Part shown: positions 1 through 64,000 of the stretch, one piece after another | Position numbering within the stretch: position 1 is the first letter of the stretch | Layout: each line of letters starts with the position of its first letter | IMG/VR virus record: IMGVR_UViG_3300048839_000424 | Location: 1-64,000 of that record | DNA from: a virus | Strand: one strand, 5' to 3' | DNA length: 64,000 nt | Notes under the pieces: model-generated | Seen by the model: the letters and a program-made list of their open reading frames with translations, nothing else | Told to the model about the DNA's origin: nothing | Database searches by the model: none | Made by a program: the position numbers and the translations under genes

Positions 1-2447
1 TCGCTCCTGGTAGCGTAATTCGAGACACGTTCGTAGACCCCTTCTCTAATGAGGCAAGCCGTCTCCGATTATTGACTGACTTCGTGTACCGTTCACAGTC
101 GTTTGATACGCTTCTGGCGATTGACGGGGTGGAAGCTAACGGAACCTCGACGCCAGTCAACCGATCAGCTTACAAGTCGGCTCTCCAGAGAGTCTTCGAT
201 GTTTCCAACCCACAGGATGTACAGACGATTATTGACACGACTTTCGAGCAGTTGGCTTCGAGAAACAATGTGTTCCGACGACCAGGAGTTCGTTCCCGTG
301 GGGTGGTGACGTTCTTCACTCGGAACAAGCCCACAGCTACCGTGTTTATTCCTCTCGGGACACGAGTCTCCAGCGGTGCCATCACTTTTTCGACAACGGC
401 AGACGCAAGCATGCCTCTGTCGAACATCGCTTCATTTTTCAACCCTACCACGGGGATTTACTCGGTGGACGTTCCAGTCCAGGCGGAGCAGGCGGGTATC
501 ACAGGTAACTTGGCTCCAGGGCAGATTCGAACCATCATCAGTTCTCTCCCCGGTTTGTCCGTGACCAATGCTAGCCGCACCTTCGGGGGCAAGAACCAAG
601 ATACCAACCTACGGCTTACGGAGCGGGCTCGTAGTGCTTTGGCTTCCGTAGACACGGGTACGGAGCAGGGAACTCGTCAAGTCGCAGCGGACGTTGCTGG
701 CGTCGAGGAGGCACTGGTCGTTGAGGGTGGTGATCCACTCATGCAAAGAGACTATGACCCTGACTACGGGAAGCATGTCGGTGGAAAAATCGACGTGTGG
801 GTTCGAGGGCAGTCGATAGGTCGAATCACAGACACCTTTGCTTTCACCTTTGAGACAGCAAACGACGTTCAGTTCGTCCTCGTTGGGAACCCTAACCAAC
901 TCGTGCTTCGTGCGCTCGACAAAAATCTGTCTCCTACCAATCCTCTGGCGGAGATGATCAACCGTCCCGACCTTGGGTTGGGGTTACGTAATGCGAATTC
1001 AGGACAGTTTTTTGACCTGACCGATGTGATCATTCAGGACTATCGAACGATCCAGTTGAGCACGGCATTTCCACAACCGGAGGCTACTTTTGGGAACGTC
1101 ATCCTGGGGGATTATCGTTACCAGACAACCAGTGACTTCCAGTTTACTCGTCAGCCGGTTCAGAACGTCGTATCCGTGGTAGGACAGATATCCGGTGATC
1201 TCCCCGATGAGAACTACGCCCTGTTCCAACCCAGCGATCCTCTGTTAGAGGGTAGGTCCGAGGATGCTGGAGATTTCCTTCGCATCTTCCAGGTTAACGG
1301 GATCCCAACCGGGGACACAATTTCCGTCACGGCGGAGACGCATGTCCCCATCGGGGAATTCGATGAGTTCGTGAGCAATTTGGGAGCGAACCCCTTGACC
1401 GTTCGGGTGTTCAACTCGTCTAGGACCATTGAGTTTCGTGGTCCTAATGACCCAAGTGGGCTTTCCGATTACACGATTATTCCTGGCAGTGCAACAACTG
1501 CTCTTGCGATCCGTAGAACGCCTAACAGTCAGATTCGCTCCGGTGAGACGGTCTCGATTGACTACGAGCATGTCGAGAACTTCACGGTGACCTACGAAAC
1601 GAACTTTGTGGTCACCACAACACAGGCGGCCTTGGATCAGACCAAACACGCAACGGCAGATGTTTTGGTCAAAGAGGCTATTCCAGTGCCCGTAGATGTC
1701 ACAGCGACGGTTATTCTTCAGGCAGGGACTTCGAGGAGCGGTGTAGATTCCCGACTTCGTACCAATCTAGTGACGTTTATCAACTCTCTACGTCAAGGGG
1801 CTTCTATCCGTCAATCGGACATCATCAATGTCATCGAGAACACGGTTGGGGTCAGCTATGTGGAGACTCCTTTGACCAAGCTCTTGCGAGGTGAAGGGGC
1901 TAGAGTGGTTCGAGAGGAAATTACAACGGCAAGCAGTAACGACTCCGTTCTTCTCTTGGGGAACCCTCTCACTCCACTGTCATCGAGCACGGTTCAGGTT
2001 TTCCTGCTTACGGACTCGTTGAATTCGGCAACTCTCAATGGGGGAGGCCCAAACACGGACTTCCGTGGTGTGTACCAGGATGACCAGCCCTTGAACTTGA
2101 AACAGAGCGACCCTTTCAGCTTGGTGAACGCCCCTGGACAAGCCTACATCATTGGAAAGGATGGTTTGTCCATTCCTGGGTACTCGGATAATGACACGAT
2201 TCAGAACCAGTTTCCAACTCTTGTGACGGCTCAAGACATCAACAACAAGAGAGTGGAACTTACAGCGAACAGAGTCATGGTTTCGGTTGGGATAGATGAC
2301 CGACCACAGCTACATGACTATACGGTAACATACACCGTGGCGTTTGTCGAGGCCGGTGTGAAGAATTTAGACGCCAGTGTGATCGAGTATTTCGTCCCTG
2401 GGAACTTCATTTTGACCTATACGGAGGATGCGCGTGGGAATCAGTGA
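1..2447 (+). CDS. Baseplate J-like (baseplate wedge) protein, 5' end cut by window
   Basis: The reading frame is open from the first complete codon at position 3, so the gene starts before the window; the TTG at 72 is not its start. The first residues read APGSVIRDTFVDPFSNEASR, the 'PGS..RD...PF..E..R' opening typical of baseplate J/gp6-like wedge proteins. The part encoded at about 1660-1900 (VPVDVTATVIL, then IRQSDIINVIENTVGV) matches the usual C-terminal half of that family. The role known for the family is building the wedge of a contractile-tail baseplate around the central hub. At over 810 visible residues it is longer than common J proteins, with extra beta-rich material in the middle (about 850-1600). 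The next gene overlaps its end by 20 bases, which implies translational coupling. The family call is good; the exact subtype is not settled. Confidence 0.8.
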   Translation, partial: APGSVIRDTFVDPFSNEASRLRLLTDFVYRSQSFDTLLAIDGVEANGTSTPVNRSAYKSALQRVFDVSNPQDVQTIIDTTFEQLASRNNVFRRPGVRSRGVVTFFTRNKPTATVFIPLGTRVSSGAITFSTTADASMPLSNIASFFNPTTGIYSVDVPVQAEQAGITGNLAPGQIRTIISSLPGLSVTNASRTFGGKNQDTNLRLTERARSALASVDTGTEQGTRQVAADVAGVEEALVVEGGDPLMQRDYDPDYGKHVGGKIDVWVRGQSIGRITDTFAFTFETANDVQFVLVGNPNQLVLRALDKNLSPTNPLAEMINRPDLGLGLRNANSGQFFDLTDVIIQDYRTIQLSTAFPQPEATFGNVILGDYRYQTTSDFQFTRQPVQNVVSVVGQISGDLPDENYALFQPSDPLLEGRSEDAGDFLRIFQVNGIPTGDTISVTAETHVPIGEFDEFVSNLGANPLTVRVFNSSRTIEFRGPNDPSGLSDYTIIPGSATTALAIRRTPNSQIRSGETVSIDYEHVENFTVTYETNFVVTTTQAALDQTKHATADVLVKEAIPVPVDVTATVILQAGTSRSGVDSRLRTNLVTFINSLRQGASIRQSDIINVIENTVGVSYVETPLTKLLRGEGARVVREEITTASSNDSVLLLGNPLTPLSSSTVQVFLLTDSLNSATLNGGGPNTDFRGVYQDDQPLNLKQSDPFSLVNAPGQAYIIGKDGLSIPGYSDNDTIQNQFPTLVTAQDINNKRVELTANRVMVSVGIDDRPQLHDYTVTYTVAFVEAGVKNLDASVIEYFVPGNFILTYTEDARGNQ

Positions 2448-3843
2448 GAAAGACAAGATCCCGAAGAAGCCGTATCTTCCTGACATGCGGGAGCAAAACC
2501 CCGCACCTGTTCCTTTAGAGGGACAACAGGCGATTCGCTCGCTGAAGGATCTGACCAACAACATCATGAATGCGTTTGTTGAGGTTTTGCCTTCCAACTA
2601 CGTCTCCGAGGTTGCCGGTCCCTTTTATCTCTCCCAGTTTCAAGCGGCAGCGGAATATCTAGCCAAAATGCAGTTACTCTCCCAAGATGTTTCCTTGGAG
2701 AGTGACGTAGACTTTGCTCGACCTGAGTTCCTTTGGCAAATGATTGGTTCCTTGGTGTTCCCGGACACGAGGTCTACTTCCCCCAAGGGAATCCCAGAAA
2801 TCTCTGGAGACTTGACTTACCGTGTGTTCTTGAAGCGAATGATTCAGCTTCTTCTCCAAGGCTCGAAGCTCGACACACAACAGGAGGGATTGAGTCTCCT
2901 TACGGACGCCGTTGTGACCGTTCTGGCGAAGGTAGATTTTTCCAACGACCCCAACTCCGCCTGGGGTTTTGGAGACCAGCACGAATTTGAGATCAATATT
3001 CAGGACCGTGCTTTATGGACGACTGAAGAAGGGGAACTGATTGAAGGCGAACTCGGGACTGGGTTCCCTGAAGATGTATTCACGCTCTTCCGCAATAATC
3101 TTCGGATTCTCCGAGCATTGAAGCCCGCCAAGGCTATTTTCGAGTACCGTCATTTGTTTCAGGAGGTGTTCGGGCCTTTGTTCAATGGATTGGATTCCTA
3201 CGAGCTAGAGTCTTGGTACTACGAGGACTTCCGCAAGTTTTGCCTCGGGTACAAAGAAATCAGTGGTGAGGGGGGTGTAACTCTTTCTAGTCGCTTTCTA
3301 TTTTCCGATGCGAGCCGGGACTTCCAAAAGGTCATCCCTGGTTCCACACTGGAAATACTCACCGGCCCAAACTCCGCTCCCTATAATGGAGGACAGGACA
3401 CATACCGTCGAGGTATGTACCGTGTGGTAGGATTACGCCGACTCCCCGCTGGAGCAGAAACTACTCAACGAAAATACACCACGTTCCCTTCCAATCTTTC
3501 AGGTAAAATCACTATCGGAGAGAATGGGGAACTCACCGATTTGAATCAGGACTTCTCTCTCATTACATCCTCCGATGAGACCTTGACCATCCTCTCCGGC
3601 CCGAACTCCGGGACATATCGGATTGAGAGGCTATTGGGTGAGAATGGTGGGTTGAACAATGGGAGTGTGCCAGCGGGGTCTGGGATTACGAGTATTCGAG
3701 TAGCGCAGTCGATTTTAGAGCTACAGTTTCAGATGCCTTTTGTGGCCACGGGTCAGGAGTATCGAATTACCCTAGAGAGACTAGGAGTGCAAAAACCCAA
3801 ATATGTGTTTGGGGAGGATGCTTCCAGTCAGTTTTTACTATAG
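2428..3843 (+). CDS. Putative baseplate/tail protein following the J-like protein
   Basis: A 471-aa protein without a family I can name. The first half is helical and acidic. The second half holds two copies of a short beta motif: TLEILTGPNSAPYNGG followed by YRVVGLRRL, and TLTILSGPNSGTYRIERLLG. The position immediately after a baseplate J gene, where phages usually encode the P2 gpI-like or tail-end partner, suggests a baseplate component; this is inference from order. The start is uncertain: GGAGG at 2423-2427 touches the ATG at 2428, whereas the in-frame GTG at 2434 sits 6 bases from it, so GTG may be the true start. Confidence 0.6.
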   Translation: MRVGISEKDKIPKKPYLPDMREQNPAPVPLEGQQAIRSLKDLTNNIMNAFVEVLPSNYVSEVAGPFYLSQFQAAAEYLAKMQLLSQDVSLESDVDFARPEFLWQMIGSLVFPDTRSTSPKGIPEISGDLTYRVFLKRMIQLLLQGSKLDTQQEGLSLLTDAVVTVLAKVDFSNDPNSAWGFGDQHEFEINIQDRALWTTEEGELIEGELGTGFPEDVFTLFRNNLRILRALKPAKAIFEYRHLFQEVFGPLFNGLDSYELESWYYEDFRKFCLGYKEISGEGGVTLSSRFLFSDASRDFQKVIPGSTLEILTGPNSAPYNGGQDTYRRGMYRVVGLRRLPAGAETTQRKYTTFPSNLSGKITIGENGELTDLNQDFSLITSSDETLTILSGPNSGTYRIERLLGENGGLNNGSVPAGSGITSIRVAQSILELQFQMPFVATGQEYRITLERLGVQKPKYVFGEDASSQFLL

Positions 3844-3889
3844 AACGCCTATACTTTCGGTAGAGGTAGAACCTACAAGGAATTGACAC

Positions 3890-6800
3890 ATGCCAGCAAT
3901 TATTGAGAGCAGAGTGAATGGAATTAACCCGATCGCCGGGGCAAGTCGTGACGATCTTCGGGCGGGGGATATTATCACTCTAAACGATGTCGGCGGTCCA
4001 GGAACTACATGGTCTTGGTCATTGGTTTTCAAGCCCCAGGATGCGAACCGGAATCCTTCGGCGGCGGCATTGGCTGGTAACGTCCTTGGCCCTGGTCCGG
4101 TTACGTTCTCTGTGGACAATGAAGGTCCGTACTTGATTCGTCTGATCAAGGATGCGGGATTGCCAACGGAGTCCATTCAATACGTTCGACTTCGCTATCT
4201 CACCCTTTTTGGAGATCTATCTCTTGTTGCCGCTGGGGAGCGTCGTGATGGAACAGGTGTCATTCCTGTCGATGTTTCCGCTGAAGGCTGGGCGAATGAC
4301 CAGAACTTCAACCTCATCACTCTGAAGAACTACATCAAGCGGGTGTCAACGAGTGGACGTATTCTGTTCGTAGATGCGAACCGAGGACGTAACAACTACA
4401 ACCCACCCAACGATCCCGCCATCGCGGAGGGGTTTGCTGATTATTCGACGATTAATGCAGCAATCACGGCGGCTACATCCAACGCAGCGGTCAATGCGGG
4501 GCTTGTTCCTTCGGCTACGGACCCTTTCATCATTGCGGTGCGTCCCGGTGTCTACGAGGAAGCGGTCAATTTCGCTCCTTTCGTGCATGTCGTTGGCTGG
4601 CCTACGGAGGTTGAGTCCCTTTCTTCGGTAGGGGACCGTTCCGTTGTAGTTCGGACCCCGAGCGCGGGAGTTCTTACTCATACGGTCAGTAGCGCCAACC
4701 CTTCTGATTTCACCATCATCAAGGGGCTTCAACTAGAGAACATCAAAACAACCACGAACGCCGTTGTGCGAAAAGTGGGCACTGGTGTGGCGGTGTTCGT
4801 GGACACTCGTATTGTCCAGAACAGCAATCAGCCCACTGACGGGCCTTGTTTGTCCGTTGAGAATGGTGTGGTCTACGCGGACAATGCGTACCTGTTGAAC
4901 AACAACACGACCTTCGACCGAGACGCCTTGTGGGTCAACCCTACCCCACCGAACACGGCGAGTGCATTTTTCGCAGAATCTCGCTTCTCGGGTTCGAGTG
5001 TAGCAACCCTGAACCCTAATCTTGCTTCCAATGTCAGCGTTGGGTTCCTTCGTTGCTCATTGAACCAGACGAATGTAAGCCCGTTGTCTCATGGTGTAGA
5101 TTCTAACGCCACGACAACGCTTTTCAGCTACTCGGAGGGATTCCTTGTCAATGGGCAGCCGGACTTCGTGCGCATCAACCCTACAGGGGTAGGCTCGGCA
5201 GCGGGTGGTTTGTTTGCAGGGGTCTATTATTCCCGACTTGGATCGATTACTCCATCGGGAACGAGACAAGGGGTACTTTTCAACACCTCGGGCTTGGTAG
5301 GGGTGGCGAACTTTGAGTCTGGGTCATCGGAATACTCCCAGGTGAGTCTGGTAGGTCCAAACCCTCTCGTGCAGAGAGCGGCAACGAACTCGCGGTCCCT
5401 GTTCTATGACAACACCTTGAGTGGTCTAACCGCTGAAAATGTTCAGGACGCGATTGATGAGATTGCCGGAGCGGTTGTCTCCCCATCGTTGGATGTAGCC
5501 TATGACAATGGCCGGATCATCACGGTGGATGCTGATGCCGTTGAACTTCATGGTCCAGGCCCTATCAACGTAGCACCCCCTCTGAATCCAGCGAATGGTG
5601 ACGGTACGCTTCGAGTATATCAACAAATCGAGGTGGGTGCAATCCCAAGTTCGGAAATTCTTGTTGCTTCCAACAACTTCGGAAATGGCCCCTCGATTGA
5701 GATGGGCAACTTGGTCCGAAATGCGGACTCGAACTTCGGTTCTTCGGTCTATCTTGTTGCGAATGCCACAGGTGCGCCGGATTACTACAACTACAATTTG
5801 AGAATCAATGCTGCGGACTCTGAAGGAAACAACCTTCTGGGCTCGACCAAGATGGGTAGCATTATTCTTCGGTGCGGGACGGCACTTTGCAACTCGGGTG
5901 TCAATGCACCGGATGGTGGAGACCTGTTCATGATTGCTGGCGGGGTGGAGGAAGCCTTGGGTGGAAACCCAGGCAACTTGTGGATCACCCCTGGCGAAAC
6001 CGGACTTGGGGTGACAGGGTTTGTCAACATCGTCAATCCAGCGGCAGCAACTTCAGCAACTCTTCAGGGGGCTAACAACTTCGTAGACCTGGCAGCAACG
6101 CCAGCGGGTACCCTGACTTTTGCGACGACCTCTGGGAAGTCCCAGGTGACCTTCTCGGGTGGCGAGAACATCGCTACGATCATTGCTCTGTTCAACGATG
6201 ACACGGGGATTCAGGCGACATGGGCGGGCTTGGGGAACCCCATTGTTCTGACCTCGACTTCGACCGGACCCGATGCGGAGCTAATCTTCATTGACGACTC
6301 CACGGGTGGTACGATCAATACCTATCTTGGTGATTTTTCTATCACTGGAGGAGCGACGTTCACACCGGGTACGTATCCCGAGTTCGTGTCTTTGTCCTCG
6401 AACGCGAATCAGACGCTTGTGGTTGGTAACGGGGTAAATGACCTTGTATATGACGCCGTGACGGGTAAGCTCACGGTTCCTGGTTTGATTGACCCTACGG
6501 GTATGATTTTCGACTTCTTCCCTGAAGCGAGTGTACCAACAGGGCCAAACAAGGGGGCGATTTTTGTATCCGATGGGTCTGGTGGGGCGACAAACACAGG
6601 AGCGATCTACTTCAAGGACTCGGTTGGTACTCTGTATGACTTGACCCTTGGCGGTGGCGGGGGTGCTCCGGCAACATCTACCTTCTTGACGATTAATACA
6701 GAGGGAGGACTTCCAAACTCTCGTCGTCTTCTTGGTACAACGGGTCAGATTACGCTCACTCCTTCCGGTGGCGATTACATCATTGGGATGGCGGATACGG

Positions 6801-7294
6801 CAGTCACGGCAGCTTCGTATACGCGACCTAACGTGACGATTGATGCCAAGGGCCGTATTACGGCAGCGGCTTCTACGGTGGTTCAGGCGGACATTACACG
6901 TTCGATGGTTGTTCCGACAGCCCCTTTGTCTCCCCCACTTCCATTTGTGGTCAATGAGTACCACATTCAGACCCTTCAAAGCGGTTTCGAGTTGGATGGC
7001 GTCAACAATACCTTCAACATCTTCGTCTCCCAGGCGATGGGATTAGCAGCGGGTCTTGCTCTCGTGGATATTCTCGTAGGCCCTCCGGCTGGTCTATACA
7101 CGAGCATTTTGACGGCTCCTATTGACGTAGGGGTTGTTGCATCGGGGACGCTGATTACGGGAACCGCACCAAACTTTAGTGTCGGTCTTCCATACACAAT
7201 CGCTGCGGGACAGGTGATTTATTATCAGATCACGTATAACGCTATCCCAGCAACAGGGGACGGGTTGGTAGTATCTCTGGTAGGAGAGATTTGA
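3890..7294 (+). CDS. Tail fibre/spike-like protein with pectin-lyase-type beta-helix
   Basis: A 1134-aa virion protein. Around residues 150-300 it has the pattern of a right-handed parallel beta-helix: 'DYSTINAAITAA', then 'FIIAVRPGVYEEAVNF', then repeated short beta rungs (VEN, VRT, LQLENIKTTTN), as in pectinesterase/pectin-lyase-fold tailspikes. Around residue 515 it carries LTAENVQDAIDEI, a motif frequent in phage tail fibres. The rest is Gly/Thr/Asn-rich beta sequence. Beta-helix spikes usually bind or cleave surface polysaccharide, but I see no definite catalytic residues, so enzymatic activity is not claimed. An RBS-like AAGGA lies at about 3877-3881, 8 bases before the ATG. It lies inside the tail-tip gene run. 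Confidence 0.65.
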   Translation: MPAIIESRVNGINPIAGASRDDLRAGDIITLNDVGGPGTTWSWSLVFKPQDANRNPSAAALAGNVLGPGPVTFSVDNEGPYLIRLIKDAGLPTESIQYVRLRYLTLFGDLSLVAAGERRDGTGVIPVDVSAEGWANDQNFNLITLKNYIKRVSTSGRILFVDANRGRNNYNPPNDPAIAEGFADYSTINAAITAATSNAAVNAGLVPSATDPFIIAVRPGVYEEAVNFAPFVHVVGWPTEVESLSSVGDRSVVVRTPSAGVLTHTVSSANPSDFTIIKGLQLENIKTTTNAVVRKVGTGVAVFVDTRIVQNSNQPTDGPCLSVENGVVYADNAYLLNNNTTFDRDALWVNPTPPNTASAFFAESRFSGSSVATLNPNLASNVSVGFLRCSLNQTNVSPLSHGVDSNATTTLFSYSEGFLVNGQPDFVRINPTGVGSAAGGLFAGVYYSRLGSITPSGTRQGVLFNTSGLVGVANFESGSSEYSQVSLVGPNPLVQRAATNSRSLFYDNTLSGLTAENVQDAIDEIAGAVVSPSLDVAYDNGRIITVDADAVELHGPGPINVAPPLNPANGDGTLRVYQQIEVGAIPSSEILVASNNFGNGPSIEMGNLVRNADSNFGSSVYLVANATGAPDYYNYNLRINAADSEGNNLLGSTKMGSIILRCGTALCNSGVNAPDGGDLFMIAGGVEEALGGNPGNLWITPGETGLGVTGFVNIVNPAAATSATLQGANNFVDLAATPAGTLTFATTSGKSQVTFSGGENIATIIALFNDDTGIQATWAGLGNPIVLTSTSTGPDAELIFIDDSTGGTINTYLGDFSITGGATFTPGTYPEFVSLSSNANQTLVVGNGVNDLVYDAVTGKLTVPGLIDPTGMIFDFFPEASVPTGPNKGAIFVSDGSGGATNTGAIYFKDSVGTLYDLTLGGGGGAPATSTFLTINTEGGLPNSRRLLGTTGQITLTPSGGDYIIGMADTAVTAASYTRPNVTIDAKGRITAAASTVVQADITRSMVVPTAPLSPPLPFVVNEYHIQTLQSGFELDGVNNTFNIFVSQAMGLAAGLALVDILVGPPAGLYTSILTAPIDVGVVASGTLITGTAPNFSVGLPYTIAAGQVIYYQITYNAIPATGDGLVVSLVGEI

Positions 7295-7312
7295 GATTTC
7301 GCGCTGTGAATC

Positions 7313-10300
7313 ATGTCATCTGGATATGGTAACGATCCGTTTGGATTCGGACCCTATGGGTCTGTAGAAGGTGTCATTGTCACACCACCAAACCCCCCTG
7401 GTCTTGGCTATGGGGGTGCGGAGTATGGCTATGGTTCATATGGGTCGATTGCCTTCCCAATGCCTACTCCTCCGATCAGTGGGGGGTACGGGGGATGCCC
7501 ATATGGACTTAGCTCCTACGGATGTATCGGTTCATCCCCACCTCGAATCGTCAATGCCATCTCTCTCAATGGCTTCCAGATCGAGCTTTTCTTCTCCGAG
7601 GAAATGCTCATCGACGCGGACTTGACCAATCCCGGTTCGTACACGTTGAACTCGATTCTTGGTGCTGCGGCAGCTACCGTTCTTTCGGTAGATCTCGGTG
7701 TCATGGGCACCTTTGGCCCTACCAGTGTGATTTTGAATCACACTGGAACTACACTAGGAGGTGTCTACGAGATCGTAGCTGTAGGCCCAAAGGCTGCGGA
7801 TGGTGGAGGAAACGTCGAGTGGGATGCTCCCTTCAACCGAACAACGGTTCTCTGCAAAGGTGAACCTCCTGCATTTACGGTGACCCCTATTTCTGGCACG
7901 GAACTTTTGTACCAGTTCGATCAGGATATGCTCCCCGAATCAGGATTCTCTCCTGGCATCGAGGACTTGAATGCCTATGTCTTTGAGTCTACATACCCGA
8001 TCCCTATCATTCCTCAAGCTGTAACTTTCCCTTACAACTTGAACAATACGCAGGTCAAACTTGATGTCATTGGAATGACCTCCGCTACGTACAACGCAAT
8101 CGTAGGCCCAGCGGAAGCTATCATTTACGATGCAACTTATCTTCCTACTCAAAGCACCGAGTTCCAGGTGCAAGAAATTGGCTCTGGAACAGTAACCGTA
8201 GGAAGTCAAGGACTCCTTGTGAGCAAAAACCTCGGGGACACATATGCCCTTCGTTTTGCGGATTTGTCGGGCAAGATTCTGCCCAACTCGTCTTTCCGTT
8301 GTGACGTGAGTTTCGACGTGTCAGCTTCGGGAACCATATCTCCCGCTCTGGGGGACACGCAGTTTCTCTCTATTCTCGTCTCGGATGGGGCCATTGGAGC
8401 AACCCTGACTCTGTTGAGAATCATGGGGGTAGACTTCATTGAGATCAGTAGCGGTGGGTACTTCGTCTCTACAATGGCCAACTGGTCCTCTGGACCAACC
8501 ACAGTCTCCCTCGTTCGCAATCAGAAGGCAGACACGTACACGGTCGTAGTCAACGGGGAGCCCATCGTGTCGGCCTTGACGGGCTCGTACACGGGGTTCC
8601 CAGGTATCCCCTCTGGTGTACAGGTCACCTTTGACCCGGTTGGTCTGTACCAACTCACTGGATTTCCTTTCCAGGGGATTCGTTTCACGTCTACCCAGAC
8701 GGTGTTCTCTGCGGCTTGGAATTTCCTACATCAATGGGGTTCGAGCTTCGTGGGGAGTTCCGCTCTGACAAAGAACTTCCTTCTCACGCAGAAAGGCCCC
8801 TTGGTGAAAGGTTGGGGGGATGCAACTCCAGCGACGAAAGAGGATGTCAGTGTAAAAATCAACGGTGTGGAGGTTGAGATTGATTCCGTCAACCCATACT
8901 ACGGCAAGATTTTTCTCACCATCCCGATTCCCTTGATGCCTCCTGGGTTTCTTCCAGACATCGACGTGGACTATATTTGGTTCTACAACCCGGTGTTCGT
9001 CATGGAAGGATTGAACACGCTCGGATTGGTGTTCAACAAGTACAACCCGTTACCCCTGTGTCCCTTGGAAAACTCCACAGACGCACCTCCCTATGTTGAG
9101 GGGGGTTTTGAATCCACGGAGTTCTCAAGATTCCCTTACGGACTTGCTCTGAATAGCCTCCCGATTCGCCAGCCGCTATTGCGAAGCCCTCGATTCGTTG
9201 GTTTCCAGAAGTCATATACGGCGGCTCTGAATAGCCCTACGACTCTCCTTCTGAATCGTAACAACGTTCAAGTCGCTTTGCCAGACCAAGAGCGTTCTCC
9301 AGAGGGGGAGACCGTGTTTTACGACGCAACGGAAGATCCTACTTTGTCCACACCGGCTTGGATTCAAGTTGGGGGTGGAGTTGGGCTGGAGGATACAATC
9401 CCTGAAGACAGCATTTTTGCCAATGAGACGTTCCTTCTAGCCAAGGACGAAGCTGGTTCCTTCGGTACCGGAGTTCCCTACTTTTTCTACCGTGATGTGG
9501 ACTTCTCGTTCCCATCCTCATTTGTCTACGTAGTACGATTTCAGGTAACGGATGACATTGTGCTTCAACCGCATGGTGTATTCACCGGAGTTGGTTTCGG
9601 AGTTCACACGAACAACCACCTGTACCTCGTTGGGTGTTTGTTGGTCAATGGAGTGCAGCATGTGGGTATTTTGGTAGACCCTGCTCACCCAGAGGAGCTA
9701 GACTCGTGGAAACTCGCCTATGGCGTTGGGATGACGATTTTGAGCGCCACAGATGTCTTGGTGAAGACTTCCGATCTTCCCGTGTCACTACAGCAACAGA
9801 CCACGGACTGTGACGCTGATACGCAGTTTCAGATCACATTCGGAAGTCAAGCGGGGGTGTTTAAAGTCATTGGCATCCGAAACTTTGCGGATGGAACTAC
9901 GAGACTGACACTTGACCCTTCGACCCCCTTCCCAGGGGACTTCACCGTGTTCGGTGGAAATTATATCACGGGGTATTTCGAGACGCGATGGGACGGGAAT
10001 GGAGAGGACAATAACTCGACGACCTACCGACTGATCGTACAAAATGACATCAAGTTGGTGCCCAAGGGCAAGGCGGAGTTGTTCATTGGAGGTTCTTTGT
10101 CTGGGAAGGGCTTGGTGCTCGAAGGTGCGCCTCCCTTTGCCATCCCTCCTGATGGAATCCTTCAGTACCCCACAGGTGAAGAGGGAGAGGTTTTCTGGGG
10201 GTCTTTGGATCGACAGGCGACGAATGCATCCCGTTGGAATTTCGTGAGGTATGCGCTACAGACGGGCCAAACGACGATCAACTTCCGTGGCATCGTGGCG

Positions 10301-12790
10301 GCAGCGGAGATGGCCACCCTGCCCGAGAATGACCCTAACAATATCTGGTTTTTGACTCAAGAGTTTGGTCTGAAGGAAATCCTTCCCAACCCAGGAGACC
10401 CAAGGTTACTTCTGAAGGCGACAAGTTCGAACACTTCCATTGGAGCCGAAGGTCTGGACTTGACCATTGGGTATGCTCGGATTGAGCCTTTTTTGACGAG
10501 ACGCCTTGCGATTGACGTGGATAGCACATTCCAGGTAGACAGCGGTGTGCTCGGTGCTGGAGATGCCGAGATTCTGGTCCGGGATGGGACAAAACAAGTT
10601 CTCCTCGCCTCTCTTTTATACAGAGAGCTAACAAAACGCGAGCTACTTTATCTAACTAACATTAGCCTTGCTGGTCTTTATGTTCCTACTAACCAAGGTT
10701 GGACAAAGACTGGAGCTATTAGTCAAGAGTTTGTCGATGGTAAGCGCATCAAGTTTGGACAGGAGCTTGGAGAGACGGTTGAGTTCACCTTCGACATCTA
10801 TGACAAGTTCGGATTCGTGGTAGACCCAGGGCGTATTTTCGAGGCTCGTTTCACCGTAGATTCGGTGACAACGACTGACCCCTTGGGGGACACGGGTATT
10901 TTCTTCGCTTCGGATGTAGGCCCGGAAGCATCGTCTCGCGGAGTTGGTGTAGAGCTTCGCACCGGAGGGGAAGTTTTTCTTTTCTCTCTAGCAACCGGAA
11001 CGGAGGTCGCATCTTTCAGCTTCGACTGGGAAGACCAAAAAGAACATGTCTACCGCATCGTGGCGGATGCCAATGCCGACTTAGTGTCTTTGGTCATTGA
11101 CCATACGCTGATCGGCTCGGCTCCATTGAGTTCCTTCGATTTTAGCTCGACAGCGTTCACCGCAACATTTGGATTCTCAAACCCACTGACCGAGTGTTTT
11201 GTGGTGATGTCTGATTTGTCCGTATCTGTCATGCCACCCCCTGATGCCAAGAGAACCTTGGGTGTTTGGTTGGGAGGGGATAAGTCCAACATCAATAACT
11301 GGGAGATCCCGCGTACTGACTCTCTGTCCGTACCAAACTCCGATCTTTCGGCGATAGTCGAAGTTATGGATTGGAGATCTCCAACACAGATTCGTATTCA
11401 CCGGGATCCTGAGTGGGGTGTTACGATCTTGCGACCAGATTTGCCACCACCTCCGTTCTTCACGGGCGACTTGTTTGCGAGTCAGATTACGGAACCGAGC
11501 GCGGGTTGGATTAATGTCGAATATCGTCATCTACCTCCTGTTGAGGACAAGGACATGTTCGGATTTGTGTCTTTTGGTGCTTTGGAGGCGGCGTCGATTA
11601 CTCAGCAAAGGTGGGAGGATGTTCGATACCGTATTTACGAGTATGCTTCGGAGAACATCATTGCTCCGCACCACATGCTTTTCAATCAGTACAATGTGAT
11701 CACTTCAGGTGAGCTAAATAAGGACATCACGGTTGAGACAGCGGTTGTGCTTTCTCGGAATAGCTCGACGATTGTGCTTTCGGATTCTGCGATGTACGCA
11801 GACCAAGTGTTCAATATCTCCTATGTCAACAAAGCGGGGAACACGGTTTTTTACTACCCTCCAGCGATTGAGTTCGACAAAGAGACTCAGACCATCACTA
11901 TCGTAGCACAGAACAATTTGGCGTTCCAGCCAAGTCAGGACTTGAACGACGTGGAGGAAGAGGGTGTTATCAATCAATCGTTGAACGATGATAACTGGCC
12001 TTTCGACAACATTGGAGAGGTGTTCCAGCCTGATGATGACCTGGAGTACAGTACGAACCCAAACCCTCCTTTCCTACCGGACCCTGTTATAGTCCCTGTC
12101 ACCATCAACTTCGCCCCTGGGAAGCCGTTGACCTTGACGTATCTTTGCTCACAACCTTTGTTGGATGGAACGACCTTGTTGAATGAGGGGACTCCGATTT
12201 ACACCAAGAGCTTGATTGGTTCATTTGACCGAGACGTGGCCTTCGGTTCTCAGGTGAACGACCCCTATGATTTATTGAACACGGACCCGGATTTTATTCT
12301 CAACGATCCCTTCCGGTATGTGGAGTTCACCAAGGCCAAGCCTAGTGAATATGAGGATATTGAGTTCTGTGAGGTCTCCGAGGGAGACTCCTGTCTCCTG
12401 TCGATTTTCTGCGACAACAATGTTCCAGGGGCTTCTTCATCTCCAGCGAATGGTGGGGCTTCGCAGCCTGGAGACATTGGAAACGGCTTGATTGGCTTGG
12501 ATTTGTCCGGTTTGGCGTTCACGGAGATTGAGACCATCACATTCTCCGATGGACCCACGGGACCATTTAATGCCCCCCTATCTTCCGTGTTTCTGAAGAA
12601 CAGTGGTGGGGATGCGGATCCGGGTGGGTATCTTCAGGATGCGATTTTATTCACGGGAATCGGCTCGGGGACGCCTAATCCGATGGGGTCTGACGGTAAT
12701 GTAGGATGGTCAGTTTTTGGAGTGCTGTACGACACTACAACCAATACCTCCACGGTACTCTACTTCGGGACCGAAGCCCCTGCTCCGTAA
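7313..12790 (+). CDS. Giant virion protein with Gly/Tyr repeats and two lectin-like domains
   Basis: An 1825-aa protein, probably a tail or tail-fibre component. The first 75 residues hold three copies of a GYG-x-YG-x-YGS unit, each followed by a proline-rich TPP-type spacer (GFGPYGS, YGYGSYGS, PYGLSSYG). A segment encoded near 8190-8650 and another near 10800-11215 both look like concanavalin/LamG jelly-roll domains: each has a long run of beta strands with a 'YTVVVNGEPI' or 'VSLVIDHTLIG' strand that reads like the 'w..v.i..dg..i' core. No catalytic motif was recognised. The RBS is weak. Neighbours on both sides are virion genes. Attachment or decoration of the tail is a reasonable guess; nothing in the sequence fixes it. 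Confidence 0.55.
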   Translation: MSSGYGNDPFGFGPYGSVEGVIVTPPNPPGLGYGGAEYGYGSYGSIAFPMPTPPISGGYGGCPYGLSSYGCIGSSPPRIVNAISLNGFQIELFFSEEMLIDADLTNPGSYTLNSILGAAAATVLSVDLGVMGTFGPTSVILNHTGTTLGGVYEIVAVGPKAADGGGNVEWDAPFNRTTVLCKGEPPAFTVTPISGTELLYQFDQDMLPESGFSPGIEDLNAYVFESTYPIPIIPQAVTFPYNLNNTQVKLDVIGMTSATYNAIVGPAEAIIYDATYLPTQSTEFQVQEIGSGTVTVGSQGLLVSKNLGDTYALRFADLSGKILPNSSFRCDVSFDVSASGTISPALGDTQFLSILVSDGAIGATLTLLRIMGVDFIEISSGGYFVSTMANWSSGPTTVSLVRNQKADTYTVVVNGEPIVSALTGSYTGFPGIPSGVQVTFDPVGLYQLTGFPFQGIRFTSTQTVFSAAWNFLHQWGSSFVGSSALTKNFLLTQKGPLVKGWGDATPATKEDVSVKINGVEVEIDSVNPYYGKIFLTIPIPLMPPGFLPDIDVDYIWFYNPVFVMEGLNTLGLVFNKYNPLPLCPLENSTDAPPYVEGGFESTEFSRFPYGLALNSLPIRQPLLRSPRFVGFQKSYTAALNSPTTLLLNRNNVQVALPDQERSPEGETVFYDATEDPTLSTPAWIQVGGGVGLEDTIPEDSIFANETFLLAKDEAGSFGTGVPYFFYRDVDFSFPSSFVYVVRFQVTDDIVLQPHGVFTGVGFGVHTNNHLYLVGCLLVNGVQHVGILVDPAHPEELDSWKLAYGVGMTILSATDVLVKTSDLPVSLQQQTTDCDADTQFQITFGSQAGVFKVIGIRNFADGTTRLTLDPSTPFPGDFTVFGGNYITGYFETRWDGNGEDNNSTTYRLIVQNDIKLVPKGKAELFIGGSLSGKGLVLEGAPPFAIPPDGILQYPTGEEGEVFWGSLDRQATNASRWNFVRYALQTGQTTINFRGIVAAAEMATLPENDPNNIWFLTQEFGLKEILPNPGDPRLLLKATSSNTSIGAEGLDLTIGYARIEPFLTRRLAIDVDSTFQVDSGVLGAGDAEILVRDGTKQVLLASLLYRELTKRELLYLTNISLAGLYVPTNQGWTKTGAISQEFVDGKRIKFGQELGETVEFTFDIYDKFGFVVDPGRIFEARFTVDSVTTTDPLGDTGIFFASDVGPEASSRGVGVELRTGGEVFLFSLATGTEVASFSFDWEDQKEHVYRIVADANADLVSLVIDHTLIGSAPLSSFDFSSTAFTATFGFSNPLTECFVVMSDLSVSVMPPPDAKRTLGVWLGGDKSNINNWEIPRTDSLSVPNSDLSAIVEVMDWRSPTQIRIHRDPEWGVTILRPDLPPPPFFTGDLFASQITEPSAGWINVEYRHLPPVEDKDMFGFVSFGALEAASITQQRWEDVRYRIYEYASENIIAPHHMLFNQYNVITSGELNKDITVETAVVLSRNSSTIVLSDSAMYADQVFNISYVNKAGNTVFYYPPAIEFDKETQTITIVAQNNLAFQPSQDLNDVEEEGVINQSLNDDNWPFDNIGEVFQPDDDLEYSTNPNPPFLPDPVIVPVTINFAPGKPLTLTYLCSQPLLDGTTLLNEGTPIYTKSLIGSFDRDVAFGSQVNDPYDLLNTDPDFILNDPFRYVEFTKAKPSEYEDIEFCEVSEGDSCLLSIFCDNNVPGASSSPANGGASQPGDIGNGLIGLDLSGLAFTEIETITFSDGPTGPFNAPLSSVFLKNSGGDADPGGYLQDAILFTGIGSGTPNPMGSDGNVGWSVFGVLYDTTTNTSTVLYFGTEAPAP

Positions 12791-12836
12791 ATCGTTTATC
12801 CCTCTATCAGAAGGAATTTGAGAGAGATCTAGTTCT

Positions 12837-13490
12837 ATGGCTATCATCAGAGAATATGTGAATAAAATCCGCTCTGGATTTAAAATGGGGGTAGGTGCAA
12901 CATATGCGGAACCTCAAACTAACTATATTGTTCGTGGTGATGTTATTTTTGACATGCGTGATGCTCGAACGGGCGAACTTCAACTCTACAAAGAGAAAAA
13001 GAACGTCGTAGCATTAGACGCGGGACTACTGGTAGCTCGACTTCTTCGTAATCCATTGGAGCCAAAGAACGGCATCAACATGCTTGCGGTGGGCACTGGA
13101 GCATTGGGTCCGGTGTTAGCTCCAAACCCCCCAAGTCAGGAACAGAGACGCCTGAATGAAGAGATTTTTCGTAAGACGTTTGCGGACGTGCCTTTCCGCG
13201 ATGCCAACGGTGCGGCATCTGCGATCCCAACGAGAGTGTTAGACTTCACGACTGTTTTTGGAGAGAGTGAGGCGGTTGGTCCTCTCAATGAGATGGGGTT
13301 GGTATCCACGATCTCCAACAACAATGCGGTCAAAACCCTCAGCCCTAACTTTGCAGGCCAAGGTGGTCAACCTTATGACCCTACCATTGATGTTACCAAT
13401 TACGATACACTCGTGAACTATCTTACCTTTGGTGTGATCACCAAGCCTGCAACTTCCATTTTGACGATCACCTGGCGTTTGAGCTTCTGA
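12837..13490 (+). CDS. Small virion protein of a common tail-associated type
   Basis: A 217-aa protein. The centre has 'GINMLAVGTGA' followed by 'RRLNEEIFRKTFADVPF' and then 'FGESEAVGPLNEMGLV'. This order (GTG, then L..EI.RK, then a short strand, then E.....EMGL) is one I recognise from many phage tail-fibre or virion proteins, in which the last element reads '..ea.g..E.Glf'. Function in the particle is not known. A GAGAGA stretch at 12821-12827 could act as the RBS. The stop overlaps the next start as TGATG at 13488-13492. Confidence 0.5.
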   Translation: MAIIREYVNKIRSGFKMGVGATYAEPQTNYIVRGDVIFDMRDARTGELQLYKEKKNVVALDAGLLVARLLRNPLEPKNGINMLAVGTGALGPVLAPNPPSQEQRRLNEEIFRKTFADVPFRDANGAASAIPTRVLDFTTVFGESEAVGPLNEMGLVSTISNNNAVKTLSPNFAGQGGQPYDPTIDVTNYDTLVNYLTFGVITKPATSILTITWRLSF

Positions 13491-16400
13491 TGTCACGCAA
13501 CAAGTATTTCCCTGGGACTCTTGTCAGCCGGTACCTCAATCCCGATGGGACTGGGTACTCGAATGTTGTCTATCAAAAGGGCAAGCTGGTACTAGATTCC
13601 GAGCTACTGCTCAATCAGTCCCTTCAGGATTTACAGAGAGATCGTTTTCTTGCTCGTCAGATTCCTTCTGGATTCATCCGAGGTCAGGCTCGCGGGGACA
13701 GCTACAATGACTTCAGCTTTGATCAACCTTGGCTTCCCGGCCCGGTGTTGAACCCGAGCTTTACTCCCAACTCCTTCCACATGCGGAAGATTCAGGCCCT
13801 CGTAGCCGGACTTCTCGTGGACGTGGACTACACAAATACGAACACCCCTGGGGATAACCTCATCCTTCTCAATGCGCCTACGGTGTATGACGGAACCCCG
13901 TTGACGGCAAAAAGAACCGATTTCGTGTTCCTTGAAGTGTGGTTGTCCCTGATTTCCGCATCCCCTCGTTCCAAGGGGACATTTCTGGTCAAAGACCCGG
14001 TGACAGCAACCGCTGGCATCGTCATCAACGTCGATGGTGTCGCTTTGACGGGTGTTTTAATCCCACCCGGTCCTAACCAGTTCCAGATTTTCCCCGCAAG
14101 TGCTTCCAGTACGGCGAGTTCCTTGGCTACGGCTATCAACACGTTCGTTCCAACCGTGACGGCAAATCCCGTAGGGAACATCGTGCAAATGACGGCTGTG
14201 ACTCCCGGTGTCATCGGGAATACTATCCTGATCTCCTCGACGCAACCAGCGGCTATCGTCAGATCTAACGCCACCTTGTCGGGAGGATTGGACACACCGA
14301 ACAAACCAACCCAGGATTCCGTCTATCGCAACGGAAACGTGTTGAGTTCATCTTCGGTTGCGCTACCGGATGACATTGAAGACCCTGACGTTGGCGTAGA
14401 AACTACAAAGCGGATTCAAGTTCAGTATCGGATTCGTACTACGACTTCGATAACAAATCTGAACTTTAAGACAGAGGCGGACGGGTTTTCCAACATCAAC
14501 ATTCTTGCTCAAGGGCCGAACACAACTCCGATTGTGAACTACCCCTTTGTTCCAGCCGACCTTTCCAGTTTCCGCTTGAATTCAGACGCAAGGGAGAACA
14601 CAGGATATGGGCTACTCGACAACGGGCTTTATATTGCGGGTAATGGGAGTTCGACTTCAGCTAGCGATCTCAACACTCTGGACGGGTTTATTTACGCGAT
14701 TCCGATAGGGTTCGTGTTCCGTCGCAATGACGCTTATAATGGTGGCGCAGGAACCGGCTTTGACCCGGAGAACAACACCAATGGAGGACTGACCTACAAT
14801 CACGGTCCTTTTGCGAACCCTTACGTCTATGGTCTAGTCAACCCTGGGTTTTCAGACAGACCGGATGGAGCTTTTGCAGACGCCATCAATGAGAACGATA
14901 TTTTGGATCTTCGACGCACGGTGAAACCCAACGGGGTGGATCTAGCGGCGGAGCTTCAGTATCAGATTCAGGCCCTCCAGGACGGTAACTACCGAACATG
15001 GGCGATTGACACCGCTTCCAAGCAACAGTTGGGGAACGGCTCAGGAGATGTGTCTCCTCGAAACCTCGTGTGCAACGAAGTCGGACGCCTTGCAGCACAA
15101 GGAGGAAACCCACCACTTTCGGGAACTACAACCCGTGGTGGAACGGTTCGAAACTTCGACCACTTCGCGCGTCGCTTTGGAGATCAGCCGGTAGTTGAGC
15201 GAGTTGTTCTGGAGTTCCGACCAACGGATACTATTGGAGCCAACCCTGGCAAGTATGTCAGCCGCCCTCTCTATGCTCTGGGGTTCAACGGTTGGGCAGA
15301 GGGGGACACACTGACCCTGGATCTCTCAAATCTGAATGTGACCACCATTGGAGACTTCGATCCCGCTGGGGCTACGGTTCCAGTTGGATACTTCGACTTC
15401 TATGCTCCACCGGGAACAATCATTACGGATGTGTTGAGCGCCTACCACGATGACGGGAATTTCAATGCCGCCGTGGACCAGAAGGTACAAATCGCTACCG
15501 TAGTTGGTATTGGTACTACGGTCTTGCAGGTTGGTTTGGATGTCAATCCAAACCAGGTTACTGGTGGATTGCCTTTGCCAGCGCATGATATGGTAGGAAC
15601 GTCGGGTACGGGAGATGTTGGTTCTACACGTAGAATCTTCTTGGAGGTCGAGGTTACGTACCCACTTGGAGAGGGTTTGACGGATACTCCTGATTGGGAG
15701 ATCGAGCCCGATGCTGCACCCTATCCATATGGCCCTATGTTGGAGAATGACGTGCCTTTTGGTAGTTCCCAAAGACCTACGGACATGGAACGTCCTTTGG
15801 CTCCTTCCTTCCGACAGGGGTTCCGAGAGGTGATGACCGAGTATGTCGCCAACGACCCCACGGGCGGTGGAAACCCTGGAGTTCCGATTGGCACCTTGAC
15901 CCCAGAGACGGTGGTTTCGATTGACCCTTTGACGGTGAGAGCACCCCGTCGAGTTTACGGGGACATGTCTACTACGGTGGCGATCACGGACCTGAACGAT
16001 GCGTTGCCTCGTTCTACGGATGACCCTAATACGGACTACGGGGCTTCGACACGGATTGTTCGGTTGGAGAACACTGGTATTGCCCCAGCGGTTCCTCTTT
16101 CTGGAGCGGGACAGACCTTGGTGAATATCCAGTATTTCGCACAGGATGCGATTCCTAACTATGGAGCACCGGGTTTGGGGTATCAACAGTCGTTCTATTT
16201 CCGAACCAATGCACCGCAAACGGCGGGGGTTAAGGAGGGAACGATATCCGTGCCAGGAAACGCTGTGTTCCCATACACCGGGACGGACCCACTTCCAACA
16301 CCATTGTTGGTGGAGCCTTTGTACGTGAGTGAGCAAGTATGGACGGGTCAAGTTGGGATGGGCAGTGTTGAGCTTCCGTTCCCTTACTTCGCACCCCTAG

Positions 16401-16903
16401 ACCAGATTCCTGTCAATGACGGAAGAACGGAGATTCCTCCAGCGCCTACGACTTTCCCAGGGGAATGGTACTTTGCTGCAACAGCGAATGTGTCTATTGC
16501 GGACTTCGACGCACAGGTGGGCACCTTGGCGTTGCAACAGTTGGTACCAGCGGACGGCTCGACCCTTTGGAACATCGGAGGGGTGTTGACCACGGAGGTG
16601 CCTTTCAAAGATACGGAGTTCCGAGTTGTGTTCCCCTTCATCAACCGCGATGATGCTCGACCTACGGCGATGGCACAACCGATGTCGAACGTGATTCGTC
16701 ATAAGGTTTTTGTACCTTGCCTTGTTCGAGCTTTGCAGGACTCGGCTTTGTTCCGAAAGGATGAGGTCTTGCTGGTTGTTCTGACTCGATGGGGTGAGTT
16801 GGATGATGAGAATGTCATCAAATTCACAGACTCGGGCAATCACTCAGGAGCAGCGGTGTTCCGAACCAAGAATCTACTACTAATCGCAGGAAACCGGGAG
16901 TAA
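13490..16903 (+). CDS. Large virion protein, paralog A (QKGK-LDSE family)
   Basis: A 1137-aa structural protein. Residues 24-40 contain VVYQKGKLVLDSELLLNQ, which resembles the 'QxG+..LD.E.N' start of proteins found at the tails of phages and phage-derived injection systems. Its N-terminal 500 residues share ordered blocks with the gene at 24299: TDFVFLEVWLSLISASP, RIQVQYRIR, DGFIYAIPIGFVFRRN and ILDLRR, so the two are paralogs. After residue 500 they diverge. It starts within the TGATG stop of the preceding gene. The role is likely tail or baseplate decoration or assembly, inferred from context only. Confidence 0.55.
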   Translation: MSRNKYFPGTLVSRYLNPDGTGYSNVVYQKGKLVLDSELLLNQSLQDLQRDRFLARQIPSGFIRGQARGDSYNDFSFDQPWLPGPVLNPSFTPNSFHMRKIQALVAGLLVDVDYTNTNTPGDNLILLNAPTVYDGTPLTAKRTDFVFLEVWLSLISASPRSKGTFLVKDPVTATAGIVINVDGVALTGVLIPPGPNQFQIFPASASSTASSLATAINTFVPTVTANPVGNIVQMTAVTPGVIGNTILISSTQPAAIVRSNATLSGGLDTPNKPTQDSVYRNGNVLSSSSVALPDDIEDPDVGVETTKRIQVQYRIRTTTSITNLNFKTEADGFSNINILAQGPNTTPIVNYPFVPADLSSFRLNSDARENTGYGLLDNGLYIAGNGSSTSASDLNTLDGFIYAIPIGFVFRRNDAYNGGAGTGFDPENNTNGGLTYNHGPFANPYVYGLVNPGFSDRPDGAFADAINENDILDLRRTVKPNGVDLAAELQYQIQALQDGNYRTWAIDTASKQQLGNGSGDVSPRNLVCNEVGRLAAQGGNPPLSGTTTRGGTVRNFDHFARRFGDQPVVERVVLEFRPTDTIGANPGKYVSRPLYALGFNGWAEGDTLTLDLSNLNVTTIGDFDPAGATVPVGYFDFYAPPGTIITDVLSAYHDDGNFNAAVDQKVQIATVVGIGTTVLQVGLDVNPNQVTGGLPLPAHDMVGTSGTGDVGSTRRIFLEVEVTYPLGEGLTDTPDWEIEPDAAPYPYGPMLENDVPFGSSQRPTDMERPLAPSFRQGFREVMTEYVANDPTGGGNPGVPIGTLTPETVVSIDPLTVRAPRRVYGDMSTTVAITDLNDALPRSTDDPNTDYGASTRIVRLENTGIAPAVPLSGAGQTLVNIQYFAQDAIPNYGAPGLGYQQSFYFRTNAPQTAGVKEGTISVPGNAVFPYTGTDPLPTPLLVEPLYVSEQVWTGQVGMGSVELPFPYFAPLDQIPVNDGRTEIPPAPTTFPGEWYFAATANVSIADFDAQVGTLALQQLVPADGSTLWNIGGVLTTEVPFKDTEFRVVFPFINRDDARPTAMAQPMSNVIRHKVFVPCLVRALQDSALFRKDEVLLVVLTRWGELDDENVIKFTDSGNHSGAAVFRTKNLLLIAGNRE

Positions 16904-16907
16904 ACGT

Positions 16908-19900
16908 ATGCCAAGAAAAATCAACCCCGGCATCATCAAGAACGGGTCAGGACTTGCAAATGTGGATAGCGTAGACGCCAGTGCGTTTACGGATTCCCTT
17001 GTATTGGGCCAACAAAGCGTCACCAAGGCGATTGCAGAGGGCGACCAAAAACTCGGGAATGCCTACCAGATTACGACGACGGGTACGTTCGGTCAGTACT
17101 TCACCCAGACCGTTCAAGGGAATCTTGACGAAATTGCCGCCCTCATCCCTCAAAAACCTCCCGCATTGGGGGAGTATTCCAACATCTTGAATTTCTCGGG
17201 TATTCCTGATTGGGGGTATCTGAAACTCAACGACGCAGGGTTGATTGCTCGGGGGTTGGTAATTCCTCCCGATGTAACGAACCCGAACTCGGATCGTGAT
17301 ATCTATCCGTACTACTGGGTTCCCCCAGAGGTTGCGGATGACGACAACGGGACAAATCCGCTGCCATTCGTCCCCCAAGGAAATGATCCAGCAACGGACC
17401 CAGTGTTCAATGTCGCAGACGTATTTTACAGCGGAGGTGGGCCTGGGATTGCTCATGCTGGTGGATTCACTCGCTTTGGAGCGGTGATCGAGACGGCTCG
17501 TGTTATCCCTCCAACTTCGTTCCCCAATGTTGTCATTTCAGGGGCTCTGTTCCCAGCGGATAGAGGTGTATTAGCTTTGATTCACTGGCCACCCGGAGCG
17601 GATAGGGCAGGCTTCCTCCTTCAAGCCATCGATCAACGATGCCCCGCAGCGATCTTGCTCGGACAGGGCATCAATGGTGCATCCCCTGATTCTTGTGGTG
17701 GAGGTGCTGGGGGTATTTTCTCCGAGGGGGATATATATGAGTTCCCAGGGCGTGCGACCGGGCAGTTGGATTTGGTAGAAATTCACTCGGGATTTAACTT
17801 CCAGACGGGATCTCCGTTACCAGCCGGACCATTACCAGCAGCAGGTAAGGTGAGACTCGGTACAGATCCAAGTGCTGGTCCTGTGGTTCCAGGAGGTATT
17901 CCTATCTTGGGTGGTACGTCGATTGCGGATGGTGGTGGAGATGACAATAACTTCTTCAGGTACCGACTTCCTTACTTAGAGGACTACTCAACCACAACAG
18001 GAATTAAGTACACCCCAACGGTGGAAAAACCTCGTTATTTCACGAAGCCTGTCATTTCATTGGACCCCCTTGTAGATCTGACACAGGCAGGTAACTACGA
18101 CAACTTCGGGACGGACTATTGGACCTACCAAGTCGCTCGATACCGTCATCGCTTTGAGTTCATCACCGCATGTGGATGTCCACCGGGCGTTCTTGTGGAT
18201 GACGGAACGTACATTTTACTGCATTTCAAGTCCGAGAGAAACTTCGAGGCTTTCGTCCGAGACGGTATCTTCCCTGATGACCCTACAGACGGGTATGAGC
18301 TTTGGGGAGCCGGGTTGGTGGACTATGCAAACCCAGAGAGCCCTGACAATTTGACCCAGGGCGGTCTCCCAGCGGATTTAGACATCCCCGCTTCTACAGC
18401 GTACCACACGATTCGAAGCGCAGTCGCACAGGACTTGGACATCGTAGACCTGAGCGCGGTCGATGCTACTTACAACTTCACAAACACTGTAGACAGCGTA
18501 ATGTCCGTATCCGGTGTCCAATACTTCGTCAGCAACAATACGGCTCCAGGAGATGGATTCCAGATCAATGATGTGAACCTATTGGTAGATCGAATCTATC
18601 GAAACAGCTATCTATTGGGTCAGTCCTCGGTAGCCTCGGATATCACCCCCGGTCTTCGACATCGCCAACCGTTGTTCATGTACGTCGGTGGGTTCACCTC
18701 GACGAATCTCATGAATCTTCCAGGGATCCCAACCTTTGCTGGTGTTCCTTTGCCACAGAGAATTGAGTTCAACTATGTGGAGATCGGAAACCCAAGCGGA
18801 CCTTACAGCTTGGTTGCAGGTCCAGCCGTGGGCGACCAGGCTTCGCTAGTTCTGACCCCTGTAGATCCACCTCTGTTCTTCTTCGGTGATGATATCACTT
18901 GTCACTTCTGGAAAGATGCTCGGGTACGAGCTTTCGGACGACGACCCAAGGACCATGAGACGATCGCTGGTTCCGCCATCGAAATGCTGTTTGACCGACC
19001 CGGTGGAGACCGATTACTCTTTCACACGACCTCACAAGGACCGAACTATGTGAGCTTGGGTGAATATGGGAACTTCACCGTAGCCCCTAACAACTTCCCG
19101 CGTGCTGGGTTGGAAACGGCTCGGAAAGACACGGAGGAGCTTTTCCTCGATGAAGTTTACCGATGGTTCATTGAAGGCATCCCTCTTGCCGAAGGCCCAT
19201 TCGACGGAATACGAGGTAATATCACCGGACCCGGCTTGCCTTTCGTGACCGGGAAGATCGAAGTCCCTGTTCGAGTGGGATCGAGTAACCCCGTGACCTT
19301 TGGTCAAGCGAGCTTCTTGCAACAAAACAAGCATTTAGTGGATCTTGCCACCGATTTAACCGTGAACCGTGAACTTCAAGTAGGGGGTTTCCCCGACAAG
19401 AACCCACCCTTGTCAGAGGGCGTGACCGGACCTGTTCCACAGACGGGTCTCCTGCAATATCCTAAGCTGAATTTTACGACCGGATACCGTCCAAGTTTCC
19501 TTGCGGGAGATATTACGAATCCTCAGTTTGATTACACGACAGCAACGGGTGACAGGAGCTACGTTCGAGTTTTTGACGTAGGCTTCAAGAATGCGGCACC
19601 TGAAGATCAAACCCCTGAAGCTGAAGGACAACCCTTCACCAAGCTGTTTATTCGAGGGTTGACGCTTGGGGACATCGTGTACTTCCCCGGTCTTGGACCT
19701 GGAAATGCGGCTATCTCGATTGAGGTAAAAGTCCCAGGGTTGACTTCGTGGATGGACATAGGTCGTCGAGATGGAGACGGTCCAAGCAAGCAAGATCCTT
19801 GGATGGATGGCGCGGGTTGTCAGGTTGTCGGAGCGGAAACTTTCGATGCAGTCAATCCGACTACTGGGGAACTCGGTTGCCAAGTGAAAATCAATGTTGG

Positions 19901-20117
19901 CCCCGTGGCGACGTTCTTCAAGAACCTAGACCCTTCGATTGAGCAAGACATCATTCCTTTGATGGTCAAGGTGACTATTAAAGACACCCCTGAAGGTCGA
20001 GCTTTGGATTGGACACAGGGGACTGTGAACACTCAAACCTCTGGATGCCGAGGGCTCGTTGCTATCGGTATTGTTCCCAAGAACGGGTCAGTTCTAAACC
20101 CAATTCCTATCGCGTGA
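16908..20117 (+). CDS. Large virion protein of unknown family
   Basis: A 1069-aa protein in the middle of the virion gene run, with no signal peptide and no family I can name. It is rich in Gly, Pro, Asp and Thr, with many beta-type segments, as in tail or fibre proteins. The first 80 residues are helical and include an alternating Ala/Ser/Gln stretch that could trimerise. Six cysteines are scattered (for instance ACGCPPG near residue 425, and SGCRG close to the C-terminus). GGGAG at 16896-16900 is 7 bases from the ATG, a good RBS that overlaps the previous stop region. Structural role is inferred from position and composition. Confidence 0.5.
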   Translation: MPRKINPGIIKNGSGLANVDSVDASAFTDSLVLGQQSVTKAIAEGDQKLGNAYQITTTGTFGQYFTQTVQGNLDEIAALIPQKPPALGEYSNILNFSGIPDWGYLKLNDAGLIARGLVIPPDVTNPNSDRDIYPYYWVPPEVADDDNGTNPLPFVPQGNDPATDPVFNVADVFYSGGGPGIAHAGGFTRFGAVIETARVIPPTSFPNVVISGALFPADRGVLALIHWPPGADRAGFLLQAIDQRCPAAILLGQGINGASPDSCGGGAGGIFSEGDIYEFPGRATGQLDLVEIHSGFNFQTGSPLPAGPLPAAGKVRLGTDPSAGPVVPGGIPILGGTSIADGGGDDNNFFRYRLPYLEDYSTTTGIKYTPTVEKPRYFTKPVISLDPLVDLTQAGNYDNFGTDYWTYQVARYRHRFEFITACGCPPGVLVDDGTYILLHFKSERNFEAFVRDGIFPDDPTDGYELWGAGLVDYANPESPDNLTQGGLPADLDIPASTAYHTIRSAVAQDLDIVDLSAVDATYNFTNTVDSVMSVSGVQYFVSNNTAPGDGFQINDVNLLVDRIYRNSYLLGQSSVASDITPGLRHRQPLFMYVGGFTSTNLMNLPGIPTFAGVPLPQRIEFNYVEIGNPSGPYSLVAGPAVGDQASLVLTPVDPPLFFFGDDITCHFWKDARVRAFGRRPKDHETIAGSAIEMLFDRPGGDRLLFHTTSQGPNYVSLGEYGNFTVAPNNFPRAGLETARKDTEELFLDEVYRWFIEGIPLAEGPFDGIRGNITGPGLPFVTGKIEVPVRVGSSNPVTFGQASFLQQNKHLVDLATDLTVNRELQVGGFPDKNPPLSEGVTGPVPQTGLLQYPKLNFTTGYRPSFLAGDITNPQFDYTTATGDRSYVRVFDVGFKNAAPEDQTPEAEGQPFTKLFIRGLTLGDIVYFPGLGPGNAAISIEVKVPGLTSWMDIGRRDGDGPSKQDPWMDGAGCQVVGAETFDAVNPTTGELGCQVKINVGPVATFFKNLDPSIEQDIIPLMVKVTIKDTPEGRALDWTQGTVNTQTSGCRGLVAIGIVPKNGSVLNPIPIA

Positions 20118-20121
20118 TATC

Positions 20122-23100
20122 ATGCCTACCTTTACTGACCAAGATAAAGCCATCCTAGACATCTTACGTAAGGTATACGAGAAATCGGCCTATACGGAGG
20201 CGTCTCGGGATCCGTGGCAGGAGTTGTTCACCCGTGAGACCTCCCATTACGCAGCCAAGTCCGTATTGGCCGCCAGCATGGTCAAGGGTTTTACAGGGTC
20301 ATGGGCGGCTTCGTTTAACTTCGGTTATGGGGCATCGGACATTTTCCTCTTTGATTCCTTCACGGAAACGAATCAGGATCTCAATGGGGCGACGCCTACA
20401 CCCATTCGTGAAGTCACGTCCAAGTTGGGACAAAGAGGTGTTCCTGACATTGACTTCGTTCCCTACAACTGGAGAACCAATCGGTTTGGAAGCAAAGGCC
20501 CTTCACTTATCGGCCATCCGATTTCTTTCGAGGTAGTTGGCCCCACACTTAAATCTCCTGCATGTGATTGGGTCTGGGATTTCGTTCCCGGTGGTGGTCC
20601 AAACGGTGGAGACCTGTTAACGATGGCGGAACGGTATGACGGTGGTGTCCCTACTTGTACAACCATCGCAAGCGCCTACAACTTGCCTACCTTCACCATT
20701 GGGAACTCCAGCGAACCCAATGGAGGATTGTATGTGGTAATCTCAGATGTGGGTGCGGACCCAGGGTCGATGCCTCCCGGCAAAGGAGAGGAGATTCAAG
20801 ACCGATACATCGAGACACTTCCATATGAGCTTTTTCGAGTTGCTTCGGTGGGTGCCAACTTCATCGAGCTTCATCCTTCCAAGCCATTGGCTCCTTTTTT
20901 GACCTCCCCCTTTCCAACCCCTGCGATTCGAGCCATCACGCTCTTGCAGCCCTTCGTGACGAAGCTAGTGGCGGTACCGAACTCGGGAGCGGGGAAGGGT
21001 CGTGAGCAAACCTTCATCGTTGTGACCCCCGAGAGAGCGGCACAGAGCGATTTGTACCCTCCCTATGACGGTGGCAATCCTGGAGATGGGACTTGGCTTC
21101 AGGGCGGATTCACGGGTGCAACAGTCGTTGCGGGTAGCCCTTCGGCTTACGGCGGGAGAAACATTCTTCCAGTGCCCGTTCCTAGAGATGAGCGAAACGG
21201 TGAGCTAGACAGAGATTTGGTTCCAACCTATCTCCCAGTGGGTCGATTCCGAATGCAAAATACCGCTGCTTTCGCTTCGGACGTAGGGGATATTATCAAC
21301 GTCTACGACATCGCCAACGGAAACAGAGCACCGACGACTTTCTCATCGGACTCCGTTCTCGGGTGGTTTCAAATCGTAGACCAACCCAGCCCTGGGTATC
21401 TTGAACTCCAGCGAACGGTAGAGATCGATCCCACCTCTGGGAACACCTATTTCGGTCCCGGACCTTTGTTGACCGCAGCGGACAATGCACAGTCGTATCT
21501 CTCGTACACGGTGCATGACCCTGTGTCCGTGCTTTGGGAGGGGAACTTCAAAGCCGACTACGTAGATTCCTGTCGTTTGACGAATCTGATTGATCCTCGT
21601 TATGTAGAGCGGCTGGAGAAAACGATTTCACAGCCGTCAGCGGGTGGAGACCCACAGTATGCTCCTCCAGGAGCGAACGGAGGGCGAAGTGACCGTGCTA
21701 TTTTCAACACGGCGACCTTACCGAATCTCTCGGGTATCCGCTATGCGGACAACCCAGGAAGCCTTCTAGACCTTGGATTCCGAATGGTCCTTTTTCCCGC
21801 CAAGGATGGCGGAGGGTTCCCGATTCCTGACTTTGATCGCCCTATCTATAGCCGGGAAGCCATCATTGACGGTGGGTTAGATCCTAGCATCAAGCAGTAC
21901 ATCGACATTGACTACTCGGCGGGCATTGTGCGGTTGAGCGTTCCTCCTCCGACCTTGGGACGAGGTGGGTTACCCTCCGTAGCAACGGACATTATTCCGA
22001 ACGGTATCATTGGCCCCGCTCAAAATGAGCGAGGGGAAGTCATCTTGTATGCCGCTTGTGTTCCGTTCTCTATGGAACCCGGTCAGATCGGTACCGGAAC
22101 TCGTGTCACTGGGAAGAAAATCGGTTCAACGCACGACGTAGATGTTCTCTCGGATGAGATCGCAGCGTATGTAAATACAGTAGCAACACCGATTACCCCA
22201 GGACTTCCGGGGTTCACAAACATTGTTCTTGATCGCAAATGGGATGGCCCCAAGACGGGTGTGGTGGAAATCCGTGCTGGAAGTTCTGACACCGTTTCTT
22301 ATGGTATCTGGCAATACAATGACGTACAGGATACGACTATTGTGCCTTTTGGTGGTATTGAGTTCACATTTAGCACTTTAATTGGAGTTCAGGCAAGACC
22401 CTCGAACAGCCCTCCTTTGGTCCCATTGAGTCCGAACAGTTCGTACTATGTGGTTTTGCGTCGTCAAGCGGCGACGGGCCAACTGGCGTTAGATCCGGGC
22501 GAGCTTTACGAAATTGGTCAAATCGACACTTCGTATGGAGCTTCGGCTCGTCCCTCAGCGATGAGGTTCAACGGAGCGGACGTTGAATATTTGCTAGATG
22601 GTTCCGTGGAAATCACTCCTCAAGTGGACCCACAGAGATGGCAGGCATGGGGTACGGTTCACCCTTCGTTGCGCACTCGTGTGTACAACGATGGTGGGGT
22701 GCCTAACCATGTTTCTACGTTTGTACGACCGGACGGATTGTTCAGCGATGCTGCTTTCTTCAATGAACATGGTCAGGTTACAACTCCAGGCCCTCTGCTT
22801 ACGGTGCCTACGGATTATTTCCAACAGACGTTAGACACTTGCAGAAGTCAGTCAGACCCGGAGGGCCAGTATCTTCAGTTTACTCTTGCCAACCCTGGTG
22901 ACATCCGGGCGATGGCATTCTTTAAACCTCTGGTTCGTACAAGTCACAAGTTCCGTTTTGTGAGCAAGTTCTCCTTCATTGCGAATGACCCGCTGGGGGA
23001 CTTCGTGATGTACCAGGGATTCCTGAACCCAGGGGTATTTACGAACATTGCCAATGTGGCGTTAGCCAACCCTGGTCTTTTTGCAACGAACCCCTTCTTG

Positions 23101-23475
23101 GGACTTCGATTCCAGGGAGACCCCCAGGATTTGACCACCCCTTGGGAGATTATTATTTCCGATGGGGCGGGCTTTGTGTTGCAGGAACCCACGATTAGGT
23201 TGAATCCTCTCCTGTCGCATTATCTTGTCATTGAGACGGAGGCTGATGGGTTTGGTAGTCCCCTTCCAAATCGAATCAAGTTCGCCATTTTTGATGTTAA
23301 CTTGAGGCTCCAGTACAAGCGAGTATTTAAGCCCGGTGAGTTCACCCTGCCTTCCGATCAGATTATGTACCCCTTCTTCGGTATCCGAGGAATCGTGGTT
23401 CCGGCAAGAACGGAGTTTAATTCCTACTACATGACCTATGTGACACGCAAGGGTGAACCTGGACCCCGCTTCTAG
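20122..23475 (+). CDS. Large virion protein with C-terminal lectin-like region
   Basis: An 1117-aa protein in the virion run. The first 60 residues are helical (DKAILDILRKVYEKSAY). The remainder is beta-rich and full of Gly/Pro/Asp loops. The last 230 residues, with FRFVSKFSF and PNRIKFAIFDVNLRLQYKRVF, look like a jelly-roll lectin (LamG-type) domain. Family and exact role are unknown. There is little Shine-Dalgarno sequence before the ATG and the gene follows the preceding stop by 4 bases, so coupling with the upstream gene is likely. Confidence 0.5.
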   Translation: MPTFTDQDKAILDILRKVYEKSAYTEASRDPWQELFTRETSHYAAKSVLAASMVKGFTGSWAASFNFGYGASDIFLFDSFTETNQDLNGATPTPIREVTSKLGQRGVPDIDFVPYNWRTNRFGSKGPSLIGHPISFEVVGPTLKSPACDWVWDFVPGGGPNGGDLLTMAERYDGGVPTCTTIASAYNLPTFTIGNSSEPNGGLYVVISDVGADPGSMPPGKGEEIQDRYIETLPYELFRVASVGANFIELHPSKPLAPFLTSPFPTPAIRAITLLQPFVTKLVAVPNSGAGKGREQTFIVVTPERAAQSDLYPPYDGGNPGDGTWLQGGFTGATVVAGSPSAYGGRNILPVPVPRDERNGELDRDLVPTYLPVGRFRMQNTAAFASDVGDIINVYDIANGNRAPTTFSSDSVLGWFQIVDQPSPGYLELQRTVEIDPTSGNTYFGPGPLLTAADNAQSYLSYTVHDPVSVLWEGNFKADYVDSCRLTNLIDPRYVERLEKTISQPSAGGDPQYAPPGANGGRSDRAIFNTATLPNLSGIRYADNPGSLLDLGFRMVLFPAKDGGGFPIPDFDRPIYSREAIIDGGLDPSIKQYIDIDYSAGIVRLSVPPPTLGRGGLPSVATDIIPNGIIGPAQNERGEVILYAACVPFSMEPGQIGTGTRVTGKKIGSTHDVDVLSDEIAAYVNTVATPITPGLPGFTNIVLDRKWDGPKTGVVEIRAGSSDTVSYGIWQYNDVQDTTIVPFGGIEFTFSTLIGVQARPSNSPPLVPLSPNSSYYVVLRRQAATGQLALDPGELYEIGQIDTSYGASARPSAMRFNGADVEYLLDGSVEITPQVDPQRWQAWGTVHPSLRTRVYNDGGVPNHVSTFVRPDGLFSDAAFFNEHGQVTTPGPLLTVPTDYFQQTLDTCRSQSDPEGQYLQFTLANPGDIRAMAFFKPLVRTSHKFRFVSKFSFIANDPLGDFVMYQGFLNPGVFTNIANVALANPGLFATNPFLGLRFQGDPQDLTTPWEIIISDGAGFVLQEPTIRLNPLLSHYLVIETEADGFGSPLPNRIKFAIFDVNLRLQYKRVFKPGEFTLPSDQIMYPFFGIRGIVVPARTEFNSYYMTYVTRKGEPGPRF

Positions 23476-23508
23476 GTATTATGACTATATCTAGAGGCTG
23501 TTAGAACC

Positions 23509-24285
23509 GTGCGTATTTTGGCGGATATCTCATCGAATGCAATCCTTCAGGTGGAGAAAAACTCCCCGCTTGGGACGCCTATTTCTCACAATGGGAGGTA
23601 CAGCATTCCTGTGCCGGAGGGAGTGTCCGTTAAAGTTCGACCGGGAAGCATTGTGCTTCCAAGCTCGTCTCCCAATTCGGTTGTTCAACAGGGGTATGCG
23701 GGATTACTCGCTCAAATGCCCTACTTTGAACATGTTCTGTTCAATCCTCTGATTGAGGCCACGGACATGGATGACCTGGACTTCTCTGGGATACTCAATG
23801 AGGGTTCTCCAGCGGTTCCTTATGGCCCACGGTTTCAAGTCGGACGAGGTACGGGAGGCCCGTTGCCAGCGGGTCATGCCCCCAACTCGGTAGCCATTTT
23901 AGAGCAAAACAATACGGTCGCACCTCCGAAACCCGGAGTTCTAGTCACGGACACGATTGATTTGAGTGTGCTGACAGGAGGGGCTGGAGCGGCTGATTTT
24001 GCGGTCTATTGGTACGTGTACGAGTTCGACACGACAGTAGATGTCAGGTCCACGGTTGGTACTTTTGCGAACCAGAACAATCCTTCGATTCGTCAGTTGA
24101 TTGAAACAGACCAAGAGGCATCAGACTTCGAGGTGTTTATTTCGGTCAACGGCGGAGCCAACTTTTTCCCAGTGGAACGTCTCGTTCCCATTTCTTTCTG
24201 TTCCCCCACGAATGCGGTGAAACTAGCATTCAAAAACACGGGTAGTGTCAAGAAGTATCTTGCTACCTACGCAGTATTATTCTGA
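23509..24285 (+). CDS. Virion-module protein of unknown function
   Basis: A 258-aa protein, probably starting at GTG 23509, with AGAGG at 23493-23497 as a rather distant RBS. The N-terminus (MRILADISSNAILQVEKNSP) is short beta-strand type. The middle is Pro/Gly-rich, and the C-terminal half (FAVYWYVYEFDTTVDVRST, then FEVFISVNGGANFFPVERL) looks like a beta-sandwich. I do not recognise the family. Its place between two very large virion genes suggests a small tail accessory or chaperone-like partner for the 1891-aa protein downstream. Confidence 0.45.
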   Translation: MRILADISSNAILQVEKNSPLGTPISHNGRYSIPVPEGVSVKVRPGSIVLPSSSPNSVVQQGYAGLLAQMPYFEHVLFNPLIEATDMDDLDFSGILNEGSPAVPYGPRFQVGRGTGGPLPAGHAPNSVAILEQNNTVAPPKPGVLVTDTIDLSVLTGGAGAADFAVYWYVYEFDTTVDVRSTVGTFANQNNPSIRQLIETDQEASDFEVFISVNGGANFFPVERLVPISFCSPTNAVKLAFKNTGSVKKYLATYAVLF

Positions 24286-24298
24286 GAGGATTTGAGCT

Positions 24299-27200
24299 AT
24301 GTCCGAAGATTTTGGCAATGGTGTAAGTCGTACCCTTTCTGCTCTCCAGCGACAGTTTCAGAACGTCGTCTTTCAGAAGGGCAAGCCCCCGCTGGATAGC
24401 GAGTTCAATCTTGTTTCCCAGGCATCAGGAGAAGCCCTCCGCCAGTTCGTGAGTAGTCAAGTCCACTCGGGGTTTTTCCTCGACCCAACCTTGGCGCTCG
24501 AAGATTTTGTTACGGACCCACTCAACTCGAATCAGTTCTTCCTCGGTACTCAAAAGAACGATGATGACGGGAACGTCGAGGAACTAGACCCCGTTGTTTT
24601 CGCCAACGTCAATGGTTGGATTATCCCTATCACCGGGACGATTATTAATCAACAGGGGGCAACGACCAATCAGGTTCGTTTAAACCCTCCTCCTGAGTCG
24701 GATAATCGTATTGACTTCGTGTTCCTTGAGGCTTGGCAGGTACTTGTTTCCGCCAACCCCAGCACGGACAACAAACCGTCCGCAAGTACGATTTGGAAGT
24801 ACGGTAACACCGAATACGGTGGTGTGAACATCACAGATGATCTCGTAGACCCAACTATTGGATTTCCTACCACTCGTCGAGTTCAGTTGCAGTATCGGAT
24901 TCGAGTCGTAGGTTCCGGTAACGGGGCTGGTTCGAGCCCGGATCTTTCGATCTACCCAGATGGTTTGGGAGACCCGAACATCACAGCACAGGGTCCAAAT
25001 GACAGCGCCTCGGCTTTCGTGTATGAGAACATGCGCAAGGCATTGGGAGATGCTTCTCTTTGGAGGGCCGGTGACGGTGACCCAGATAATGCGTTAGGAA
25101 CGGTAGATGGATATGTATACGCAATTCCGATCTGTGCAGTTTTCCGTCGCAACTCGCTTCCTTTCGTAGCGGCGACGCTATCAGGCAACCCCAACCAGAA
25201 TGGTGCATTTAATCGCAACCCTTCGGCTATCCTTTTGACCAATCCTCTTGAGGGAGCTAAGAAGCTGACTCAAATGAGTCTAATCAATGCTCTACCCGCG
25301 CAACAGTTTACGGTAGACACGGTAGTTCAGGTGGATTTCGGTCAGGGCTCTGGGTTTGACGACCCTTCGATGGACTTGAACAAGACTTTCATGGTGATTG
25401 ACAATGAGGTCATCGCGATCAAGTCCATCAATACGGCGGTGAACCCAAATCAGGTTGTAGTTCCAGCGGGAGGAAGAGGTCGATGGGGTTCGGACATCGT
25501 GACGCACGAGGGTCGAACAGATCCTACAGTTACGGGAACGGGGTCCAAGATCAACTTCTTCAACACGCGACCCGATGGTAAATTCGCAGACGAGATTGCT
25601 CAAGACGACATCTTGGATCTTCGACGTGGCATCAATATTGGGGATTGGGACTATGAGCGCCTACTGCTTCACAATATCGCCATGTTGATTCGAGGCCGTC
25701 TTCGTTCGACATGGAAGCAGGCGGGAGTTCCCGGTGGGGATACCGAGGGTGTGGATGTCATTGAAGTGGACTACCTTCTTCAAGACGGAGCAACGGCAGT
25801 GCCGAATGGGACCGAAGCGGTTGATGGTCCTGACGGTATTCGTCAAGTATGGTCTGATGCGGCAGCAATTCAAGGAGATGTCACGGTCCTCTGTGACAAC
25901 GACGGGACGATTTCTTCAGGATTCGTTCAGACCCTTGATGACCTAGTTGAGTGGGATGTCGGAGCGGATTTCAAACCATCCGGTTTCATCAACAACTTGG
26001 GGAGCAATGGATACACGAACGGAACCACGATTTTCCTTCATATCGGAGGTGATGACGGAAACCAAGGTGCAAGAAAGACCTTCCGAGCTAACGGCACGAG
26101 AGCAGTACGCTTTGTATCTCCCAAGGAGTATTTCAAGCGTATTCTGCCTGAGACAGACACAGGGTTACAGACTCCAGTGTCTTTGCTGTGGACCAGTACG
26201 GATCAGGCTAATGCTGGAGTTCAAGCTCCAGGGGCCGGATTGCAGGCATTGATTCCTGCCAGTGCGGGTGAGTCACAGACCGAGCACCCAGGTCCAATGT
26301 ACCCCTTAGCAGCCCAGAACTTCGAGTACCCATATCTCGTGACGGGTGGCGTCGTGAATAACGCTCTTGTGGTCACGGGCATCAGTGGAGCGACCCAGCT
26401 TATTGGTAACTCGTTGAATCCGACCATTCCTCTTGGTGAGGGTGAGATCGTTCTCCCAGGACTGAATTTCGATGCGGTTGGGGACTGGTATTCTCTCAAT
26501 GCACAAGGGTTGTTTGCGAACAATCCAGGTGTTCTCAATTTCCCTCTGTTGAGAGGTCAGAGGACTCTGTTCGACATGATTACCAATGGTGGTCGTGATC
26601 GTACTGGAAACTCCTCGGAGTTGTACCTGATTCTTTTCGGGGATGATGAGACCACTGCGAACAACGGAGTTTGGAAGGTCATTGGAGCGGGTACCGCAAC
26701 GGATGCTTCCGGGTCTGGTTTGACAACAAACCCAGCATCGGCGTCGGATCGAGTTCGGGTCAAGTTCATGACTGTAGATCCCTCTGCGGTTGCTGCTCCC
26801 TTCATCTATCAGGACTTCGACAACACGACAACCAAGACCTTGACAGCGCAGATTCGCTCTCAGATTACCAACGCTGAGGATGGTCCTGGTGCTGCGGTTG
26901 GTCCGGCTTCGTTGTGTGTAACACTGACCGATATCAGCGCAAAACTCGGAGGAGCATCTAACCCTTGGAGTGAGACGAACATTAACCCAAGTTCGCTTCC
27001 GGGATTCACCTTGGAGCAGCCCTTTAACGAGAAGCTGGTCATCAATCTGACTCTCCTGTATCATCCCGGTCGTGGGGCAACTCAGCGTGTGGCAACTCGT
27101 ATGGACCGTGTGGCGATGCAAAGTGCGCCAAGCAAGGTTCTTCGTCAGTCCAAGGCGGTGCTGGACCCTACTTTCCCAACGGCCACGGGGGCACCCTCGA

Positions 27201-29974
27201 ATCCAGCGGAAACACAGTTCGATCCAGTTCACGTTCAGACATGGAACCGTTTGCCGAGCTTAGGGTTGCCTGCACCCCAGGCTCCTAACTACGGAGGAAA
27301 TGTCGTTCTGTTCTCCGAGATTGATCGTGAGAATGAGGTGTTCTTCGACAATGGGTCCAAGACTCTGGTACTCCGCCCCGTACAGCGTCAGTCTATGACG
27401 ATTCAGGGGATTACGGTCACTCCCCCTACGGTTGGAGCAACCCTGCTTGGAATTCCAACGATTGACAATCCGAGCGCGGGGACTACATATCCCAACCCCG
27501 CATTGATTCCAAGCGGATGGGATGGCCCCAAGGACGATGCGCAGATTTTCACCACGGGACTTCGAGGTGGATATGCAGTACCACAACAGTATATGCCACG
27601 TTTTGGTCGTCAGGACATCCCTTACTACCAGGACAATGGCCCAGCTTTCGGTACGGGACAGTTCCTCGAAGGAATAAACCACCTGTTCCTGGACACCACG
27701 GATGTAACAAACCCCGTGTTCAATATCATCGGTGGTCAGGATAATCTCTCTGGAGGGAACCTAGTCACTCGATTCCTTCTTCAGACGGGGACCACGAGCG
27801 GGCTCGATTACGCTCAATATGGAACCATCACGGGGACTACAAGTCAAGCCTATCAAGCACGTTTGACTACGGAGATCGACAACTGTTGTTCCGGTGGTGA
27901 GGAAATCGCGGAGTATCTGGCCAATGTGACCTCCTCGGACTTCGGCACGGGACTTCGTGGTATCCAGCTTCCTCCTTATCTGGGAATTGTTCGTCTCTAT
28001 GGTGTGTATGACCGTAGAGATTTCGTAGCCAAGGGTGGGGTGACCTACCAGGCTAACCGAGTCACCCCCGAGGCGAACCGAGCAACAAACTTGCTTCGTC
28101 GTGATGCGACCAAGCAGACGTTGTTTATTTGCAAGGACGGTGCGATTGATCTTACGGGTGAAGCTGACGACCACACGTACATTATTCCAGAGAATGTACT
28201 GGACCTCACTAAGTCTCCTTTCTATGCTGGAGAGGACTTCTCGGAGATGGAGTATGTTGTTGAGTTCACCTGCTTTGGGTTCTCAAAGGGCTTCATCAAC
28301 AAGAACAACTTCGTCATGGCTCGCCGCCATAACGGACAAGGGGCTTTAATCACGGATGGGGACAACCCAGAGCTTGAGGGCGTGCTTATGTGCATCCCGA
28401 GCGCGGCTCCTGACTCTAGCCGAGTCTATGTGTCCTCTACACGTACTGTATACCAGGGAGACCCCTACTTCTCCAGAGCAGGAACGACAAGAACCCTCTC
28501 TGACTATGAGACTCGGTACGGACAGATTTCTCAAAGCGACGCTTTCGAGCTTAGCAAGAGAATTCAACAGTTCGACGCCAATGGAAATCAGATTCCAGAG
28601 ATTCCAAATGCTCGTAAGTTCCAAGTTCTTGCAGCATTGGATTTCTACACGACCTTGGGATCTGGGAATATCGGTGGTCGTTTGTACCCCGGTACTCCTT
28701 TGGATGTGGGGTTCACCCAGAACACTCCCGATGCGGCAACGAGAATCCCTGCCAGTGTGACCACACCGGCTTGGAGAGTGCTCACCCGTGCGTTTACAGA
28801 GGGACAGCAAAAGAACAGTAGCCGAGCTTCGGCTATCCTGGAGATCATTGGTACCAACGCGACCTTTGATTTCGTAACGCCTTCGACGTTCTCGGTGCAG
28901 ACTCTTTCGGGAGCCCTTGTACAATTCAGGGCGGTCAATGGGCCTACTTTGAACCCGGATGAGTTCGATGCGTCATCCCCGGACCCAACGGTTATCGCTC
29001 GTGAGCTTTTCGAGAAAATCAATGAGCGTGCTGACCTCAGTGACACGTTGATTGCGTTCAACGATATCGACAGCACTCAAATCGAGTTGGTGTCCCGAGT
29101 GGTTGGGGCTGAAGGGAACGAAATTATCGTTTCCATCAACGATGAGGAGAACTTCCTACTCAACGTTGCTCGAAGCGGAGATGAGGGGTTCAACTCTCTG
29201 ATCACTTCGACCAATTTACGAGGTGGGGAGGACATTGTAGCTAACGGAGGAAATGGTACGACTCAACTTGAACTCACGGGTATGACGGAGCGGTTGCCGC
29301 TCGGTATTCTCCTTCAGGACTCGGACTTCATCGGGGAGAACCCTCTAAATGACAACACTTCGGCGTTCCAGACGCTTCTTGGAGGAATCCGTCCAAGTCA
29401 GATCTTGCTACCTTTGACTCGTTCTGGTGGTGAGGAGTACACGAGATTTACGGGAGCCCCAGGTGAGCTTATCGCTCAAGGGGATGGTGCTATCTTGGCG
29501 TATGGTGCGTATAATGCAACGACGAATCCTACGGGTAGCAAACGGTTCCGTTTGTTCCGTGGCGGTGGTTCTTTGTTTGTGCTCAACGGTCGTAACCCCG
29601 GTGGTCCGATTGATTGGGTTTCGGACACCTTGGAGCCTGCATTGAAGCCTGTGCTTAAAGGTGGATTACTGGCGTGTAAGGCTCTGTTGGTACGCAACTA
29701 CGTGGAAAATGCGTTCTCTGACGATGCAGTTACCACAGACGGAGATGAGATTCAGTTGATTATTATCTCCCAGGGAATCCTTGGAGATGGTACGACTCAA
29801 ATCCGAGGATTGGATCTCAATGGTATCATTTCACCAACAGGATTTGGTGAAGGTATGGCCGCTTCGGATCGTTACCGCATCGCTGGTAAGCCCATGTATC
29901 AGGGTCGTGTACGCACGGCGCCAAATCCAGATGACATTCTGCTTGCAGTTTTCCCTGGACGTAACGCCTTCTGA
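24299..29974 (+). CDS. Very large virion protein, paralog B (QKGK-LDSE family)
   Basis: An 1891-aa protein, the longest in the window. Residues 22-38 hold NVVFQKGKPPLDSEFNLV. Shared blocks with the gene at 13490 follow in the same order: DFVFLEAWQVLVSANP (about 138), RVQLQYRIRV (about 194), DGYVYAIPICAVFRRN (about 270) and DILDLRRGI (about 440). The remaining 1400 residues are unique, beta-rich, and contain a CCSGGEE cluster near residue 1195. GAGAGGA at 24283-24289 is a good RBS. It is likely a tail or baseplate-associated structural protein; the paralogy suggests two related positions in the particle. Confidence 0.55.
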   Translation: MSEDFGNGVSRTLSALQRQFQNVVFQKGKPPLDSEFNLVSQASGEALRQFVSSQVHSGFFLDPTLALEDFVTDPLNSNQFFLGTQKNDDDGNVEELDPVVFANVNGWIIPITGTIINQQGATTNQVRLNPPPESDNRIDFVFLEAWQVLVSANPSTDNKPSASTIWKYGNTEYGGVNITDDLVDPTIGFPTTRRVQLQYRIRVVGSGNGAGSSPDLSIYPDGLGDPNITAQGPNDSASAFVYENMRKALGDASLWRAGDGDPDNALGTVDGYVYAIPICAVFRRNSLPFVAATLSGNPNQNGAFNRNPSAILLTNPLEGAKKLTQMSLINALPAQQFTVDTVVQVDFGQGSGFDDPSMDLNKTFMVIDNEVIAIKSINTAVNPNQVVVPAGGRGRWGSDIVTHEGRTDPTVTGTGSKINFFNTRPDGKFADEIAQDDILDLRRGINIGDWDYERLLLHNIAMLIRGRLRSTWKQAGVPGGDTEGVDVIEVDYLLQDGATAVPNGTEAVDGPDGIRQVWSDAAAIQGDVTVLCDNDGTISSGFVQTLDDLVEWDVGADFKPSGFINNLGSNGYTNGTTIFLHIGGDDGNQGARKTFRANGTRAVRFVSPKEYFKRILPETDTGLQTPVSLLWTSTDQANAGVQAPGAGLQALIPASAGESQTEHPGPMYPLAAQNFEYPYLVTGGVVNNALVVTGISGATQLIGNSLNPTIPLGEGEIVLPGLNFDAVGDWYSLNAQGLFANNPGVLNFPLLRGQRTLFDMITNGGRDRTGNSSELYLILFGDDETTANNGVWKVIGAGTATDASGSGLTTNPASASDRVRVKFMTVDPSAVAAPFIYQDFDNTTTKTLTAQIRSQITNAEDGPGAAVGPASLCVTLTDISAKLGGASNPWSETNINPSSLPGFTLEQPFNEKLVINLTLLYHPGRGATQRVATRMDRVAMQSAPSKVLRQSKAVLDPTFPTATGAPSNPAETQFDPVHVQTWNRLPSLGLPAPQAPNYGGNVVLFSEIDRENEVFFDNGSKTLVLRPVQRQSMTIQGITVTPPTVGATLLGIPTIDNPSAGTTYPNPALIPSGWDGPKDDAQIFTTGLRGGYAVPQQYMPRFGRQDIPYYQDNGPAFGTGQFLEGINHLFLDTTDVTNPVFNIIGGQDNLSGGNLVTRFLLQTGTTSGLDYAQYGTITGTTSQAYQARLTTEIDNCCSGGEEIAEYLANVTSSDFGTGLRGIQLPPYLGIVRLYGVYDRRDFVAKGGVTYQANRVTPEANRATNLLRRDATKQTLFICKDGAIDLTGEADDHTYIIPENVLDLTKSPFYAGEDFSEMEYVVEFTCFGFSKGFINKNNFVMARRHNGQGALITDGDNPELEGVLMCIPSAAPDSSRVYVSSTRTVYQGDPYFSRAGTTRTLSDYETRYGQISQSDAFELSKRIQQFDANGNQIPEIPNARKFQVLAALDFYTTLGSGNIGGRLYPGTPLDVGFTQNTPDAATRIPASVTTPAWRVLTRAFTEGQQKNSSRASAILEIIGTNATFDFVTPSTFSVQTLSGALVQFRAVNGPTLNPDEFDASSPDPTVIARELFEKINERADLSDTLIAFNDIDSTQIELVSRVVGAEGNEIIVSINDEENFLLNVARSGDEGFNSLITSTNLRGGEDIVANGGNGTTQLELTGMTERLPLGILLQDSDFIGENPLNDNTSAFQTLLGGIRPSQILLPLTRSGGEEYTRFTGAPGELIAQGDGAILAYGAYNATTNPTGSKRFRLFRGGGSLFVLNGRNPGGPIDWVSDTLEPALKPVLKGGLLACKALLVRNYVENAFSDDAVTTDGDEIQLIIISQGILGDGTTQIRGLDLNGIISPTGFGEGMAASDRYRIAGKPMYQGRVRTAPNPDDILLAVFPGRNAF

Positions 29975-30759
29975 TGCACCACATTAAACAATCAGACCTG
30001 ACCTTTGACCTACGCCGGGACCATGTTCGAGAATTCCGGCGTAGGATTAAAGATACTCTTCGGTACGGTGGTCATTCGGAAGAACACCGAAAGTTTCTTG
30101 AGTATCAGCTATTAAAAGTTGAGGGGAACGGGGTATACTTGGGCGAACCTCCTAGACCCCCCGGAGCGATTGATGGAAAAGTTCCTGTCAAGAGACCGGA
30201 GATTACGCTAGAAGGAGCGAGCTACGAATACTTAAATCAGTTCCGCATGACGGACCTCATTGAGCTTGGAAAGACGCTTGGGTTGAATTTCGAGCAAACG
30301 ACGAAAGCCGGGATCATTCAACGTCTATTAGAGACCGCAGATGACACAGAAAGACGAAAGATGACACAGAAAGACGAAATTCTAAAAGCCTTCTTGCAGA
30401 GGGAAAACGAACCTCAAGTTCGTGAAGTAAAAGGAGAGATTACACCTCTGACTTGTCGATGTGGTGGGTACCTACAAGAAGTACAGCATCTAGTGGAATT
30501 TCCAATCCCACAACCACCTCGTCATCGAAAGAAGCGGATCGCTAAAAAATGGAAGGTTCGACGGGAGAAAGAGTCAAGAGGAACAAGATTGATCAATGCT
30601 TTAAGTGGATTGATCAGTCGTCCACAATATAGTTGTTCGAAATGCGGGAAATCCGAAGGGTTTTATGCCGCGATAGGCCGGAACATGTTTCCGGTGCAAC
30701 TTTTACCAGACGGTGCAAACCCCGTCTATCTAGAAAGCAACGGAGAATCAGACACATGA
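29974..30759 (+). CDS. SAP-like and zinc-ribbon-like protein at the end of the virion module
   Basis: A 261-aa basic protein. Residues 85-118 (MTDLIELGKTLGLNFEQTT, then GIIQRLLE) fit the helix-loop-helix of a SAP domain, a DNA-binding fold. Later, CRCGG (about residue 160) and CSKCGKSEGF (about 217) form a split C-x-C / C-x2-C pair that could bind zinc. Between them is a very basic stretch (RHRKKRIAKKWKVRREK). Together these suggest nucleic-acid binding. It starts inside the stop of the large virion gene (TGATG) and ends in an ATGA overlap with the next gene. A 20-bp tandem duplication lies within it (30340-30379). Confidence 0.5.
   Translation: MHHIKQSDLTFDLRRDHVREFRRRIKDTLRYGGHSEEHRKFLEYQLLKVEGNGVYLGEPPRPPGAIDGKVPVKRPEITLEGASYEYLNQFRMTDLIELGKTLGLNFEQTTKAGIIQRLLETADDTERRKMTQKDEILKAFLQRENEPQVREVKGEITPLTCRCGGYLQEVQHLVEFPIPQPPRHRKKRIAKKWKVRREKESRGTRLINALSGLISRPQYSCSKCGKSEGFYAAIGRNMFPVQLLPDGANPVYLESNGESDT
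30340..30379 (+). repeat. 20-bp perfect tandem duplication
   Basis: The unit gatgacacagaaagacgaaa occurs twice back to back. Because 20 is not a multiple of 3, the copies are read in different frames and encode DDTERRK and then MTQKDE. This looks like a recent slippage or duplication that the protein tolerates, in the linker after the SAP-like domain. Confidence 0.9.
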
Positions 30760-31409
30760 AGAAACTACTAGTCACACTTTCATTTCTAACCACGGCATTG
30801 TTTGCCACGGCTACCCTTGCAGCACCACCGGAGGGTGATACCTCTTCGACCGGCGCAGTAGAGGTTGTCTCTACCACGGGCGAGGCTGCTTCTACGAGCG
30901 GCGATGCAACCCCTGATACTTCAGGTGGTGAAGCTCCCGTAGCGGGAGATCTTGGCGTCGTTGCCTCCAGCACGGGGGGCGAGGAGGACAGCACCGGCAG
31001 TGATTCAGGTGCAGTGGACACCACTGGTGGTGAGACAGGTCCAGCCGAGATTGCTTCCGATGAGGAAGCAGTTGCGGCAGCGAAGGCCCTTTTCGGAGCC
31101 CTTCAGGTGGGTGACATCCCCCTGGCAGTTGCCCTGGGTTTGATGCTACTCGTCTATATCGTTCGTCGTACCCATGTCGCTGACATGTCGAACGCTTGGA
31201 TTGCCGCTGGCCTCTCGGTCGTAGGTTATGTTGCCGCCGACCTTCTTACCGCTGGAGCAGGGAATGTTCTCAACTCCGTGATGAGCGGTCTGATGGCCGG
31301 TATTGCCGCCGCTGGACTTGGTGAGCTTGTTGTCGCCCGTCTGATGAGCGGTAAGGCCGAACCCGCGAAGGCCGAGCCTGCAAAGGCGAATGAGGAGAAG
31401 TCCGAGTAA
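30756..31409 (+). CDS. Secreted or membrane-anchored protein, holin-like
   Basis: A 217-aa protein. Residues 1-22 form a clear Sec signal peptide (MKKLL, a hydrophobic core, then ATLA before APPEG). Residues 23-105 are a low-complexity Ser/Thr/Gly/Glu linker. Two hydrophobic segments follow (IPLAVALGLMLLVYIV, about 120-136, then AAGLSVVGYVAADLL), then a Gly/Ala-rich helix and a charged tail with an AEPAK repeat. The frame is open further upstream, but the ATG at 30756 has the signal peptide directly behind it and overlaps the previous stop (ATGA), so I chose it. It could be a holin or spanin-like lysis protein, or a membrane-exclusion protein. It is the last gene before the terminator. Confidence 0.5.
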   Translation: MKKLLVTLSFLTTALFATATLAAPPEGDTSSTGAVEVVSTTGEAASTSGDATPDTSGGEAPVAGDLGVVASSTGGEEDSTGSDSGAVDTTGGETGPAEIASDEEAVAAAKALFGALQVGDIPLAVALGLMLLVYIVRRTHVADMSNAWIAAGLSVVGYVAADLLTAGAGNVLNSVMSGLMAGIAAAGLGELVVARLMSGKAEPAKAEPAKANEEKSE

Positions 31410-31420
31410 TCCTCTCCCCT

Positions 31421-31466
31421 AAAGAAAAAGCCCCGGTTAGTAACCACTGACCGGGGTTTTTCCTTT
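31421..31466 (+). terminator. Rho-independent terminator after the virion module
   Basis: An 11-bp stem (31431-31441 pairing with 31446-31456, one T-G wobble) with an AACC loop is followed by five Ts and a further T-rich tail, and preceded by an A-rich stretch. It marks the end of the 30-kb virion transcription unit. Confidence 0.92.
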
Positions 31467-31476
31467 TAAGCGTGGG

Positions 31477-31482
31477 TATGAT
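31477..31482 (+). promoter_or_regulatory. Possible -10 element before the chaperonin operon
   Basis: TATGAT lies 9 bases upstream of the ATG at 31492, in the short gap after the terminator where a new promoter is expected. No convincing -35 box is visible. If used, the transcript would be almost leaderless. Confidence 0.25.
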
Positions 31483-31491
31483 CTAATTGTC

Positions 31492-31716
31492 ATGCGAGTG
31501 TACGTAAATCTCGACCCACATACACAAGAGGAAGATGTCGAAGCCATCCGTTCGGATTTGGCTCTGAATATGCGAAATGAGTATCCTCATGTGAGTATAG
31601 ATGTTGGTATTGGATCGGCATTTTCAGTATCCTTTATTGGAGTCCCTGAGAAACTCAAAGCGGAAATCTATCTACTGATCAATAGTTACTTTCATGGCGA
31701 AGAAGACGACCTCTAA
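31492..31716 (+). CDS. Small protein preceding the chaperonin gene
   Basis: A 74-aa acidic protein (MRVYVNLDPHTQEEDVEAIR) with an alternating strand-helix-strand-helix pattern. It is the first gene after the terminator and overlaps the chaperonin gene by 23 bases, so the two are probably co-translated. It is too short for GroES (about 97 aa) and lacks the mobile-loop and 'RP..DRV.V' features of GroES. Function unknown. Confidence 0.5.
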   Translation: MRVYVNLDPHTQEEDVEAIRSDLALNMRNEYPHVSIDVGIGSAFSVSFIGVPEKLKAEIYLLINSYFHGEEDDL

Positions 31717-33247
31717 AAAAGTCCACCACGGATTGCAAGCAAGAAAAGGGCTACTGAAAGGTGCCCTTGATTTGTCACGTCTCGTAGGGGTTACATACGG
31801 CCCCTACGGTCGTAATGTCGTTCTTGACCGTCCCGTAGGGATTCTATCTACCAAGGATGGCGTCACCGTTGCTTGGGAATACGAACCTCAAGACCCGGTA
31901 GAACGCATGGGAGTTCGAATCGTACAGGAGGCGTGCTCGAAAGTCTCCAAGTCCGCTGGAGATGGGACAACAAGTACGGCGGTTCTGATCGGAGCTATCT
32001 TGCGAGAAGCCCATAAATGGGTCGTGGCAGGAAAAGACCCTATGCTCATCGCTCAAGAGATGCAGACGTTCGTGCAGGAGAGCCTGGAGGAGATGTTGAA
32101 TCTCTGGAAACGTGATGTAAGCACGGACACGGACCTACTAACCGTTGCATTAAGAGCCTGTAACGGAGATAGGGAACTAGCAACGGCGTTGGTTCAGGTC
32201 ATGGGCAAGATCGGAACGAAAGGCGTCGTTGTTCTGGAAGAAGGAAAATCCCGAGAGATCGAGATGGTTTTCAAGCAAGGGTTAGAAACTGACAGAGGTT
32301 GGGAGAGTTCGGATTTTTGTCCCTCGGATGACAGTAAGGTGTTTTTCGAGTTGCCCTTGGTCGCTCTGGTAGATGACGTGTTGGAGAAAGCCGAGCAGGT
32401 AGTTCCTATCCTCGAAGAAGCCTCCCAGTTTCCGCATCCTTTGGTGATCGTGTCCAAGGGCATGTACGGGGATGCGTTGAAAACACTCCTCATGAACCAA
32501 GAAACGGTGAAGTCCTGTGGGGTTCGTTGCATGGGACATCATGAGTTCATGAGAACACATTTAGAGGATTTAGCGGCGATATCGGGAGCAACCGTGTGGG
32601 CTAAAGAGTTGGGGGAATATAAGGCGGAGTATCTAGGTTCTGTTCAAACGGTCACGGTCAAGAAGGAGTCCTCGACATTCGTTGCTTTCCCTGATAAAAA
32701 TGAGCAAGTAGCGATGAGAATCCGTCAACTGGAGAATCAACTCGTAAGCACGGAGAGTGTTTTCGAGCAAGATAAGCTCAAGGAGAGAATCGCCAAACTT
32801 TCGGATGGGTTTTGTCTTTTGAGAGTCGGTGGGGATACGGAGTTAGAGATCAAAGAACGTCGTGGAAGATTGGAGGATGCTTTGTTTTCCATGAGATTAG
32901 CGGTAGAGCATGGGGTGGTTCCGGGGGGTGGGCTTACCTTTTTCAAGGTTGGTCAGTTGTTGGAGGATGCGGATAGCATTGGAGAGCGGATACTATCTGT
33001 GGCTTTGAAGGAACCATTCCGCAAGATTTACAGTAATGGTGGTAAGAGTCCTCGCGTGTTAGAGGCTCAAATGGAGTATGTTCCAGTAGACTCTTGGGTA
33101 GGGTATACTCTTGATGGGATACGGGATGTGTCTCAAGGTAAGGGATTGTTAGATTCGGCATCCTCTGTGTTAGAGGTGATTCGAGTTTCTGTTTCGACCG
33201 CGAGTACTATTCTTACCTCAGAGGTTTCGATTACGAGTATCAAATGA
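31694..33247 (+). CDS. groEL: Phage GroEL-type (group I-like) chaperonin
   Basis: A 517-aa protein with the GroEL landmarks in order: TYGPYGRNVVLD (cf. TLGPKGRNV), STKDGVTVA with the ATPase Asp, GDGTTSTAVL with the second nucleotide-binding Asp, ERRGRLEDAL with the catalytic Asp equivalent of D398, VPGGGLTFF, and GLLDSASSVL...TSEVSIT near the end. It is slightly shorter than the usual 548 aa and lacks the GGM tail; the apical region is divergent. The family forms a double-ring ATP-dependent folding chamber. Phage chaperonins of this type are known (for example in phiKZ-like phages), where they may fold phage virion or replication proteins. No GroES gene is visible in this window. Confidence 0.92.
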   Translation: MAKKTTSKKVHHGLQARKGLLKGALDLSRLVGVTYGPYGRNVVLDRPVGILSTKDGVTVAWEYEPQDPVERMGVRIVQEACSKVSKSAGDGTTSTAVLIGAILREAHKWVVAGKDPMLIAQEMQTFVQESLEEMLNLWKRDVSTDTDLLTVALRACNGDRELATALVQVMGKIGTKGVVVLEEGKSREIEMVFKQGLETDRGWESSDFCPSDDSKVFFELPLVALVDDVLEKAEQVVPILEEASQFPHPLVIVSKGMYGDALKTLLMNQETVKSCGVRCMGHHEFMRTHLEDLAAISGATVWAKELGEYKAEYLGSVQTVTVKKESSTFVAFPDKNEQVAMRIRQLENQLVSTESVFEQDKLKERIAKLSDGFCLLRVGGDTELEIKERRGRLEDALFSMRLAVEHGVVPGGGLTFFKVGQLLEDADSIGERILSVALKEPFRKIYSNGGKSPRVLEAQMEYVPVDSWVGYTLDGIRDVSQGKGLLDSASSVLEVIRVSVSTASTILTSEVSITSIK

Positions 33248-34254
33248 GTGACAAATACAAAATCATACACGGAAATATGCTTGAAGTGTTGAAAACACTT
33301 CAAGAAAATAGCATCGACGCCATCGTTTGTGATCCACCCTATGAAATCAATTTCATGGGCCGAGGTTGGGACAAATCCGGCATCGCATTCCAAAAAGAAA
33401 CATGGGCTGAATGTTTAAGAGTATTGAAGCCGGGAGGCTATTTAGTAGCATTTGGAGCGGCGCGAACGATGCATCGCATCACATGCGCGATTGAGGATGC
33501 CGGTTTCGAAATTCGAGACACGTTGCAGTGGGTTTTTGGAAATGGGTTTCCCAAGTCGCTGGACGTTGGTAAAGCTATTGCGAAACGTGCAGGCGGCGAA
33601 ATCGAAGCGCGTGCAGCTATCGAGTGGATGAAGCGCGAACGGGAGAGGTTGGGTCTTTCCCGTGCAGCTCTTGAAGTCCGCATTTTCGGGCGCTGTGATG
33701 GCAACGTGAGGAACTGGGAGGACGCCATTTCGCTACCAAGGCCGGGGCTTTGGCCGCAGATTCGCGCGGCACTCGGGCACGGTGCGACGCTGTTCGACGC
33801 TGTGATGGAGAGGGGTGACGAAAAGGTAGGTGAGACAACCGGATCTTATGGGTATCAAGCTGACGGGTCTAGGTGGAAAAAGCCACGCGAGTTGCGAGAG
33901 CCGAACACAGAAGCAGCGAAAACCTGGCACGGCTACGGCACCGCACTAAAACCAGCGCACGAGCCGATCACGCTGGCCCGAAAGCCCTTACAGGGCACGG
34001 TCGCCGCGAACGTGGCGAAGTGGGGAACGGGCGGGATTGACGTTGACGGGTGTCGGGTCGGGGAGAGCAAGCGCGTGCCTGGTAACGCTAGCTGTGCTAG
34101 CGAGTATAAAGTGGGGCACATCGCAGAGGGTCACTACCTCAAGGGGCTAAGGTATCTAGCGGAAGGTGAGAGTTCCGGTAACGGTCCCAACGTAGGCCGC
34201 TGGCCGCCGAACCTCATCATCGACGACGGCGCGGGCGAGGATCGCCCATGCTGA
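33244..34254 (+). CDS. DNA methyltransferase lacking its SAM-binding C-terminal half
   Basis: A 336-aa protein. CDPPYEI near residue 30 is motif IV of beta-class N4/N6 amino-methyltransferases; LKPGGYLVAFGAAR follows. About residues 120-180 look like an inserted XRE-type helix-turn-helix (MKRERERLGLSRAALEVR, then VRNWEDAISLPRPG). Then LARKPLQGTVAANV and GGIDVDGCRVG lead to GRWPPNLIIDDG. Complete relatives continue to a 'HPTVKP...FxGSGTTG' SAM-binding module, which is absent here: the frame stops at 34254 after GEDRPC. The tag EDLNELFG lies just downstream in another frame, so a deletion plus frameshift is likely. From about 33590 the DNA is CpG-richer than its surroundings, which suggests acquisition. 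Probably inactive alone unless complemented. It overlaps the chaperonin stop as ATGA. Confidence 0.75.
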   Translation: MSDKYKIIHGNMLEVLKTLQENSIDAIVCDPPYEINFMGRGWDKSGIAFQKETWAECLRVLKPGGYLVAFGAARTMHRITCAIEDAGFEIRDTLQWVFGNGFPKSLDVGKAIAKRAGGEIEARAAIEWMKRERERLGLSRAALEVRIFGRCDGNVRNWEDAISLPRPGLWPQIRAALGHGATLFDAVMERGDEKVGETTGSYGYQADGSRWKKPRELREPNTEAAKTWHGYGTALKPAHEPITLARKPLQGTVAANVAKWGTGGIDVDGCRVGESKRVPGNASCASEYKVGHIAEGHYLKGLRYLAEGESSGNGPNVGRWPPNLIIDDGAGEDRPC

Positions 34255-34270
34255 GGGAGAGATTTCGTTA

Positions 34271-34297
34271 GAGGATTTGAATGAGTTATTCGGATGA
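34271..34297 (+). pseudogene. Out-of-frame remnant of a methyltransferase C-terminal tag (EDLNELFG)
   Basis: Reading 34271-34297 gives EDLNELFG and a stop. This frame is +1 relative to the methyltransferase ending at 34254. The same peptide closes the ORFs at 43958 and 45938. It looks like the surviving end of a lost methyltransferase C-terminus. The stop overlaps the ATG of the next ORF. Confidence 0.65.
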
Positions 34298-34590
34298 GGA
34301 TTGTATCAGTGATAAGGAAGCCCTTTGAGGGATCGACAACGCAAAACGTGTTGGTTCATCATGTCTCGTGTATCAACATTGACGGGACCACCCATCAAAC
34401 TCACGGTGCGGGAAGCAACGGGATTTATGGGAAGTATGCTGCCATTCAAAGCAACAAAACACGAGGACAGGAACTTGGCCGTTGGCCAGCAAACTTGATT
34501 TTGAGCTACCCAGAGGGTGTTGAGACATTGAATCAACAAACAGGGTTGGAGTACAATGGGGCAAGGTTCTTCAGGAATGTTCTGCTATGA
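34294..34590 (+). CDS. Orphan methyltransferase middle-module fragment
   Basis: A 98-aa ORF starting MRIVSVIRKPFEGSTTQN, followed by INIDGT and GRWPANLILS. These are the elements that lie between the catalytic DPPY part and the SAM-binding part of beta-class methyltransferases (compare KPLQGTVAANV, GGIDVDG and GRWPPNLII in the gene just upstream). The first 54 bases are nearly identical to the start of the ORF at 44433. It has neither motif IV nor motif I, so it cannot methylate by itself. It may be a remnant or a subunit-like specificity module. ATGA overlaps at both ends keep it in the translation chain. Confidence 0.5.
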   Translation: MRIVSVIRKPFEGSTTQNVLVHHVSCINIDGTTHQTHGAGSNGIYGKYAAIQSNKTRGQELGRWPANLILSYPEGVETLNQQTGLEYNGARFFRNVLL

Positions 34591-35405
34591 AACGACTAGA
34601 TCTAGTTCACTACCGCAAGGGGTCACTAACCTCCGACACGGTTGAAGCCCTCCGTCATTTGGAACTTCGTACCGCCAAAGCTGATAAGAGCTTTGTTCTT
34701 CATGTCTCATCCCGTGGGTTGGAATCCATGAAATGGGGTGAGGTTAGAGAAAACCCTGGTCCTACAGGATGCCGACCTGAATGGTCTGCGGTTCCTACGG
34801 GACGAGAGATTTACCTCCGATTGGAAATCAACGACGACCAAGGACACCCAGACTCAAAGCGAGAAAGAGAACTTGCCTTGCTCTGGGGGTTGGCAATCCC
34901 TCTTGGTTTTACCCCGTGGGTTCGTTACCCCCTCCCTGGTCCCGGTGATGATGTGTTTCACTACTATGGACCGTGGAGATCGTTGATGGACAGTTTGATG
35001 GGAATGGGTCGTGGTGAGGAAGCATGGCCAAGTTTCTGTTGTGCAGCACAGGTTGATGTCGGTGCTTGGGAGGGGAATAGACCTACCGAGCGATTTGTTC
35101 AAGCGCAGTTACACCGTATGGGATACAATCATGGTCCCGTAGATGGAATGGTTGGACCTCGAACAGAGACGGCTCTCAAGGGGGCTGGATTGCATGGGTT
35201 GGCCTTATCAGAGGCGGCAAAAAAACTCACCTCTCTGGAGTCTAAACCAGCCCAGCGGACGAAAAAAAGGAAGGGGCATATCGTTCTCCCGGAGACTAAT
35301 TTCTCTATAACTTCCTATGGACAGGTGAGAACAATCCAAACGGCTCAGGGGGCTGCGGTCGAACTAGATGGCCCTGGTCGGATTATCATCACCACGCAGG
35401 AATAA
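34587..35405 (+). CDS. Peptidoglycan-binding-domain protein, candidate lysin
   Basis: A 272-aa protein. Residues 165-198 (RFVQAQLHRMGYNHGPVDG, then VGPRTETALK) are a textbook peptidoglycan-binding domain 1, as in cell-wall hydrolases. The first 160 residues are not a hydrolase family I recognise, though they carry conserved-looking His, Asp and Cys residues (FHYYGPW, FCCAAQVDVGAW). The C-terminal 70 residues are a basic linker followed by a beta segment. Endolysin or virion-associated wall-binding protein is the likeliest role. The neighbour downstream is unknown, and no clear holin lies adjacent. It starts in an ATGA overlap. Confidence 0.55.
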   Translation: MKRLDLVHYRKGSLTSDTVEALRHLELRTAKADKSFVLHVSSRGLESMKWGEVRENPGPTGCRPEWSAVPTGREIYLRLEINDDQGHPDSKRERELALLWGLAIPLGFTPWVRYPLPGPGDDVFHYYGPWRSLMDSLMGMGRGEEAWPSFCCAAQVDVGAWEGNRPTERFVQAQLHRMGYNHGPVDGMVGPRTETALKGAGLHGLALSEAAKKLTSLESKPAQRTKKRKGHIVLPETNFSITSYGQVRTIQTAQGAAVELDGPGRIIITTQE

Positions 35406-36046
35406 TGACGAGATTACACGAAAAGGTCGCATGGGCATGGTTAGACCGATTGCTCGGAAAGAAGGTCGTTGAGCCATCTCCCTCCGTGAACTCTGATTTG
35501 TCTGATGCACAGAAAAAAGCGATCATTGATGACTCGTACCAGAGGATCAAAAAAGACCTCCTTGCGGCTCTGAAAAACGGTCATGCGGAGATTTTTCAAC
35601 AAGCGGAGAGAGCGGGTCGTAGGTGGGGAGTACAACCATTGTTTCTCCTCTATTTCCTCGCTGAAGGAAAAAACTGGCCATCACGTCTTGATGCTACGGT
35701 GAAGGAAAAGCTGCGACTACTTCAGGCTCTTTTACTGAACTTTGGCGTGGCGGAGTTCTATCCGAACGAGATGGGGGAGTTCCCTGATTGGGACAGATTG
35801 ACTTCAGCCATGATGGAGATGGGGACATATGGGTGGGGTGTTGTGGTCTGGAAGATTATCGTCCCGAGCTTTAATGCGGCGGTGAGTCGTGAGGCAAAGC
35901 GGGTGCTTCATATCTTCAAAAGACCGGGGGGTTCTAAAAACCCGGACGCTTTTTGGTATCTCTCCAAGTACTTCCAGAAGTCCTGGTGGCACGATAACAT
36001 CCCCTACAAGCATATCATCCTGATGCTGACTAAAGAACTGTTCTGA
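35405..36046 (+). CDS. Hypothetical protein
   Basis: A 213-aa basic, helical protein that I cannot assign. It has aromatic-rich segments (WGVQPLFLLYFLAEGKNW, then YGWGVVVWKIIVPSF), the latter possibly membrane-associated. It follows the peptidoglycan-binding gene directly and could belong with it. Confidence 0.45.
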   Translation: MTRLHEKVAWAWLDRLLGKKVVEPSPSVNSDLSDAQKKAIIDDSYQRIKKDLLAALKNGHAEIFQQAERAGRRWGVQPLFLLYFLAEGKNWPSRLDATVKEKLRLLQALLLNFGVAEFYPNEMGEFPDWDRLTSAMMEMGTYGWGVVVWKIIVPSFNAAVSREAKRVLHIFKRPGGSKNPDAFWYLSKYFQKSWWHDNIPYKHIILMLTKELF

Positions 36047-36057
36047 AGGCGTATAAT
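36045..36057 (+). promoter_or_regulatory. GCGTATAAT element before the SNF2-type helicase
   Basis: The bases gaaggcgtataat follow the previous stop codon and sit 9 bases before the ATG at 36067. The core (GRGCGTATA) recurs before 47875, 48611 and 53680. TATAAT matches a -10 box, but no good -35 is visible. Confidence 0.35.
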
Positions 36058-36066
36058 GCCTGACGT

Positions 36067-39000
36067 ATGGATGAGGCATTAAAAGTAGCGTATGAGAAAT
36101 TGAAAGAGATCCGGGGTCGCAAGGATCTCGCCCTCAAACCCAACAAGTACCTCAAGGACACCTTTACGGGATTTGATGGGCAGGAGTATCCGTTCAAGCT
36201 ACGGTACTACCAAGTCCAAGGGGTTCTTCACATGGTTGTGATGAATCGTTTTCTTCTTGGGGACGACACCGGCACAGGAAAGTGCCAGCCGTATGATTCT
36301 CTTGTTCTGACTGACAGGGGTCTCCTAAAGATGGGGGAAATCGAAGATTGGTCAGACATGACACCTGATAGCTTTCGCCCTATGAGCAAAAGCCTTCATG
36401 TGTTAGTAGATGGGGAAAAACTCCCCATCAAGAGCTTTTACTATGGTGGGGTCAAGTCTACGGTTACGGTCCATACTAGGTATGGGTTTAAAAACACTGG
36501 GTCACAAGTTCACCCAATGTTAGTTCTTCGGGATGGTTCCCATCAATGGGTGCAGGCTAAAGATCTGATTGAGGGGGACTATCTTTGTATTGAGAGACGT
36601 GAGATGTCCTTCCCCGAGAGTGAGCCCAAGCTAATCGGGAAAGGCCCCTTGGAAGAGGTAACACCTGATTTTGCTCGATTTGTGGGTTACTACATTGGAC
36701 GAGGTACTCTAATAGCTAGAGACCAGATAAGTGTCTCCCAGTACCCAGTGAACCCCCCCGAGGTGCTTGCAGACATTATCCGTGTTATGGGTTCAGTTTT
36801 CAATAAGGTTCCCTCACATCTTAAGGGAATAGACTTGAGTGTCTGTGACACGAGAGCACGACGGTGGTTGGTTGAAAATGGTATGGGTTATCTGAAATCT
36901 GCATACCGAGACATTCCTGACTGTATTCTCCAGGCTTCAAAAACTAGCACTCAAGAGTTTTTACGAGCCTTTTTTGAGGGAGCGGGGCACGTGGATAAGT
37001 CCATCGAACTTACCACCACATCAAAAACACTAGGGGAGCAGCTACAAGTCCTACTCCTGAGATTTGGTGTAGTAGCTAAGAGAGAAAAGGTCTATAGTCA
37101 AGGGGTCTATGGTCAAGAGGGTCATGTTTATTGGCGCCTGACTATATGTGATAGAGAAGCCGAAATCTTTCGTGACCAGATTGGGTTTGTGTCCTCTCGA
37201 AAAAAGGAGGCTTTAAATGCACTCGTCGATTGCAGTACGCCTCTTTTGAACACGTCGTATTTTTACGACCCTGTTGTAGAGATAGAACAAGGGGAAGAAG
37301 AGGTTTTTGACATTGAAGTGGATGACCCTCGTCATTGTTTCGTCAGCAATGGGTTTGTCAATCACAATACTGCGATGGCTATTTCATCCTATGCCTACGT
37401 CTTAGACAAAGAGCCGAATACGAAAGCAGTAGTGCTTACGAACAAGTCCGTGGTTGGTCAATGGGCCTTGGAATTCGAGAAGTTCACGAAACCGGGGATG
37501 ATTCGAGTCATCCAAGTAAGTGGAACCCCAAAGAAGCGGGAAGCCGCTTATGAGGAGTTCAAGAATAGTCAAGGTCCAACCGTGATGATCATGGGATATG
37601 CGACTGCGCGACAGGATGTCAAACAGCTTCAAACCATCAAGGACTACATTTTGATCACGGACGAAGCGAGTGCCTACAAGAACCCTTCCTCCCAGATTCA
37701 CCAAGTCGTTCGGTTCATGGCGAATCAACAGGCGAAGCGCGTCTGGGCTCTCACAGCAACCCTGATCAAGAACAATCTAGTCGAGGGGTATGGGATCTAT
37801 TCAGTCCTGTGTCCGGGATTGTTCCCCCCAACGAAAAATGCGTTCATCAACTCGTATGCAATCACGAGGATGCAGAAAATCGCGGGCTCTAATCGCCAAG
37901 TCCCGGTCATTGTAGGATATCGGAAGGACCACATTGAGAACTTCCGTAACAAAATTGACCCCTTCTTCCTGTCTCGGTCCAAGATGGACGTGGCTTCGGA
38001 ACTTCCCGTGTTGACGATTAGGGAGGACAAGGTAGCGTTGACGCCCGAGCAACAGACGAAATACCAGGAGGCTTTGGATGGTCTCCTAGAGATTGATACG
38101 ACGGGTGAACAGAAGGAGACGACAAAACTCACGAGTCTAATCTACTGCCAACAAATCGTAGACCACCCGGACTTGATTGACTGTGAGGGGGGCTCGTACA
38201 AGATGGACCACTTGTTCGACATTCTCACGGAGGGCGATTTGGCAGGTGAGAAGGTCATTGTGTTCTCGCGGTTCCGCAAGATGATCGACCTCCTGGAGAA
38301 AGAGGCGAAGAAAAAGAAGATCACATCGGTGAGAATCACTGGTGCTGAAACCAAGGAGGAGGTGCGAAAGGAAGCGATGCAAAAGTTCCAGGATCCAAAC
38401 TCTGATGTTCAGGTCTGCTTTATTACTACAGCGGCAGCAGAGGGAATTAACCTCCAAGCGGCGAAAGCCATCGTTTTCTTCGACTCTCCTTGGTCCGCTG
38501 GAGATTACCTTCAGTGTTTAGATGAGGATACAGAAATATTGACTCAAAGAGGTTTTGTGGGTCGTACCTCTATTAAAGAGGATGATTTAGTTGCTGCAAT
38601 GAACACTCAAACCTCTGAAATTGAATGGCAGCCGATTCGTTCTATTACTGATCGTCCACGAGCGCAAGACGAACAAATGTATGAAGTCTCTACGAGACAT
38701 GTAAATATACGTGTCACAGGTGGACATCGTATGTTGTATAGAAGAAAAACGCTTAGAAACAACGTAGCGGTTTGGCCTATGGGGTGGGAAATTGAAACCG
38801 CTGAACAAATGGCAGTAGAGAAAACTCATTATCAAATCCCTGCCGCTGGTGAACAAAATTCAAAGGGGTTACCTCTCACTCAAGATCAACTTGAGTTTAT
38901 AGGTTGGTTCTTGTCTGACGGTTCCCTTAACAAATCAAACCATCAATTGGTAATTTCGCAAGCAATACATCAACCTCAGATTGTAGATTTACGGCGATGC

Positions 39001-39822
39001 ATTGAAAATTGTGGGTTTGATTGGAGCGAGTACAACCGAGATCCCAAAATGACTAAAGGATTTCCAAATGGTAAACCTCAAATAGTCTTCTCTATCCCCA
39101 AAGGAACACAAAACGGCACTCGTGCAAGGAAAGGATGGAAAGAACTAGAACCTTACCTTGACAAAGAGTTGTCACCCTTGTTAGAGGATGTAACCCCCGA
39201 ACAATTAAGTGCCCTGCTCCGAGGGTTGCATCTAGGGGATGGGAGTAAATATAGAGGTGACAAGTGGAATCAAGCCTCTTATCACATTTTCACTGGAAGA
39301 AAGGTTTTTGCCGAAAGACTACAGAGCTTGTGTGTTAGACGCGGTTTTCGTTGTAATCTCTCTATTCGACAGGCTGCACCTGGAAGAAAAGAAGGGTACA
39401 CACTACATATAAAAAAGACTAATGCGTGGTCTCTATGTGGAAATAAAAAAATGATAGGGCGCTCTCATATGTCCCCTTCCAAAAACATAGAACATGAGAG
39501 AGTATGGTGTGTTGAAAATGATTTGGGTACGCTCGTAACACGTCGTCGTGGAAAAGTAGCTGTTGTAGGAAATTGTATTGGGCGAATGATTCGCATTGGA
39601 AGTCAGCATGATCGTTGCTATGCGATTCACTTGGTCGCTTCGGGTACGATTGATGAGGATGTCATTGTGACCTTGAAGAAGAAGATGAAACTCGTAGAGA
39701 AAATCATGGGCAAGAGGTTGAAGGGTGAGAAGGATCAGGATGCCGTCATCGAGGCGGAAAACGACATCTCTGACCTATTTGATTCCGTCCGTGCGAATGC
39801 TCGAACTCGTAAGTACAAGTGA
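36067..39822 (+). CDS. SNF2-type helicase/ATPase interrupted by two inteins
   Basis: A 1251-aa precursor. Removing residues 73-434 and 817-1169 leaves a 536-aa helicase with GDDTGTGK/T (Walker A, split by intein 1), ITDEASAYKN (motif II), ALTATLIKNN (motif III), ITTAAAEGINLQAAKAIVFFD (motif V) and LQ/CIGRMIRIGSQ (motif VI, split by intein 2). Phage SNF2-type ATPases act on DNA during replication, recombination or DNA remodelling. The C-terminus has ENDISDLFDS, similar to the LF-containing tails of the methyltransferases here. It heads the replication block and is followed by a DnaC-like and a DnaB-like gene. Confidence 0.88.
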   Translation: MDEALKVAYEKLKEIRGRKDLALKPNKYLKDTFTGFDGQEYPFKLRYYQVQGVLHMVVMNRFLLGDDTGTGKCQPYDSLVLTDRGLLKMGEIEDWSDMTPDSFRPMSKSLHVLVDGEKLPIKSFYYGGVKSTVTVHTRYGFKNTGSQVHPMLVLRDGSHQWVQAKDLIEGDYLCIERREMSFPESEPKLIGKGPLEEVTPDFARFVGYYIGRGTLIARDQISVSQYPVNPPEVLADIIRVMGSVFNKVPSHLKGIDLSVCDTRARRWLVENGMGYLKSAYRDIPDCILQASKTSTQEFLRAFFEGAGHVDKSIELTTTSKTLGEQLQVLLLRFGVVAKREKVYSQGVYGQEGHVYWRLTICDREAEIFRDQIGFVSSRKKEALNALVDCSTPLLNTSYFYDPVVEIEQGEEEVFDIEVDDPRHCFVSNGFVNHNTAMAISSYAYVLDKEPNTKAVVLTNKSVVGQWALEFEKFTKPGMIRVIQVSGTPKKREAAYEEFKNSQGPTVMIMGYATARQDVKQLQTIKDYILITDEASAYKNPSSQIHQVVRFMANQQAKRVWALTATLIKNNLVEGYGIYSVLCPGLFPPTKNAFINSYAITRMQKIAGSNRQVPVIVGYRKDHIENFRNKIDPFFLSRSKMDVASELPVLTIREDKVALTPEQQTKYQEALDGLLEIDTTGEQKETTKLTSLIYCQQIVDHPDLIDCEGGSYKMDHLFDILTEGDLAGEKVIVFSRFRKMIDLLEKEAKKKKITSVRITGAETKEEVRKEAMQKFQDPNSDVQVCFITTAAAEGINLQAAKAIVFFDSPWSAGDYLQCLDEDTEILTQRGFVGRTSIKEDDLVAAMNTQTSEIEWQPIRSITDRPRAQDEQMYEVSTRHVNIRVTGGHRMLYRRKTLRNNVAVWPMGWEIETAEQMAVEKTHYQIPAAGEQNSKGLPLTQDQLEFIGWFLSDGSLNKSNHQLVISQAIHQPQIVDLRRCIENCGFDWSEYNRDPKMTKGFPNGKPQIVFSIPKGTQNGTRARKGWKELEPYLDKELSPLLEDVTPEQLSALLRGLHLGDGSKYRGDKWNQASYHIFTGRKVFAERLQSLCVRRGFRCNLSIRQAAPGRKEGYTLHIKKTNAWSLCGNKKMIGRSHMSPSKNIEHERVWCVENDLGTLVTRRRGKVAVVGNCIGRMIRIGSQHDRCYAIHLVASGTIDEDVIVTLKKKMKLVEKIMGKRLKGEKDQDAVIEAENDISDLFDSVRANARTRKYK
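36283..37368 (+). other. Intein 1 of helicase (Walker A site), degenerate endonuclease
   Basis: The 362-residue intein begins with Cys (CQPYDSLVLTDRGL) and ends FVNHN before Thr of the extein, so the splice joins GTGK to TAMAI. LAGLIDADG-type helices are recognisable as FVGYYIGRG and LRAFFEGAG, but the catalytic acidic residue is replaced by Arg in the first and Ala in the second. The homing endonuclease is therefore probably dead while splicing residues remain. Confidence 0.85.
38515..39573 (+). other. Intein 2 of helicase (motif VI site) with intact LAGLIDADG
   Basis: The 353-residue intein runs from CLDEDTEILTQRGFVG to VAVVGN, before Cys of CIGRM. FIGWFLSDGS and LRGLHLGDGS keep the acidic residues, so the endonuclease may be active. 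The penultimate residue is Gly where His is usual. The DNA looks more AT-rich than the flanking helicase exons, which suggests recent arrival. Confidence 0.85.
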
Positions 39823-39838
39823 AGGGAGTATAAGGAGA

Positions 39839-40711
39839 ATGAGTAGGAACCCCTTTGCGGACCCCGCTTGTCCGAAATGTCACGGGCGTGGGTTTATTTA
39901 TGCCGAGTCCATGTTAGATGGTGGGCGCTATTGTGAGTGTACGATGGAGGGGATGCGAGTCCAAAATATGACTCGCATCTGGGAATCCTTGGAATCAGCC
40001 AAGGAGATCTCGGTGTTGCGGAACGACCCCCCGCTCAAGAGATTCCTCAAAAAGTCCTGTCGAATCACGGCGCCCGTAGCTCTCTTTAAGGCTCATTTGA
40101 AGGCATTGGCGTACAATATGCCTACGGCATGGAATGCTCGTGTCCATACGGATGCAGAACTCCTAGACGTATGGTTTGGCACCCTGAAGGCACAGGGGAT
40201 GAAAATATACGACTTCGAGATTGAAAACTCGACGTTGAGGGCTATTGACATTCGAGACCTCGTAGAGCCCCATGACCTTTGCATCATCCTCATGGGGGTC
40301 AAGAAACTTCCCAACAAGGAGGCGCCATCGAGCTTAGCGGAGGCGATTTCTTACCGGAACCACTTGGACAAACCCACTTGGGTGATCGACCAACCGGACT
40401 TACCTTTGGATGGTAATCACAGATATCACAATCAGGAAGTCGAACGCATGTTGGCGAAATGGCCGCATGTAGTTCTCTCCGGCCCGAATGTAACGGTGAC
40501 CAACGAACCACGTACAAACTCTCCGGTGGCAACAAATGCTCTAGCGACCGTAGATGACCTACTGGTAACCGAGGATGGGCTTCAAGAGGAAGAAGAGGAG
40601 CTATTCGAGGAGGACGTAGTTTCTGCCCCTCAAACGAAGAATTTGCTTTCGACATTGACGGTAGAATCGAAGTCCAAGAAGCCCTGGAAAGGGAATAGGC
40701 CCAAGCGATGA
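39839..40711 (+). CDS. DnaC/DnaI-like putative helicase loader with N-terminal zinc motif
   Basis: A 290-aa protein starting at ATG 39839, with AAGGAG at 39832-39837; the longer upstream frame is inside the helicase gene. Residues 10-35 (CPKCHGRGFIY, then GGRYCECTMEG) match the zinc-binding N-terminus of DnaC/DnaI-type loaders. The middle (EPHDLCIILMGVKKLP, then AISYRNHLDKPTWVID) has the spacing of a Walker B/sensor region of such AAA+ proteins, but I see no Walker A GxxGxGK[ST]. A Glu-rich stretch (LQEEEEELFEED) precedes a basic tail. Its position directly before the DnaB-like helicase supports loader function; the missing P-loop makes it a weak call. Confidence 0.5.
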   Translation: MSRNPFADPACPKCHGRGFIYAESMLDGGRYCECTMEGMRVQNMTRIWESLESAKEISVLRNDPPLKRFLKKSCRITAPVALFKAHLKALAYNMPTAWNARVHTDAELLDVWFGTLKAQGMKIYDFEIENSTLRAIDIRDLVEPHDLCIILMGVKKLPNKEAPSSLAEAISYRNHLDKPTWVIDQPDLPLDGNHRYHNQEVERMLAKWPHVVLSGPNVTVTNEPRTNSPVATNALATVDDLLVTEDGLQEEEEELFEEDVVSAPQTKNLLSTLTVESKSKKPWKGNRPKR

Positions 40712-42273
40712 AGATTTTACTTCGATCCGTATTCATTGTCAATGCGAGTGACAGTGAGCAGTTGTTTCTCCAGAATTACCATGCCTTGGTTGAGTCCGGG
40801 CTTGGTTTTGACATGCTGGAGGACATCAATATTTGGAAGTTCATTCAGGATTTCTATCAGGGGCATGGTCACCTGCCTACACTCCAGACGATTCGTTCTC
40901 ACTTCGAGCGCGTTCAGGAGCTAGAAGTTGTTGACCGTCTTGAACGCTTGGCGATGGAGTCCCCGAAAACTCGTGGTGACTTTATTTCGTTCTTGGAGAC
41001 TCAGGCGGAAGACCGTCGTGTCAAAATCGTCATGGAACTTGCCAAGGAAATGGCGACCATCGCCCAAACGGGTATCGACGTAAAGGACAAGGGCGGGAAG
41101 AACTCCAAGAAGTTCCTTGGGGCCGTAGATGCCATCCGGTGGGTTCTCGATCGTTCGCATGAGCTAGTCTCTCCGACGCTGGGAAGTCGTCTCTCCGGCA
41201 ATGTGGCGACCGATGGGGAGACCTTCATCACCCGGTATGAGCGCGTCAAATCGGACCCACAGTTTGGGATTGGGTGTTATACGGGGATTCGACAGGTAGA
41301 CGATGCCTTGAAAGGGGCAAAGCGGTACGAGCTTTGGATTCACGCAGGATTCACGGGTTCGTTGAAGTCTAGTCTTGCTCTCCAGTGGGCCTACAATCAA
41401 ATGGTCTACTACCGCAATTCGACCCTGTATTTTTCGTTGGAGATGCCTTACATTCAGTGCATGAACATGCTCTATGCGATGCACACGGCACATGAAAAGT
41501 TCGCACAGATTCGAGCGCAGTTGGGGATTCAAGATATCGGGCTCGACTACGAGCGGATGAAAAATGGTGTCCTAGCTCCCCATGAGGAGAAGTTCCTGTT
41601 CGATTACGTAGTTCCCGATTTCAACAAAAAATCCACGGTACCGGCGACGGGTCCATATCCCGTAGAGGCTCATGAGTATGGGGATATCTACATCGAGGTT
41701 GCTGACCCTGACAAAACGGACTTCACGGTTTTGGAGCTACGAGCCAAGGCGGAGTTGATTTATTCCAAAACGCCGTTCAAGATGGTCGTGGTGGACCATG
41801 TGGGTTTGATGTCACCACGGGAGCGATATGGGTCTACTACGGAGAAGATCAATGAGGTAGTTCGAGACTTGAAAAAACTAGCCATGAGTTTCAACCGGGG
41901 TATGGGTATTGCGGTCGTTGGGTTGGCTCAGTTATCTCGTGAGGGGTATCGAGCCGCTGAAAAGAACGGTGGTAAGTACAACTTGACTCACTTGAGTTAT
42001 GCCAACGAGATTGAGCGTTCCGCTGACATTGTGACGGCGACTTGGATTGATGATGACCTGAAAAAAATCAACCGTGGTATTATTCAGTGTTTGAAGTCTC
42101 GTGACCAGGCACCATTTGAACGATGCCCTCTTCGGGTAGAGTTCTCATGTCGTCGAATCACAACGGACAATACGTCCATTGATGAGATTGAGAACAAAAT
42201 TCAAGCAAAGCGGGGGGACATAGACAAGATCAAACCCCACAAGTCGAAAGTACCTGACCTTGGAGACATATGA
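40708..42273 (+). CDS. DnaB-like replicative DNA helicase
   Basis: A 521-aa RecA-fold helicase. The N-terminal 130 residues are helical, as in the DnaB N-domain. The core has WIHAGFTGSLKSSLAL (Walker A, about residues 210-225, with Leu where Gly is usual), TLYFSLEMPY (cf. 'vlffSLEM'), VVVDHVGLM (Walker B, about 355-364; DnaB has DYLQLM) and VVGLAQLSREG. An arginine-finger-type segment and ANEIERSADIV follow. It unwinds DNA at the fork as a hexamer, in the usual family role. It starts in an ATGA overlap with the putative loader and ends in one with a methyltransferase part. Confidence 0.85.
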   Translation: MKILLRSVFIVNASDSEQLFLQNYHALVESGLGFDMLEDINIWKFIQDFYQGHGHLPTLQTIRSHFERVQELEVVDRLERLAMESPKTRGDFISFLETQAEDRRVKIVMELAKEMATIAQTGIDVKDKGGKNSKKFLGAVDAIRWVLDRSHELVSPTLGSRLSGNVATDGETFITRYERVKSDPQFGIGCYTGIRQVDDALKGAKRYELWIHAGFTGSLKSSLALQWAYNQMVYYRNSTLYFSLEMPYIQCMNMLYAMHTAHEKFAQIRAQLGIQDIGLDYERMKNGVLAPHEEKFLFDYVVPDFNKKSTVPATGPYPVEAHEYGDIYIEVADPDKTDFTVLELRAKAELIYSKTPFKMVVVDHVGLMSPRERYGSTTEKINEVVRDLKKLAMSFNRGMGIAVVGLAQLSREGYRAAEKNGGKYNLTHLSYANEIERSADIVTATWIDDDLKKINRGIIQCLKSRDQAPFERCPLRVEFSCRRITTDNTSIDEIENKIQAKRGDIDKIKPHKSKVPDLGDI

Positions 42274-42875
42274 ACCTGACATTAAAACACGGTGATTGCG
42301 TAGAGCGATTGAAAGAAATCGAGTCGAACTCCGTAGATGCGGTCATTTGCGATCCGCCCTATGATATCGCGTTCATGTCTCGAAAATGGGATGATGAGAA
42401 CACGTTGACGAACGAGGCGATCTGGCGCGAGTGTTACCGGATTTTGAAGCCAGGGGGTGAGATTCAAGCCTTTGCGGCAACAAGAACCTTTCATCGGTTA
42501 GCGAGGACGTTCAAGAACATTGGGTTTGAGGGTATGCGATTAAAAGCCTTCACCTATGGGAGTGGATTTCCGAAATCTACGAATATATCGAAGCAGATTG
42601 ACAAACGAGCCAAGGCGGAGAGGAAGGTCGTGGGGTTCAAAAAAGGGGTTGGTGGTCAGAACTTGAATGACCTCGTGAACAACCGGGATGAGATCCGTAG
42701 TACGGATCAGGAAGGTGGTAAGGGGGTTGGAGCGTATGGGACGGGAGCGAAGCAAGTCGCAGTAGATGTACCTATCACGGAACCAGCGACACCGGAAGCC
42801 AAGCTCTGGGACGGGTATGGTACAGCCTTGAAGCCCGCATGGGAACCTATTGTCGTGGCCAAGAAACCTCTGTGA
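42270..42875 (+). CDS. Split methyltransferase, part 1: catalytic DPPY module
   Basis: A 201-aa ORF with the beginning of a beta-class amino-methyltransferase: LKHGDCVERLKEI, then DAVICDPPYDI (motif IV, about residues 24-33), LKPGGEIQAF and YGSGFPKS. It stops after WEPIVVAKKPL, exactly where relatives continue into the KPL.GT..N and NID.CR middle segment; that continuation is in the ORF at 44433. There is no SAM-binding FxGxG here; that motif is in the ORF at 45042. The short C-terminus ending at a module boundary suggests splitting rather than random decay. ATGA overlap with the helicase. Confidence 0.75.
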   Translation: MNLTLKHGDCVERLKEIESNSVDAVICDPPYDIAFMSRKWDDENTLTNEAIWRECYRILKPGGEIQAFAATRTFHRLARTFKNIGFEGMRLKAFTYGSGFPKSTNISKQIDKRAKAERKVVGFKKGVGGQNLNDLVNNRDEIRSTDQEGGKGVGAYGTGAKQVAVDVPITEPATPEAKLWDGYGTALKPAWEPIVVAKKPL

Positions 42876-42887
42876 GTGATATAAAAA

Positions 42888-43958
42888 ATGAGCGAGAATA
42901 ATATAAAATCCCCATTCCCATATTTCGGCGGTAAGAGATTGATTGTAGATATGGTTTGGCAGCGCCTCGGAAAGCCAAAACAGTACATTGAACCATTCTG
43001 CGGAAGCGCGGCTATGCTGCTCGGTGCTCCGTCTCCGGCATCTCTGGAGGTGATCTGCGACGGGTCCGGGTTCATTGCAAATTTTTGGCGCGCAGCAAAG
43101 CACCAGCCCGCCGCTGTTGCTGAACATGCCGATTACATTGTAAGCCACATCGACCTCGGAGCGCGGCATCGGTGGCTGATGGATCAGCGCGACCGCATCG
43201 GAGAAATCTTGCAAGACCCCGATCACCCAGGCGATGCGAAGGTCGCGGGGTGGTGGCTATGGGGCCAGTGTTTATGGATCGGTAGTGGCTGGTGCGATTG
43301 GGACAAGACGGGACAGATCCCGCACGTCAGCGACGCCGGGAGGGGCGTGCAGGCGATCGGCAAGATCCCGCACGTCAGCGACGCCGGGTGTGGCGTGCAG
43401 GCGATCGGCCAGATCCCGCACGTCAGCGACGCCGGGAGGGGCGTGCAGGCGATCGGCAAGATCCCGCACGTCAGCGACGCCGGGTGTGGCGTGCAGGCGA
43501 TCGGCCAGATCCCGCACGTCAGCGACGCCGGGATGGGCGGCCTCATGACCAGTTCGGGCCGCGCCGCGTGGGTCGCCCTGCACGCACTCGCGGACAGGCT
43601 GGAGCGATGCCGGGTCATTCACGGAGACTGGTCGCGCGCTATGAATCACCATTATGGCGGGAACAACACAGCGGTGTTCCTTGACCCGCCATATGTCGCA
43701 TATGAGAATCTCTACGGCGTAAAACATCCGGTAGCACTTGATGTCGCAGAGTGGGCCAGGAAGCACGCTCATCTTCGCGTTGCTCTGTGCGGGCACATCG
43801 GAGACTACGAAATGCCGGGGTGGGACGCCGTGCCGTGGGAAAGGTCGCGATTGACATACGGCGGGGCATCGACCAAGGCGAGCGAGTGCATATGGTTCTC
43901 ACCTGCATGTTTTCCACCACCAGATGAATCGAAGGATTTGAACGAGTTATTCGGATGA
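42888..43958 (+). CDS. D12-class (Dam-like) adenine-N6 methyltransferase with tandem repeats
   Basis: A 356-aa alpha-class methyltransferase. SPFPYFGGKR and IEPFCGSAAMLLG are the N-terminal and SAM-binding motifs; VFLDPPYVAYENLYG (about residues 261-275) is motif IV. Between them, residues 143-215 contain a 16-residue unit (IPHVSDAGRGVQAIGK, alternating with IPHVSDAGCGVQAIGQ) repeated four times plus a part. The protein ends DLNELFG, the tag shared with the split methyltransferase. No clear Shine-Dalgarno precedes the ATG. The DNA is CpG-richer than neighbouring replication genes, consistent with transfer. The usual product is N6-methyladenine protecting phage DNA from restriction. Confidence 0.85.
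   Translation: MSENNIKSPFPYFGGKRLIVDMVWQRLGKPKQYIEPFCGSAAMLLGAPSPASLEVICDGSGFIANFWRAAKHQPAAVAEHADYIVSHIDLGARHRWLMDQRDRIGEILQDPDHPGDAKVAGWWLWGQCLWIGSGWCDWDKTGQIPHVSDAGRGVQAIGKIPHVSDAGCGVQAIGQIPHVSDAGRGVQAIGKIPHVSDAGCGVQAIGQIPHVSDAGMGGLMTSSGRAAWVALHALADRLERCRVIHGDWSRAMNHHYGGNNTAVFLDPPYVAYENLYGVKHPVALDVAEWARKHAHLRVALCGHIGDYEMPGWDAVPWERSRLTYGGASTKASECIWFSPACFPPPDESKDLNELFG
43314..43533 (+). repeat. 48-bp in-frame tandem repeat array in the D12 methyltransferase
   Basis: Four full 48-bp units (starting 43314, 43362, 43410 and 43458) and a 28-bp partial unit from 43506. Units 1 and 3 are identical, as are 2 and 4; the two types differ at three bases, so the array is really two 96-bp copies. Each unit encodes 16 residues around IPHVSDAG.GVQAIG. 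Confidence 0.97.
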
Positions 43959-43986
43959 TTCTCATCCGTAATCCATTAGGGGGTCC

Positions 43987-44436
43987 GTGACTTCCGAGTT
44001 GCTGATTTGTATAGGAGGAATTAGAACTCCTCCTGTGGATGTGGAATCCTTGGTCAAATGTCTTGGAGTATCTGTAATTTACAAGGACAGTGTAGAGGTT
44101 TCACGACTAGAGGTTAATGGTAACCAGGCTACTATTGTTGTGAACTCAAATGCTTCCAAGCAACGCCAGAGATTTGCTTTAGCGCATGAACTTGGGCATT
44201 TGTTGAGACATGACCTTACGAAACCAACATGCCATTATGATTTCAGAGGGCATGCTGCGATAGAGCGAGAGGCTAATATTTTTGCAGCCTCTCTTCTTAT
44301 GCCAAGGTCTATGCTGGGGTTGTATCTTGGGTACACAAGCCTTGATCTCGACCAGATCGGCCGGGTTTTTGATGTACCACGAACTACTTGTGAGTACCGA
44401 GTAGCGCACTTTCTCCGTGGGTATCGTGATTTATGA
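43987..44436 (+). CDS. ImmA/IrrE-type zinc metallopeptidase
   Basis: A 149-aa protein. FALAHELGHLLRHD (about residues 59-72) gives the HExxH zinc site, and EREANIFAASLLMPRSML about 25 residues later supplies the third ligand Glu and the 'A..LLMP' signature of the ImmA/IrrE family. The family includes proteases that cleave repressors (ImmA acts on ImmR) or transcriptional regulators in stress responses. No HTH partner lies beside it. It is probably started by GTG 43987, with AGGGGG just 3 bases before it, an unusually short spacing. It lies between two parts of a split methyltransferase and overlaps the next ORF as ATGA. Confidence 0.8.
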   Translation: MTSELLICIGGIRTPPVDVESLVKCLGVSVIYKDSVEVSRLEVNGNQATIVVNSNASKQRQRFALAHELGHLLRHDLTKPTCHYDFRGHAAIEREANIFAASLLMPRSMLGLYLGYTSLDLDQIGRVFDVPRTTCEYRVAHFLRGYRDL

Positions 44437-45041
44437 GAGTAGTATCAGTGATAAGGAAGCCCTTTGAAGGGTCTGCGACTCAAAACATCGTAATCAATGA
44501 ATGTGGTGGGTTGAACATTGATGCCACTCGCATTGGAGGAGAACCTTCACCGTCAGTAGATAGACGTAAATATTCTCCAAAAGAGTGCGTTGGCGCTACA
44601 GGATGGACAACGCCAGCACGTCCAGCATCGTACAATGAACAACGCGCAGGTGAGCAGAGTGGCCGATGGCCAGCGAATCTGATGTTAGTACATACGCCTT
44701 TGTGTGTCTTTGAGGGTCATGTAAAGCAGAAGGGGTACATGATTAATCGTTGGACTGACGGTGCGAAACCTTTCGGTGGGGGAGCGGGACATGACTATGC
44801 GGGACAGCAGCAAAACGATCTGAATGTAGAGTCGTGGAAATGTCATCCGACTTGTCCTGTTTCCCATATGGACTCTCAAAGTGGTGTTTCTAAATCCTCC
44901 GGTGGAAGAATAGGTAACGCTCAGGGGGTATACTCGAACCAAGGTCGCACTGGATGGGGTACAGGACATCAAGCGGGAGACCCTGGGTACGGAGATAGTG
45001 GTGGTGCATCACGGTATTTCAAGCAGGTAAGGAGCAAATAA
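44433..45041 (+). CDS. Split methyltransferase, part 2: middle/recognition-type module
   Basis: A 202-aa ORF starting MRVVSVIRKPFEGSATQN, then GGLNIDATRIGG and GRWPANLMLVHTP. These elements join the DPPY and SAM-binding parts in intact beta-class methyltransferases. The remainder is Gly/Ser-rich with CHPTCPVSHMDSQSG and GGASRYFK, the usual linker just before the SAM-binding part. The first 54 bases nearly match the ORF at 34294. It ends at 45041 and the next ORF starts at 45042. Confidence 0.65.
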   Translation: MRVVSVIRKPFEGSATQNIVINECGGLNIDATRIGGEPSPSVDRRKYSPKECVGATGWTTPARPASYNEQRAGEQSGRWPANLMLVHTPLCVFEGHVKQKGYMINRWTDGAKPFGGGAGHDYAGQQQNDLNVESWKCHPTCPVSHMDSQSGVSKSSGGRIGNAQGVYSNQGRTGWGTGHQAGDPGYGDSGGASRYFKQVRSK

Positions 45042-45938
45042 ATGTCACAAGAACCGGAAGAACTAAAATCCTATCTCCAACGCTTGATCTCCCCACCGGA
45101 ACAAGTTGGCCCTATCGTCATCGTCGAGGACGACCTCTCCCAAGTGGACTTTGCCTCCTATGCGGATTCCTCAGTCCACGGATTGATCACAAAGGGGAAC
45201 CCAGAGAAGTATTTCGACGAAATCGACCGTATTCTGCGTCCCGGTGCCCACATTCTCCTGATCTCGGAGCAAGATGACATCAACTTCGAGGGCACTTGTG
45301 CTTTGGAGGATAGGGGGTACGAAGTCCGTGACAGCATTTGCCTCTTGGACTCTCCAGCGGATGAGTTCCTGTACACGACGAAAGCCTCCAAGTCTGAAAG
45401 GAACGCAGGTGTTCCTGAATACACCAATACAGTAGAACAAGCCGTGATTAAAGACGGTCTATCTGATGACCTCTATGCCGATATTCTCTTCCACTTGGAG
45501 GAAAATGGGTTCGATTCCAGTAGCGAGGATGCCTACAAGTCTCTGAAGGGGAAGAAAATCGACCTGAAGCTCATTAGCAAGGAGTACTTGGAGCACTTCG
45601 ACATTGTAAATACGGTGACTCAAGTCGTGCAGAATAATCACCCAACGGTCAAACCGATCTCTATTATGGAATTCTTGATGCAAGACTTGCCCCAGGGGGG
45701 TATTGTTGTAGACCCTTTCATGGGGTCTGGGACAACGGGTATTGCTTGTGTCAGAACGAACCATCAATTCGTTGGAATTGAGCGCGAGGCGGAGTATATT
45801 CGTATTGCTGATGCTAGAGTTCGGCATTTCATTGCCGAGAAGCTAGATTCGGTTGTCTTTGGTATAGTTTCGGAGGCACCCGCATCGCCATCCCCCATGT
45901 CTCAAATCGAGGATGACCTGAATGAGTTATTCGGATGA
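45042..45938 (+). CDS. Split methyltransferase, part 3: SAM-binding module
   Basis: A 298-aa ORF. The C-terminal part has NHPTVKPISIMEFL, then VVDPFMGSGTTGIACVR (motif I, about residues 221-237) and FVGIEREAEYIRIADARV, the standard C-terminal SAM-binding half of a beta-class methyltransferase. The N-terminal half (residues 1-120) resembles a degenerate catalytic domain: 'ADSSVHGLITKGNP' and 'ILRPGAHILLISEQDD' sit where DPPY and LKPGG would be, but DPPY itself is missing. The catalytic motif would therefore need to come from the ORF at 42270 or another protein. It ends EDDLNELFG. Confidence 0.75.
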   Translation: MSQEPEELKSYLQRLISPPEQVGPIVIVEDDLSQVDFASYADSSVHGLITKGNPEKYFDEIDRILRPGAHILLISEQDDINFEGTCALEDRGYEVRDSICLLDSPADEFLYTTKASKSERNAGVPEYTNTVEQAVIKDGLSDDLYADILFHLEENGFDSSSEDAYKSLKGKKIDLKLISKEYLEHFDIVNTVTQVVQNNHPTVKPISIMEFLMQDLPQGGIVVDPFMGSGTTGIACVRTNHQFVGIEREAEYIRIADARVRHFIAEKLDSVVFGIVSEAPASPSPMSQIEDDLNELFG

Positions 45939-46489
45939 GAAAATCTATGAGAGAACCCACGACAGTACCAAGAGTCATTGCATTGACTGGACCCTTGGGC
46001 GTAGACAAAACTTCTGTTGCGAAGGCTTTACAGGGTCTACTGAAATCTAAGGGCAAAGAAACTGTGCTTGAGTCATTCACTGCACCTGTCCATGCGATTT
46101 TGTCCTCTTTGAACCTAGAGAATAATTGGGAGGTGAAGAAAGCAGTAATCGCTGCAATTCAAAAAAGCATGGGTTCTTGGGCATTGAATACTGCTCTGGA
46201 GAACAGGCTAACAGAAGATGGTGGGTTTAGTCTACACTTGATGCCAGGAGTCCTTCTCGACGATCTTCGCACGTATGAAGAGACGGAGTGGGTAAGGGAG
46301 TACCACGGTGCTATTGTGGAGATCACACACGAGGGTATCGAATACTCCGAAGATTGTGACCCAAATCAGTTTAACTTCGGTCAGACTTTTCAAGGTAGTG
46401 TAGATGCCACTGGGAAAACACCAAAGGAAGTAGCCTTAGAGGTGTTTGATTTGGTCAAGAGACGGGATTACTTGGTCAAGAGAATATGA
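45935..46489 (+). CDS. Deoxynucleoside monophosphate kinase-like protein
   Basis: A 184-aa P-loop protein. LTGPLGVDKTSVAKAL (about residues 17-32) is Walker A, with Asp in the place where Gly or Ser is common. VLLDDLRTYEETEWVREYHGAIVEITHEG matches the 'vDDvR...E...ir..gg..i.v' segment of phage dNMP kinases. The family phosphorylates dNMPs to supply replication. It overlaps the previous gene as ATGA and ends just before the nuclease gene. Confidence 0.6.
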   Translation: MRKSMREPTTVPRVIALTGPLGVDKTSVAKALQGLLKSKGKETVLESFTAPVHAILSSLNLENNWEVKKAVIAAIQKSMGSWALNTALENRLTEDGGFSLHLMPGVLLDDLRTYEETEWVREYHGAIVEITHEGIEYSEDCDPNQFNFGQTFQGSVDATGKTPKEVALEVFDLVKRRDYLVKRI

Positions 46490-46496
46490 GGTACCA

Positions 46497-46811
46497 ATGT
46501 ACACGTATAAAGGAAGAGTCATTAAAGTCGTAGATGGGGACACGTTGGATGTCGAGATTGACCTTGGATTTGACATCAAACACAGCATTCGAGTTCGACT
46601 GTTGAATGTCCATGCCCCGGAGATCCATTCCGTCAAGAAAGGTTCCGAGGAATATATTCGTGGTATGGAAGCCAAAGAAAAGGTTGACCAATGGGTCGCT
46701 AGCAACCCTGAAGTGAGGATCCTCACGGTCAAGGACAAAAAAGAGAAGTTCGGCAGGTACCTCGCTGAGATTTGGGACATTTCTCACACGTCTTGCCTGA
46801 ACCACCTGTAA
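46497..46811 (+). CDS. Staphylococcal-nuclease-like (SNase) domain nuclease
   Basis: A 104-aa protein. IKVVDGDTLDVEID holds the Asp pair that binds calcium, RVRLLNVHAPEIH the Arg and Glu of the active site, and KFGRYLAEIW the second Arg. The domain cleaves DNA and RNA. I chose ATG 46497 because GAGG lies 6 bases ahead and the SNase fold starts directly; the frame is open to 46446 but that part lies inside the previous gene. No signal peptide, so it probably acts in the cytoplasm, for instance in host DNA breakdown. Confidence 0.8.
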   Translation: MYTYKGRVIKVVDGDTLDVEIDLGFDIKHSIRVRLLNVHAPEIHSVKKGSEEYIRGMEAKEKVDQWVASNPEVRILTVKDKKEKFGRYLAEIWDISHTSCLNHL

Positions 46812-46835
46812 AAATCCTGGGGGTAGAAGCGTTTA
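46806..46835 (+). promoter_or_regulatory. Conserved 30-nt upstream element, copy 1 (diverged)
   Basis: The stretch starts ctgtaaaaa at the stop codon of the nuclease and ends gtagaagcgttta. It matches the copies at 47836 and 48575 at 22 of 30 positions and lies 13 bases before the next ATG. Confidence 0.5.
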
Positions 46836-46848
46836 GGGGGTAGAGCTT

Positions 46849-47841
46849 ATGAACAAGTTGACTAACATGACGAGCTTTGCTCGTAAGACCAAACACAAGA
46901 AGCCAAAATTCCAGTTGTACCAATTCGGTTTTAACGCCGGAACTGGCAAGTGGTTGGAAGGCTCTTGGGTGACGGTTTCCGAGGAAGACTGGATTAGCAA
47001 AAAGTCCGAGCATGAGGAGATGTGTCAACGTATCCTCATGGAGTTGAAAAATTACACCTACAACGGGTTTGGGGTTCCGCTCAACAGGATGACGAAAGAA
47101 CAACGTCAAGCCTGGGAGCATTTTTCAGGGGTCGTGTTTTTTGATGTCGTTTACCCCAATAAATACATAGGCGTTTGGTCAGCAGAGATGTCCGGTAATC
47201 GCTTGTCGAAGCAGTCCGAAGAGTGGGCTCGTAAGCATGATATCAAGCTACTCCAGTGGGTCAAAGAAACGCCCCAGGGTGCGCCCCTTGATAAAGTCAA
47301 GGGGTATGACATCCCTAGTGATCTTATCATAAAAGGCTCCTCCAATAGAGAACCCGTTGACATAGGCCGTCGAATGTTTGATCAAAAGGTGGAGGATGAG
47401 ATGATCCTGTTCTCAAGGATGACTGAGGTCTTAAGAGCAACCGATGCCTTGCCACCTAACTACTCATATCCTCCCGAAATCTTCGTCTCCGATCAAGTCC
47501 AGTTTTTTAGCGGTCTTGTGTTCTCACATCTTGTCTCCCAAGAAGAAAAGATTGTTCGTATCCAATGGGAAGAAAGTTGTGGCAACACACATCCATATAC
47601 GAATGTCGAAAAAGAGCAAGAGCGATACGTTTGGATGCGGAACCTCGCATACAGTAAGTCCTTCGACAAAGCTACCTTTGATGACCGTTTGGCAGAGGCT
47701 CGAAAAGAGCATAACCAGACCGCTAGAGAGGTTCTAGATTCTAGCAACGGATGTAGACTAGCTTTTGTTATCCCCAAATTCTATGAGGATGGGGCGTTTG
47801 ATCCAGTTGGGGAGAAGGACTACCCTTGGGGGGAACTGTAA
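46849..47841 (+). CDS. Hypothetical protein
   Basis: A 330-aa protein that I cannot assign. It starts with a basic segment (FARKTKHKKPKF) and contains aromatic-rich beta stretches (FFDVVYPNKYIGVWSAEM), then a helical, charged C-terminal half with KEQERYVWMRNLAYSKSF. No catalytic motif was seen. It follows a conserved upstream element and may form its own translation unit. Confidence 0.5.
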   Translation: MNKLTNMTSFARKTKHKKPKFQLYQFGFNAGTGKWLEGSWVTVSEEDWISKKSEHEEMCQRILMELKNYTYNGFGVPLNRMTKEQRQAWEHFSGVVFFDVVYPNKYIGVWSAEMSGNRLSKQSEEWARKHDIKLLQWVKETPQGAPLDKVKGYDIPSDLIIKGSSNREPVDIGRRMFDQKVEDEMILFSRMTEVLRATDALPPNYSYPPEIFVSDQVQFFSGLVFSHLVSQEEKIVRIQWEESCGNTHPYTNVEKEQERYVWMRNLAYSKSFDKATFDDRLAEARKEHNQTAREVLDSSNGCRLAFVIPKFYEDGAFDPVGEKDYPWGEL

Positions 47842-47865
47842 AAACTCGTAGGTTAGAGGCGTATA
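47836..47865 (+). promoter_or_regulatory. Conserved 30-nt upstream element, copy 2
   Basis: ctgtaaaaactcgt, one variable base (a), then ggttagaggcgtata. It covers the stop of the previous gene and ends 9 bases before ATG 47875. It is 29/30 identical to the copy at 48575. AGAGG may act as an RBS; the TATA could be a -10, but a start site at the usual distance would fall at the start codon. Confidence 0.7.
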
Positions 47866-47874
47866 AGGAGTGTC

Positions 47875-48153
47875 ATGGATACCGAAGCCCTACTCTCCAA
47901 CGTCGAAGCGAAGCGCAAAGCACGCGCATCCGGCCTTCGAGTCGCCATCGTGAGCATGAACCCCCTTGACAAGACGTATCAAGGCAGGGTTCTTTCCTCC
48001 ACGGGTGCGACATGGTATGAGGTTCGGTTGAATCTCTCTGGTCGTCGTTGTCGTTGTTCTTGTGAGGACTTCCAACGGAATCTCCGACCTTGTAAGCATC
48101 TCGCGGCCTTCGCCAAGGTGCTCAGGGACACCCAGACCGGGGTTGTGGCCTGA
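47875..48153 (+). CDS. SWIM zinc-finger protein
   Basis: A 92-aa protein. The segment RRCRCSCEDFQRNLRPCKHLAAF gives C-x-C, then C-x-H, the SWIM zinc-finger pattern, which binds DNA or proteins. Its N-terminal half is basic and helical. It is a single small domain with no enzyme attached. Position before the ligase suggests DNA metabolism; this is inference. A second SWIM-like protein lies at 58464. Confidence 0.7.
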   Translation: MDTEALLSNVEAKRKARASGLRVAIVSMNPLDKTYQGRVLSSTGATWYEVRLNLSGRRCRCSCEDFQRNLRPCKHLAAFAKVLRDTQTGVVA

Positions 48154-48155
48154 CC

Positions 48156-48566
48156 ATGTTCGATACTCTGTTAGAACTAGGTAAGCAGGTTAGCGAGGCT
48201 CCTGGATTCACCTACCAGAAGGGCATGGTCGTAGTCTACCCCGATTCGGGGTCTGTGGACATGATCGTAGGTGAGGATGAAACCTATTGGCATACCGTCC
48301 CAATGGAGCACGGATTAGTGACTTGGCTCAGAATCAACAAGTCAAAAATGTCATTTATTCCCAAGCTGGATGCTCCTTTGACACGGGCGATCCTCTTGGC
48401 TCAGATTCATGAGCGGTCAAGTAAAACTCGCTCCGTCCACATTGAGCCTTCTCACGAGGGGTTCGTTTGCCATATCCAGAAGGAAGGCGGAGTCGTGGTC
48501 ACCTACTACTCGGACAGCGAAGAAGGTGCCCTAGCCAAAGCCTACTGTGAGTACCCTCACGAATGA
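48156..48566 (+). CDS. Hypothetical protein
   Basis: A 136-aa acidic protein, mostly alternating beta and helix (YQKGMVVVYPDSGSVDMIVG, then FVCHIQKEGGVVVTYYSD). I cannot name the family. It follows the SWIM protein by 2 bases. Confidence 0.45.
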   Translation: MFDTLLELGKQVSEAPGFTYQKGMVVVYPDSGSVDMIVGEDETYWHTVPMEHGLVTWLRINKSKMSFIPKLDAPLTRAILLAQIHERSSKTRSVHIEPSHEGFVCHIQKEGGVVVTYYSDSEEGALAKAYCEYPHE

Positions 48567-48574
48567 GAATCTAG

Positions 48575-48604
48575 CTGTAAAAACTCGTGGGTTAGAGGCG
48601 TATA
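48575..48604 (+). promoter_or_regulatory. Conserved 30-nt upstream element, copy 3
   Basis: Same as the copy at 47836 except that the variable base is g. Here it lies in the gap after the stop, 6 bases before the ligase ATG at 48611, so the match is not explained by coding sequence. Confidence 0.7.
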
Positions 48605-48610
48605 GCAGTT

Positions 48611-50509
48611 ATGCAGACACCGGACCAGATCGTGGACTTGCTGATGGCGGCTAAGGACGCCTATTATAACGGCGATCCTATCATGACCGATGCGGATTTC
48701 GATGCCTTGGAGGATCGTCTCCGAGACCTGAATCCCAAGCATCCGTATTTCCGTATGGTCGGCGCAGCGGCGCCAACGGATACGAAATGGAAGAAAATGC
48801 TCCATAGCATTCCGATGGGATCTTTGGACAAGGCACAGGACCATGCGGAAGTCGTTTCTTGGTATCAGCCGGACAAGGGAAACCTTGTTGTTACTGAGAA
48901 GCTAGACGGAATTTCCATCTCCCTCGAATACGAGGATGGGGTTTTTGTTCGTGCGATCACCCGAGGTGATGGTATCGAAGGTGAGGATATCACCCGTAAC
49001 GTGATGCTCATGGATTTCCCGAAGAAGGCTTCGAACCTGACGGGACATGTCCGTGGAGAGATTATTCTCACCAAGGCGAACCATGTTCACCTTCCAGAGT
49101 ACAAGAATCTCCGCAATGCCGCAAGTGGCATCGCCAAGCGTGAAAAAGACGCAGAGGCGTGCAAGTACCTTTCGGTCATGGCGTACCAAGTGATCTCCAA
49201 GGAACTAGTTTTCCCTCGTAAGGAGACGGAGATCCTGGTTCTCCAGAAGCTCGGATTCACAACCCCCAACTACACCCTTGCAACCTCCTTGGAGGAAGTC
49301 GAAAATACCTACGAGGTATATGTCCACTCGATTCGTGAGGGGCTGAACTACGATATTGATGGACTGGTTGTCGAGTATGACGATTTGTCGGTGATGGAGG
49401 AACTTGGGGTAAGCTCATCGGGCCGTCCACGAGGGGCCATCGCGTACAAGTTCCCACATGAGGAAAAAACCGCGACCTTGGAAATGATCGTGTGGCCTAC
49501 TGGTCCTACGGGTCGAGTGACCCCCGTGGCGAAGTTCTCTCCGGTGGATCTGATGGGTGCGACGGTGGCCAAGGCTTCTTTGCACAATGTTGGAAATATT
49601 CAGCGGATCACGAATAAGCAGGGGTTCCGTATTGGAGACAAGATCACGGTTTCTCGTCGAAATGACGTGATCCCTTATGTAGAGCGGCTTGTTTCTGCCG
49701 GTAAGGGCGAGAAGCTAGAGACTCCGACCGTGTGTCTCTCGTGTGTTCATCCGTTGACGCGGGTTGGTGAGTATCTGGTCTGCCAGCAAAAGAACAACTG
49801 TCCAGCACAGATTCTTGGTAAGCTGACCAATTGGGTCAAAAAGACCAATACGATGGATGTCGGTCCCGCGATTTTGGAAGCGGCGGTCAACGCAAGTCTT
49901 GTGTCATCTATCTCGGACTTGTACGGTCTGGCGGAGTCAATGTGGCGTAAGCTCAAGCTCGAAGGTCGGGTCATGGGAGACCTTGGGGCCATCGTGTATA
50001 ATTCAATCATGGGCAACACGGTTCTACCACCGGAGATTATTCTCGGCAGCCTGAATATTGACCTTTGCGGTCGAACCACCTGCAAGACCATCCTGGATAG
50101 TATCTCCTACAAGCCGGGCTCGGTGGCGGATTTGACTCTAATCCCCACCAAGGTCTCATTCGACCAGTTGTCCAAGATCCCTGGCATCGGACCACAGAGG
50201 GCTAAGGCGTTTCTCGATGGTATCACAGAAAACCACGATGAGATCCTCGAACTTGCTCACTTTTTGAGTTTCCCCAAGCGTATCACTAGCGGCAAGGTTC
50301 TCGGTAAGACCTTTTGCTTCACTGGATTCCGAGATCCCGCACTGGAAGCTCGAATCCAGAAGGAAGGCGGAGAAATGAAGTCTTCTGTCGTCAAGGGACT
50401 GGACTACCTCGTGGTAAAGGACAAGAGCACGTCGTCAACGAAGGCTCAAAAGGCGCAGTCCCAGGGTACGATGATCGTGAACCGTCAAGAGCTAGAGGCC
50501 ATGCTATGA
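48611..50509 (+). CDS. ligA: NAD-dependent DNA ligase
   Basis: A 632-aa full-length LigA. Domain Ia (YYNGDPIMTDADFDALEDRL), the adenylation motif EKLDGISI with the nucleophilic Lys at about residue 97, RGEIILTKANH, the NAA.G segment (NLRNAASGIAKR), the OB part (GPTGRVTPVAKFSPV, then SLHNVGNI), a four-Cys zinc finger (CLSCVHPL...CQQKNNCPAQ), helix-hairpin-helix (LSKIPGIGPQRAKAF) and a C-terminal BRCT (GKTFCFTGFRDPALEARIQK) are all present. It joins nicks using NAD+ during replication. Most phages carry an ATP-dependent ligase; a complete bacterial-type enzyme is less usual. It is preceded by the conserved upstream element. Confidence 0.95.
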   Translation: MQTPDQIVDLLMAAKDAYYNGDPIMTDADFDALEDRLRDLNPKHPYFRMVGAAAPTDTKWKKMLHSIPMGSLDKAQDHAEVVSWYQPDKGNLVVTEKLDGISISLEYEDGVFVRAITRGDGIEGEDITRNVMLMDFPKKASNLTGHVRGEIILTKANHVHLPEYKNLRNAASGIAKREKDAEACKYLSVMAYQVISKELVFPRKETEILVLQKLGFTTPNYTLATSLEEVENTYEVYVHSIREGLNYDIDGLVVEYDDLSVMEELGVSSSGRPRGAIAYKFPHEEKTATLEMIVWPTGPTGRVTPVAKFSPVDLMGATVAKASLHNVGNIQRITNKQGFRIGDKITVSRRNDVIPYVERLVSAGKGEKLETPTVCLSCVHPLTRVGEYLVCQQKNNCPAQILGKLTNWVKKTNTMDVGPAILEAAVNASLVSSISDLYGLAESMWRKLKLEGRVMGDLGAIVYNSIMGNTVLPPEIILGSLNIDLCGRTTCKTILDSISYKPGSVADLTLIPTKVSFDQLSKIPGIGPQRAKAFLDGITENHDEILELAHFLSFPKRITSGKVLGKTFCFTGFRDPALEARIQKEGGEMKSSVVKGLDYLVVKDKSTSSTKAQKAQSQGTMIVNRQELEAML

Positions 50510-50751
50510 TTGTTTTCAAGACAGAGACGGGTAGCGTCTATCAATGGGACAAGGAGCAAGGGAGAATCCGTAGGCTCTCTGGGGATACACCTCCAACGAG
50601 CCGTGTAGGAGATGGATGGAAAACAGCGATCCATGTTCACCTGGAAGTAGGTCGGTCAGCGGTTATCGTCTGGGCGATCACGGACGAAGGGATCTCGCAA
50701 ACGACGGTCACCTCCTTTGTAGTGGAGATTAATCATGCCGAGCTTAATTAG
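50506..50751 (+). CDS. Small hypothetical protein
   Basis: An 81-aa protein starting at ATG 50506 in an ATGA overlap with the ligase; the longer frame to 50314 runs inside the ligase and is rejected. MIVFKTETGSVYQWDKE and then beta strands (AVIVWAITDEG) suggest a small beta domain. The family is unknown. Confidence 0.45.
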   Translation: MIVFKTETGSVYQWDKEQGRIRRLSGDTPPTSRVGDGWKTAIHVHLEVGRSAVIVWAITDEGISQTTVTSFVVEINHAELN

Positions 50752-50992
50752 TCAACTCAATGACTTGTCGGTGTCAGTTAGCTCACTTCGCTACGTGCGA
50801 ATTCTGCTTGCTAGTCAACAGATCGTAGGCTATACTTTGATCACCGACGATGATTTTCAAGCGTTGGACGAGAACAGCACCTATCAGGTGCCCTCAACCC
50901 GATGCTTGGAATTTGATGATCTAGAGAAGGTCATCAATTTCTGTGTGCAACAAAAACTCACGCTCGATGGAGCGGTGGAAATTTACCTCTAA
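50735..50992 (+). CDS. Small hypothetical protein
   Basis: An 85-aa acidic protein (MPSLISQLNDLSVSVSSLRY) with an alpha/beta pattern. It overlaps the previous gene by 17 bases. Not recognised. Confidence 0.4.
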   Translation: MPSLISQLNDLSVSVSSLRYVRILLASQQIVGYTLITDDDFQALDENSTYQVPSTRCLEFDDLEKVINFCVQQKLTLDGAVEIYL

Positions 50993-51006
50993 CCAAACAG
51001 ACAAAA

Positions 51007-51222
51007 ATGGAACTAATCAGCAAGGAACAGGCAAAGCTCATTCGTACTCTAGGCGCACCGGATGATGGGGATGTATACCCTCTCGGACCCGGCAAGAACG
51101 CGGAGTTCGATGCCTCCAAGAAGGGGTTCACTATCCGAATCAACGGCAAGATCGTTGGAACAGTCCCCCTTCGAGCGGTGATGTCAGGAAGCAAGGATGA
51201 TGGCTCCCGAGAAAACAGTTGA
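51007..51222 (+). CDS. Small hypothetical protein
   Basis: A 71-aa protein with MELISKEQAKLIRTLGAP, then FTIRINGKIVGTVPLRA. Not recognised. The 3' end overlaps the frameshifted gene that begins at 51197. Confidence 0.4.
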   Translation: MELISKEQAKLIRTLGAPDDGDVYPLGPGKNAEFDASKKGFTIRINGKIVGTVPLRAVMSGSKDDGSRENS

Positions 51223-51409
51223 TTGGGAGACGCTTTTGAAGCAAATGGAGACCCTTCATAGGGGGGTCTCCTTTCTTCTGTTGCCTACACGAACGTCACC
51301 GAAGTGTTCTCTCGTACAGAGGGCGCTCGAAAACCAGAGGTCTGTCTTCTTCCCAACTTTGAGGATGATGGGGAAGAAGCCGTATTGTCATGGTCCTATC
51401 AGGGTATAA
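51197..51409 (+). pseudogene. 5' part of a gene apparently frameshifted at a G6 run
   Basis: ATG 51197 (or 51200) opens MAPEKTVDWETLLKQMETLH. This frame runs to 51409, but after the GGGGGG at 51261-51266 its sequence loses protein-like character, while the -1 frame gives GLLSSVAYTNVTEVFSRTEG, continuing the 51304 ORF. A -1 shift at the G run would produce one protein of about 120 residues. The cause may be programmed slippage, a true mutation or a sequencing error. Confidence 0.5.
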
Positions 51410-51558
51410 GGTCCAAGACCGTTTCCCTGGAGTTCACAACCGACCGAATCTCATGGTTCGTGATGGATGGTGAAAAATGCCTCGGGGGAAATGGAACAAA
51501 GATCCCGGATTGGGTGTATGATACCATCCAGAGAGTATTCCCAGAGGAGTCGCCATGA
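51304..51558 (+). CDS. Hypothetical protein, 3' part of the frameshifted gene
   Basis: The frame from GTG 51304 gives 84 residues (FSRTEGARKPEVCLLPNFE, then SLEFTTDRISWFVMDGEKC). No RBS precedes the GTG and the same frame reads sensibly back to the G6 run at 51261, so the real N-terminus probably lies in the ORF starting at 51197. ATGA overlap with the next gene. Confidence 0.45.
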   Translation: MFSRTEGARKPEVCLLPNFEDDGEEAVLSWSYQGIRSKTVSLEFTTDRISWFVMDGEKCLGGNGTKIPDWVYDTIQRVFPEESP

Positions 51559-51893
51559 ACTCAGATAAGACCAAGTGGGTGTTAGTGAATAACGACGCGC
51601 AGACTACATATACCTTGGGTAATGAGAATTGGCCAAGTTTGAATGGGAAGTCCCCGGAGGAGATTGCTTCAGAAGATCTCCTAGAGAAACTAATGGACGA
51701 CGTGTTTCAGTGGACTGAAGATTATATGCACCACGAGGAATTGGTAATTTTGAGCCTGATCTGGGAAAAGCTCAAATCTCTAGTGACAGAAAATCCTGTG
51801 CTAATCCTCTCTGAATCAGAGGTTGAGGAGCACTGCAAAGGGTATACAAGCATCGGAGAGCTAACCTTAGATAGTCTATGGTATGGAGAATAA
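51555..51893 (+). CDS. Hypothetical acidic protein
   Basis: A 112-aa, strongly acidic, helical protein (EEIASEDLLEKLMDDVFQW). Very acidic small phage proteins sometimes mimic DNA or regulate host proteins, but nothing here proves that. Not recognised. Confidence 0.4.
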   Translation: MNSDKTKWVLVNNDAQTTYTLGNENWPSLNGKSPEEIASEDLLEKLMDDVFQWTEDYMHHEELVILSLIWEKLKSLVTENPVLILSESEVEEHCKGYTSIGELTLDSLWYGE

Positions 51894-51896
51894 ACC

Positions 51897-52286
51897 ATGA
51901 CTGACGACGAGTTTCAAGCTAAAAAAGAGGAGGCTATACGTAGAGGGTATCGCATTGGATACTCTTGCGTAGTCCCCGGTTTGTCTCAAGGTTGGTTGGG
52001 TAGTAACCCATGTACCGGGTCGTATGACACCGATGAGGAGGTTTGGGTTGCCATTGTCAAAAGCATGGAATCCGATGATGCTCGCTGGGCACGGAGGTCA
52101 TCCCGGCTCTCCATAGAGCGAGCACATCCTTATGACAAAAACCCCTCCCACCTGTACATATACGTGCGGTATGACGGTACTGTGAAGGGGTCGTATCGTC
52201 GAGATCTTGCTGAACTACTGGCAGCGGATGATCACGTAGACCCTAGCAAAATAATCGAGGTCAACTATGCCAAAAAAGAAGACTGA
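51897..52286 (+). CDS. Hypothetical protein
   Basis: A 129-aa protein starting MTDDEFQAKKEEAIRRGYRI. The middle has YSCVVPGLSQGWLGSNPCTG with two cysteines. No family recognised. It overlaps the next gene by 20 bases. Confidence 0.4.
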   Translation: MTDDEFQAKKEEAIRRGYRIGYSCVVPGLSQGWLGSNPCTGSYDTDEEVWVAIVKSMESDDARWARRSSRLSIERAHPYDKNPSHLYIYVRYDGTVKGSYRRDLAELLAADDHVDPSKIIEVNYAKKED

Positions 52287-52620
52287 AACCTTCACCGAGA
52301 AGGTCGTAAAAAAGACCCGGAAGAAGAAGCCCACTGTCGAGAACTTCTACGTCCAAGGGTCATGGCCCATTGGAATCAAAGAACTCCCCTTGCTTTTAAT
52401 CCGACCCTCTGAGGAGGTCAAGAAGGTCATGGGCAAGGTCAAAGCAGTTGCCTCGACAATGGACCAGTCCTTGATGATTTGGATGAGTGGCCCCTTGGGG
52501 GATGATATCGTGACCAAAATGAACGATGCAACCCGGATGTTCATTTGGGCGACTTACGATGACGCCAGCGGGCTCGTGTTTGATTTTGAACGAGAGGTGC
52601 CCACTAGCTCGACATGGTGA
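52267..52620 (+). CDS. Hypothetical protein with Lys-rich N-terminus
   Basis: A 117-aa protein. The first 25 residues are very Lys-rich (KKKTETFTEKVVKKTRKKK) and could bind nucleic acid; the rest is alpha/beta. Not recognised. It overlaps the primase-zinc gene by 7 bases. Confidence 0.4.
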   Translation: MPKKKTETFTEKVVKKTRKKKPTVENFYVQGSWPIGIKELPLLLIRPSEEVKKVMGKVKAVASTMDQSLMIWMSGPLGDDIVTKMNDATRMFIWATYDDASGLVFDFEREVPTSSTW

Positions 52621-53207
52621 CGAGAACGCAAGCACGGGCGGCTAGGGTTCGCAGGAAAGTAGATCTCGGGCATCTACTGCGTAGCTATGGCTACGATGTC
52701 TACCCTGACGCGGAACGGGAACAGCAGTTCCGTTGTGACTTGCACGGTTCGGATAATAAACCATCGGCTCGCTTCTATCCGGCGACCAATAGTACCTACT
52801 GTTGGGTGTGTCAAAAATCCCGTGGTCCCTTGGACTACGTGATGGAAAAGGAGGGTATTGAAATGCGCCCTGCCTTGGACATCCTCGAAGCCAAGTACGA
52901 CTTGGGTGAGTTGAGGTGGTCGGATGAGGCCGAAGATAACCCCCTCCAAAGGTTCGAACAGGAACTCCAAAGTCTTGAGCATCCGAATCGAGGGTTCGAT
53001 GATGAACGAAAATCCGTAAGACGGTTGCTGGACACGGTAACCCGCGAGAGGGATCTGGATCTCCAAACGACTCTAAAACTCTGGGAGGTCTATGACCGAC
53101 TTGTCTATGGGGCCAAATATGAGTCTTGGGGGGAGAAGGAAAGTCTTGAGGGACTTCAGACGTTAAAAACCTCCGTGTTCAAGGAACTGAAAGCGAGAGC
53201 GGAATGA
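52614..53207 (+). CDS. CHC2-type primase zinc-finger domain protein
   Basis: A 197-aa protein. Residues 40-70 have FRCDLHGSDNKPSARFYPA followed by YCWVCQKSRGPLDYVM: a C-x2-H / C-x2-C set as in the zinc-binding domain of DnaG-type primases, which recognises template DNA. The TOPRIM catalytic domain is absent; the rest is a charged helical segment. A primase catalytic subunit may be encoded elsewhere, or this acts as an accessory. It sits just before the polymerase gene region. ATGA overlap with the next gene. Confidence 0.75.
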   Translation: MVTRTQARAARVRRKVDLGHLLRSYGYDVYPDAEREQQFRCDLHGSDNKPSARFYPATNSTYCWVCQKSRGPLDYVMEKEGIEMRPALDILEAKYDLGELRWSDEAEDNPLQRFEQELQSLEHPNRGFDDERKSVRRLLDTVTRERDLDLQTTLKLWEVYDRLVYGAKYESWGEKESLEGLQTLKTSVFKELKARAE

Positions 53208-53659
53208 TCCCCGGTCTGCGATATGCGGTCATCAATGACCCGGATCGGCATGGGTCATTCAGTGTCCTCTATCCAACGCCTTTACCCGGAAACATCTGGG
53301 GTGTACTGGCGCCGATTAAAGAGCATCCTTGGGGTGCATTGATTCCCACGGTGAGCGGAGATTTGTTGTCTCATGCGCTTCATGGTCATCCGAGGGAGTT
53401 GAGAAACGCTCTGGGTCGTCCTCCGTTGCATCGTCCCAAGCTGTTAGTGTTGAAGGATAAGCTCTGCATGGAGCATCAAAAGGATCTCTGTGTGATTCGA
53501 GGCCCCCATTGTATGCCCGGAAGCGGGAAGCTCCCGGACTGTTATGTAGCTCCGTATGAGGATATCGAGCTACGAAGACTTCTGACGGTGATTGGGAAAG
53601 CCTGGGACGAAGGACGTTATGTGTTCGTGGTTGAGGGGGATGAATTCCTTGTCACCTGA
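53204..53659 (+). CDS. Hypothetical protein with four-cysteine motif
   Basis: A 151-aa protein. The segment LCMEHQKDLCVIRGPHCMPG followed by LPDCY has four regularly spaced cysteines and histidines, suggesting metal binding. Overall it is beta-rich and is followed directly by the polymerase gene. Function unknown. Confidence 0.45.
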   Translation: MIPGLRYAVINDPDRHGSFSVLYPTPLPGNIWGVLAPIKEHPWGALIPTVSGDLLSHALHGHPRELRNALGRPPLHRPKLLVLKDKLCMEHQKDLCVIRGPHCMPGSGKLPDCYVAPYEDIELRRLLTVIGKAWDEGRYVFVVEGDEFLVT

Positions 53660-53668
53660 GCGTATAGT
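53657..53668 (+). promoter_or_regulatory. GCGTATA element before the DNA polymerase
   Basis: tgagcgtatagt begins in the stop codon of the previous gene and ends 11 bases before the polymerase ATG. It resembles the core of the elements at 36045, 47836 and 48575. Confidence 0.3.
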
Positions 53669-53679
53669 GTCAGATAGCT

Positions 53680-56600
53680 ATGGAAGATTTCCTGAATTGG
53701 TCTGAAGAAGAACGCCGCCCTAAAGTCCAGAAAAAACCCTGGATGGACCACAAGAAGATGGTTCTGGGCACCGTTGATAACCTCGACGATATCATTGACG
53801 AGTGCATCAAATCGGGACGGTACGCCATCGACCTCGAAACGACGGGGTTGAATAAAAACTCGTATCAGGTTACGATTACGGAAGGTCGAACGAAGGACCA
53901 AATCGTAGGGGTCTGTTTATCCCCCGATGGGAATGTTGGATACTATCTCCCTATTCGCCATCGGAAGGGGGAGGAGCATAACATCCCCGTCTCTCGGGTG
54001 GAGAGGGCGCTACGGAAGTTGGTGGAGTCTAATTCAGTAGCGACTTTTCATCATGCTCGATTCGACCAGGAGTTCTTGCAGTTCTCGGGAGGAAATAATC
54101 CCATCGGTACATGGGATGACCCTAAAAAATGGGATGACACGCTGATTCTAACATATCTCATCAACACCCGAGAGCACAATAAGGGACTGAAGCATCAGTC
54201 CAAGGTTCAGTTGGGTTTCGAGATGATCGAAATTGACGAGTTGTTCCCAGAGGACCACAAGGGAGGATATGACTTCTCCGAGTTGGACCCCTCTTGGGAA
54301 CCCGTGCTTTGGTATGCGGCTTCGGATGCGATCTGTACTTACTGTCTGTATGAAAAAATCTCCCCCATCGTATTGAAGGGGACATCAGAGAGGAAAGCAC
54401 AGGATCAGGTCTATCTCCTGGAGAAGATGTGTCTCCCTGCGACTCGATGGATGGAACGGGTTGGAATCAACATTGATCAGAACGTGGTCATTGACTTGAT
54501 TCGACTTGGACAGAAGGAGTTTTTCACCTGTCTTGAGGAAACCTACGACTTCCTGAATGCCAACCTTGGGAGAAAAGTCGAGCCCGGTTGGTTCTCCTTG
54601 CTCCGAGCGAAGAAAAATCTCGATGACGTAGACTTCAATATCTCGGACCAAATCGAGGAGTTCCGTAAGGAAGCCAAGCGTGAGGGAATGGATGCCCTTG
54701 ATGAGAAGGGGCATTACCTTGTGCTAAAACAGCATAACGGGGAATGGCCAGAGAAGTACGATATTCTTTCTCGACCCCAGCTAGGGCCTTTGTTTGAGGA
54801 GTTGGAGATCCCTGACCTTGCCCGTACTGAAAAATCAGGGCAAGTCAAGACCACACAGGATGAGATTGATCGTCTCTTTCAGAAGTTCGGAGATCAGTAC
54901 CCGTTCCTGCCAAAAATCAAGAGGCTAGGTGAGTTGCAGAAAGCCTTGGGGACGTATTTAATCTCTCTTCGACGGGATGTTGGTCCTGATGGTTGTTTGC
55001 ATCCGTACTACAATCAGTTGGGGACGGATACGGGAAGATATACGACCCCGAGTTCGGATAAACCTCAGTTGGACGGGGGCACGTCTTTCCCTGTACATGG
55101 AACACCGGCTACGTATGACACGAGCCGTCCCGCCTGTCTATTGGGTATTCGCAAGGCGGTCAAAGCCCGTAAGGGGAAGGTTCTTGCGGCATGTTTTGCA
55201 GAGGGTAGCCTAGTCTCAACAAAGAGAGGTTTGATCCCTGTAGAACAAGTCGAAGATACAGACGAGGTTCTCACGGAGGATGGGTGGAAAACCGTATCTT
55301 GGGCTGGCTATACGGGGGATAAAAACACAATAGCAATACAGACTCAAAAAGGGTTTGAGCTTCAAGTTACCGAGGACCACCTAATCCTAATTGCGGGTGA
55401 GAAAGGCTTCTCTTGGAAAGAAGCAAAGGATCTACAATCAGGAGATTGGGTTGTGCAAGTATCCGGTCATCCAATAGGGCAATCTGATAAGTTACCCGAA
55501 ACACCTTGGTCATCCAAAACTATTTCAGTGGTGCAAGAAAAACGCTATCCCTTGAAAACGCCTTCTTATATGACTGAAGGGTTAGCTGAATTTCTCGGTA
55601 GATTTATGGGTGATGGTTCAATCTCGCATGATAACGAATCCCCTGTGTCTGTAAACATTGCCTTGGGGTTAGATGTTAATGAATTACTGCCCAGCCTCAA
55701 CAGGACCGCAAAAGCATTGTTTGACCGAGAATTTGTGCATAAAGGGAGAGGGGATGTTACCATTAGCTCTCGTGTGTTAGCTCGTTGGTTGTGCCTGATT
55801 ACCAACAAAAATAAAGATGTCACAGAATTAGAGGTGCCTCAAGCTATTCTAAGAGGGGGTGAAAACCACACTGCTGCTTTCTTGAGAGGATTGTTTGATG
55901 CTGATGGATCGATAAAGAATAGAAAAGGTGACAATATAACCCTTTGGGTTACTTCAACAAAAATGTCACAACAAGTGCAGTTGATGCTACTGCACCAAGG
56001 CATCCAAGTACGTCGAGTTTCCTGTTCGAGAATAACAAACTTTGGAAGCATCCAAGGGTGGGAAATATCTATTTCTGGTATCAAAAACCTTGATCGGTTT
56101 AAAGAACGGATTGGTTTTTTGACACCACGTAAAACTGAACGCCTCAATCGTTTATTGGCATCGGGGAGAAATAGGGATATGTCCGAATTTTTCCCATTGA
56201 GTCTTGCTAAACAAGCGGTGATATGCCCACGGAACGAAAAAACTCGAAGGGTATTTACCAATGGTAGGCGAAAAAACCGGGTAAGTCGTCATCTGCTAAA
56301 TGCAGCACTACACCACCAAGAGGACTTGAATATGGAGTGGATGCACCTGCTTTTAGATGGACCTCTTTTATTTGATACTGTGGTGCATACCTCTCAGGTT
56401 GGAATCCAGAAGGTATATGATGTAACAGTACCGGAGGGTCAAAAACTCCAGGTGAATGGACTCCTTGCTCACAATTGCGACTTCGGTGGGGTTGAGTTGC
56501 GTATTGCTACCAATCTGTCCCGAGAGCCCAAGTGGATGAAGGAGTATTTCCACTGTAGCTCTTGTGATTTGATCTTCGACAATGGGGATGGGGAGAGCAC

Positions 56601-58452
56601 TCCGATTCCTCCACCGGCTTACTGTCCTCGATGTGGTTCAGACAAGATTGGAGACCTTCACACGTTGACGGCGTTGGCTTTCTACGGTGAAGACAAGGCA
56701 AGTACGAAGGAATTCAAGCAGCTAAGACAGAACGCCAAGAGCGCAAACTTTGCGCTGGCATATGGAGGAGGCCCTTCCGCATTGATGAGGGCTACTGGTT
56801 GTGATGAGAACGAGGGTGCAAGGCACCATAGAACGTTCAATCAGACCTACTCGGTACTAAAACAATGGTGGGATGACACGAAGTCTTTTGCCAAGAGACA
56901 TGGATATGTAGCGACGGCCTTTGGTCGTCAGTATCCGTTACCTGACATCAAGTTGCCTATCACACCGGCTGAAGAACCGGACCCACAGAAGCGGGAGATG
57001 AATCGTAAGTTTCGAGCGAAAGCGGAACGAAACGCTACGAATGGCCCGATTCAGGGTTGTATCCATCCTGAAGAGCGTATCCTAACATCACTAGGGTTCC
57101 TACCCATTGAGGAGCTTGATCGTCTAGGTCAGTCTTTTATGGTGTGGACTGGAAAATCCTGGTCAGAGGGACGGGTGTTCTCGTCTGGTCTGAAAGAGGT
57201 CCGCAAAACAACACTGGATTCTGGGCGTGAGCTAAAAACTAGCCCTGACCATAGATTCCTAACTTGGCAGAGAGGTGTTTTAGGGTGGACCCCTCAAAGT
57301 GAGCTATCCACGGGGGACTGGGTTGCTATCAATTCGAAGGACATTAGTCTCCTACTAGGAGATGGTAGTGAAAAATCACTATGGCTTGGTTGTGGTGACA
57401 CGGCCCCACCTGAATTAATCAAGTGTGTAGGGGAGGTGGTCAGAGCGTCCTCTATTTGGGCTACCCTAACAGCACCAGAAAAGTCAGCGGTGTCTAGGCT
57501 CATGGTGGGGTCTGGAAGCAAGCCTCAATGTGTAAAATACCTGAGTCGAGTACCTGAATCCGAGGCCCCTGCATTCTTGTGGGATTACCTGGAATACGAT
57601 TGGGAGAGAGTGACCACCCTTGAAAATCTCGAAGAACAGGTCGGGATGTTTGATATCGAAGTGTTCGACAAGGAGCACGCTTTTGTAGCTAACGGTGTCG
57701 TAGTCCATAACTGTTCAGCGGACCTGACGAAATTGGCAATGGGTCTGATCTACAAAGAGGTCAAGAAACGCGACTGGTTCGAGAAGGTCCATATGATCAT
57801 TTCGATCCATGACGAGTTGGTGTTCGAGATTGATAAGGACATCTTGGCGGAGGCGCTAGAGGTCTTTCAGGACATCATGACTCGTAACAAGGCGGTTCTA
57901 CAACTCAAGTGGCCCGTGCCTTTGACTACCGATTGTGAGATCGGGTATGACTGGACCGTCAAATGGAATCTCAAGGACTTTCAAGCCCGTCGAGTTCGTT
58001 CTGATGGTGTTCAAGTCGATGAGAAGGGGAAGCCCGATGGCAAAGTGTGGCCTGAAGAGTTCATTCGTATCTTCGGAAGTCGATATGGCTTCGCAGATTT
58101 GCCTATAACGGATAGTAATACTAAGCAGGATGAAGAAAGCACGTCCAACATACAAGCCTCTCAAGAGCCCACGGCGCCCTATCAAGAGTCCAAAGGCGTA
58201 ACCCCTAGCGTAGCACCCCTCCAAGTGGAGAAGCCACAGCGAGGCGACAGCTACGTTTTCCAGTTACGGACTTTGAGCATTGGTGTTGCCGATAGACTCG
58301 CCCAAGTCATTGTTCAATGTGAGGGTCGAGGTACAAATCTGTTGGAGATTCGCACTCCGACGGGAGAAATTATTGCTCCTGGGCCAGAGAAGATCTACGT
58401 GAACCCGTTGGAGTTCGCAACGGTTGCTAAAATCCACGGTTTGTTAGGGTAG
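53680..58452 (+). CDS. polA: Family A DNA polymerase with 3'-5' exonuclease and two inteins
   Basis: A 1590-aa precursor; after removing inteins at residues 505-932 and 1127-1344 about 944 residues remain. The exonuclease has AIDLETTGL (Exo I), HHARFDQEF (Exo II) and YAASDAICTYCLYE (Exo III). The polymerase has DTGRYTTPSSDKPQLD, motif A (CDFGGVELRIA, split by intein 1), motif B (RQNAKSANFALAYGGG) and motif C (ISIHDELVFEI). Unusually, a CSSC...CPRC zinc ribbon is inserted between motif A and 'LHTLTA'. A C-terminal extension of about 190 residues follows the polymerase core. It replicates the phage genome. Confidence 0.92.
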   Translation: MEDFLNWSEEERRPKVQKKPWMDHKKMVLGTVDNLDDIIDECIKSGRYAIDLETTGLNKNSYQVTITEGRTKDQIVGVCLSPDGNVGYYLPIRHRKGEEHNIPVSRVERALRKLVESNSVATFHHARFDQEFLQFSGGNNPIGTWDDPKKWDDTLILTYLINTREHNKGLKHQSKVQLGFEMIEIDELFPEDHKGGYDFSELDPSWEPVLWYAASDAICTYCLYEKISPIVLKGTSERKAQDQVYLLEKMCLPATRWMERVGINIDQNVVIDLIRLGQKEFFTCLEETYDFLNANLGRKVEPGWFSLLRAKKNLDDVDFNISDQIEEFRKEAKREGMDALDEKGHYLVLKQHNGEWPEKYDILSRPQLGPLFEELEIPDLARTEKSGQVKTTQDEIDRLFQKFGDQYPFLPKIKRLGELQKALGTYLISLRRDVGPDGCLHPYYNQLGTDTGRYTTPSSDKPQLDGGTSFPVHGTPATYDTSRPACLLGIRKAVKARKGKVLAACFAEGSLVSTKRGLIPVEQVEDTDEVLTEDGWKTVSWAGYTGDKNTIAIQTQKGFELQVTEDHLILIAGEKGFSWKEAKDLQSGDWVVQVSGHPIGQSDKLPETPWSSKTISVVQEKRYPLKTPSYMTEGLAEFLGRFMGDGSISHDNESPVSVNIALGLDVNELLPSLNRTAKALFDREFVHKGRGDVTISSRVLARWLCLITNKNKDVTELEVPQAILRGGENHTAAFLRGLFDADGSIKNRKGDNITLWVTSTKMSQQVQLMLLHQGIQVRRVSCSRITNFGSIQGWEISISGIKNLDRFKERIGFLTPRKTERLNRLLASGRNRDMSEFFPLSLAKQAVICPRNEKTRRVFTNGRRKNRVSRHLLNAALHHQEDLNMEWMHLLLDGPLLFDTVVHTSQVGIQKVYDVTVPEGQKLQVNGLLAHNCDFGGVELRIATNLSREPKWMKEYFHCSSCDLIFDNGDGESTPIPPPAYCPRCGSDKIGDLHTLTALAFYGEDKASTKEFKQLRQNAKSANFALAYGGGPSALMRATGCDENEGARHHRTFNQTYSVLKQWWDDTKSFAKRHGYVATAFGRQYPLPDIKLPITPAEEPDPQKREMNRKFRAKAERNATNGPIQGCIHPEERILTSLGFLPIEELDRLGQSFMVWTGKSWSEGRVFSSGLKEVRKTTLDSGRELKTSPDHRFLTWQRGVLGWTPQSELSTGDWVAINSKDISLLLGDGSEKSLWLGCGDTAPPELIKCVGEVVRASSIWATLTAPEKSAVSRLMVGSGSKPQCVKYLSRVPESEAPAFLWDYLEYDWERVTTLENLEEQVGMFDIEVFDKEHAFVANGVVVHNCSADLTKLAMGLIYKEVKKRDWFEKVHMIISIHDELVFEIDKDILAEALEVFQDIMTRNKAVLQLKWPVPLTTDCEIGYDWTVKWNLKDFQARRVRSDGVQVDEKGKPDGKVWPEEFIRIFGSRYGFADLPITDSNTKQDEESTSNIQASQEPTAPYQESKGVTPSVAPLQVEKPQRGDSYVFQLRTLSIGVADRLAQVIVQCEGRGTNLLEIRTPTGEIIAPGPEKIYVNPLEFATVAKIHGLLG
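55192..56475 (+). other. Intein 1 of DNA polymerase (motif A site) with LAGLIDADG endonuclease
   Basis: The 428-residue intein runs from CFAEGSLVSTKRGLIPVEQV to LLAHN before Cys-Asp, so splicing joins VLAA to CDFGG at the catalytic Asp. FLGRFMGDGS and LRGLFDADGS retain the acidic residues, so the endonuclease may be active. The DNA appears more AT-rich than the polymerase exons. Confidence 0.88.
57058..57711 (+). other. Intein 2 of DNA polymerase (PIQG site), mini-intein
   Basis: The 218-residue intein runs from CIHPEERILTSLGFLPIEEL to GVVVHN before CSADLTKLAM. Block B (SPDHRFLTW) and the terminal HN are present but no LAGLIDADG helices, so it is an endonuclease-free mini-intein. Base composition looks like the exons. 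Confidence 0.85.
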
Positions 58453-58463
58453 GGTGTTAGTAC

Positions 58464-59480
58464 GTGAGCAAGCCTAAAAAGAGTCTCCCCACCATCCAAG
58501 AGCATGTGATGGGGATGATAAAAAAGGACAAGTTCGATTCATTGCAGATCTGTAATGATCCTCGGACTCCGTTCTACATGGACAATGCGAAGTTCACCCA
58601 GACGTTTTGCCGCCGATGTCGCAACGAGGAATGTATTCGAGCCGGTGGTGCGCAAACCCCTTGGCATTGGCGCATGGAGAACCAACCCGAGTATCTACTC
58701 AACAACCCCATTTTTTCCGACATGGGGACGGATGAACATAAGCGGTTGGCTGAAATGGCATTCAAGCTCATTAATGACAAGATGCAGAGGATTGAGATTC
58801 AGTCTCAAACCTGGGAGCCATTAGACCAGATTGACCTGCCCTCGGATGGTATTGACCGAGTTTCCTCACCTGCTGTCACGGATGAATTCGATGAAGCCGC
58901 CAAGGTTTTGTCGAAAGCCAAGGGGAAGAAAGTCAAGGAGTTCCCCAAACCACAGGAGTCTACGCAGGAAAAGCCCGCGAACTTTATCGAAGCCCCACCT
59001 GACGTATCAACCCCATCCGAAGATAACAATCCTCCAGAAGAGGAAAGTGATGAGGGTGTTTTATTCGAGACTCCATTCGTATCGAAGGATGGAAAAACGA
59101 CGTACCGGGTATGGTTGGACAAGGATAGCTATTGGCATTGTACATGTGAGGGGTTCAAACATAAGGGCACCTGTTACCATGTCGTTGAGACCGATGCCTG
59201 GTTGAAAAAGCAGAGTCAAGAAGCAGAGGAGAGAGAACGAGAGGCGGAGCGAGTTCGGAATCTCCCACCTCCACCACAACCGAAACCCGTGAATCCTTCG
59301 ACCCTGAATACACCTCCGCCCACGGCTGGCGTGATGATTGGAGGGGGGACACCACCACCCACGGCAAGTCGATTGCCTCCTGCACGGGTTATCCCCGCTG
59401 TTGACGACCCTTGGTCAGCCCCCAAGGAAAAAGTCGTAAAACCCGGTGCTAAAATCATCGTAGGTAAAAAAGATGACTAA
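58464..59480 (+). CDS. SWIM-like zinc-binding protein with proline-rich tail
   Basis: A 338-aa protein starting at GTG 58464. The N-terminal part has a Cys cluster (FCRRCRNEECIRAGG). The middle is acidic and Pro-rich. WHCTCEGFKHKGTCYHV (about residues 224-240) is a C-x-C/C-x2-H SWIM-type motif. The C-terminal 80 residues are Pro-rich (LPPPPQPKP, TPPPTA). The combination suggests an adaptor that binds DNA or protein. It is the first gene after the polymerase and overlaps the next by 8 bases. Confidence 0.5.
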   Translation: MSKPKKSLPTIQEHVMGMIKKDKFDSLQICNDPRTPFYMDNAKFTQTFCRRCRNEECIRAGGAQTPWHWRMENQPEYLLNNPIFSDMGTDEHKRLAEMAFKLINDKMQRIEIQSQTWEPLDQIDLPSDGIDRVSSPAVTDEFDEAAKVLSKAKGKKVKEFPKPQESTQEKPANFIEAPPDVSTPSEDNNPPEEESDEGVLFETPFVSKDGKTTYRVWLDKDSYWHCTCEGFKHKGTCYHVVETDAWLKKQSQEAEEREREAERVRNLPPPPQPKPVNPSTLNTPPPTAGVMIGGGTPPPTASRLPPARVIPAVDDPWSAPKEKVVKPGAKIIVGKKDD

Positions 59481-60492
59481 AGACGAGCTACTGTCTCATC
59501 CTGCCATTGGTCTTGTACTTCGAGACATTCGAGAGGGTCGCCTAGACCTGAAACATGCCTTAGAAGAAATATCCAAGGTTCTCCCGGTTGAAGTAGATGC
59601 CGTCGAGAAGGTCTTGATGGAGTTGTTCTCGGAGTTGAAGCAAGACCTAGTTCTCTACACAGAGGACAGCGATAATCGTCTCCAGGAGTTGGGTCTTACG
59701 AAGGAAGACCTTGTATTCCAACCCGACCCAGACCGGGACACGATCATGCTGAACCCGATGTTCCAGGCTTTGCTCGTGGAGATTCTTCAGTTCGATGGGG
59801 ATATCCCAGAGCTTCGCACAGGGGACTTACCAGAAGGAGCAACGCCAGCGGTTCCGGTTCATTCGAGTTCGGTGACCAACCCCGTTCTTCTTGGAGAAAT
59901 GTTGAAAAGGGCGTCTTCGACCGTCCATGAAAAACTCAACGAGGCTCGATTAAAGATCCTCACGTCAATCAACGACGTGTCCGAGAACACGGCCTTGACG
60001 CCCTATGAGAAAAAACAAGAGCTAGCTCGGTTGGTTAGCACCCCCGTGAGTATACCTGGGTACGAACCTGGAAAGCTGGCCAAGCCGGTCACGGTAACTG
60101 TCGCTCCAATGGAGGTCGAGAGTTTGTCAGACAGGGACAAGCAAGACTTAGCACACAAGGCGTTGACCAGCACGCAGGGGCGAAGATCATCGGTTTCAAC
60201 GATTGAGACGCTTGTGATGGAGGAACTTTTGAGAGAGGGGTTCCAAGGGGTGTCCGTTGGCCCCGTGAAGAACCCTTTGATTCGTACTGAATGGAGTACG
60301 TCGATTGATGGAGGGAGTCGAGAAATTAACCCGAAGTTCTCGTACATCCAAGTAGCGGCTCGGTCCTTGGCTCGCCAGATTAAAAATGAGATTGCAGGTA
60401 AGGCTGGGAGATATTCTCACTTGAGCCTATCCGTGCGGCCTTTGAACACGGTCAGTGAAAGTAGAGTTGGGTTTGTAGCGGAATTGGAGTAA
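59473..60492 (+). CDS. Hypothetical protein
   Basis: A 339-aa protein, acidic and helical in its first 200 residues (LKHALEEISKVLPVEVDAVE), then an alpha/beta C-terminus (ETLVMEELLREGFQGVSVGP). No recognisable motif. The 5' end overlaps the SWIM-like gene. Confidence 0.45.
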   Translation: MTKDELLSHPAIGLVLRDIREGRLDLKHALEEISKVLPVEVDAVEKVLMELFSELKQDLVLYTEDSDNRLQELGLTKEDLVFQPDPDRDTIMLNPMFQALLVEILQFDGDIPELRTGDLPEGATPAVPVHSSSVTNPVLLGEMLKRASSTVHEKLNEARLKILTSINDVSENTALTPYEKKQELARLVSTPVSIPGYEPGKLAKPVTVTVAPMEVESLSDRDKQDLAHKALTSTQGRRSSVSTIETLVMEELLREGFQGVSVGPVKNPLIRTEWSTSIDGGSREINPKFSYIQVAARSLARQIKNEIAGKAGRYSHLSLSVRPLNTVSESRVGFVAELE

Positions 60493-60501
60493 TACGGATA
60501 C

Positions 60502-60825
60502 ATGCTGACCATTAATTCGTTGTTCAAGCTCAACACGGTGTTTAGTCAGGCGGTTCAGGAGGATGACGAGTGGTTCGTCATCATGACCGTTGAGAAGTAT
60601 GCGGAGAAAGCTCGTGCTTTGTTGCTGTCCCTTCCTAATGCGATGCTTGGGGGTAGAACGGCTTTGCTCCGAAACGGGACCAGGGTGTCTGTGGTAACGT
60701 TAGATACGGACCTGAAGCCCGATGGTAAGAGCGTGATGTTTTTTGGGCTGGAGGAGGAAATGCTCTCCCCTTCCTTCGAGGAAAAAGCTCTTGTGTGGAG
60801 AAAGTCCGCACGTAAGATTCTATGA
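60502..60825 (+). CDS. Small hypothetical protein
   Basis: A 107-aa alpha/beta protein (MLTINSLFKLNTVFSQAVQ). Not recognised. It overlaps the next gene as ATGA. Confidence 0.4.
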   Translation: MLTINSLFKLNTVFSQAVQEDDEWFVIMTVEKYAEKARALLLSLPNAMLGGRTALLRNGTRVSVVTLDTDLKPDGKSVMFFGLEEEMLSPSFEEKALVWRKSARKIL

Positions 60826-61250
60826 AGACTCAGTACACATTCGTGATTTCCGGGGGTGATCCTTTGACGTTACAGTTGAGGGGGTGTCCACCTATGCGAT
60901 ATGAGGGTCCGGGGTCTACGGTGTTCCATGTCATTTGCACGCGGGAGGAAGCTCTTCATGTTGAGATGACTTTCAAGGAAGCCCACTGCAAGGTCGTTGT
61001 CCATACGCATGGGGAGACGGTCGAGCAGAAACAAATGAGGGTCAATCTTCTTGCATTACAGGGGGAGAACAGTTTTCCGACGAAAGACTGTCCCTCTTGC
61101 CCTTGGTTTGATCCCGAGATTTCAGGTCTCTGTGGGGCTGGTAAGACTGGGAGTGAGCAATACTCCGAAGCTGTGATTAAACATCAAATGAAGTCGGAGC
61201 GATTTAAGGACGCCTACAACAACTGCACATGGGACACGAAATCAAACTGA
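60822..61250 (+). CDS. Hypothetical protein with C-terminal cysteine cluster
   Basis: A 142-aa protein. DCPSCPWFDPEISGLCGAGK plus a later NNCTW gives four cysteines that could bind zinc or an iron-sulphur cluster. The first 80 residues are beta-rich. Not assigned. It overlaps the methyltransferase gene by 22 bases. Confidence 0.45.
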   Translation: MKTQYTFVISGGDPLTLQLRGCPPMRYEGPGSTVFHVICTREEALHVEMTFKEAHCKVVVHTHGETVEQKQMRVNLLALQGENSFPTKDCPSCPWFDPEISGLCGAGKTGSEQYSEAVIKHQMKSERFKDAYNNCTWDTKSN

Positions 61251-62032
61251 CGCCCGCATTGGAGGGCCTGAAGGGGATGGATTCTTCAGTAGGGCTCGTA
61301 GTTACGGACCCACCTTACAACACGTTGGAAAAGTGGCGTGCTGTAGGGACGACGACCAGGCTTACCAAGTCGGATGCAAGTTCGAATGAATGGTTCCCTA
61401 CAGTTGACTTCGACTATTTAAAGGACGTGTTTCGAGAGTGCTACCGGGTATTGAAGCCCAATACTCACATGTACATCCTGTGCGATGAGGAGACGGCGGA
61501 TCACCTAAAACCCATCGTAGACGAGATTGGATTCAAACGGAAGAAGTCCTTGATTTGGCACAAGGTCGGTAAAAAAACCGACGTTCACTGTCCAAAATGC
61601 GGCACTTTTGTTCACACGACGAACAGCCCCGGTGCTCCAGGTATGGGTTATCCGTATCGATCATCGTATGAGATGATTCTCCTGTTGGAGAAGGGGAAGC
61701 GCCCTATGCCTACGGATTTGAGCGTTCGGAATGTGTTGAGTTTCCCGTACCTGAAGGGAAAGTCGTACTACCCTACGGAGAAGCCGGTAGACATGTTGGA
61801 GGTGTTTATCACTCAGAGTTCCAATCCTGGAGATTTAGTTCTTGACCCGTTTGCTGGAAGTGGTTCGACTGGTGTAGCAGCATACAATTTGGGACGAGAA
61901 TTCCTTGGGTTTGACGTGCAGGAGAGAAGCCTGGAGTATTTTTCATCTCGGTTGGGTGAGGTGTCTCTAGTATCCGATACGGAGGATACCAAGAGTGAGC
62001 CCAGCGTCTTTGACCTGTTTGGGGATGAATGA
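61229..62032 (+). CDS. Complete beta-class DNA methyltransferase (N4/N6)
   Basis: A 267-aa enzyme. VTDPPYNT (about residues 25-32) is motif IV and LVLDPFAGSGSTGVAAYN (about 203-220) is motif I, in the beta-class order. 'LKPNTHMYIL' and 'YPTEKPVDMLEVFI' are the flanking conserved parts. HCPKCGTFVH suggests a small zinc knuckle in the recognition region. It ends VFDLFGDE, similar to the DLNELFG tails of other methyltransferases here. The product would be methylated C or A on phage DNA. ATGA overlap with the next gene. Confidence 0.88.
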   Translation: MGHEIKLTPALEGLKGMDSSVGLVVTDPPYNTLEKWRAVGTTTRLTKSDASSNEWFPTVDFDYLKDVFRECYRVLKPNTHMYILCDEETADHLKPIVDEIGFKRKKSLIWHKVGKKTDVHCPKCGTFVHTTNSPGAPGMGYPYRSSYEMILLLEKGKRPMPTDLSVRNVLSFPYLKGKSYYPTEKPVDMLEVFITQSSNPGDLVLDPFAGSGSTGVAAYNLGREFLGFDVQERSLEYFSSRLGEVSLVSDTEDTKSEPSVFDLFGDE

Positions 62033-62568
62033 TGGATGTATATCTAAAGGGGTTAGGTCTACAACAGACGGCGGAGTCCTTAAACACTTTTTACAGGGAG
62101 GATGATCGCACCGTAGATTTGATCTTAGTGACTAAACCACGTTCCTTCCAACTGACCACCATAAATGACTTCTCTCAAGTTGAGACAGTTCACATACCCT
62201 CTATCAAAATAGGTTTCAGATTATCCCGTGGGTTTTTAGTGCCTCAAGACGACCATCAGTGGATGGTTCTTGAAGCCTTGCATGAAATGGTGGCGAATTA
62301 TGGGATTTACTGTGACCCCAGGGCGTTCTCTAAAATCGAGGTTGCAATGGATTGGGGTAGTAGTACTACCCCTGTCCTTCGGTTTTTGCCGTTGGCAAAG
62401 CATCCGGTTTGCGACTCCTATGACTTTCACCCTGAACTAGAATGTCCGGGATGTGGGTCACAGTTTTACAACCCTGCTGATCCTGTACTATGGTTAGGTA
62501 CTCCAATTGGGTACGTTCATGAGAGGTGCGTTGGGAGTATACTGAGTGATGCTACACCCGGACGTTGA
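62029..62568 (+). CDS. Hypothetical protein with zinc-like motif
   Basis: A 179-aa protein. Its C-terminal part has LECPGCGSQFYN followed by VHERCV, a C-x2-C/H-x2-C pattern that could bind zinc. The N-terminal two thirds are alpha/beta. Not recognised. ATG at 62029 or 62032; the former overlaps the methyltransferase stop. Confidence 0.45.
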   Translation: MMDVYLKGLGLQQTAESLNTFYREDDRTVDLILVTKPRSFQLTTINDFSQVETVHIPSIKIGFRLSRGFLVPQDDHQWMVLEALHEMVANYGIYCDPRAFSKIEVAMDWGSSTTPVLRFLPLAKHPVCDSYDFHPELECPGCGSQFYNPADPVLWLGTPIGYVHERCVGSILSDATPGR

Positions 62569-63016
62569 ACAGTGGATCGATGAAAATCCTCGTGAGGGAT
62601 TCGCGTTTAATAACATGCCTGACAGCTATCCTGTCAAGCAGTTGGTCATCAATTCCATCCTCAAGGGGTCAATACCCCAGATTTTGCTCCTGGAACTCAA
62701 TTACTTCATGAACGCCTATGAGCACTATCGAAAGGTAGGTGTAGACTGTTCGGAGGAGCTAGAGTCCTCAAAAGGGCTACGTCGCCCCTATGACCTCAAA
62801 ATTGTCGCTTGGAACCTCTACCGGAAGAATAGTGAGAAAGTCTTCCGCGTAGATTTCACTACCCCTCACGGTTGGAGTGGGTATTTTGACACGAACAATC
62901 CTTCAGTCTTGTCCAGACTCAAACAGGACACGGTGGTAACCATCATTGGGGAGATTGAGTCCGTCGTCACTCCCTACTATGTTGTACTAGGCGGGAAAAT
63001 TGGAGTATCGAAATGA
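62546..63016 (+). CDS. Hypothetical protein, possible OB-like C-terminus
   Basis: A 156-aa protein. The N-terminal half is helical. The C-terminal end (TVVTIIGEIESVVTPYYVVL) has the strand pattern of a small beta barrel, perhaps OB-like, as in DNA-binding proteins. Not assigned. It overlaps both neighbours. Confidence 0.4.
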   Translation: MMLHPDVEQWIDENPREGFAFNNMPDSYPVKQLVINSILKGSIPQILLLELNYFMNAYEHYRKVGVDCSEELESSKGLRRPYDLKIVAWNLYRKNSEKVFRVDFTTPHGWSGYFDTNNPSVLSRLKQDTVVTIIGEIESVVTPYYVVLGGKIGVSK

Positions 63017-63393
63017 CGGATACACTTGAAATAGATCATGCTGAACTGAGACGGATGCTTCTTACGGTCACAAATCAGCACCCTGAACTTCTCCTGACAG
63101 CGGTTGAAGTCTCGCAAGCACTCTCTGAGTTTGAGGTGCAACTTAATCAGAACCCTTTGACAAAGACCTATGCTGAAGCACAGCAAGGTAAAGGGGCCTA
63201 CTACACCGTAACCAGTCAAGGGAAGATTGAGATTCATAAAGCTGGTCGAAGAAAAAAGTCCAAGGTGGAATACGAGGATGTTCCGAAGACCGGACCTGAT
63301 GAGACTCAGACGCACCCGGATATTGAGACTCCCCCCAAGGGATTTTTTAAGACCGGAGACGCCTTGACCCAGCCCGAAGTCGTGTCTGACTAA
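63013..63393 (+). CDS. Hypothetical protein
   Basis: A 126-aa protein (MTDTLEIDHAELRRMLLTVT). The first half is helical and acidic; then a basic stretch (KAGRRKKSKVEY) and a Pro/Asp-rich tail. Not recognised. Confidence 0.4.
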   Translation: MTDTLEIDHAELRRMLLTVTNQHPELLLTAVEVSQALSEFEVQLNQNPLTKTYAEAQQGKGAYYTVTSQGKIEIHKAGRRKKSKVEYEDVPKTGPDETQTHPDIETPPKGFFKTGDALTQPEVVSD

Positions 63394-63404
63394 TTACGCT
63401 ATAA

Positions 63405-63423
63405 CGCGGGTTAGTTAGAGGCG
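63405..63423 (+). promoter_or_regulatory. Diverged copy of the conserved upstream element
   Basis: cgcgggttagttagaggcg carries the GGGTTAGAGGCG core of the elements at 47836 and 48575, with a 4-base TTAG duplication. It ends 11 bases before ATG 63435. Confidence 0.4.
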
Positions 63424-63434
63424 GTGGTAAAAAA

Positions 63435-63857
63435 ATGCCCTTTCCAAGATGTCAGCCGAAGCAAAAGAAGGTTCAGACGAAAGAACCTCCGATTAATTTC
63501 TGGATGACAGAAACGGGGGACAATATGTTGAAGGGTTGCTGTGGTGATGAGGAAAACCCCATCAAGCTCGGTGACTGCTTCATCGTCGATGCTTTGCAAA
63601 GAAACCCCAGGGCAAGATCGGATTTTTGTCTGCTTTACCCCACGCTCTCTGAATGTGAGAAAGAGCGGTTTGATGTCTTGATGCGGGATAATCCGCTGTT
63701 GTTCAAGATGATCACGGATTGTCAGTCGTTGACTGACAAGTTCCAATCCGCTCTCAACAAAACGCCTATTTATACGGCGGGACCACAGGGAGGGAGAAGA
63801 CTACCCATTGGATGCGCACCTCTCCCGGTCCATTTAAGAACGAAGGGGTGTTGCTAA
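63435..63857 (+). CDS. Cysteine-rich hypothetical protein
   Basis: A 140-aa protein with several cysteines (LKGCCGDEEN, GDCFIVDAL, FCLLYP, SECEKERF, and KGCC at the end). Probably a small metal-binding or disulphide protein; function unknown. Its stop overlaps the next start as TAATG. Confidence 0.4.
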   Translation: MPFPRCQPKQKKVQTKEPPINFWMTETGDNMLKGCCGDEENPIKLGDCFIVDALQRNPRARSDFCLLYPTLSECEKERFDVLMRDNPLLFKMITDCQSLTDKFQSALNKTPIYTAGPQGGRRLPIGCAPLPVHLRTKGCC

Positions 63858-64000
63858 TGAGTGAAAAATCTCCGCTACAATCGAAGAAGTTTTGGGCATA
63901 TCTTGTCAGTGAGGTCGGATTTTTCATCCTCATGGGCATGTTTATTCTCCGCGCTGACTTAAATACCATCGGAGCGAACCTGGCTTTCCAGATCTTATCT
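63857..64000 (+). CDS. Membrane protein, 3' end cut by window
   Basis: The frame is open from ATG 63857 to the window end. It reads MSEKSPLQSKKFWAYLVSEV, then GFFILMGMFILRADL. A short charged start followed by a hydrophobic segment suggests a small inner-membrane protein; a holin is possible but not shown. Confidence 0.45.
   Translation, partial: MSEKSPLQSKKFWAYLVSEVGFFILMGMFILRADLNTIGANLAFQILS

Follow-up and report, generated by a model that had tools for sequence, protein, structure and literature searches.

The window analysed here is a 64-kb stretch of a 78,215-bp virus record, and three ORFs on its plus strand resemble successive parts of a beta-class DNA methyltransferase. Part 1, the CAT subunit (P0001; 42270..42875, 201 aa), contains the motif IV-VIII half with a DPPY-type catalytic motif, ends in GTALKPAWEPIVVAKKPL directly before its stop codon and has no SAM-binding motif. 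Part 2, the TRD subunit (P0004; 44433..45041, 202 aa), is a free-standing middle module that carries MRVVSVIRKPFEG, GRWPAN, CxxxC and GGASRYFKQVR in this order and represents a putative target-recognition domain. Part 3, the PSD-SAM subunit (P0005; 45042..45938, 298 aa), combines a degenerate catalytic half (PSD) lacking DPPY with a motif X/I-III half (HPTVKP...DPFMGSGTTG) and closes with the C-terminal tail DLNELFG; a scan of the whole 78 kb record identified it as the sole copy. The exact positions of the three ORFs, the DPPY of part 1, the FMGSGTTG of part 3 and the degeneracy of the part 3 catalytic half, all proposed in the first-pass annotation, were confirmed, the last of these by SVHGLITKGNP at the place where the DPPY motif is expected. 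Part 1 shares 4 nt with the DnaB gene (42270-42273), part 2 with the ImmA gene (44433-44436) and part 3 with the next ORF (45935-45938), and parts 2 and 3 abut, TAA being directly followed by ATG.

Two inserted plus-strand genes lie between parts 1 and 2, and Pfam matches upheld the identities initially assigned to them. The D12-class adenine methyltransferase gene (42888..43958; MethyltransfD12, E=4.6e-8) contains five 48-bp in-frame repeat units, differs in composition (GC 60%, GC3 0.70) from the neighbouring genes and encodes a protein whose C-terminal end is likewise DLNELFG. The ImmA/IrrE-like peptidase gene (43987..44436; Peptidase_M78, E=6.5e-20; GC3 0.38) is the one that overlaps the TRD start. 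Both genes are cargo and lie outside the split enzyme.

The two halves of phrog_67 were matched by different ORFs, the catalytic half by part 1 (E=1e-30) and the later half by part 3 (E=6e-28). The SAM motifs X and I expected downstream of a beta-class catalytic half are thus present on a different polypeptide from DPPY. Part 1 also matched the Pfam family N6_N4_Mtase; part 2 matched phrog_3008 weakly (E=4e-4) and had no match in Pfam. In PDB profile searches, part 1 aligned with CcrM residues 16-143 and part 3 with CcrM residues 70-264, and the best profile and fold matches of both were CcrM, M.BceJIV and other beta-class enzymes. AlphaFold modelled P0005 as a single chain with confident halves in an uncertain arrangement (pTM 0.52), and the two halves did not superpose together on CcrM or M.BceJIV (rmsd about 20 A).

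A second locus on the plus strand of the window encodes a further DPPY protein, P0006 (33244..34254), in which a catalytic half is followed by a truncated middle module and the SAM half is missing. It belongs to the single-chain-type lineage of the CAT tree and is probably a truncated copy. An orphan coding tail for DLNELFG and a stop codon (34274..34297), out of frame with P0006, is located directly 5' of a second, short free-standing TRD (34294..34590, 98 aa), which was recognized by profile and, over its first 54 nt, shares 83% identity with the 5' end of the ORF at 44433. Neither this middle module nor the catalytic ORF at 33244-34254 appeared in the first-pass annotation.

Searches of viral contigs with P0004 or P0005 alone returned nothing or one distant locus; the family was opened by alignments of the proteins of the window and of L009, a 152-kb contig, after which profiles of the CAT, TRD, PSD and SAM half were applied to all loci. 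As a result, free-standing modules of the same ORF types as in the window were found together with a PSD-SAM at about 35 deduplicated viral loci, all relatives being metagenomic contigs that are possibly incomplete, and homologous free-standing TRD ORFs occurred in more than 30 viral contigs. The modules end at the same boundaries across split loci, with CATs stopping at a common GTALKPAWEP..(K/R)KP boundary, and 62 of 85 closely spaced neighbouring modules, with starts assigned by profile, overlap by exactly 4 nt. The split first described in this window therefore recurs among its relatives, and parts 1-3, as judged by homology, belong to a set of modules used repeatedly in a putative split beta-class methyltransferase that is widespread among uncultured viruses.

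Exactly one PSD-SAM was present in each of the 35 loci having any, alongside up to four CATs and up to six TRDs, an array logic that had gone unmentioned in the first-pass annotation. Whole-contig scans identified a single PSD-SAM in 22 of 22 contigs and in 10 of 14 others; among the remaining four, G011 showed single-chain-type matches only, and no PSD-SAM was found in the TRD-bearing contigs G004, G009 and G010, of which G009 has a CAT and the other two lack a detected one. Module order varies among the split loci. L147 comprises eight ORFs (TRD-CAT-TRD-CAT-CAT-TRD-CAT-PSD-SAM), L146 combines five CATs with six TRDs, the contig's only strong PSD-SAM match lying ~1 kb away, and L128 contains six tandem TRDs, consecutive ones overlapping by 4 nt. 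Natural TRD-PSD-SAM fusions are common (L009, L047, L052, L056, L135 and others), and single-chain CAT-TRD-SAM enzymes joining the same parts also occur. A first scan of genome contigs for PSD-SAM yielded none, and the matches listed in a second scan were mostly limited to the SAM half or of the sort that ordinary methyltransferases give. No cultured carrier of the split form was identified among isolated phages, the annotation showing one gene for each of the four hits inspected, and literature searches of partial coverage returned no description of such a split architecture.

The DPPY motif was retained in 46 of 53 free CATs, the other seven being reading frames in which motif IV is not covered, and occurred in none of 38 PSD-SAMs, in which motif X and motif I are almost invariant; two further hits with DPPH (L120 and L122) look unrelated. 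Where dS was not saturated, dN/dS was about 0.05-0.22 for CAT, 0.06-0.15 for PSD-SAM and 0.06-0.30 for TRD, and all three module types are under purifying selection. The fragments are hence complementary, individually incomplete and retained under selection. A phylogenetic tree of the catalytic halves placed 43 split CATs in one clade (support 99) with the single-chain enzymes outside, and part 1 fell within the split clade, nearest to L052, L135 and L009. The SAM-half tree agreed with the CAT tree, its support of 78 deriving from few columns. Such a combination of one split clade, kept motifs and purifying selection would not arise from recurrent breaking of intact genes.

In beta-class enzymes, the region for target recognition is found between motifs VIII and X, a position that the TRD occupies in line in the single-chain relatives. 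Part 2 is homologous to that in-line middle module, which points to a putative recognition function. The ends of the TRD are conserved and several interior segments are poorly conserved; H87, C91, C137 and C141 do not vary among 47 sequences, pointing to a metal site. Between L174 and L177, the CATs are 73-97% and the PSD-SAMs 87-100% identical, whereas a ~120-bp block inside the TRD is only 40% identical, with flanks at about 80-100%. In the window, GC3 is 0.39 for the TRD versus 0.57 for CAT and PSD-SAM. Position, variability, the L174/L177 block and GC3 would all fit a role of the TRD as an exchangeable target reader. AlphaFold returned a poor, low-confidence fold for P0004 alone (pLDDT 57), and no TRD match was found among solved structures by PDB profile or by Foldseek, the latter starting from this low-confidence model; nor was there an HsdS match or a Pfam model matching free TRDs.

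Tails of the DLNELFG kind were found in 24 of 35 PSD-SAM family members; among single-chain enzymes 1 of 46 had such a tail, and among other ORFs 55 of 1112. The pattern used for these counts was picked after the tails had been seen. In view of this enrichment, the idea that the shared 24-nt tail is a mere recombination scar was set aside.

The first-pass annotation had left open whether the three ORFs assemble in trans or are pieces of a gene damaged by insertion. Breakage of an intact methyltransferase gene by the D12/ImmA insertion, with the pieces persisting as decaying remnants, would be in keeping with the foreign composition of the cassette, its position exactly between parts 1 and 2 and the presence of the truncated P0006 in the same genome. 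However, L009 has the same boundary without the cassette. This contig is syntenic with the window through the SNF2 helicase, the ORF preceding DnaB and DnaB itself, followed by a catalytic half. The catalytic ORF contains an intein-like insert, ends in KPAWEPIVVARRPE before its stop codon and overlaps the next ORF by 4 nt (GTGA); that ORF begins with VRVVTLSRK and contains part 2 fused to part 3. Neither a D12 nor an ImmA gene lies between the catalytic ORF and part 2 in L009. Two more free middle modules follow downstream of the fused ORF; elsewhere on the contig lie a second catalytic half and, disrupted in frame, a fourth middle module. Since the split exists in L009 without the cassette, the cassette was inserted between genes that already existed; the split predates the insertion, and no gene was broken by it. 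Furthermore, the boundary strand occurs once in single-chain enzymes (WEPIIVARKPLVG and GTALKPAWEPIIVARKPLVGTVAEN) and twice in the split form, at the end of part 1 (WEPIVVAKKPL) and at the start of part 2 (MRVVSVIRKPFEG), and a simple break would not produce a copy in each fragment. The clean break originally placed at the KPL/KPF module boundary thus stands as to its location and falls as to the cut, the strand being duplicated in both parts. Intact relatives together with neutral decay, which were said to speak against a split enzyme, were not what we found: dN/dS is well below 1, the relatives share the split, and the split CATs form one old clade. A broken gene is accordingly a very improbable source of the three ORFs.

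Alternatively, the ORFs might be joined before or after translation, through an intron, trans-splicing, a split intein or frameshifting, into one working chain. Inteins are indeed common in this virus group, occurring in the SNF2 helicase of the window, in the L060 PSD-SAM (Hint and LAGLIDADG matches) and, as the intein-like insert, in the L009 CAT. However, such joining is highly unlikely: parts 1-3 have no intein ends, an Rfam scan of 40500-46500 gave no intron match, start and stop codons are present in every module, module order is variable, and several CATs or TRDs per PSD-SAM cannot pair one to one as single chains. Less remote, though still unlikely, is the alternative that CAT and PSD-SAM constitute the enzyme and the free TRDs serve as regulators, DNA-binding decoys or inhibitors. 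The TRD function is deduced only from position and variability, the TRD alone folds poorly and has no solved relative, and G004 and G010 carry TRDs with neither a CAT nor a PSD-SAM found. Nevertheless, the same module lies in line between CAT and SAM in single-chain relatives, TRD-PSD-SAM fusions are common, and the sole fine-scale swap seen, that between L174 and L177, falls within the TRD.

We consider it likely that the products of the three ORFs assemble in trans into a single DNA adenine methyltransferase, with TRDs and CATs probably exchanging on one PSD-SAM hub. Such assembly, raised in the first-pass annotation, is strongly supported at the sequence level by the recurrence at ~35 loci, the single clade, the kept motifs and purifying selection. 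We infer that the parts associate physically and methylate DNA, with the TRD as specificity subunit. The CAT (42270-42875) would bring the DPPY active-site half and the PSD-SAM (45042-45938) the cofactor-binding half, together forming a composite active site. Because the CAT lacks a SAM motif and the PSD-SAM a catalytic motif, neither would methylate alone if these motifs mean the same as in known enzymes. The dead catalytic half, by analogy with MTA9 for MTA1, most likely acts as a scaffold or as a dimer or pseudo-partner, and the TRD (44433-45041) would be the sequence-reading module, docked as in single-chain enzymes. Since genomes hold one PSD-SAM and often several CATs and TRDs, TRD (and CAT) subunits are probably exchanged on one hub, which may provide several methylation specificities from few parts; the purpose would most simply be to shield viral DNA from host restriction. 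A bolder version, which we put forward tentatively, is a combinatorial viral methyltransferase with a SAM-binding pseudo-enzyme hub, perhaps attached to the replication clamp via its C-terminal (D/E)LF(G) tail, and interchangeable array-encoded CATs and TRDs, in which new specificities would arise by gain or swap of one small ORF.

If the three ORFs do form one enzyme, the well-studied beta class would include a natural tripartite variant, with one gene product for catalysis, another for cofactor binding and a third for sequence reading, the readers being encoded in arrays. It would also explain how uncultured viruses cheaply carry many methylation specificities and would offer methylation readers that occur naturally and can be swapped. 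Annotation pipelines would overlook such an enzyme because of the missing Pfam model for free TRDs.

Single-chain phage beta-class N6-adenine methyltransferases (phrog_67; PF01555; e.g. mycobacteriophage DNA methylases) contain the same modules in the same CAT-TRD-SAM order, and part 1 is 42-47% identical over its full length to the best-matching of these single-chain enzymes. However, they are one polypeptide with one active CAT and no PSD, and form a clade apart from the split CATs. CcrM, unlike the split form, is a homodimer of whole enzymes; in its DNA-bound structure, one monomer catalyses and the other has its C-terminal residues positioned at the DNA (PMC10359602). In M.AquI, M.EcoHK31I and engineered split C5 methyltransferases, two polypeptides make up a single enzyme. 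Fragments of split C5 enzymes complement each other, at some split positions only given a short overlap (PMC3404938), which indicates that fragments of such a kind can assemble; nevertheless, these are C5-class enzymes of two parts, and neither arrays nor a pseudo-catalytic hub is described there. Type I HsdM/HsdS and M.AhdI likewise have a separate specificity subunit, the putative role of the TRD. HsdM, however, is catalytically complete and includes a SAM site, whereas the CAT lacks SAM motifs and no HsdM or HsdS match was found at the split locus. The EcoKI M and S genes overlap and are translationally coupled (PMC3510504, PMC2878638). METTL3-METTL14 pairs an active subunit with a partner of eroded catalytic motif. 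So does MTA1-MTA9-p1-p2, in which MTA9 has NALW and DNA binding resides in separate subunits (PMC9852454). In both METTL3-METTL14 and MTA1-MTA9 the active subunit itself binds SAM, whereas in the split viral form the active half has no SAM site and the pseudo-enzyme would carry it. The split methyltransferase would thus be a viral counterpart to these two systems in which the division of labour is reversed, the cofactor being placed on the pseudo-enzyme.

A 24-nt coding tail, DLNELFG followed by a stop codon, was found in three near-identical copies in the window: at the end of the D12 methyltransferase lying between CAT and TRD (43935-43958), at the end of PSD-SAM (45915-45938), and as an orphan preceding a second TRD (34274-34297). 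Akin tails, such as SIFDLF and SLDDLFGL, were present at the C-termini of 24 of 35 PSD-SAM proteins. The DLNELFG-like tail may represent a candidate sliding-clamp docking peptide. Another methyltransferase of the window (61229-62032) ended in VFDLFGDE. The D12 methyltransferase also contained five in-frame 48-bp units (IPHVSDAGxGVQAIGx; 43311-43550), and the opposite strand of this repeat region carried long open frames as well.

Intein-like insertions were located in CAT of the syntenic relative L009 (L009:6588-8330; junctions YG/C...GN/SGFPKS) and between PSD and SAM of the related locus L060 (L060:6492-8372), the latter with Hint and LAGLIDADG matches. The SNF2-family helicase of the window (36067-39822) harbored a LAGLIDADG intein at the Walker A region and, further along, what looks like a second one; its L009 orthologue (119-1732) had no intein at either place. 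A virus-encoded GroEL-type chaperonin (31694-33247; Cpn60_TCP1 match, E=6e-43) was directly followed by the ORF of P0006, the second DPPY methyltransferase of the window.

Continuous reading of a free TRD of the L009 virus (L045:4313-4968, minus strand) required a frame change, which points either to decay of this copy or to a mistake in sequence assembly. A single-chain relative carried two tandem middle modules in one polypeptide (L017:6894-9611). In L018 the middle module was present once, and CAT was interrupted by a long insert.

Follow-up and report, generated by a model that had tools for sequence, protein, structure and literature searches.

The window analysed here, 64,000 nucleotides long, comprises bases 1-64000 of a virus record of 78,215 b. 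This 78-kb record is a fragment of a huge phage. Its proteins match those of the 485-kb uncultured phage LR745208.1, with synteny across structural and replication genes, and further matches lie in a clade of viral contigs that reach 536 kb; the relatives were collected by aligning this phage with LR745208 or with the contig G001. At the protein level, G007 (152 kb; 68% over a 1891-aa protein) and G001 (116 kb, 64%) are the nearest relatives. Genes were called by ORF tiling only, on a record that is an incomplete genome. The called genes of the window lie on the plus strand, and convergent minus-strand ORFs are found in the record after position 75361.

Genes and element copies at the locus

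Inside an operon of otherwise back-to-back genes, a 30-nt element occurs on the plus strand at 46806-46835, 47836-47865 and 48575-48604, exactly where the initial annotation had placed it and with the identities given there (22/30, reference and 29/30, respectively). The first copy precedes a 330-aa ORF of no known family (46849-47841). The second and third copies flank a two-gene cassette (47875-48566, plus strand) coding for a 92-aa SWIM zinc-finger protein and a 136-aa protein without assigned function, and the third is followed by the plus-strand gene of an NAD-dependent DNA ligase (48611-50509; phrog_3869, E 3.5e-144). Since neither the 330-aa gene nor the cassette gave homologues by tblastn in LR745208, G001-G004, G007 and G008, the element sits in a variable stretch, which extends between a DNA methyltransferase gene and the ligase gene.

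A mismatch-tolerant search of the whole 78-kb record revealed a fourth copy, which lies at 76032, beyond the window and in minus-strand orientation. It reads TGTAAAAA-N15-CGTTTAG, followed by AAGGAG and then by the ATG (75984) of a minus-strand gene coding for a 207-aa lipoprotein with a lipobox signal peptide. With regard to the host, the minus-strand lipoprotein and VWA genes have a possibly myxobacterial appearance; no relative turned up in a genome scan.

All four copies are intergenic and share the form TGTAAAAA-N15-CG-T(A/T)TA with a constant gap, which corresponds to TAAAAA, 17 nt and T(A/T)TA. In copy 1 (46807-46837), TG-TAAAAA (46809-46814) is separated by the 17-nt spacer from TTTAGG (46832-46837). 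Copy 2 (47837-47867) consists of TG-TAAAAA (47839-47844), the 17-nt spacer and TATAAG (47862-47867); it overlaps a Shine-Dalgarno-like AAGGAG (47865-47870) and lies 5' of the SWIM zinc-finger ORF (47875-48153). Copy 3 (48576-48606) is made of TG-TAAAAA (48578-48583), a spacer of the same length and TATAGC (48601-48606), which ends 4 nt 5' of the ligase ATG, so that the arrangement can be written CGTAT-N7-ATG. The overlap with the preceding stop codon described at 46806 and 47836 was found as well: the upstream ORF ends with the CTG-TAA of the element, at 46811 (ORF 46446-46811) and at 47841, respectively. Likewise, the distance to the start codon is short, as had been noted, the GCGTATA or GCGTTTA block ending 6-13 nt from the ATG within the window. 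The AGAGG part of the element reads AGAAG at 46806 and is absent at 76032, which has AGTTATCG instead. Divergent copies have 7-11 of the 17 spacer positions in common, and copies 2 and 3 have 16 of 17; the latter two look like recent duplicates, and the other copies apparently do not.

The -10-like block also occurs alone, with no TAAAAA at N17, before two plus-strand replication genes, as the initial annotation had reported: GCGTATA(AT) at 36049-36055 lies 11 nt 5' of the ATG of an SNF2-type helicase (36067), and GCGTATA(GT) at 53660-53666 lies 13 nt 5' of the ATG of PolA (53680). The core GGGTTAGAGGCG reported at 63405 was instead a misreading. The sequence there is GGGTTAGTTAGAGGCGG, of which only the plus-strand 10-mer GTTAGAGGCG (63414-63423) is common to the element; the CGTATA part is missing and no CGTWTA follows, and this site was excluded from the copy count.

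Chance expectation and comparison with known signals

In the 78-kb record, TAAAAA-N17-TWTA occurs 4 times, with respect to 0.067 expected from second-order Markov simulations, and its counterparts at the other spacings from 11 to 23 occur 0 or 1 times each. The longer form TAAAAA-N15-CGTWTA gave 4 sites vs. 0.017 expected. When the near-identical pair was counted once, P(>=3) was 5e-5, or 6e-4 after correction for 13 spacings. An all-against-all comparison of upstream regions led to the same four sites (20-29/30 identity, the best shuffled score being 19/30), and the two extra GCGTATA matches, at the helicase and the polymerase, have P = 3e-4 near 61 called starts. The initial annotation had named a lack of enrichment upstream of genes, together with a lack of effect on expression, as the outcome that would speak against the element; over the 78 kb, enrichment was observed. 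Expectation-maximisation motif finding on 20-60 upstream regions returned noise only.

Outside this record the element is hardly found. Related phage records, 28 in number and about 7 Mb in total, gave no match, and in 13 relatives compared as sequence the window signature gave one match in all, in the AT-rich G4. An exact search of IMG/VR for the element, as well as scans with the ligase or the helicase alone, found no relatives.

The element was also compared with common bacterial signals. A housekeeping sigma70 promoter, with a TTGACA-like -35 and a TATAAT-like -10 box, at least 4/6 matches per hexamer and hexamers 16-18 nt apart, does not describe it, TAAAAA matching TTGACA at 3/6 positions; the sigma70 -10 box considered in the initial annotation was not recovered, and a consensus scan lists none of the three window copies. 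For a sigma28/FliA promoter, degenerate form included, the signature TAAA-N15-GCCGATAA has 0 sites here at spacings 10-20, and both the spacing and the -10 block differ. A Shine-Dalgarno element, AGGAGG-like, conserved among the copies and 5-10 nt from the start, does not describe it either: AGAGG varies and is 12 nt away at the ligase, and AAGGAG is found only at copy 2 and at 76032.

Private bipartite elements in related phages

Signatures were searched in the relatives by means of upstream k-mers and spaced dyads, with signatures of 5-6 bases picked after the data had been seen. Because dyads in a coding-DNA negative control reach p values of about 1e-10 to 1e-11, it is the spacing peaks, not the dyad p-values, that carry the argument, and signals were accepted only if they lay well beyond the control p or had a single-spacing peak. 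Five large relatives each have a bipartite element of their own, with near-fixed spacing, 34-83 copies and mutual exclusion. LR745208 contains TAAA-N15-(A/G)CCGATA at 49 sites, plus 3 at N16 and 2 at N14 (54 for spacing 14-16); the full form is CGATTTCnC-TAAAAA-N15-(G/A)CCGATAGGG, with N15 counted from TAAA, usually followed by TGAGGA and the ATG. G029 has CTTACT-N13-GCGTAG(AT) at 62 sites and zero at any other tested spacing, G010 has GGTAAC-N15/16-(A/G)GTAG at 83 sites (52 + 31), and G013 has CTTAT-N15-AGTAG at 34. In G022, CTTAA-N18-CGTA(T/C) occurs at 38 sites, and the distance from CGTA(T/C) to the ATG is 7 nt in 24 cases and 8 nt in 14, with 0-6 cases at other distances. In G003, a sequence similar to CCCTTAACTTC-N11-TCCGTT is found three or four times.

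The cross-matrix of signatures and genomes is nearly diagonal, each signature being nearly absent elsewhere, and the sites of the relatives are intergenic well above the random share. The geometry is near-constant, with AAAAA-N15-CG(T/A) in the window phage and LR745208 and CTTA(C/T)-N15-(C/A)GTAG in G029 and G013, the exception being G022 with N18. No bipartite element was detected in G011, in G007 and G001, or in the 400 kb of G024. Separately, GG(C/T)GTAAG, a possible equivalent of GGCGTATA, is enriched before starts in LR745208, G001 and G003, at variable spacing and with no partner block.

A candidate promoter and its putative reader

The element is probably a bipartite promoter specific to the phage, in which TGTAAAAA would be the -35-like block and CGTWTA the -10-like block; we give this reading a probability of roughly three in four. 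What is expected of a sigma-type promoter, i.e. two blocks at fixed spacing, enriched upstream and oriented with the genes, was found. Because the blocks are directional and non-palindromic, lie 16-17 bp apart, have a TATA/GATA-like second member and precede genes on both strands, the anatomy suggests a sigma-dependent promoter. The main support for this reading comes from the comparison with the private elements of the relatives. The initial annotation had left the choice between a promoter and a translational or RNA-processing signal: the fixed spacing, the copy on the opposite strand and the private elements in five relatives, one of which has its element 7-8 nt before the ATG in the leaderless arrangement that the initial annotation had considered, favour the former, while a main role in translation or processing for AGAGG is disfavoured by AGAAG at 46806, by its loss at 76032 and by its distance of 12 nt from the ATG at 48611.

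According to the promoter reading, TG-TAAAAA and CG-T(A/T)TA(A/G), with 17 bp between hexamers, would start transcription of the genes at 46849, 47875 and 48611, and the copy at 76032 would do the same for the minus-strand lipoprotein gene. The stop codon of the preceding gene is, in two copies, formed by the TAA of the -35-like block. Since only 6-13 nt separate the -10-like block from the start codon in the window, transcripts would begin at the ATG or a few bases before it. The ligase transcript may be leaderless or nearly so, the geometry CGTAT-N7-ATG allowing it as in G022, whose spacing of 7-8 nt is what leaderless promoters would be expected to look like. At 76032 a leaderless geometry is disallowed, and there the transcript would have a longer leader, with AAGGAG after the element. 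The Shine-Dalgarno-like AAGGAG of copy 2 would serve read-through transcripts only, and the isolated GCGTATA at the helicase and the polymerase may represent weak versions made of the second block only.

In this way the gene at 46849, the gene at 47875 and the ligase gene would obtain transcripts of their own within a long operon. Autonomous cargo ("moron") genes of temperate phages have their own promoters before variable accessory genes in operons, and the window element is alike in lying as a putative promoter before variable genes of a phage operon; here, however, one of the genes codes for a DNA ligase that is present also in G001 and G007, and there is no sign of a temperate life cycle.

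Several observations count against a promoter. The copies are few: the 78-kb record has only four, of which two are near-identical, and this leaves about three independent sites. The gap of 4 nt at the ligase is tight even for a leaderless start, and the helicase and the polymerase carry the -10-like block alone. The partly alike spacers of unrelated copies (7-11/17) leave room for dispersed copies of one sequence, the closest relatives G007 and G001 are without a bipartite element, as is G024, and this fragment contains no sigma-like gene.

As for the enzyme, no RNAP beta gene was found in 15 records of the clade, and for this reason it is likely that the host polymerase transcribes from the element. 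It would probably be redirected by a phage factor. Matches to sigma region 4 were found in 13 of 14 relatives, mostly in one tandem-domain protein family, and twelve of these proteins, about 200 aa long and with two tandem helix-turn-helix domains, can be aligned as a single family. The AlphaFold model of the tandem protein shows two helical bundles (mean pLDDT 75.5, with a poor N-terminus), and solved sigma region-4 domains fit it locally (e.g. 8jzt_A, TM 0.84 of target), with weak E-values, none <0.001. Sigma region 2 (PF04542) is absent from this record and from LR745208; in G022, a FliA-like protein (L239) has an apparent region 2, as judged from translated matches. No sigma-like gene was found in the present 78-kb fragment, the tandem sigma-region-4-like protein included. 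G029 and G013, whose signatures resemble each other most, also have the tandem proteins closest to each other (68%), a correspondence that is confounded with kinship. We infer that the tandem protein of the relatives is the best candidate reader of the elements.

The same protein brings in the best-surviving alternative, itself improbable, that the element is an operator for a DNA-binding repressor or activator instead of a promoter core. Bipartite sites of fixed spacing would also suit a two-domain DNA-binding protein, and the tandem protein has two helix-turn-helix domains; the blocks are nevertheless directional and non-palindromic, 16-17 bp with a TATA/GATA-like second block suit -35 and -10 boxes, and the LR745208 element equals the sigma28 promoter. 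A shade less probable is a composite translation-initiation signal, consisting of AGAGG or AAGGAG and its spacing, on a read-through mRNA, with the similarity farther upstream being incidental. In this record TAGAGG is indeed overrepresented before genes (6 vs. 0.22 expected), and a weak accessory ribosome-binding role for AGAGG is therefore possible; moreover, the end of copy 2 contains AAGGAG, which a transcript starting at the element would lack. What is conserved, however, is TGTAAAAA and CGTWTA at a fixed distance, with the AGAGG part changed at 46806 and gone at 76032, AGAGG is 12 nt from the ligase ATG, and a ribosome-binding signal would have no need of TAAAAA 30 nt upstream. Least probable of all is that the copies at 47836 and 48575 mark duplicated DNA or a module boundary, flanking the cassette through duplication or recombination with no regulatory role: their 29/30 identity, spacer included, and the variable region, where the flanked genes and the 330-aa gene are without homologues in the relatives compared, agree with it, but the divergent copies at 46806 and 76032 preserve exactly both blocks, their spacing and their orientation to the downstream gene, the same architecture recurs in dozens of copies in relatives, and duplication may itself be a route of promoter spread, which makes it partly compatible with the promoter reading.

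With regard to known systems, promoter predictions from repeated intergenic motifs proved right in phages 7-11, phiEco32 and Xp10 (PMC4331800). The promoters of 7-11 and phiEco32, which the polymerase of the host reads together with a sigma factor of the phage (PMC4331800), resemble the window element as few-copy, highly conserved intergenic repeats found by comparing upstream regions; the window element differs in sequence and in belonging to a different, much larger phage group, with no complete sigma factor found in the fragment. In AR9, motif-based prediction was correct for 33 of 34 early promoters (PMC5312081). There, too, jumbo-phage promoters came from motif over-representation, and were confirmed by 5'-end mapping; phages of the AR9/phiKZ type, however, encode multisubunit RNA polymerases themselves, and their motifs are AT-rich or of the AACA type (PMC5312081), whereas this clade is without RNAP beta in the 15 records. 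The sigma28/FliA consensus is TAAAGTTT-n11-GCCGATAA, i.e. TAAA-N15-GCCGATAA (PMC2859248). LR745208 matches it at its 49 sites, whereas the window element has TAAA in common with it and, in GCGTATA(A/G), a related second block that differs by two changes, and its spacing is 16 where the consensus has 15.

It is possible, but on balance doubtful, that in a clade of phages of 400-540 kb that have no RNA polymerase of their own the promoter language is rewritten from lineage to lineage, with private bipartite promoters in tens of copies and near-constant geometry that would be read by the tandem sigma-region-4-like protein, a sigma-like factor without the usual region 2. At the sequence level, the elements offer access to transcription in huge uncultured phages lacking such a polymerase, and from the private signature candidate promoters can be listed for each genome. 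For leaderless translation in phages, the near-fixed distance of 7-8 nt between element and start codon in G022 is also of relevance. Mutually exclusive signatures of similar geometry would represent a natural experiment on the co-evolution of promoter recognition and reader protein, and they show where the reader may be sought.

Promoter-like elements of the related phages

In the related 485-kb uncultured phage LR745208.1 (pieces L014-L023), TAAA-N15-(A/G)CCGATAGGG was found at 49 sites, such as 15298+, 25763+ and 59243-, with an upstream extension CGATTTCnC. These sites cluster in the first 160 kb and their geometry is exactly that of sigma28/FliA; on this basis, flagellar-sigma-type promoters appear to be in use by this phage. 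In the 452-kb phage G022 (L279-L298), CTTAAnCTT-N-CGTACTA elements have the ATG 7-8 nt downstream, which makes this phage a candidate for leaderless transcription across the genome. Among the gene products of G022 is a FliA-like sigma factor (L239) that apparently has a region 2.

At many of the 62 promoter-like sites of the viral contig G029 (L219-L238), a short inverted repeat rich in GC lies about 15-30 nt further 3', as in GGGCGCCTGAGGTGCCC, and may act as a 5' stabilising stem; the mean folding energy is only a little lower than that of shuffles. A second element, CCTATAG(G), is enriched 5' of genes, structural ones included, in G008, G010, G029, LR745208 and G001, and is possibly a late promoter.

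A tandem sigma-region-4-like protein

A conserved protein of about 200 aa with two tandem sigma-region-4-like domains was found widely across the clade. LR745208 carries two such genes (419693-420296, minus strand, and 153829-154692, plus strand), in whose products region 2 was not recognisable; further examples are L246, L254, L243 and L251, among others.

Coding features of the phage record

Three coding ends in the window (34272-34297, 43933-43958 and 45913-45938) share GATTTGAA(C/T)GAGTTATTCGGATGA, giving a common C-terminal tail, DLNELFG, that resembles a clamp-binding tail; some carriers are methyltransferase-like genes. The Dam-like methyltransferase gene (42888-43958) contains a 48-nt tandem repeat in five copies (43263-43550). 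The PolA gene (53680-58452) bears an intein with Hint and LAGLIDADG domains, and the SNF2-type helicase (36067-39822) is apparently likewise intein-bearing, the intein-like parts of both being alike in sequence. A chaperonin-like protein is also phage-encoded (31694-33247; Cpn60_TCP1 match, E 6e-43).

At the contig end, minus-strand genes (75361-78215 of the whole record, 15361-18215 of its piece L005) encode a lipoprotein with a (GD)n linker, a Cys-rich protein and a VWA protein. A genome scan found no relative. We take them to be myxobacterial in look, and they may be cargo or a clue to the host.
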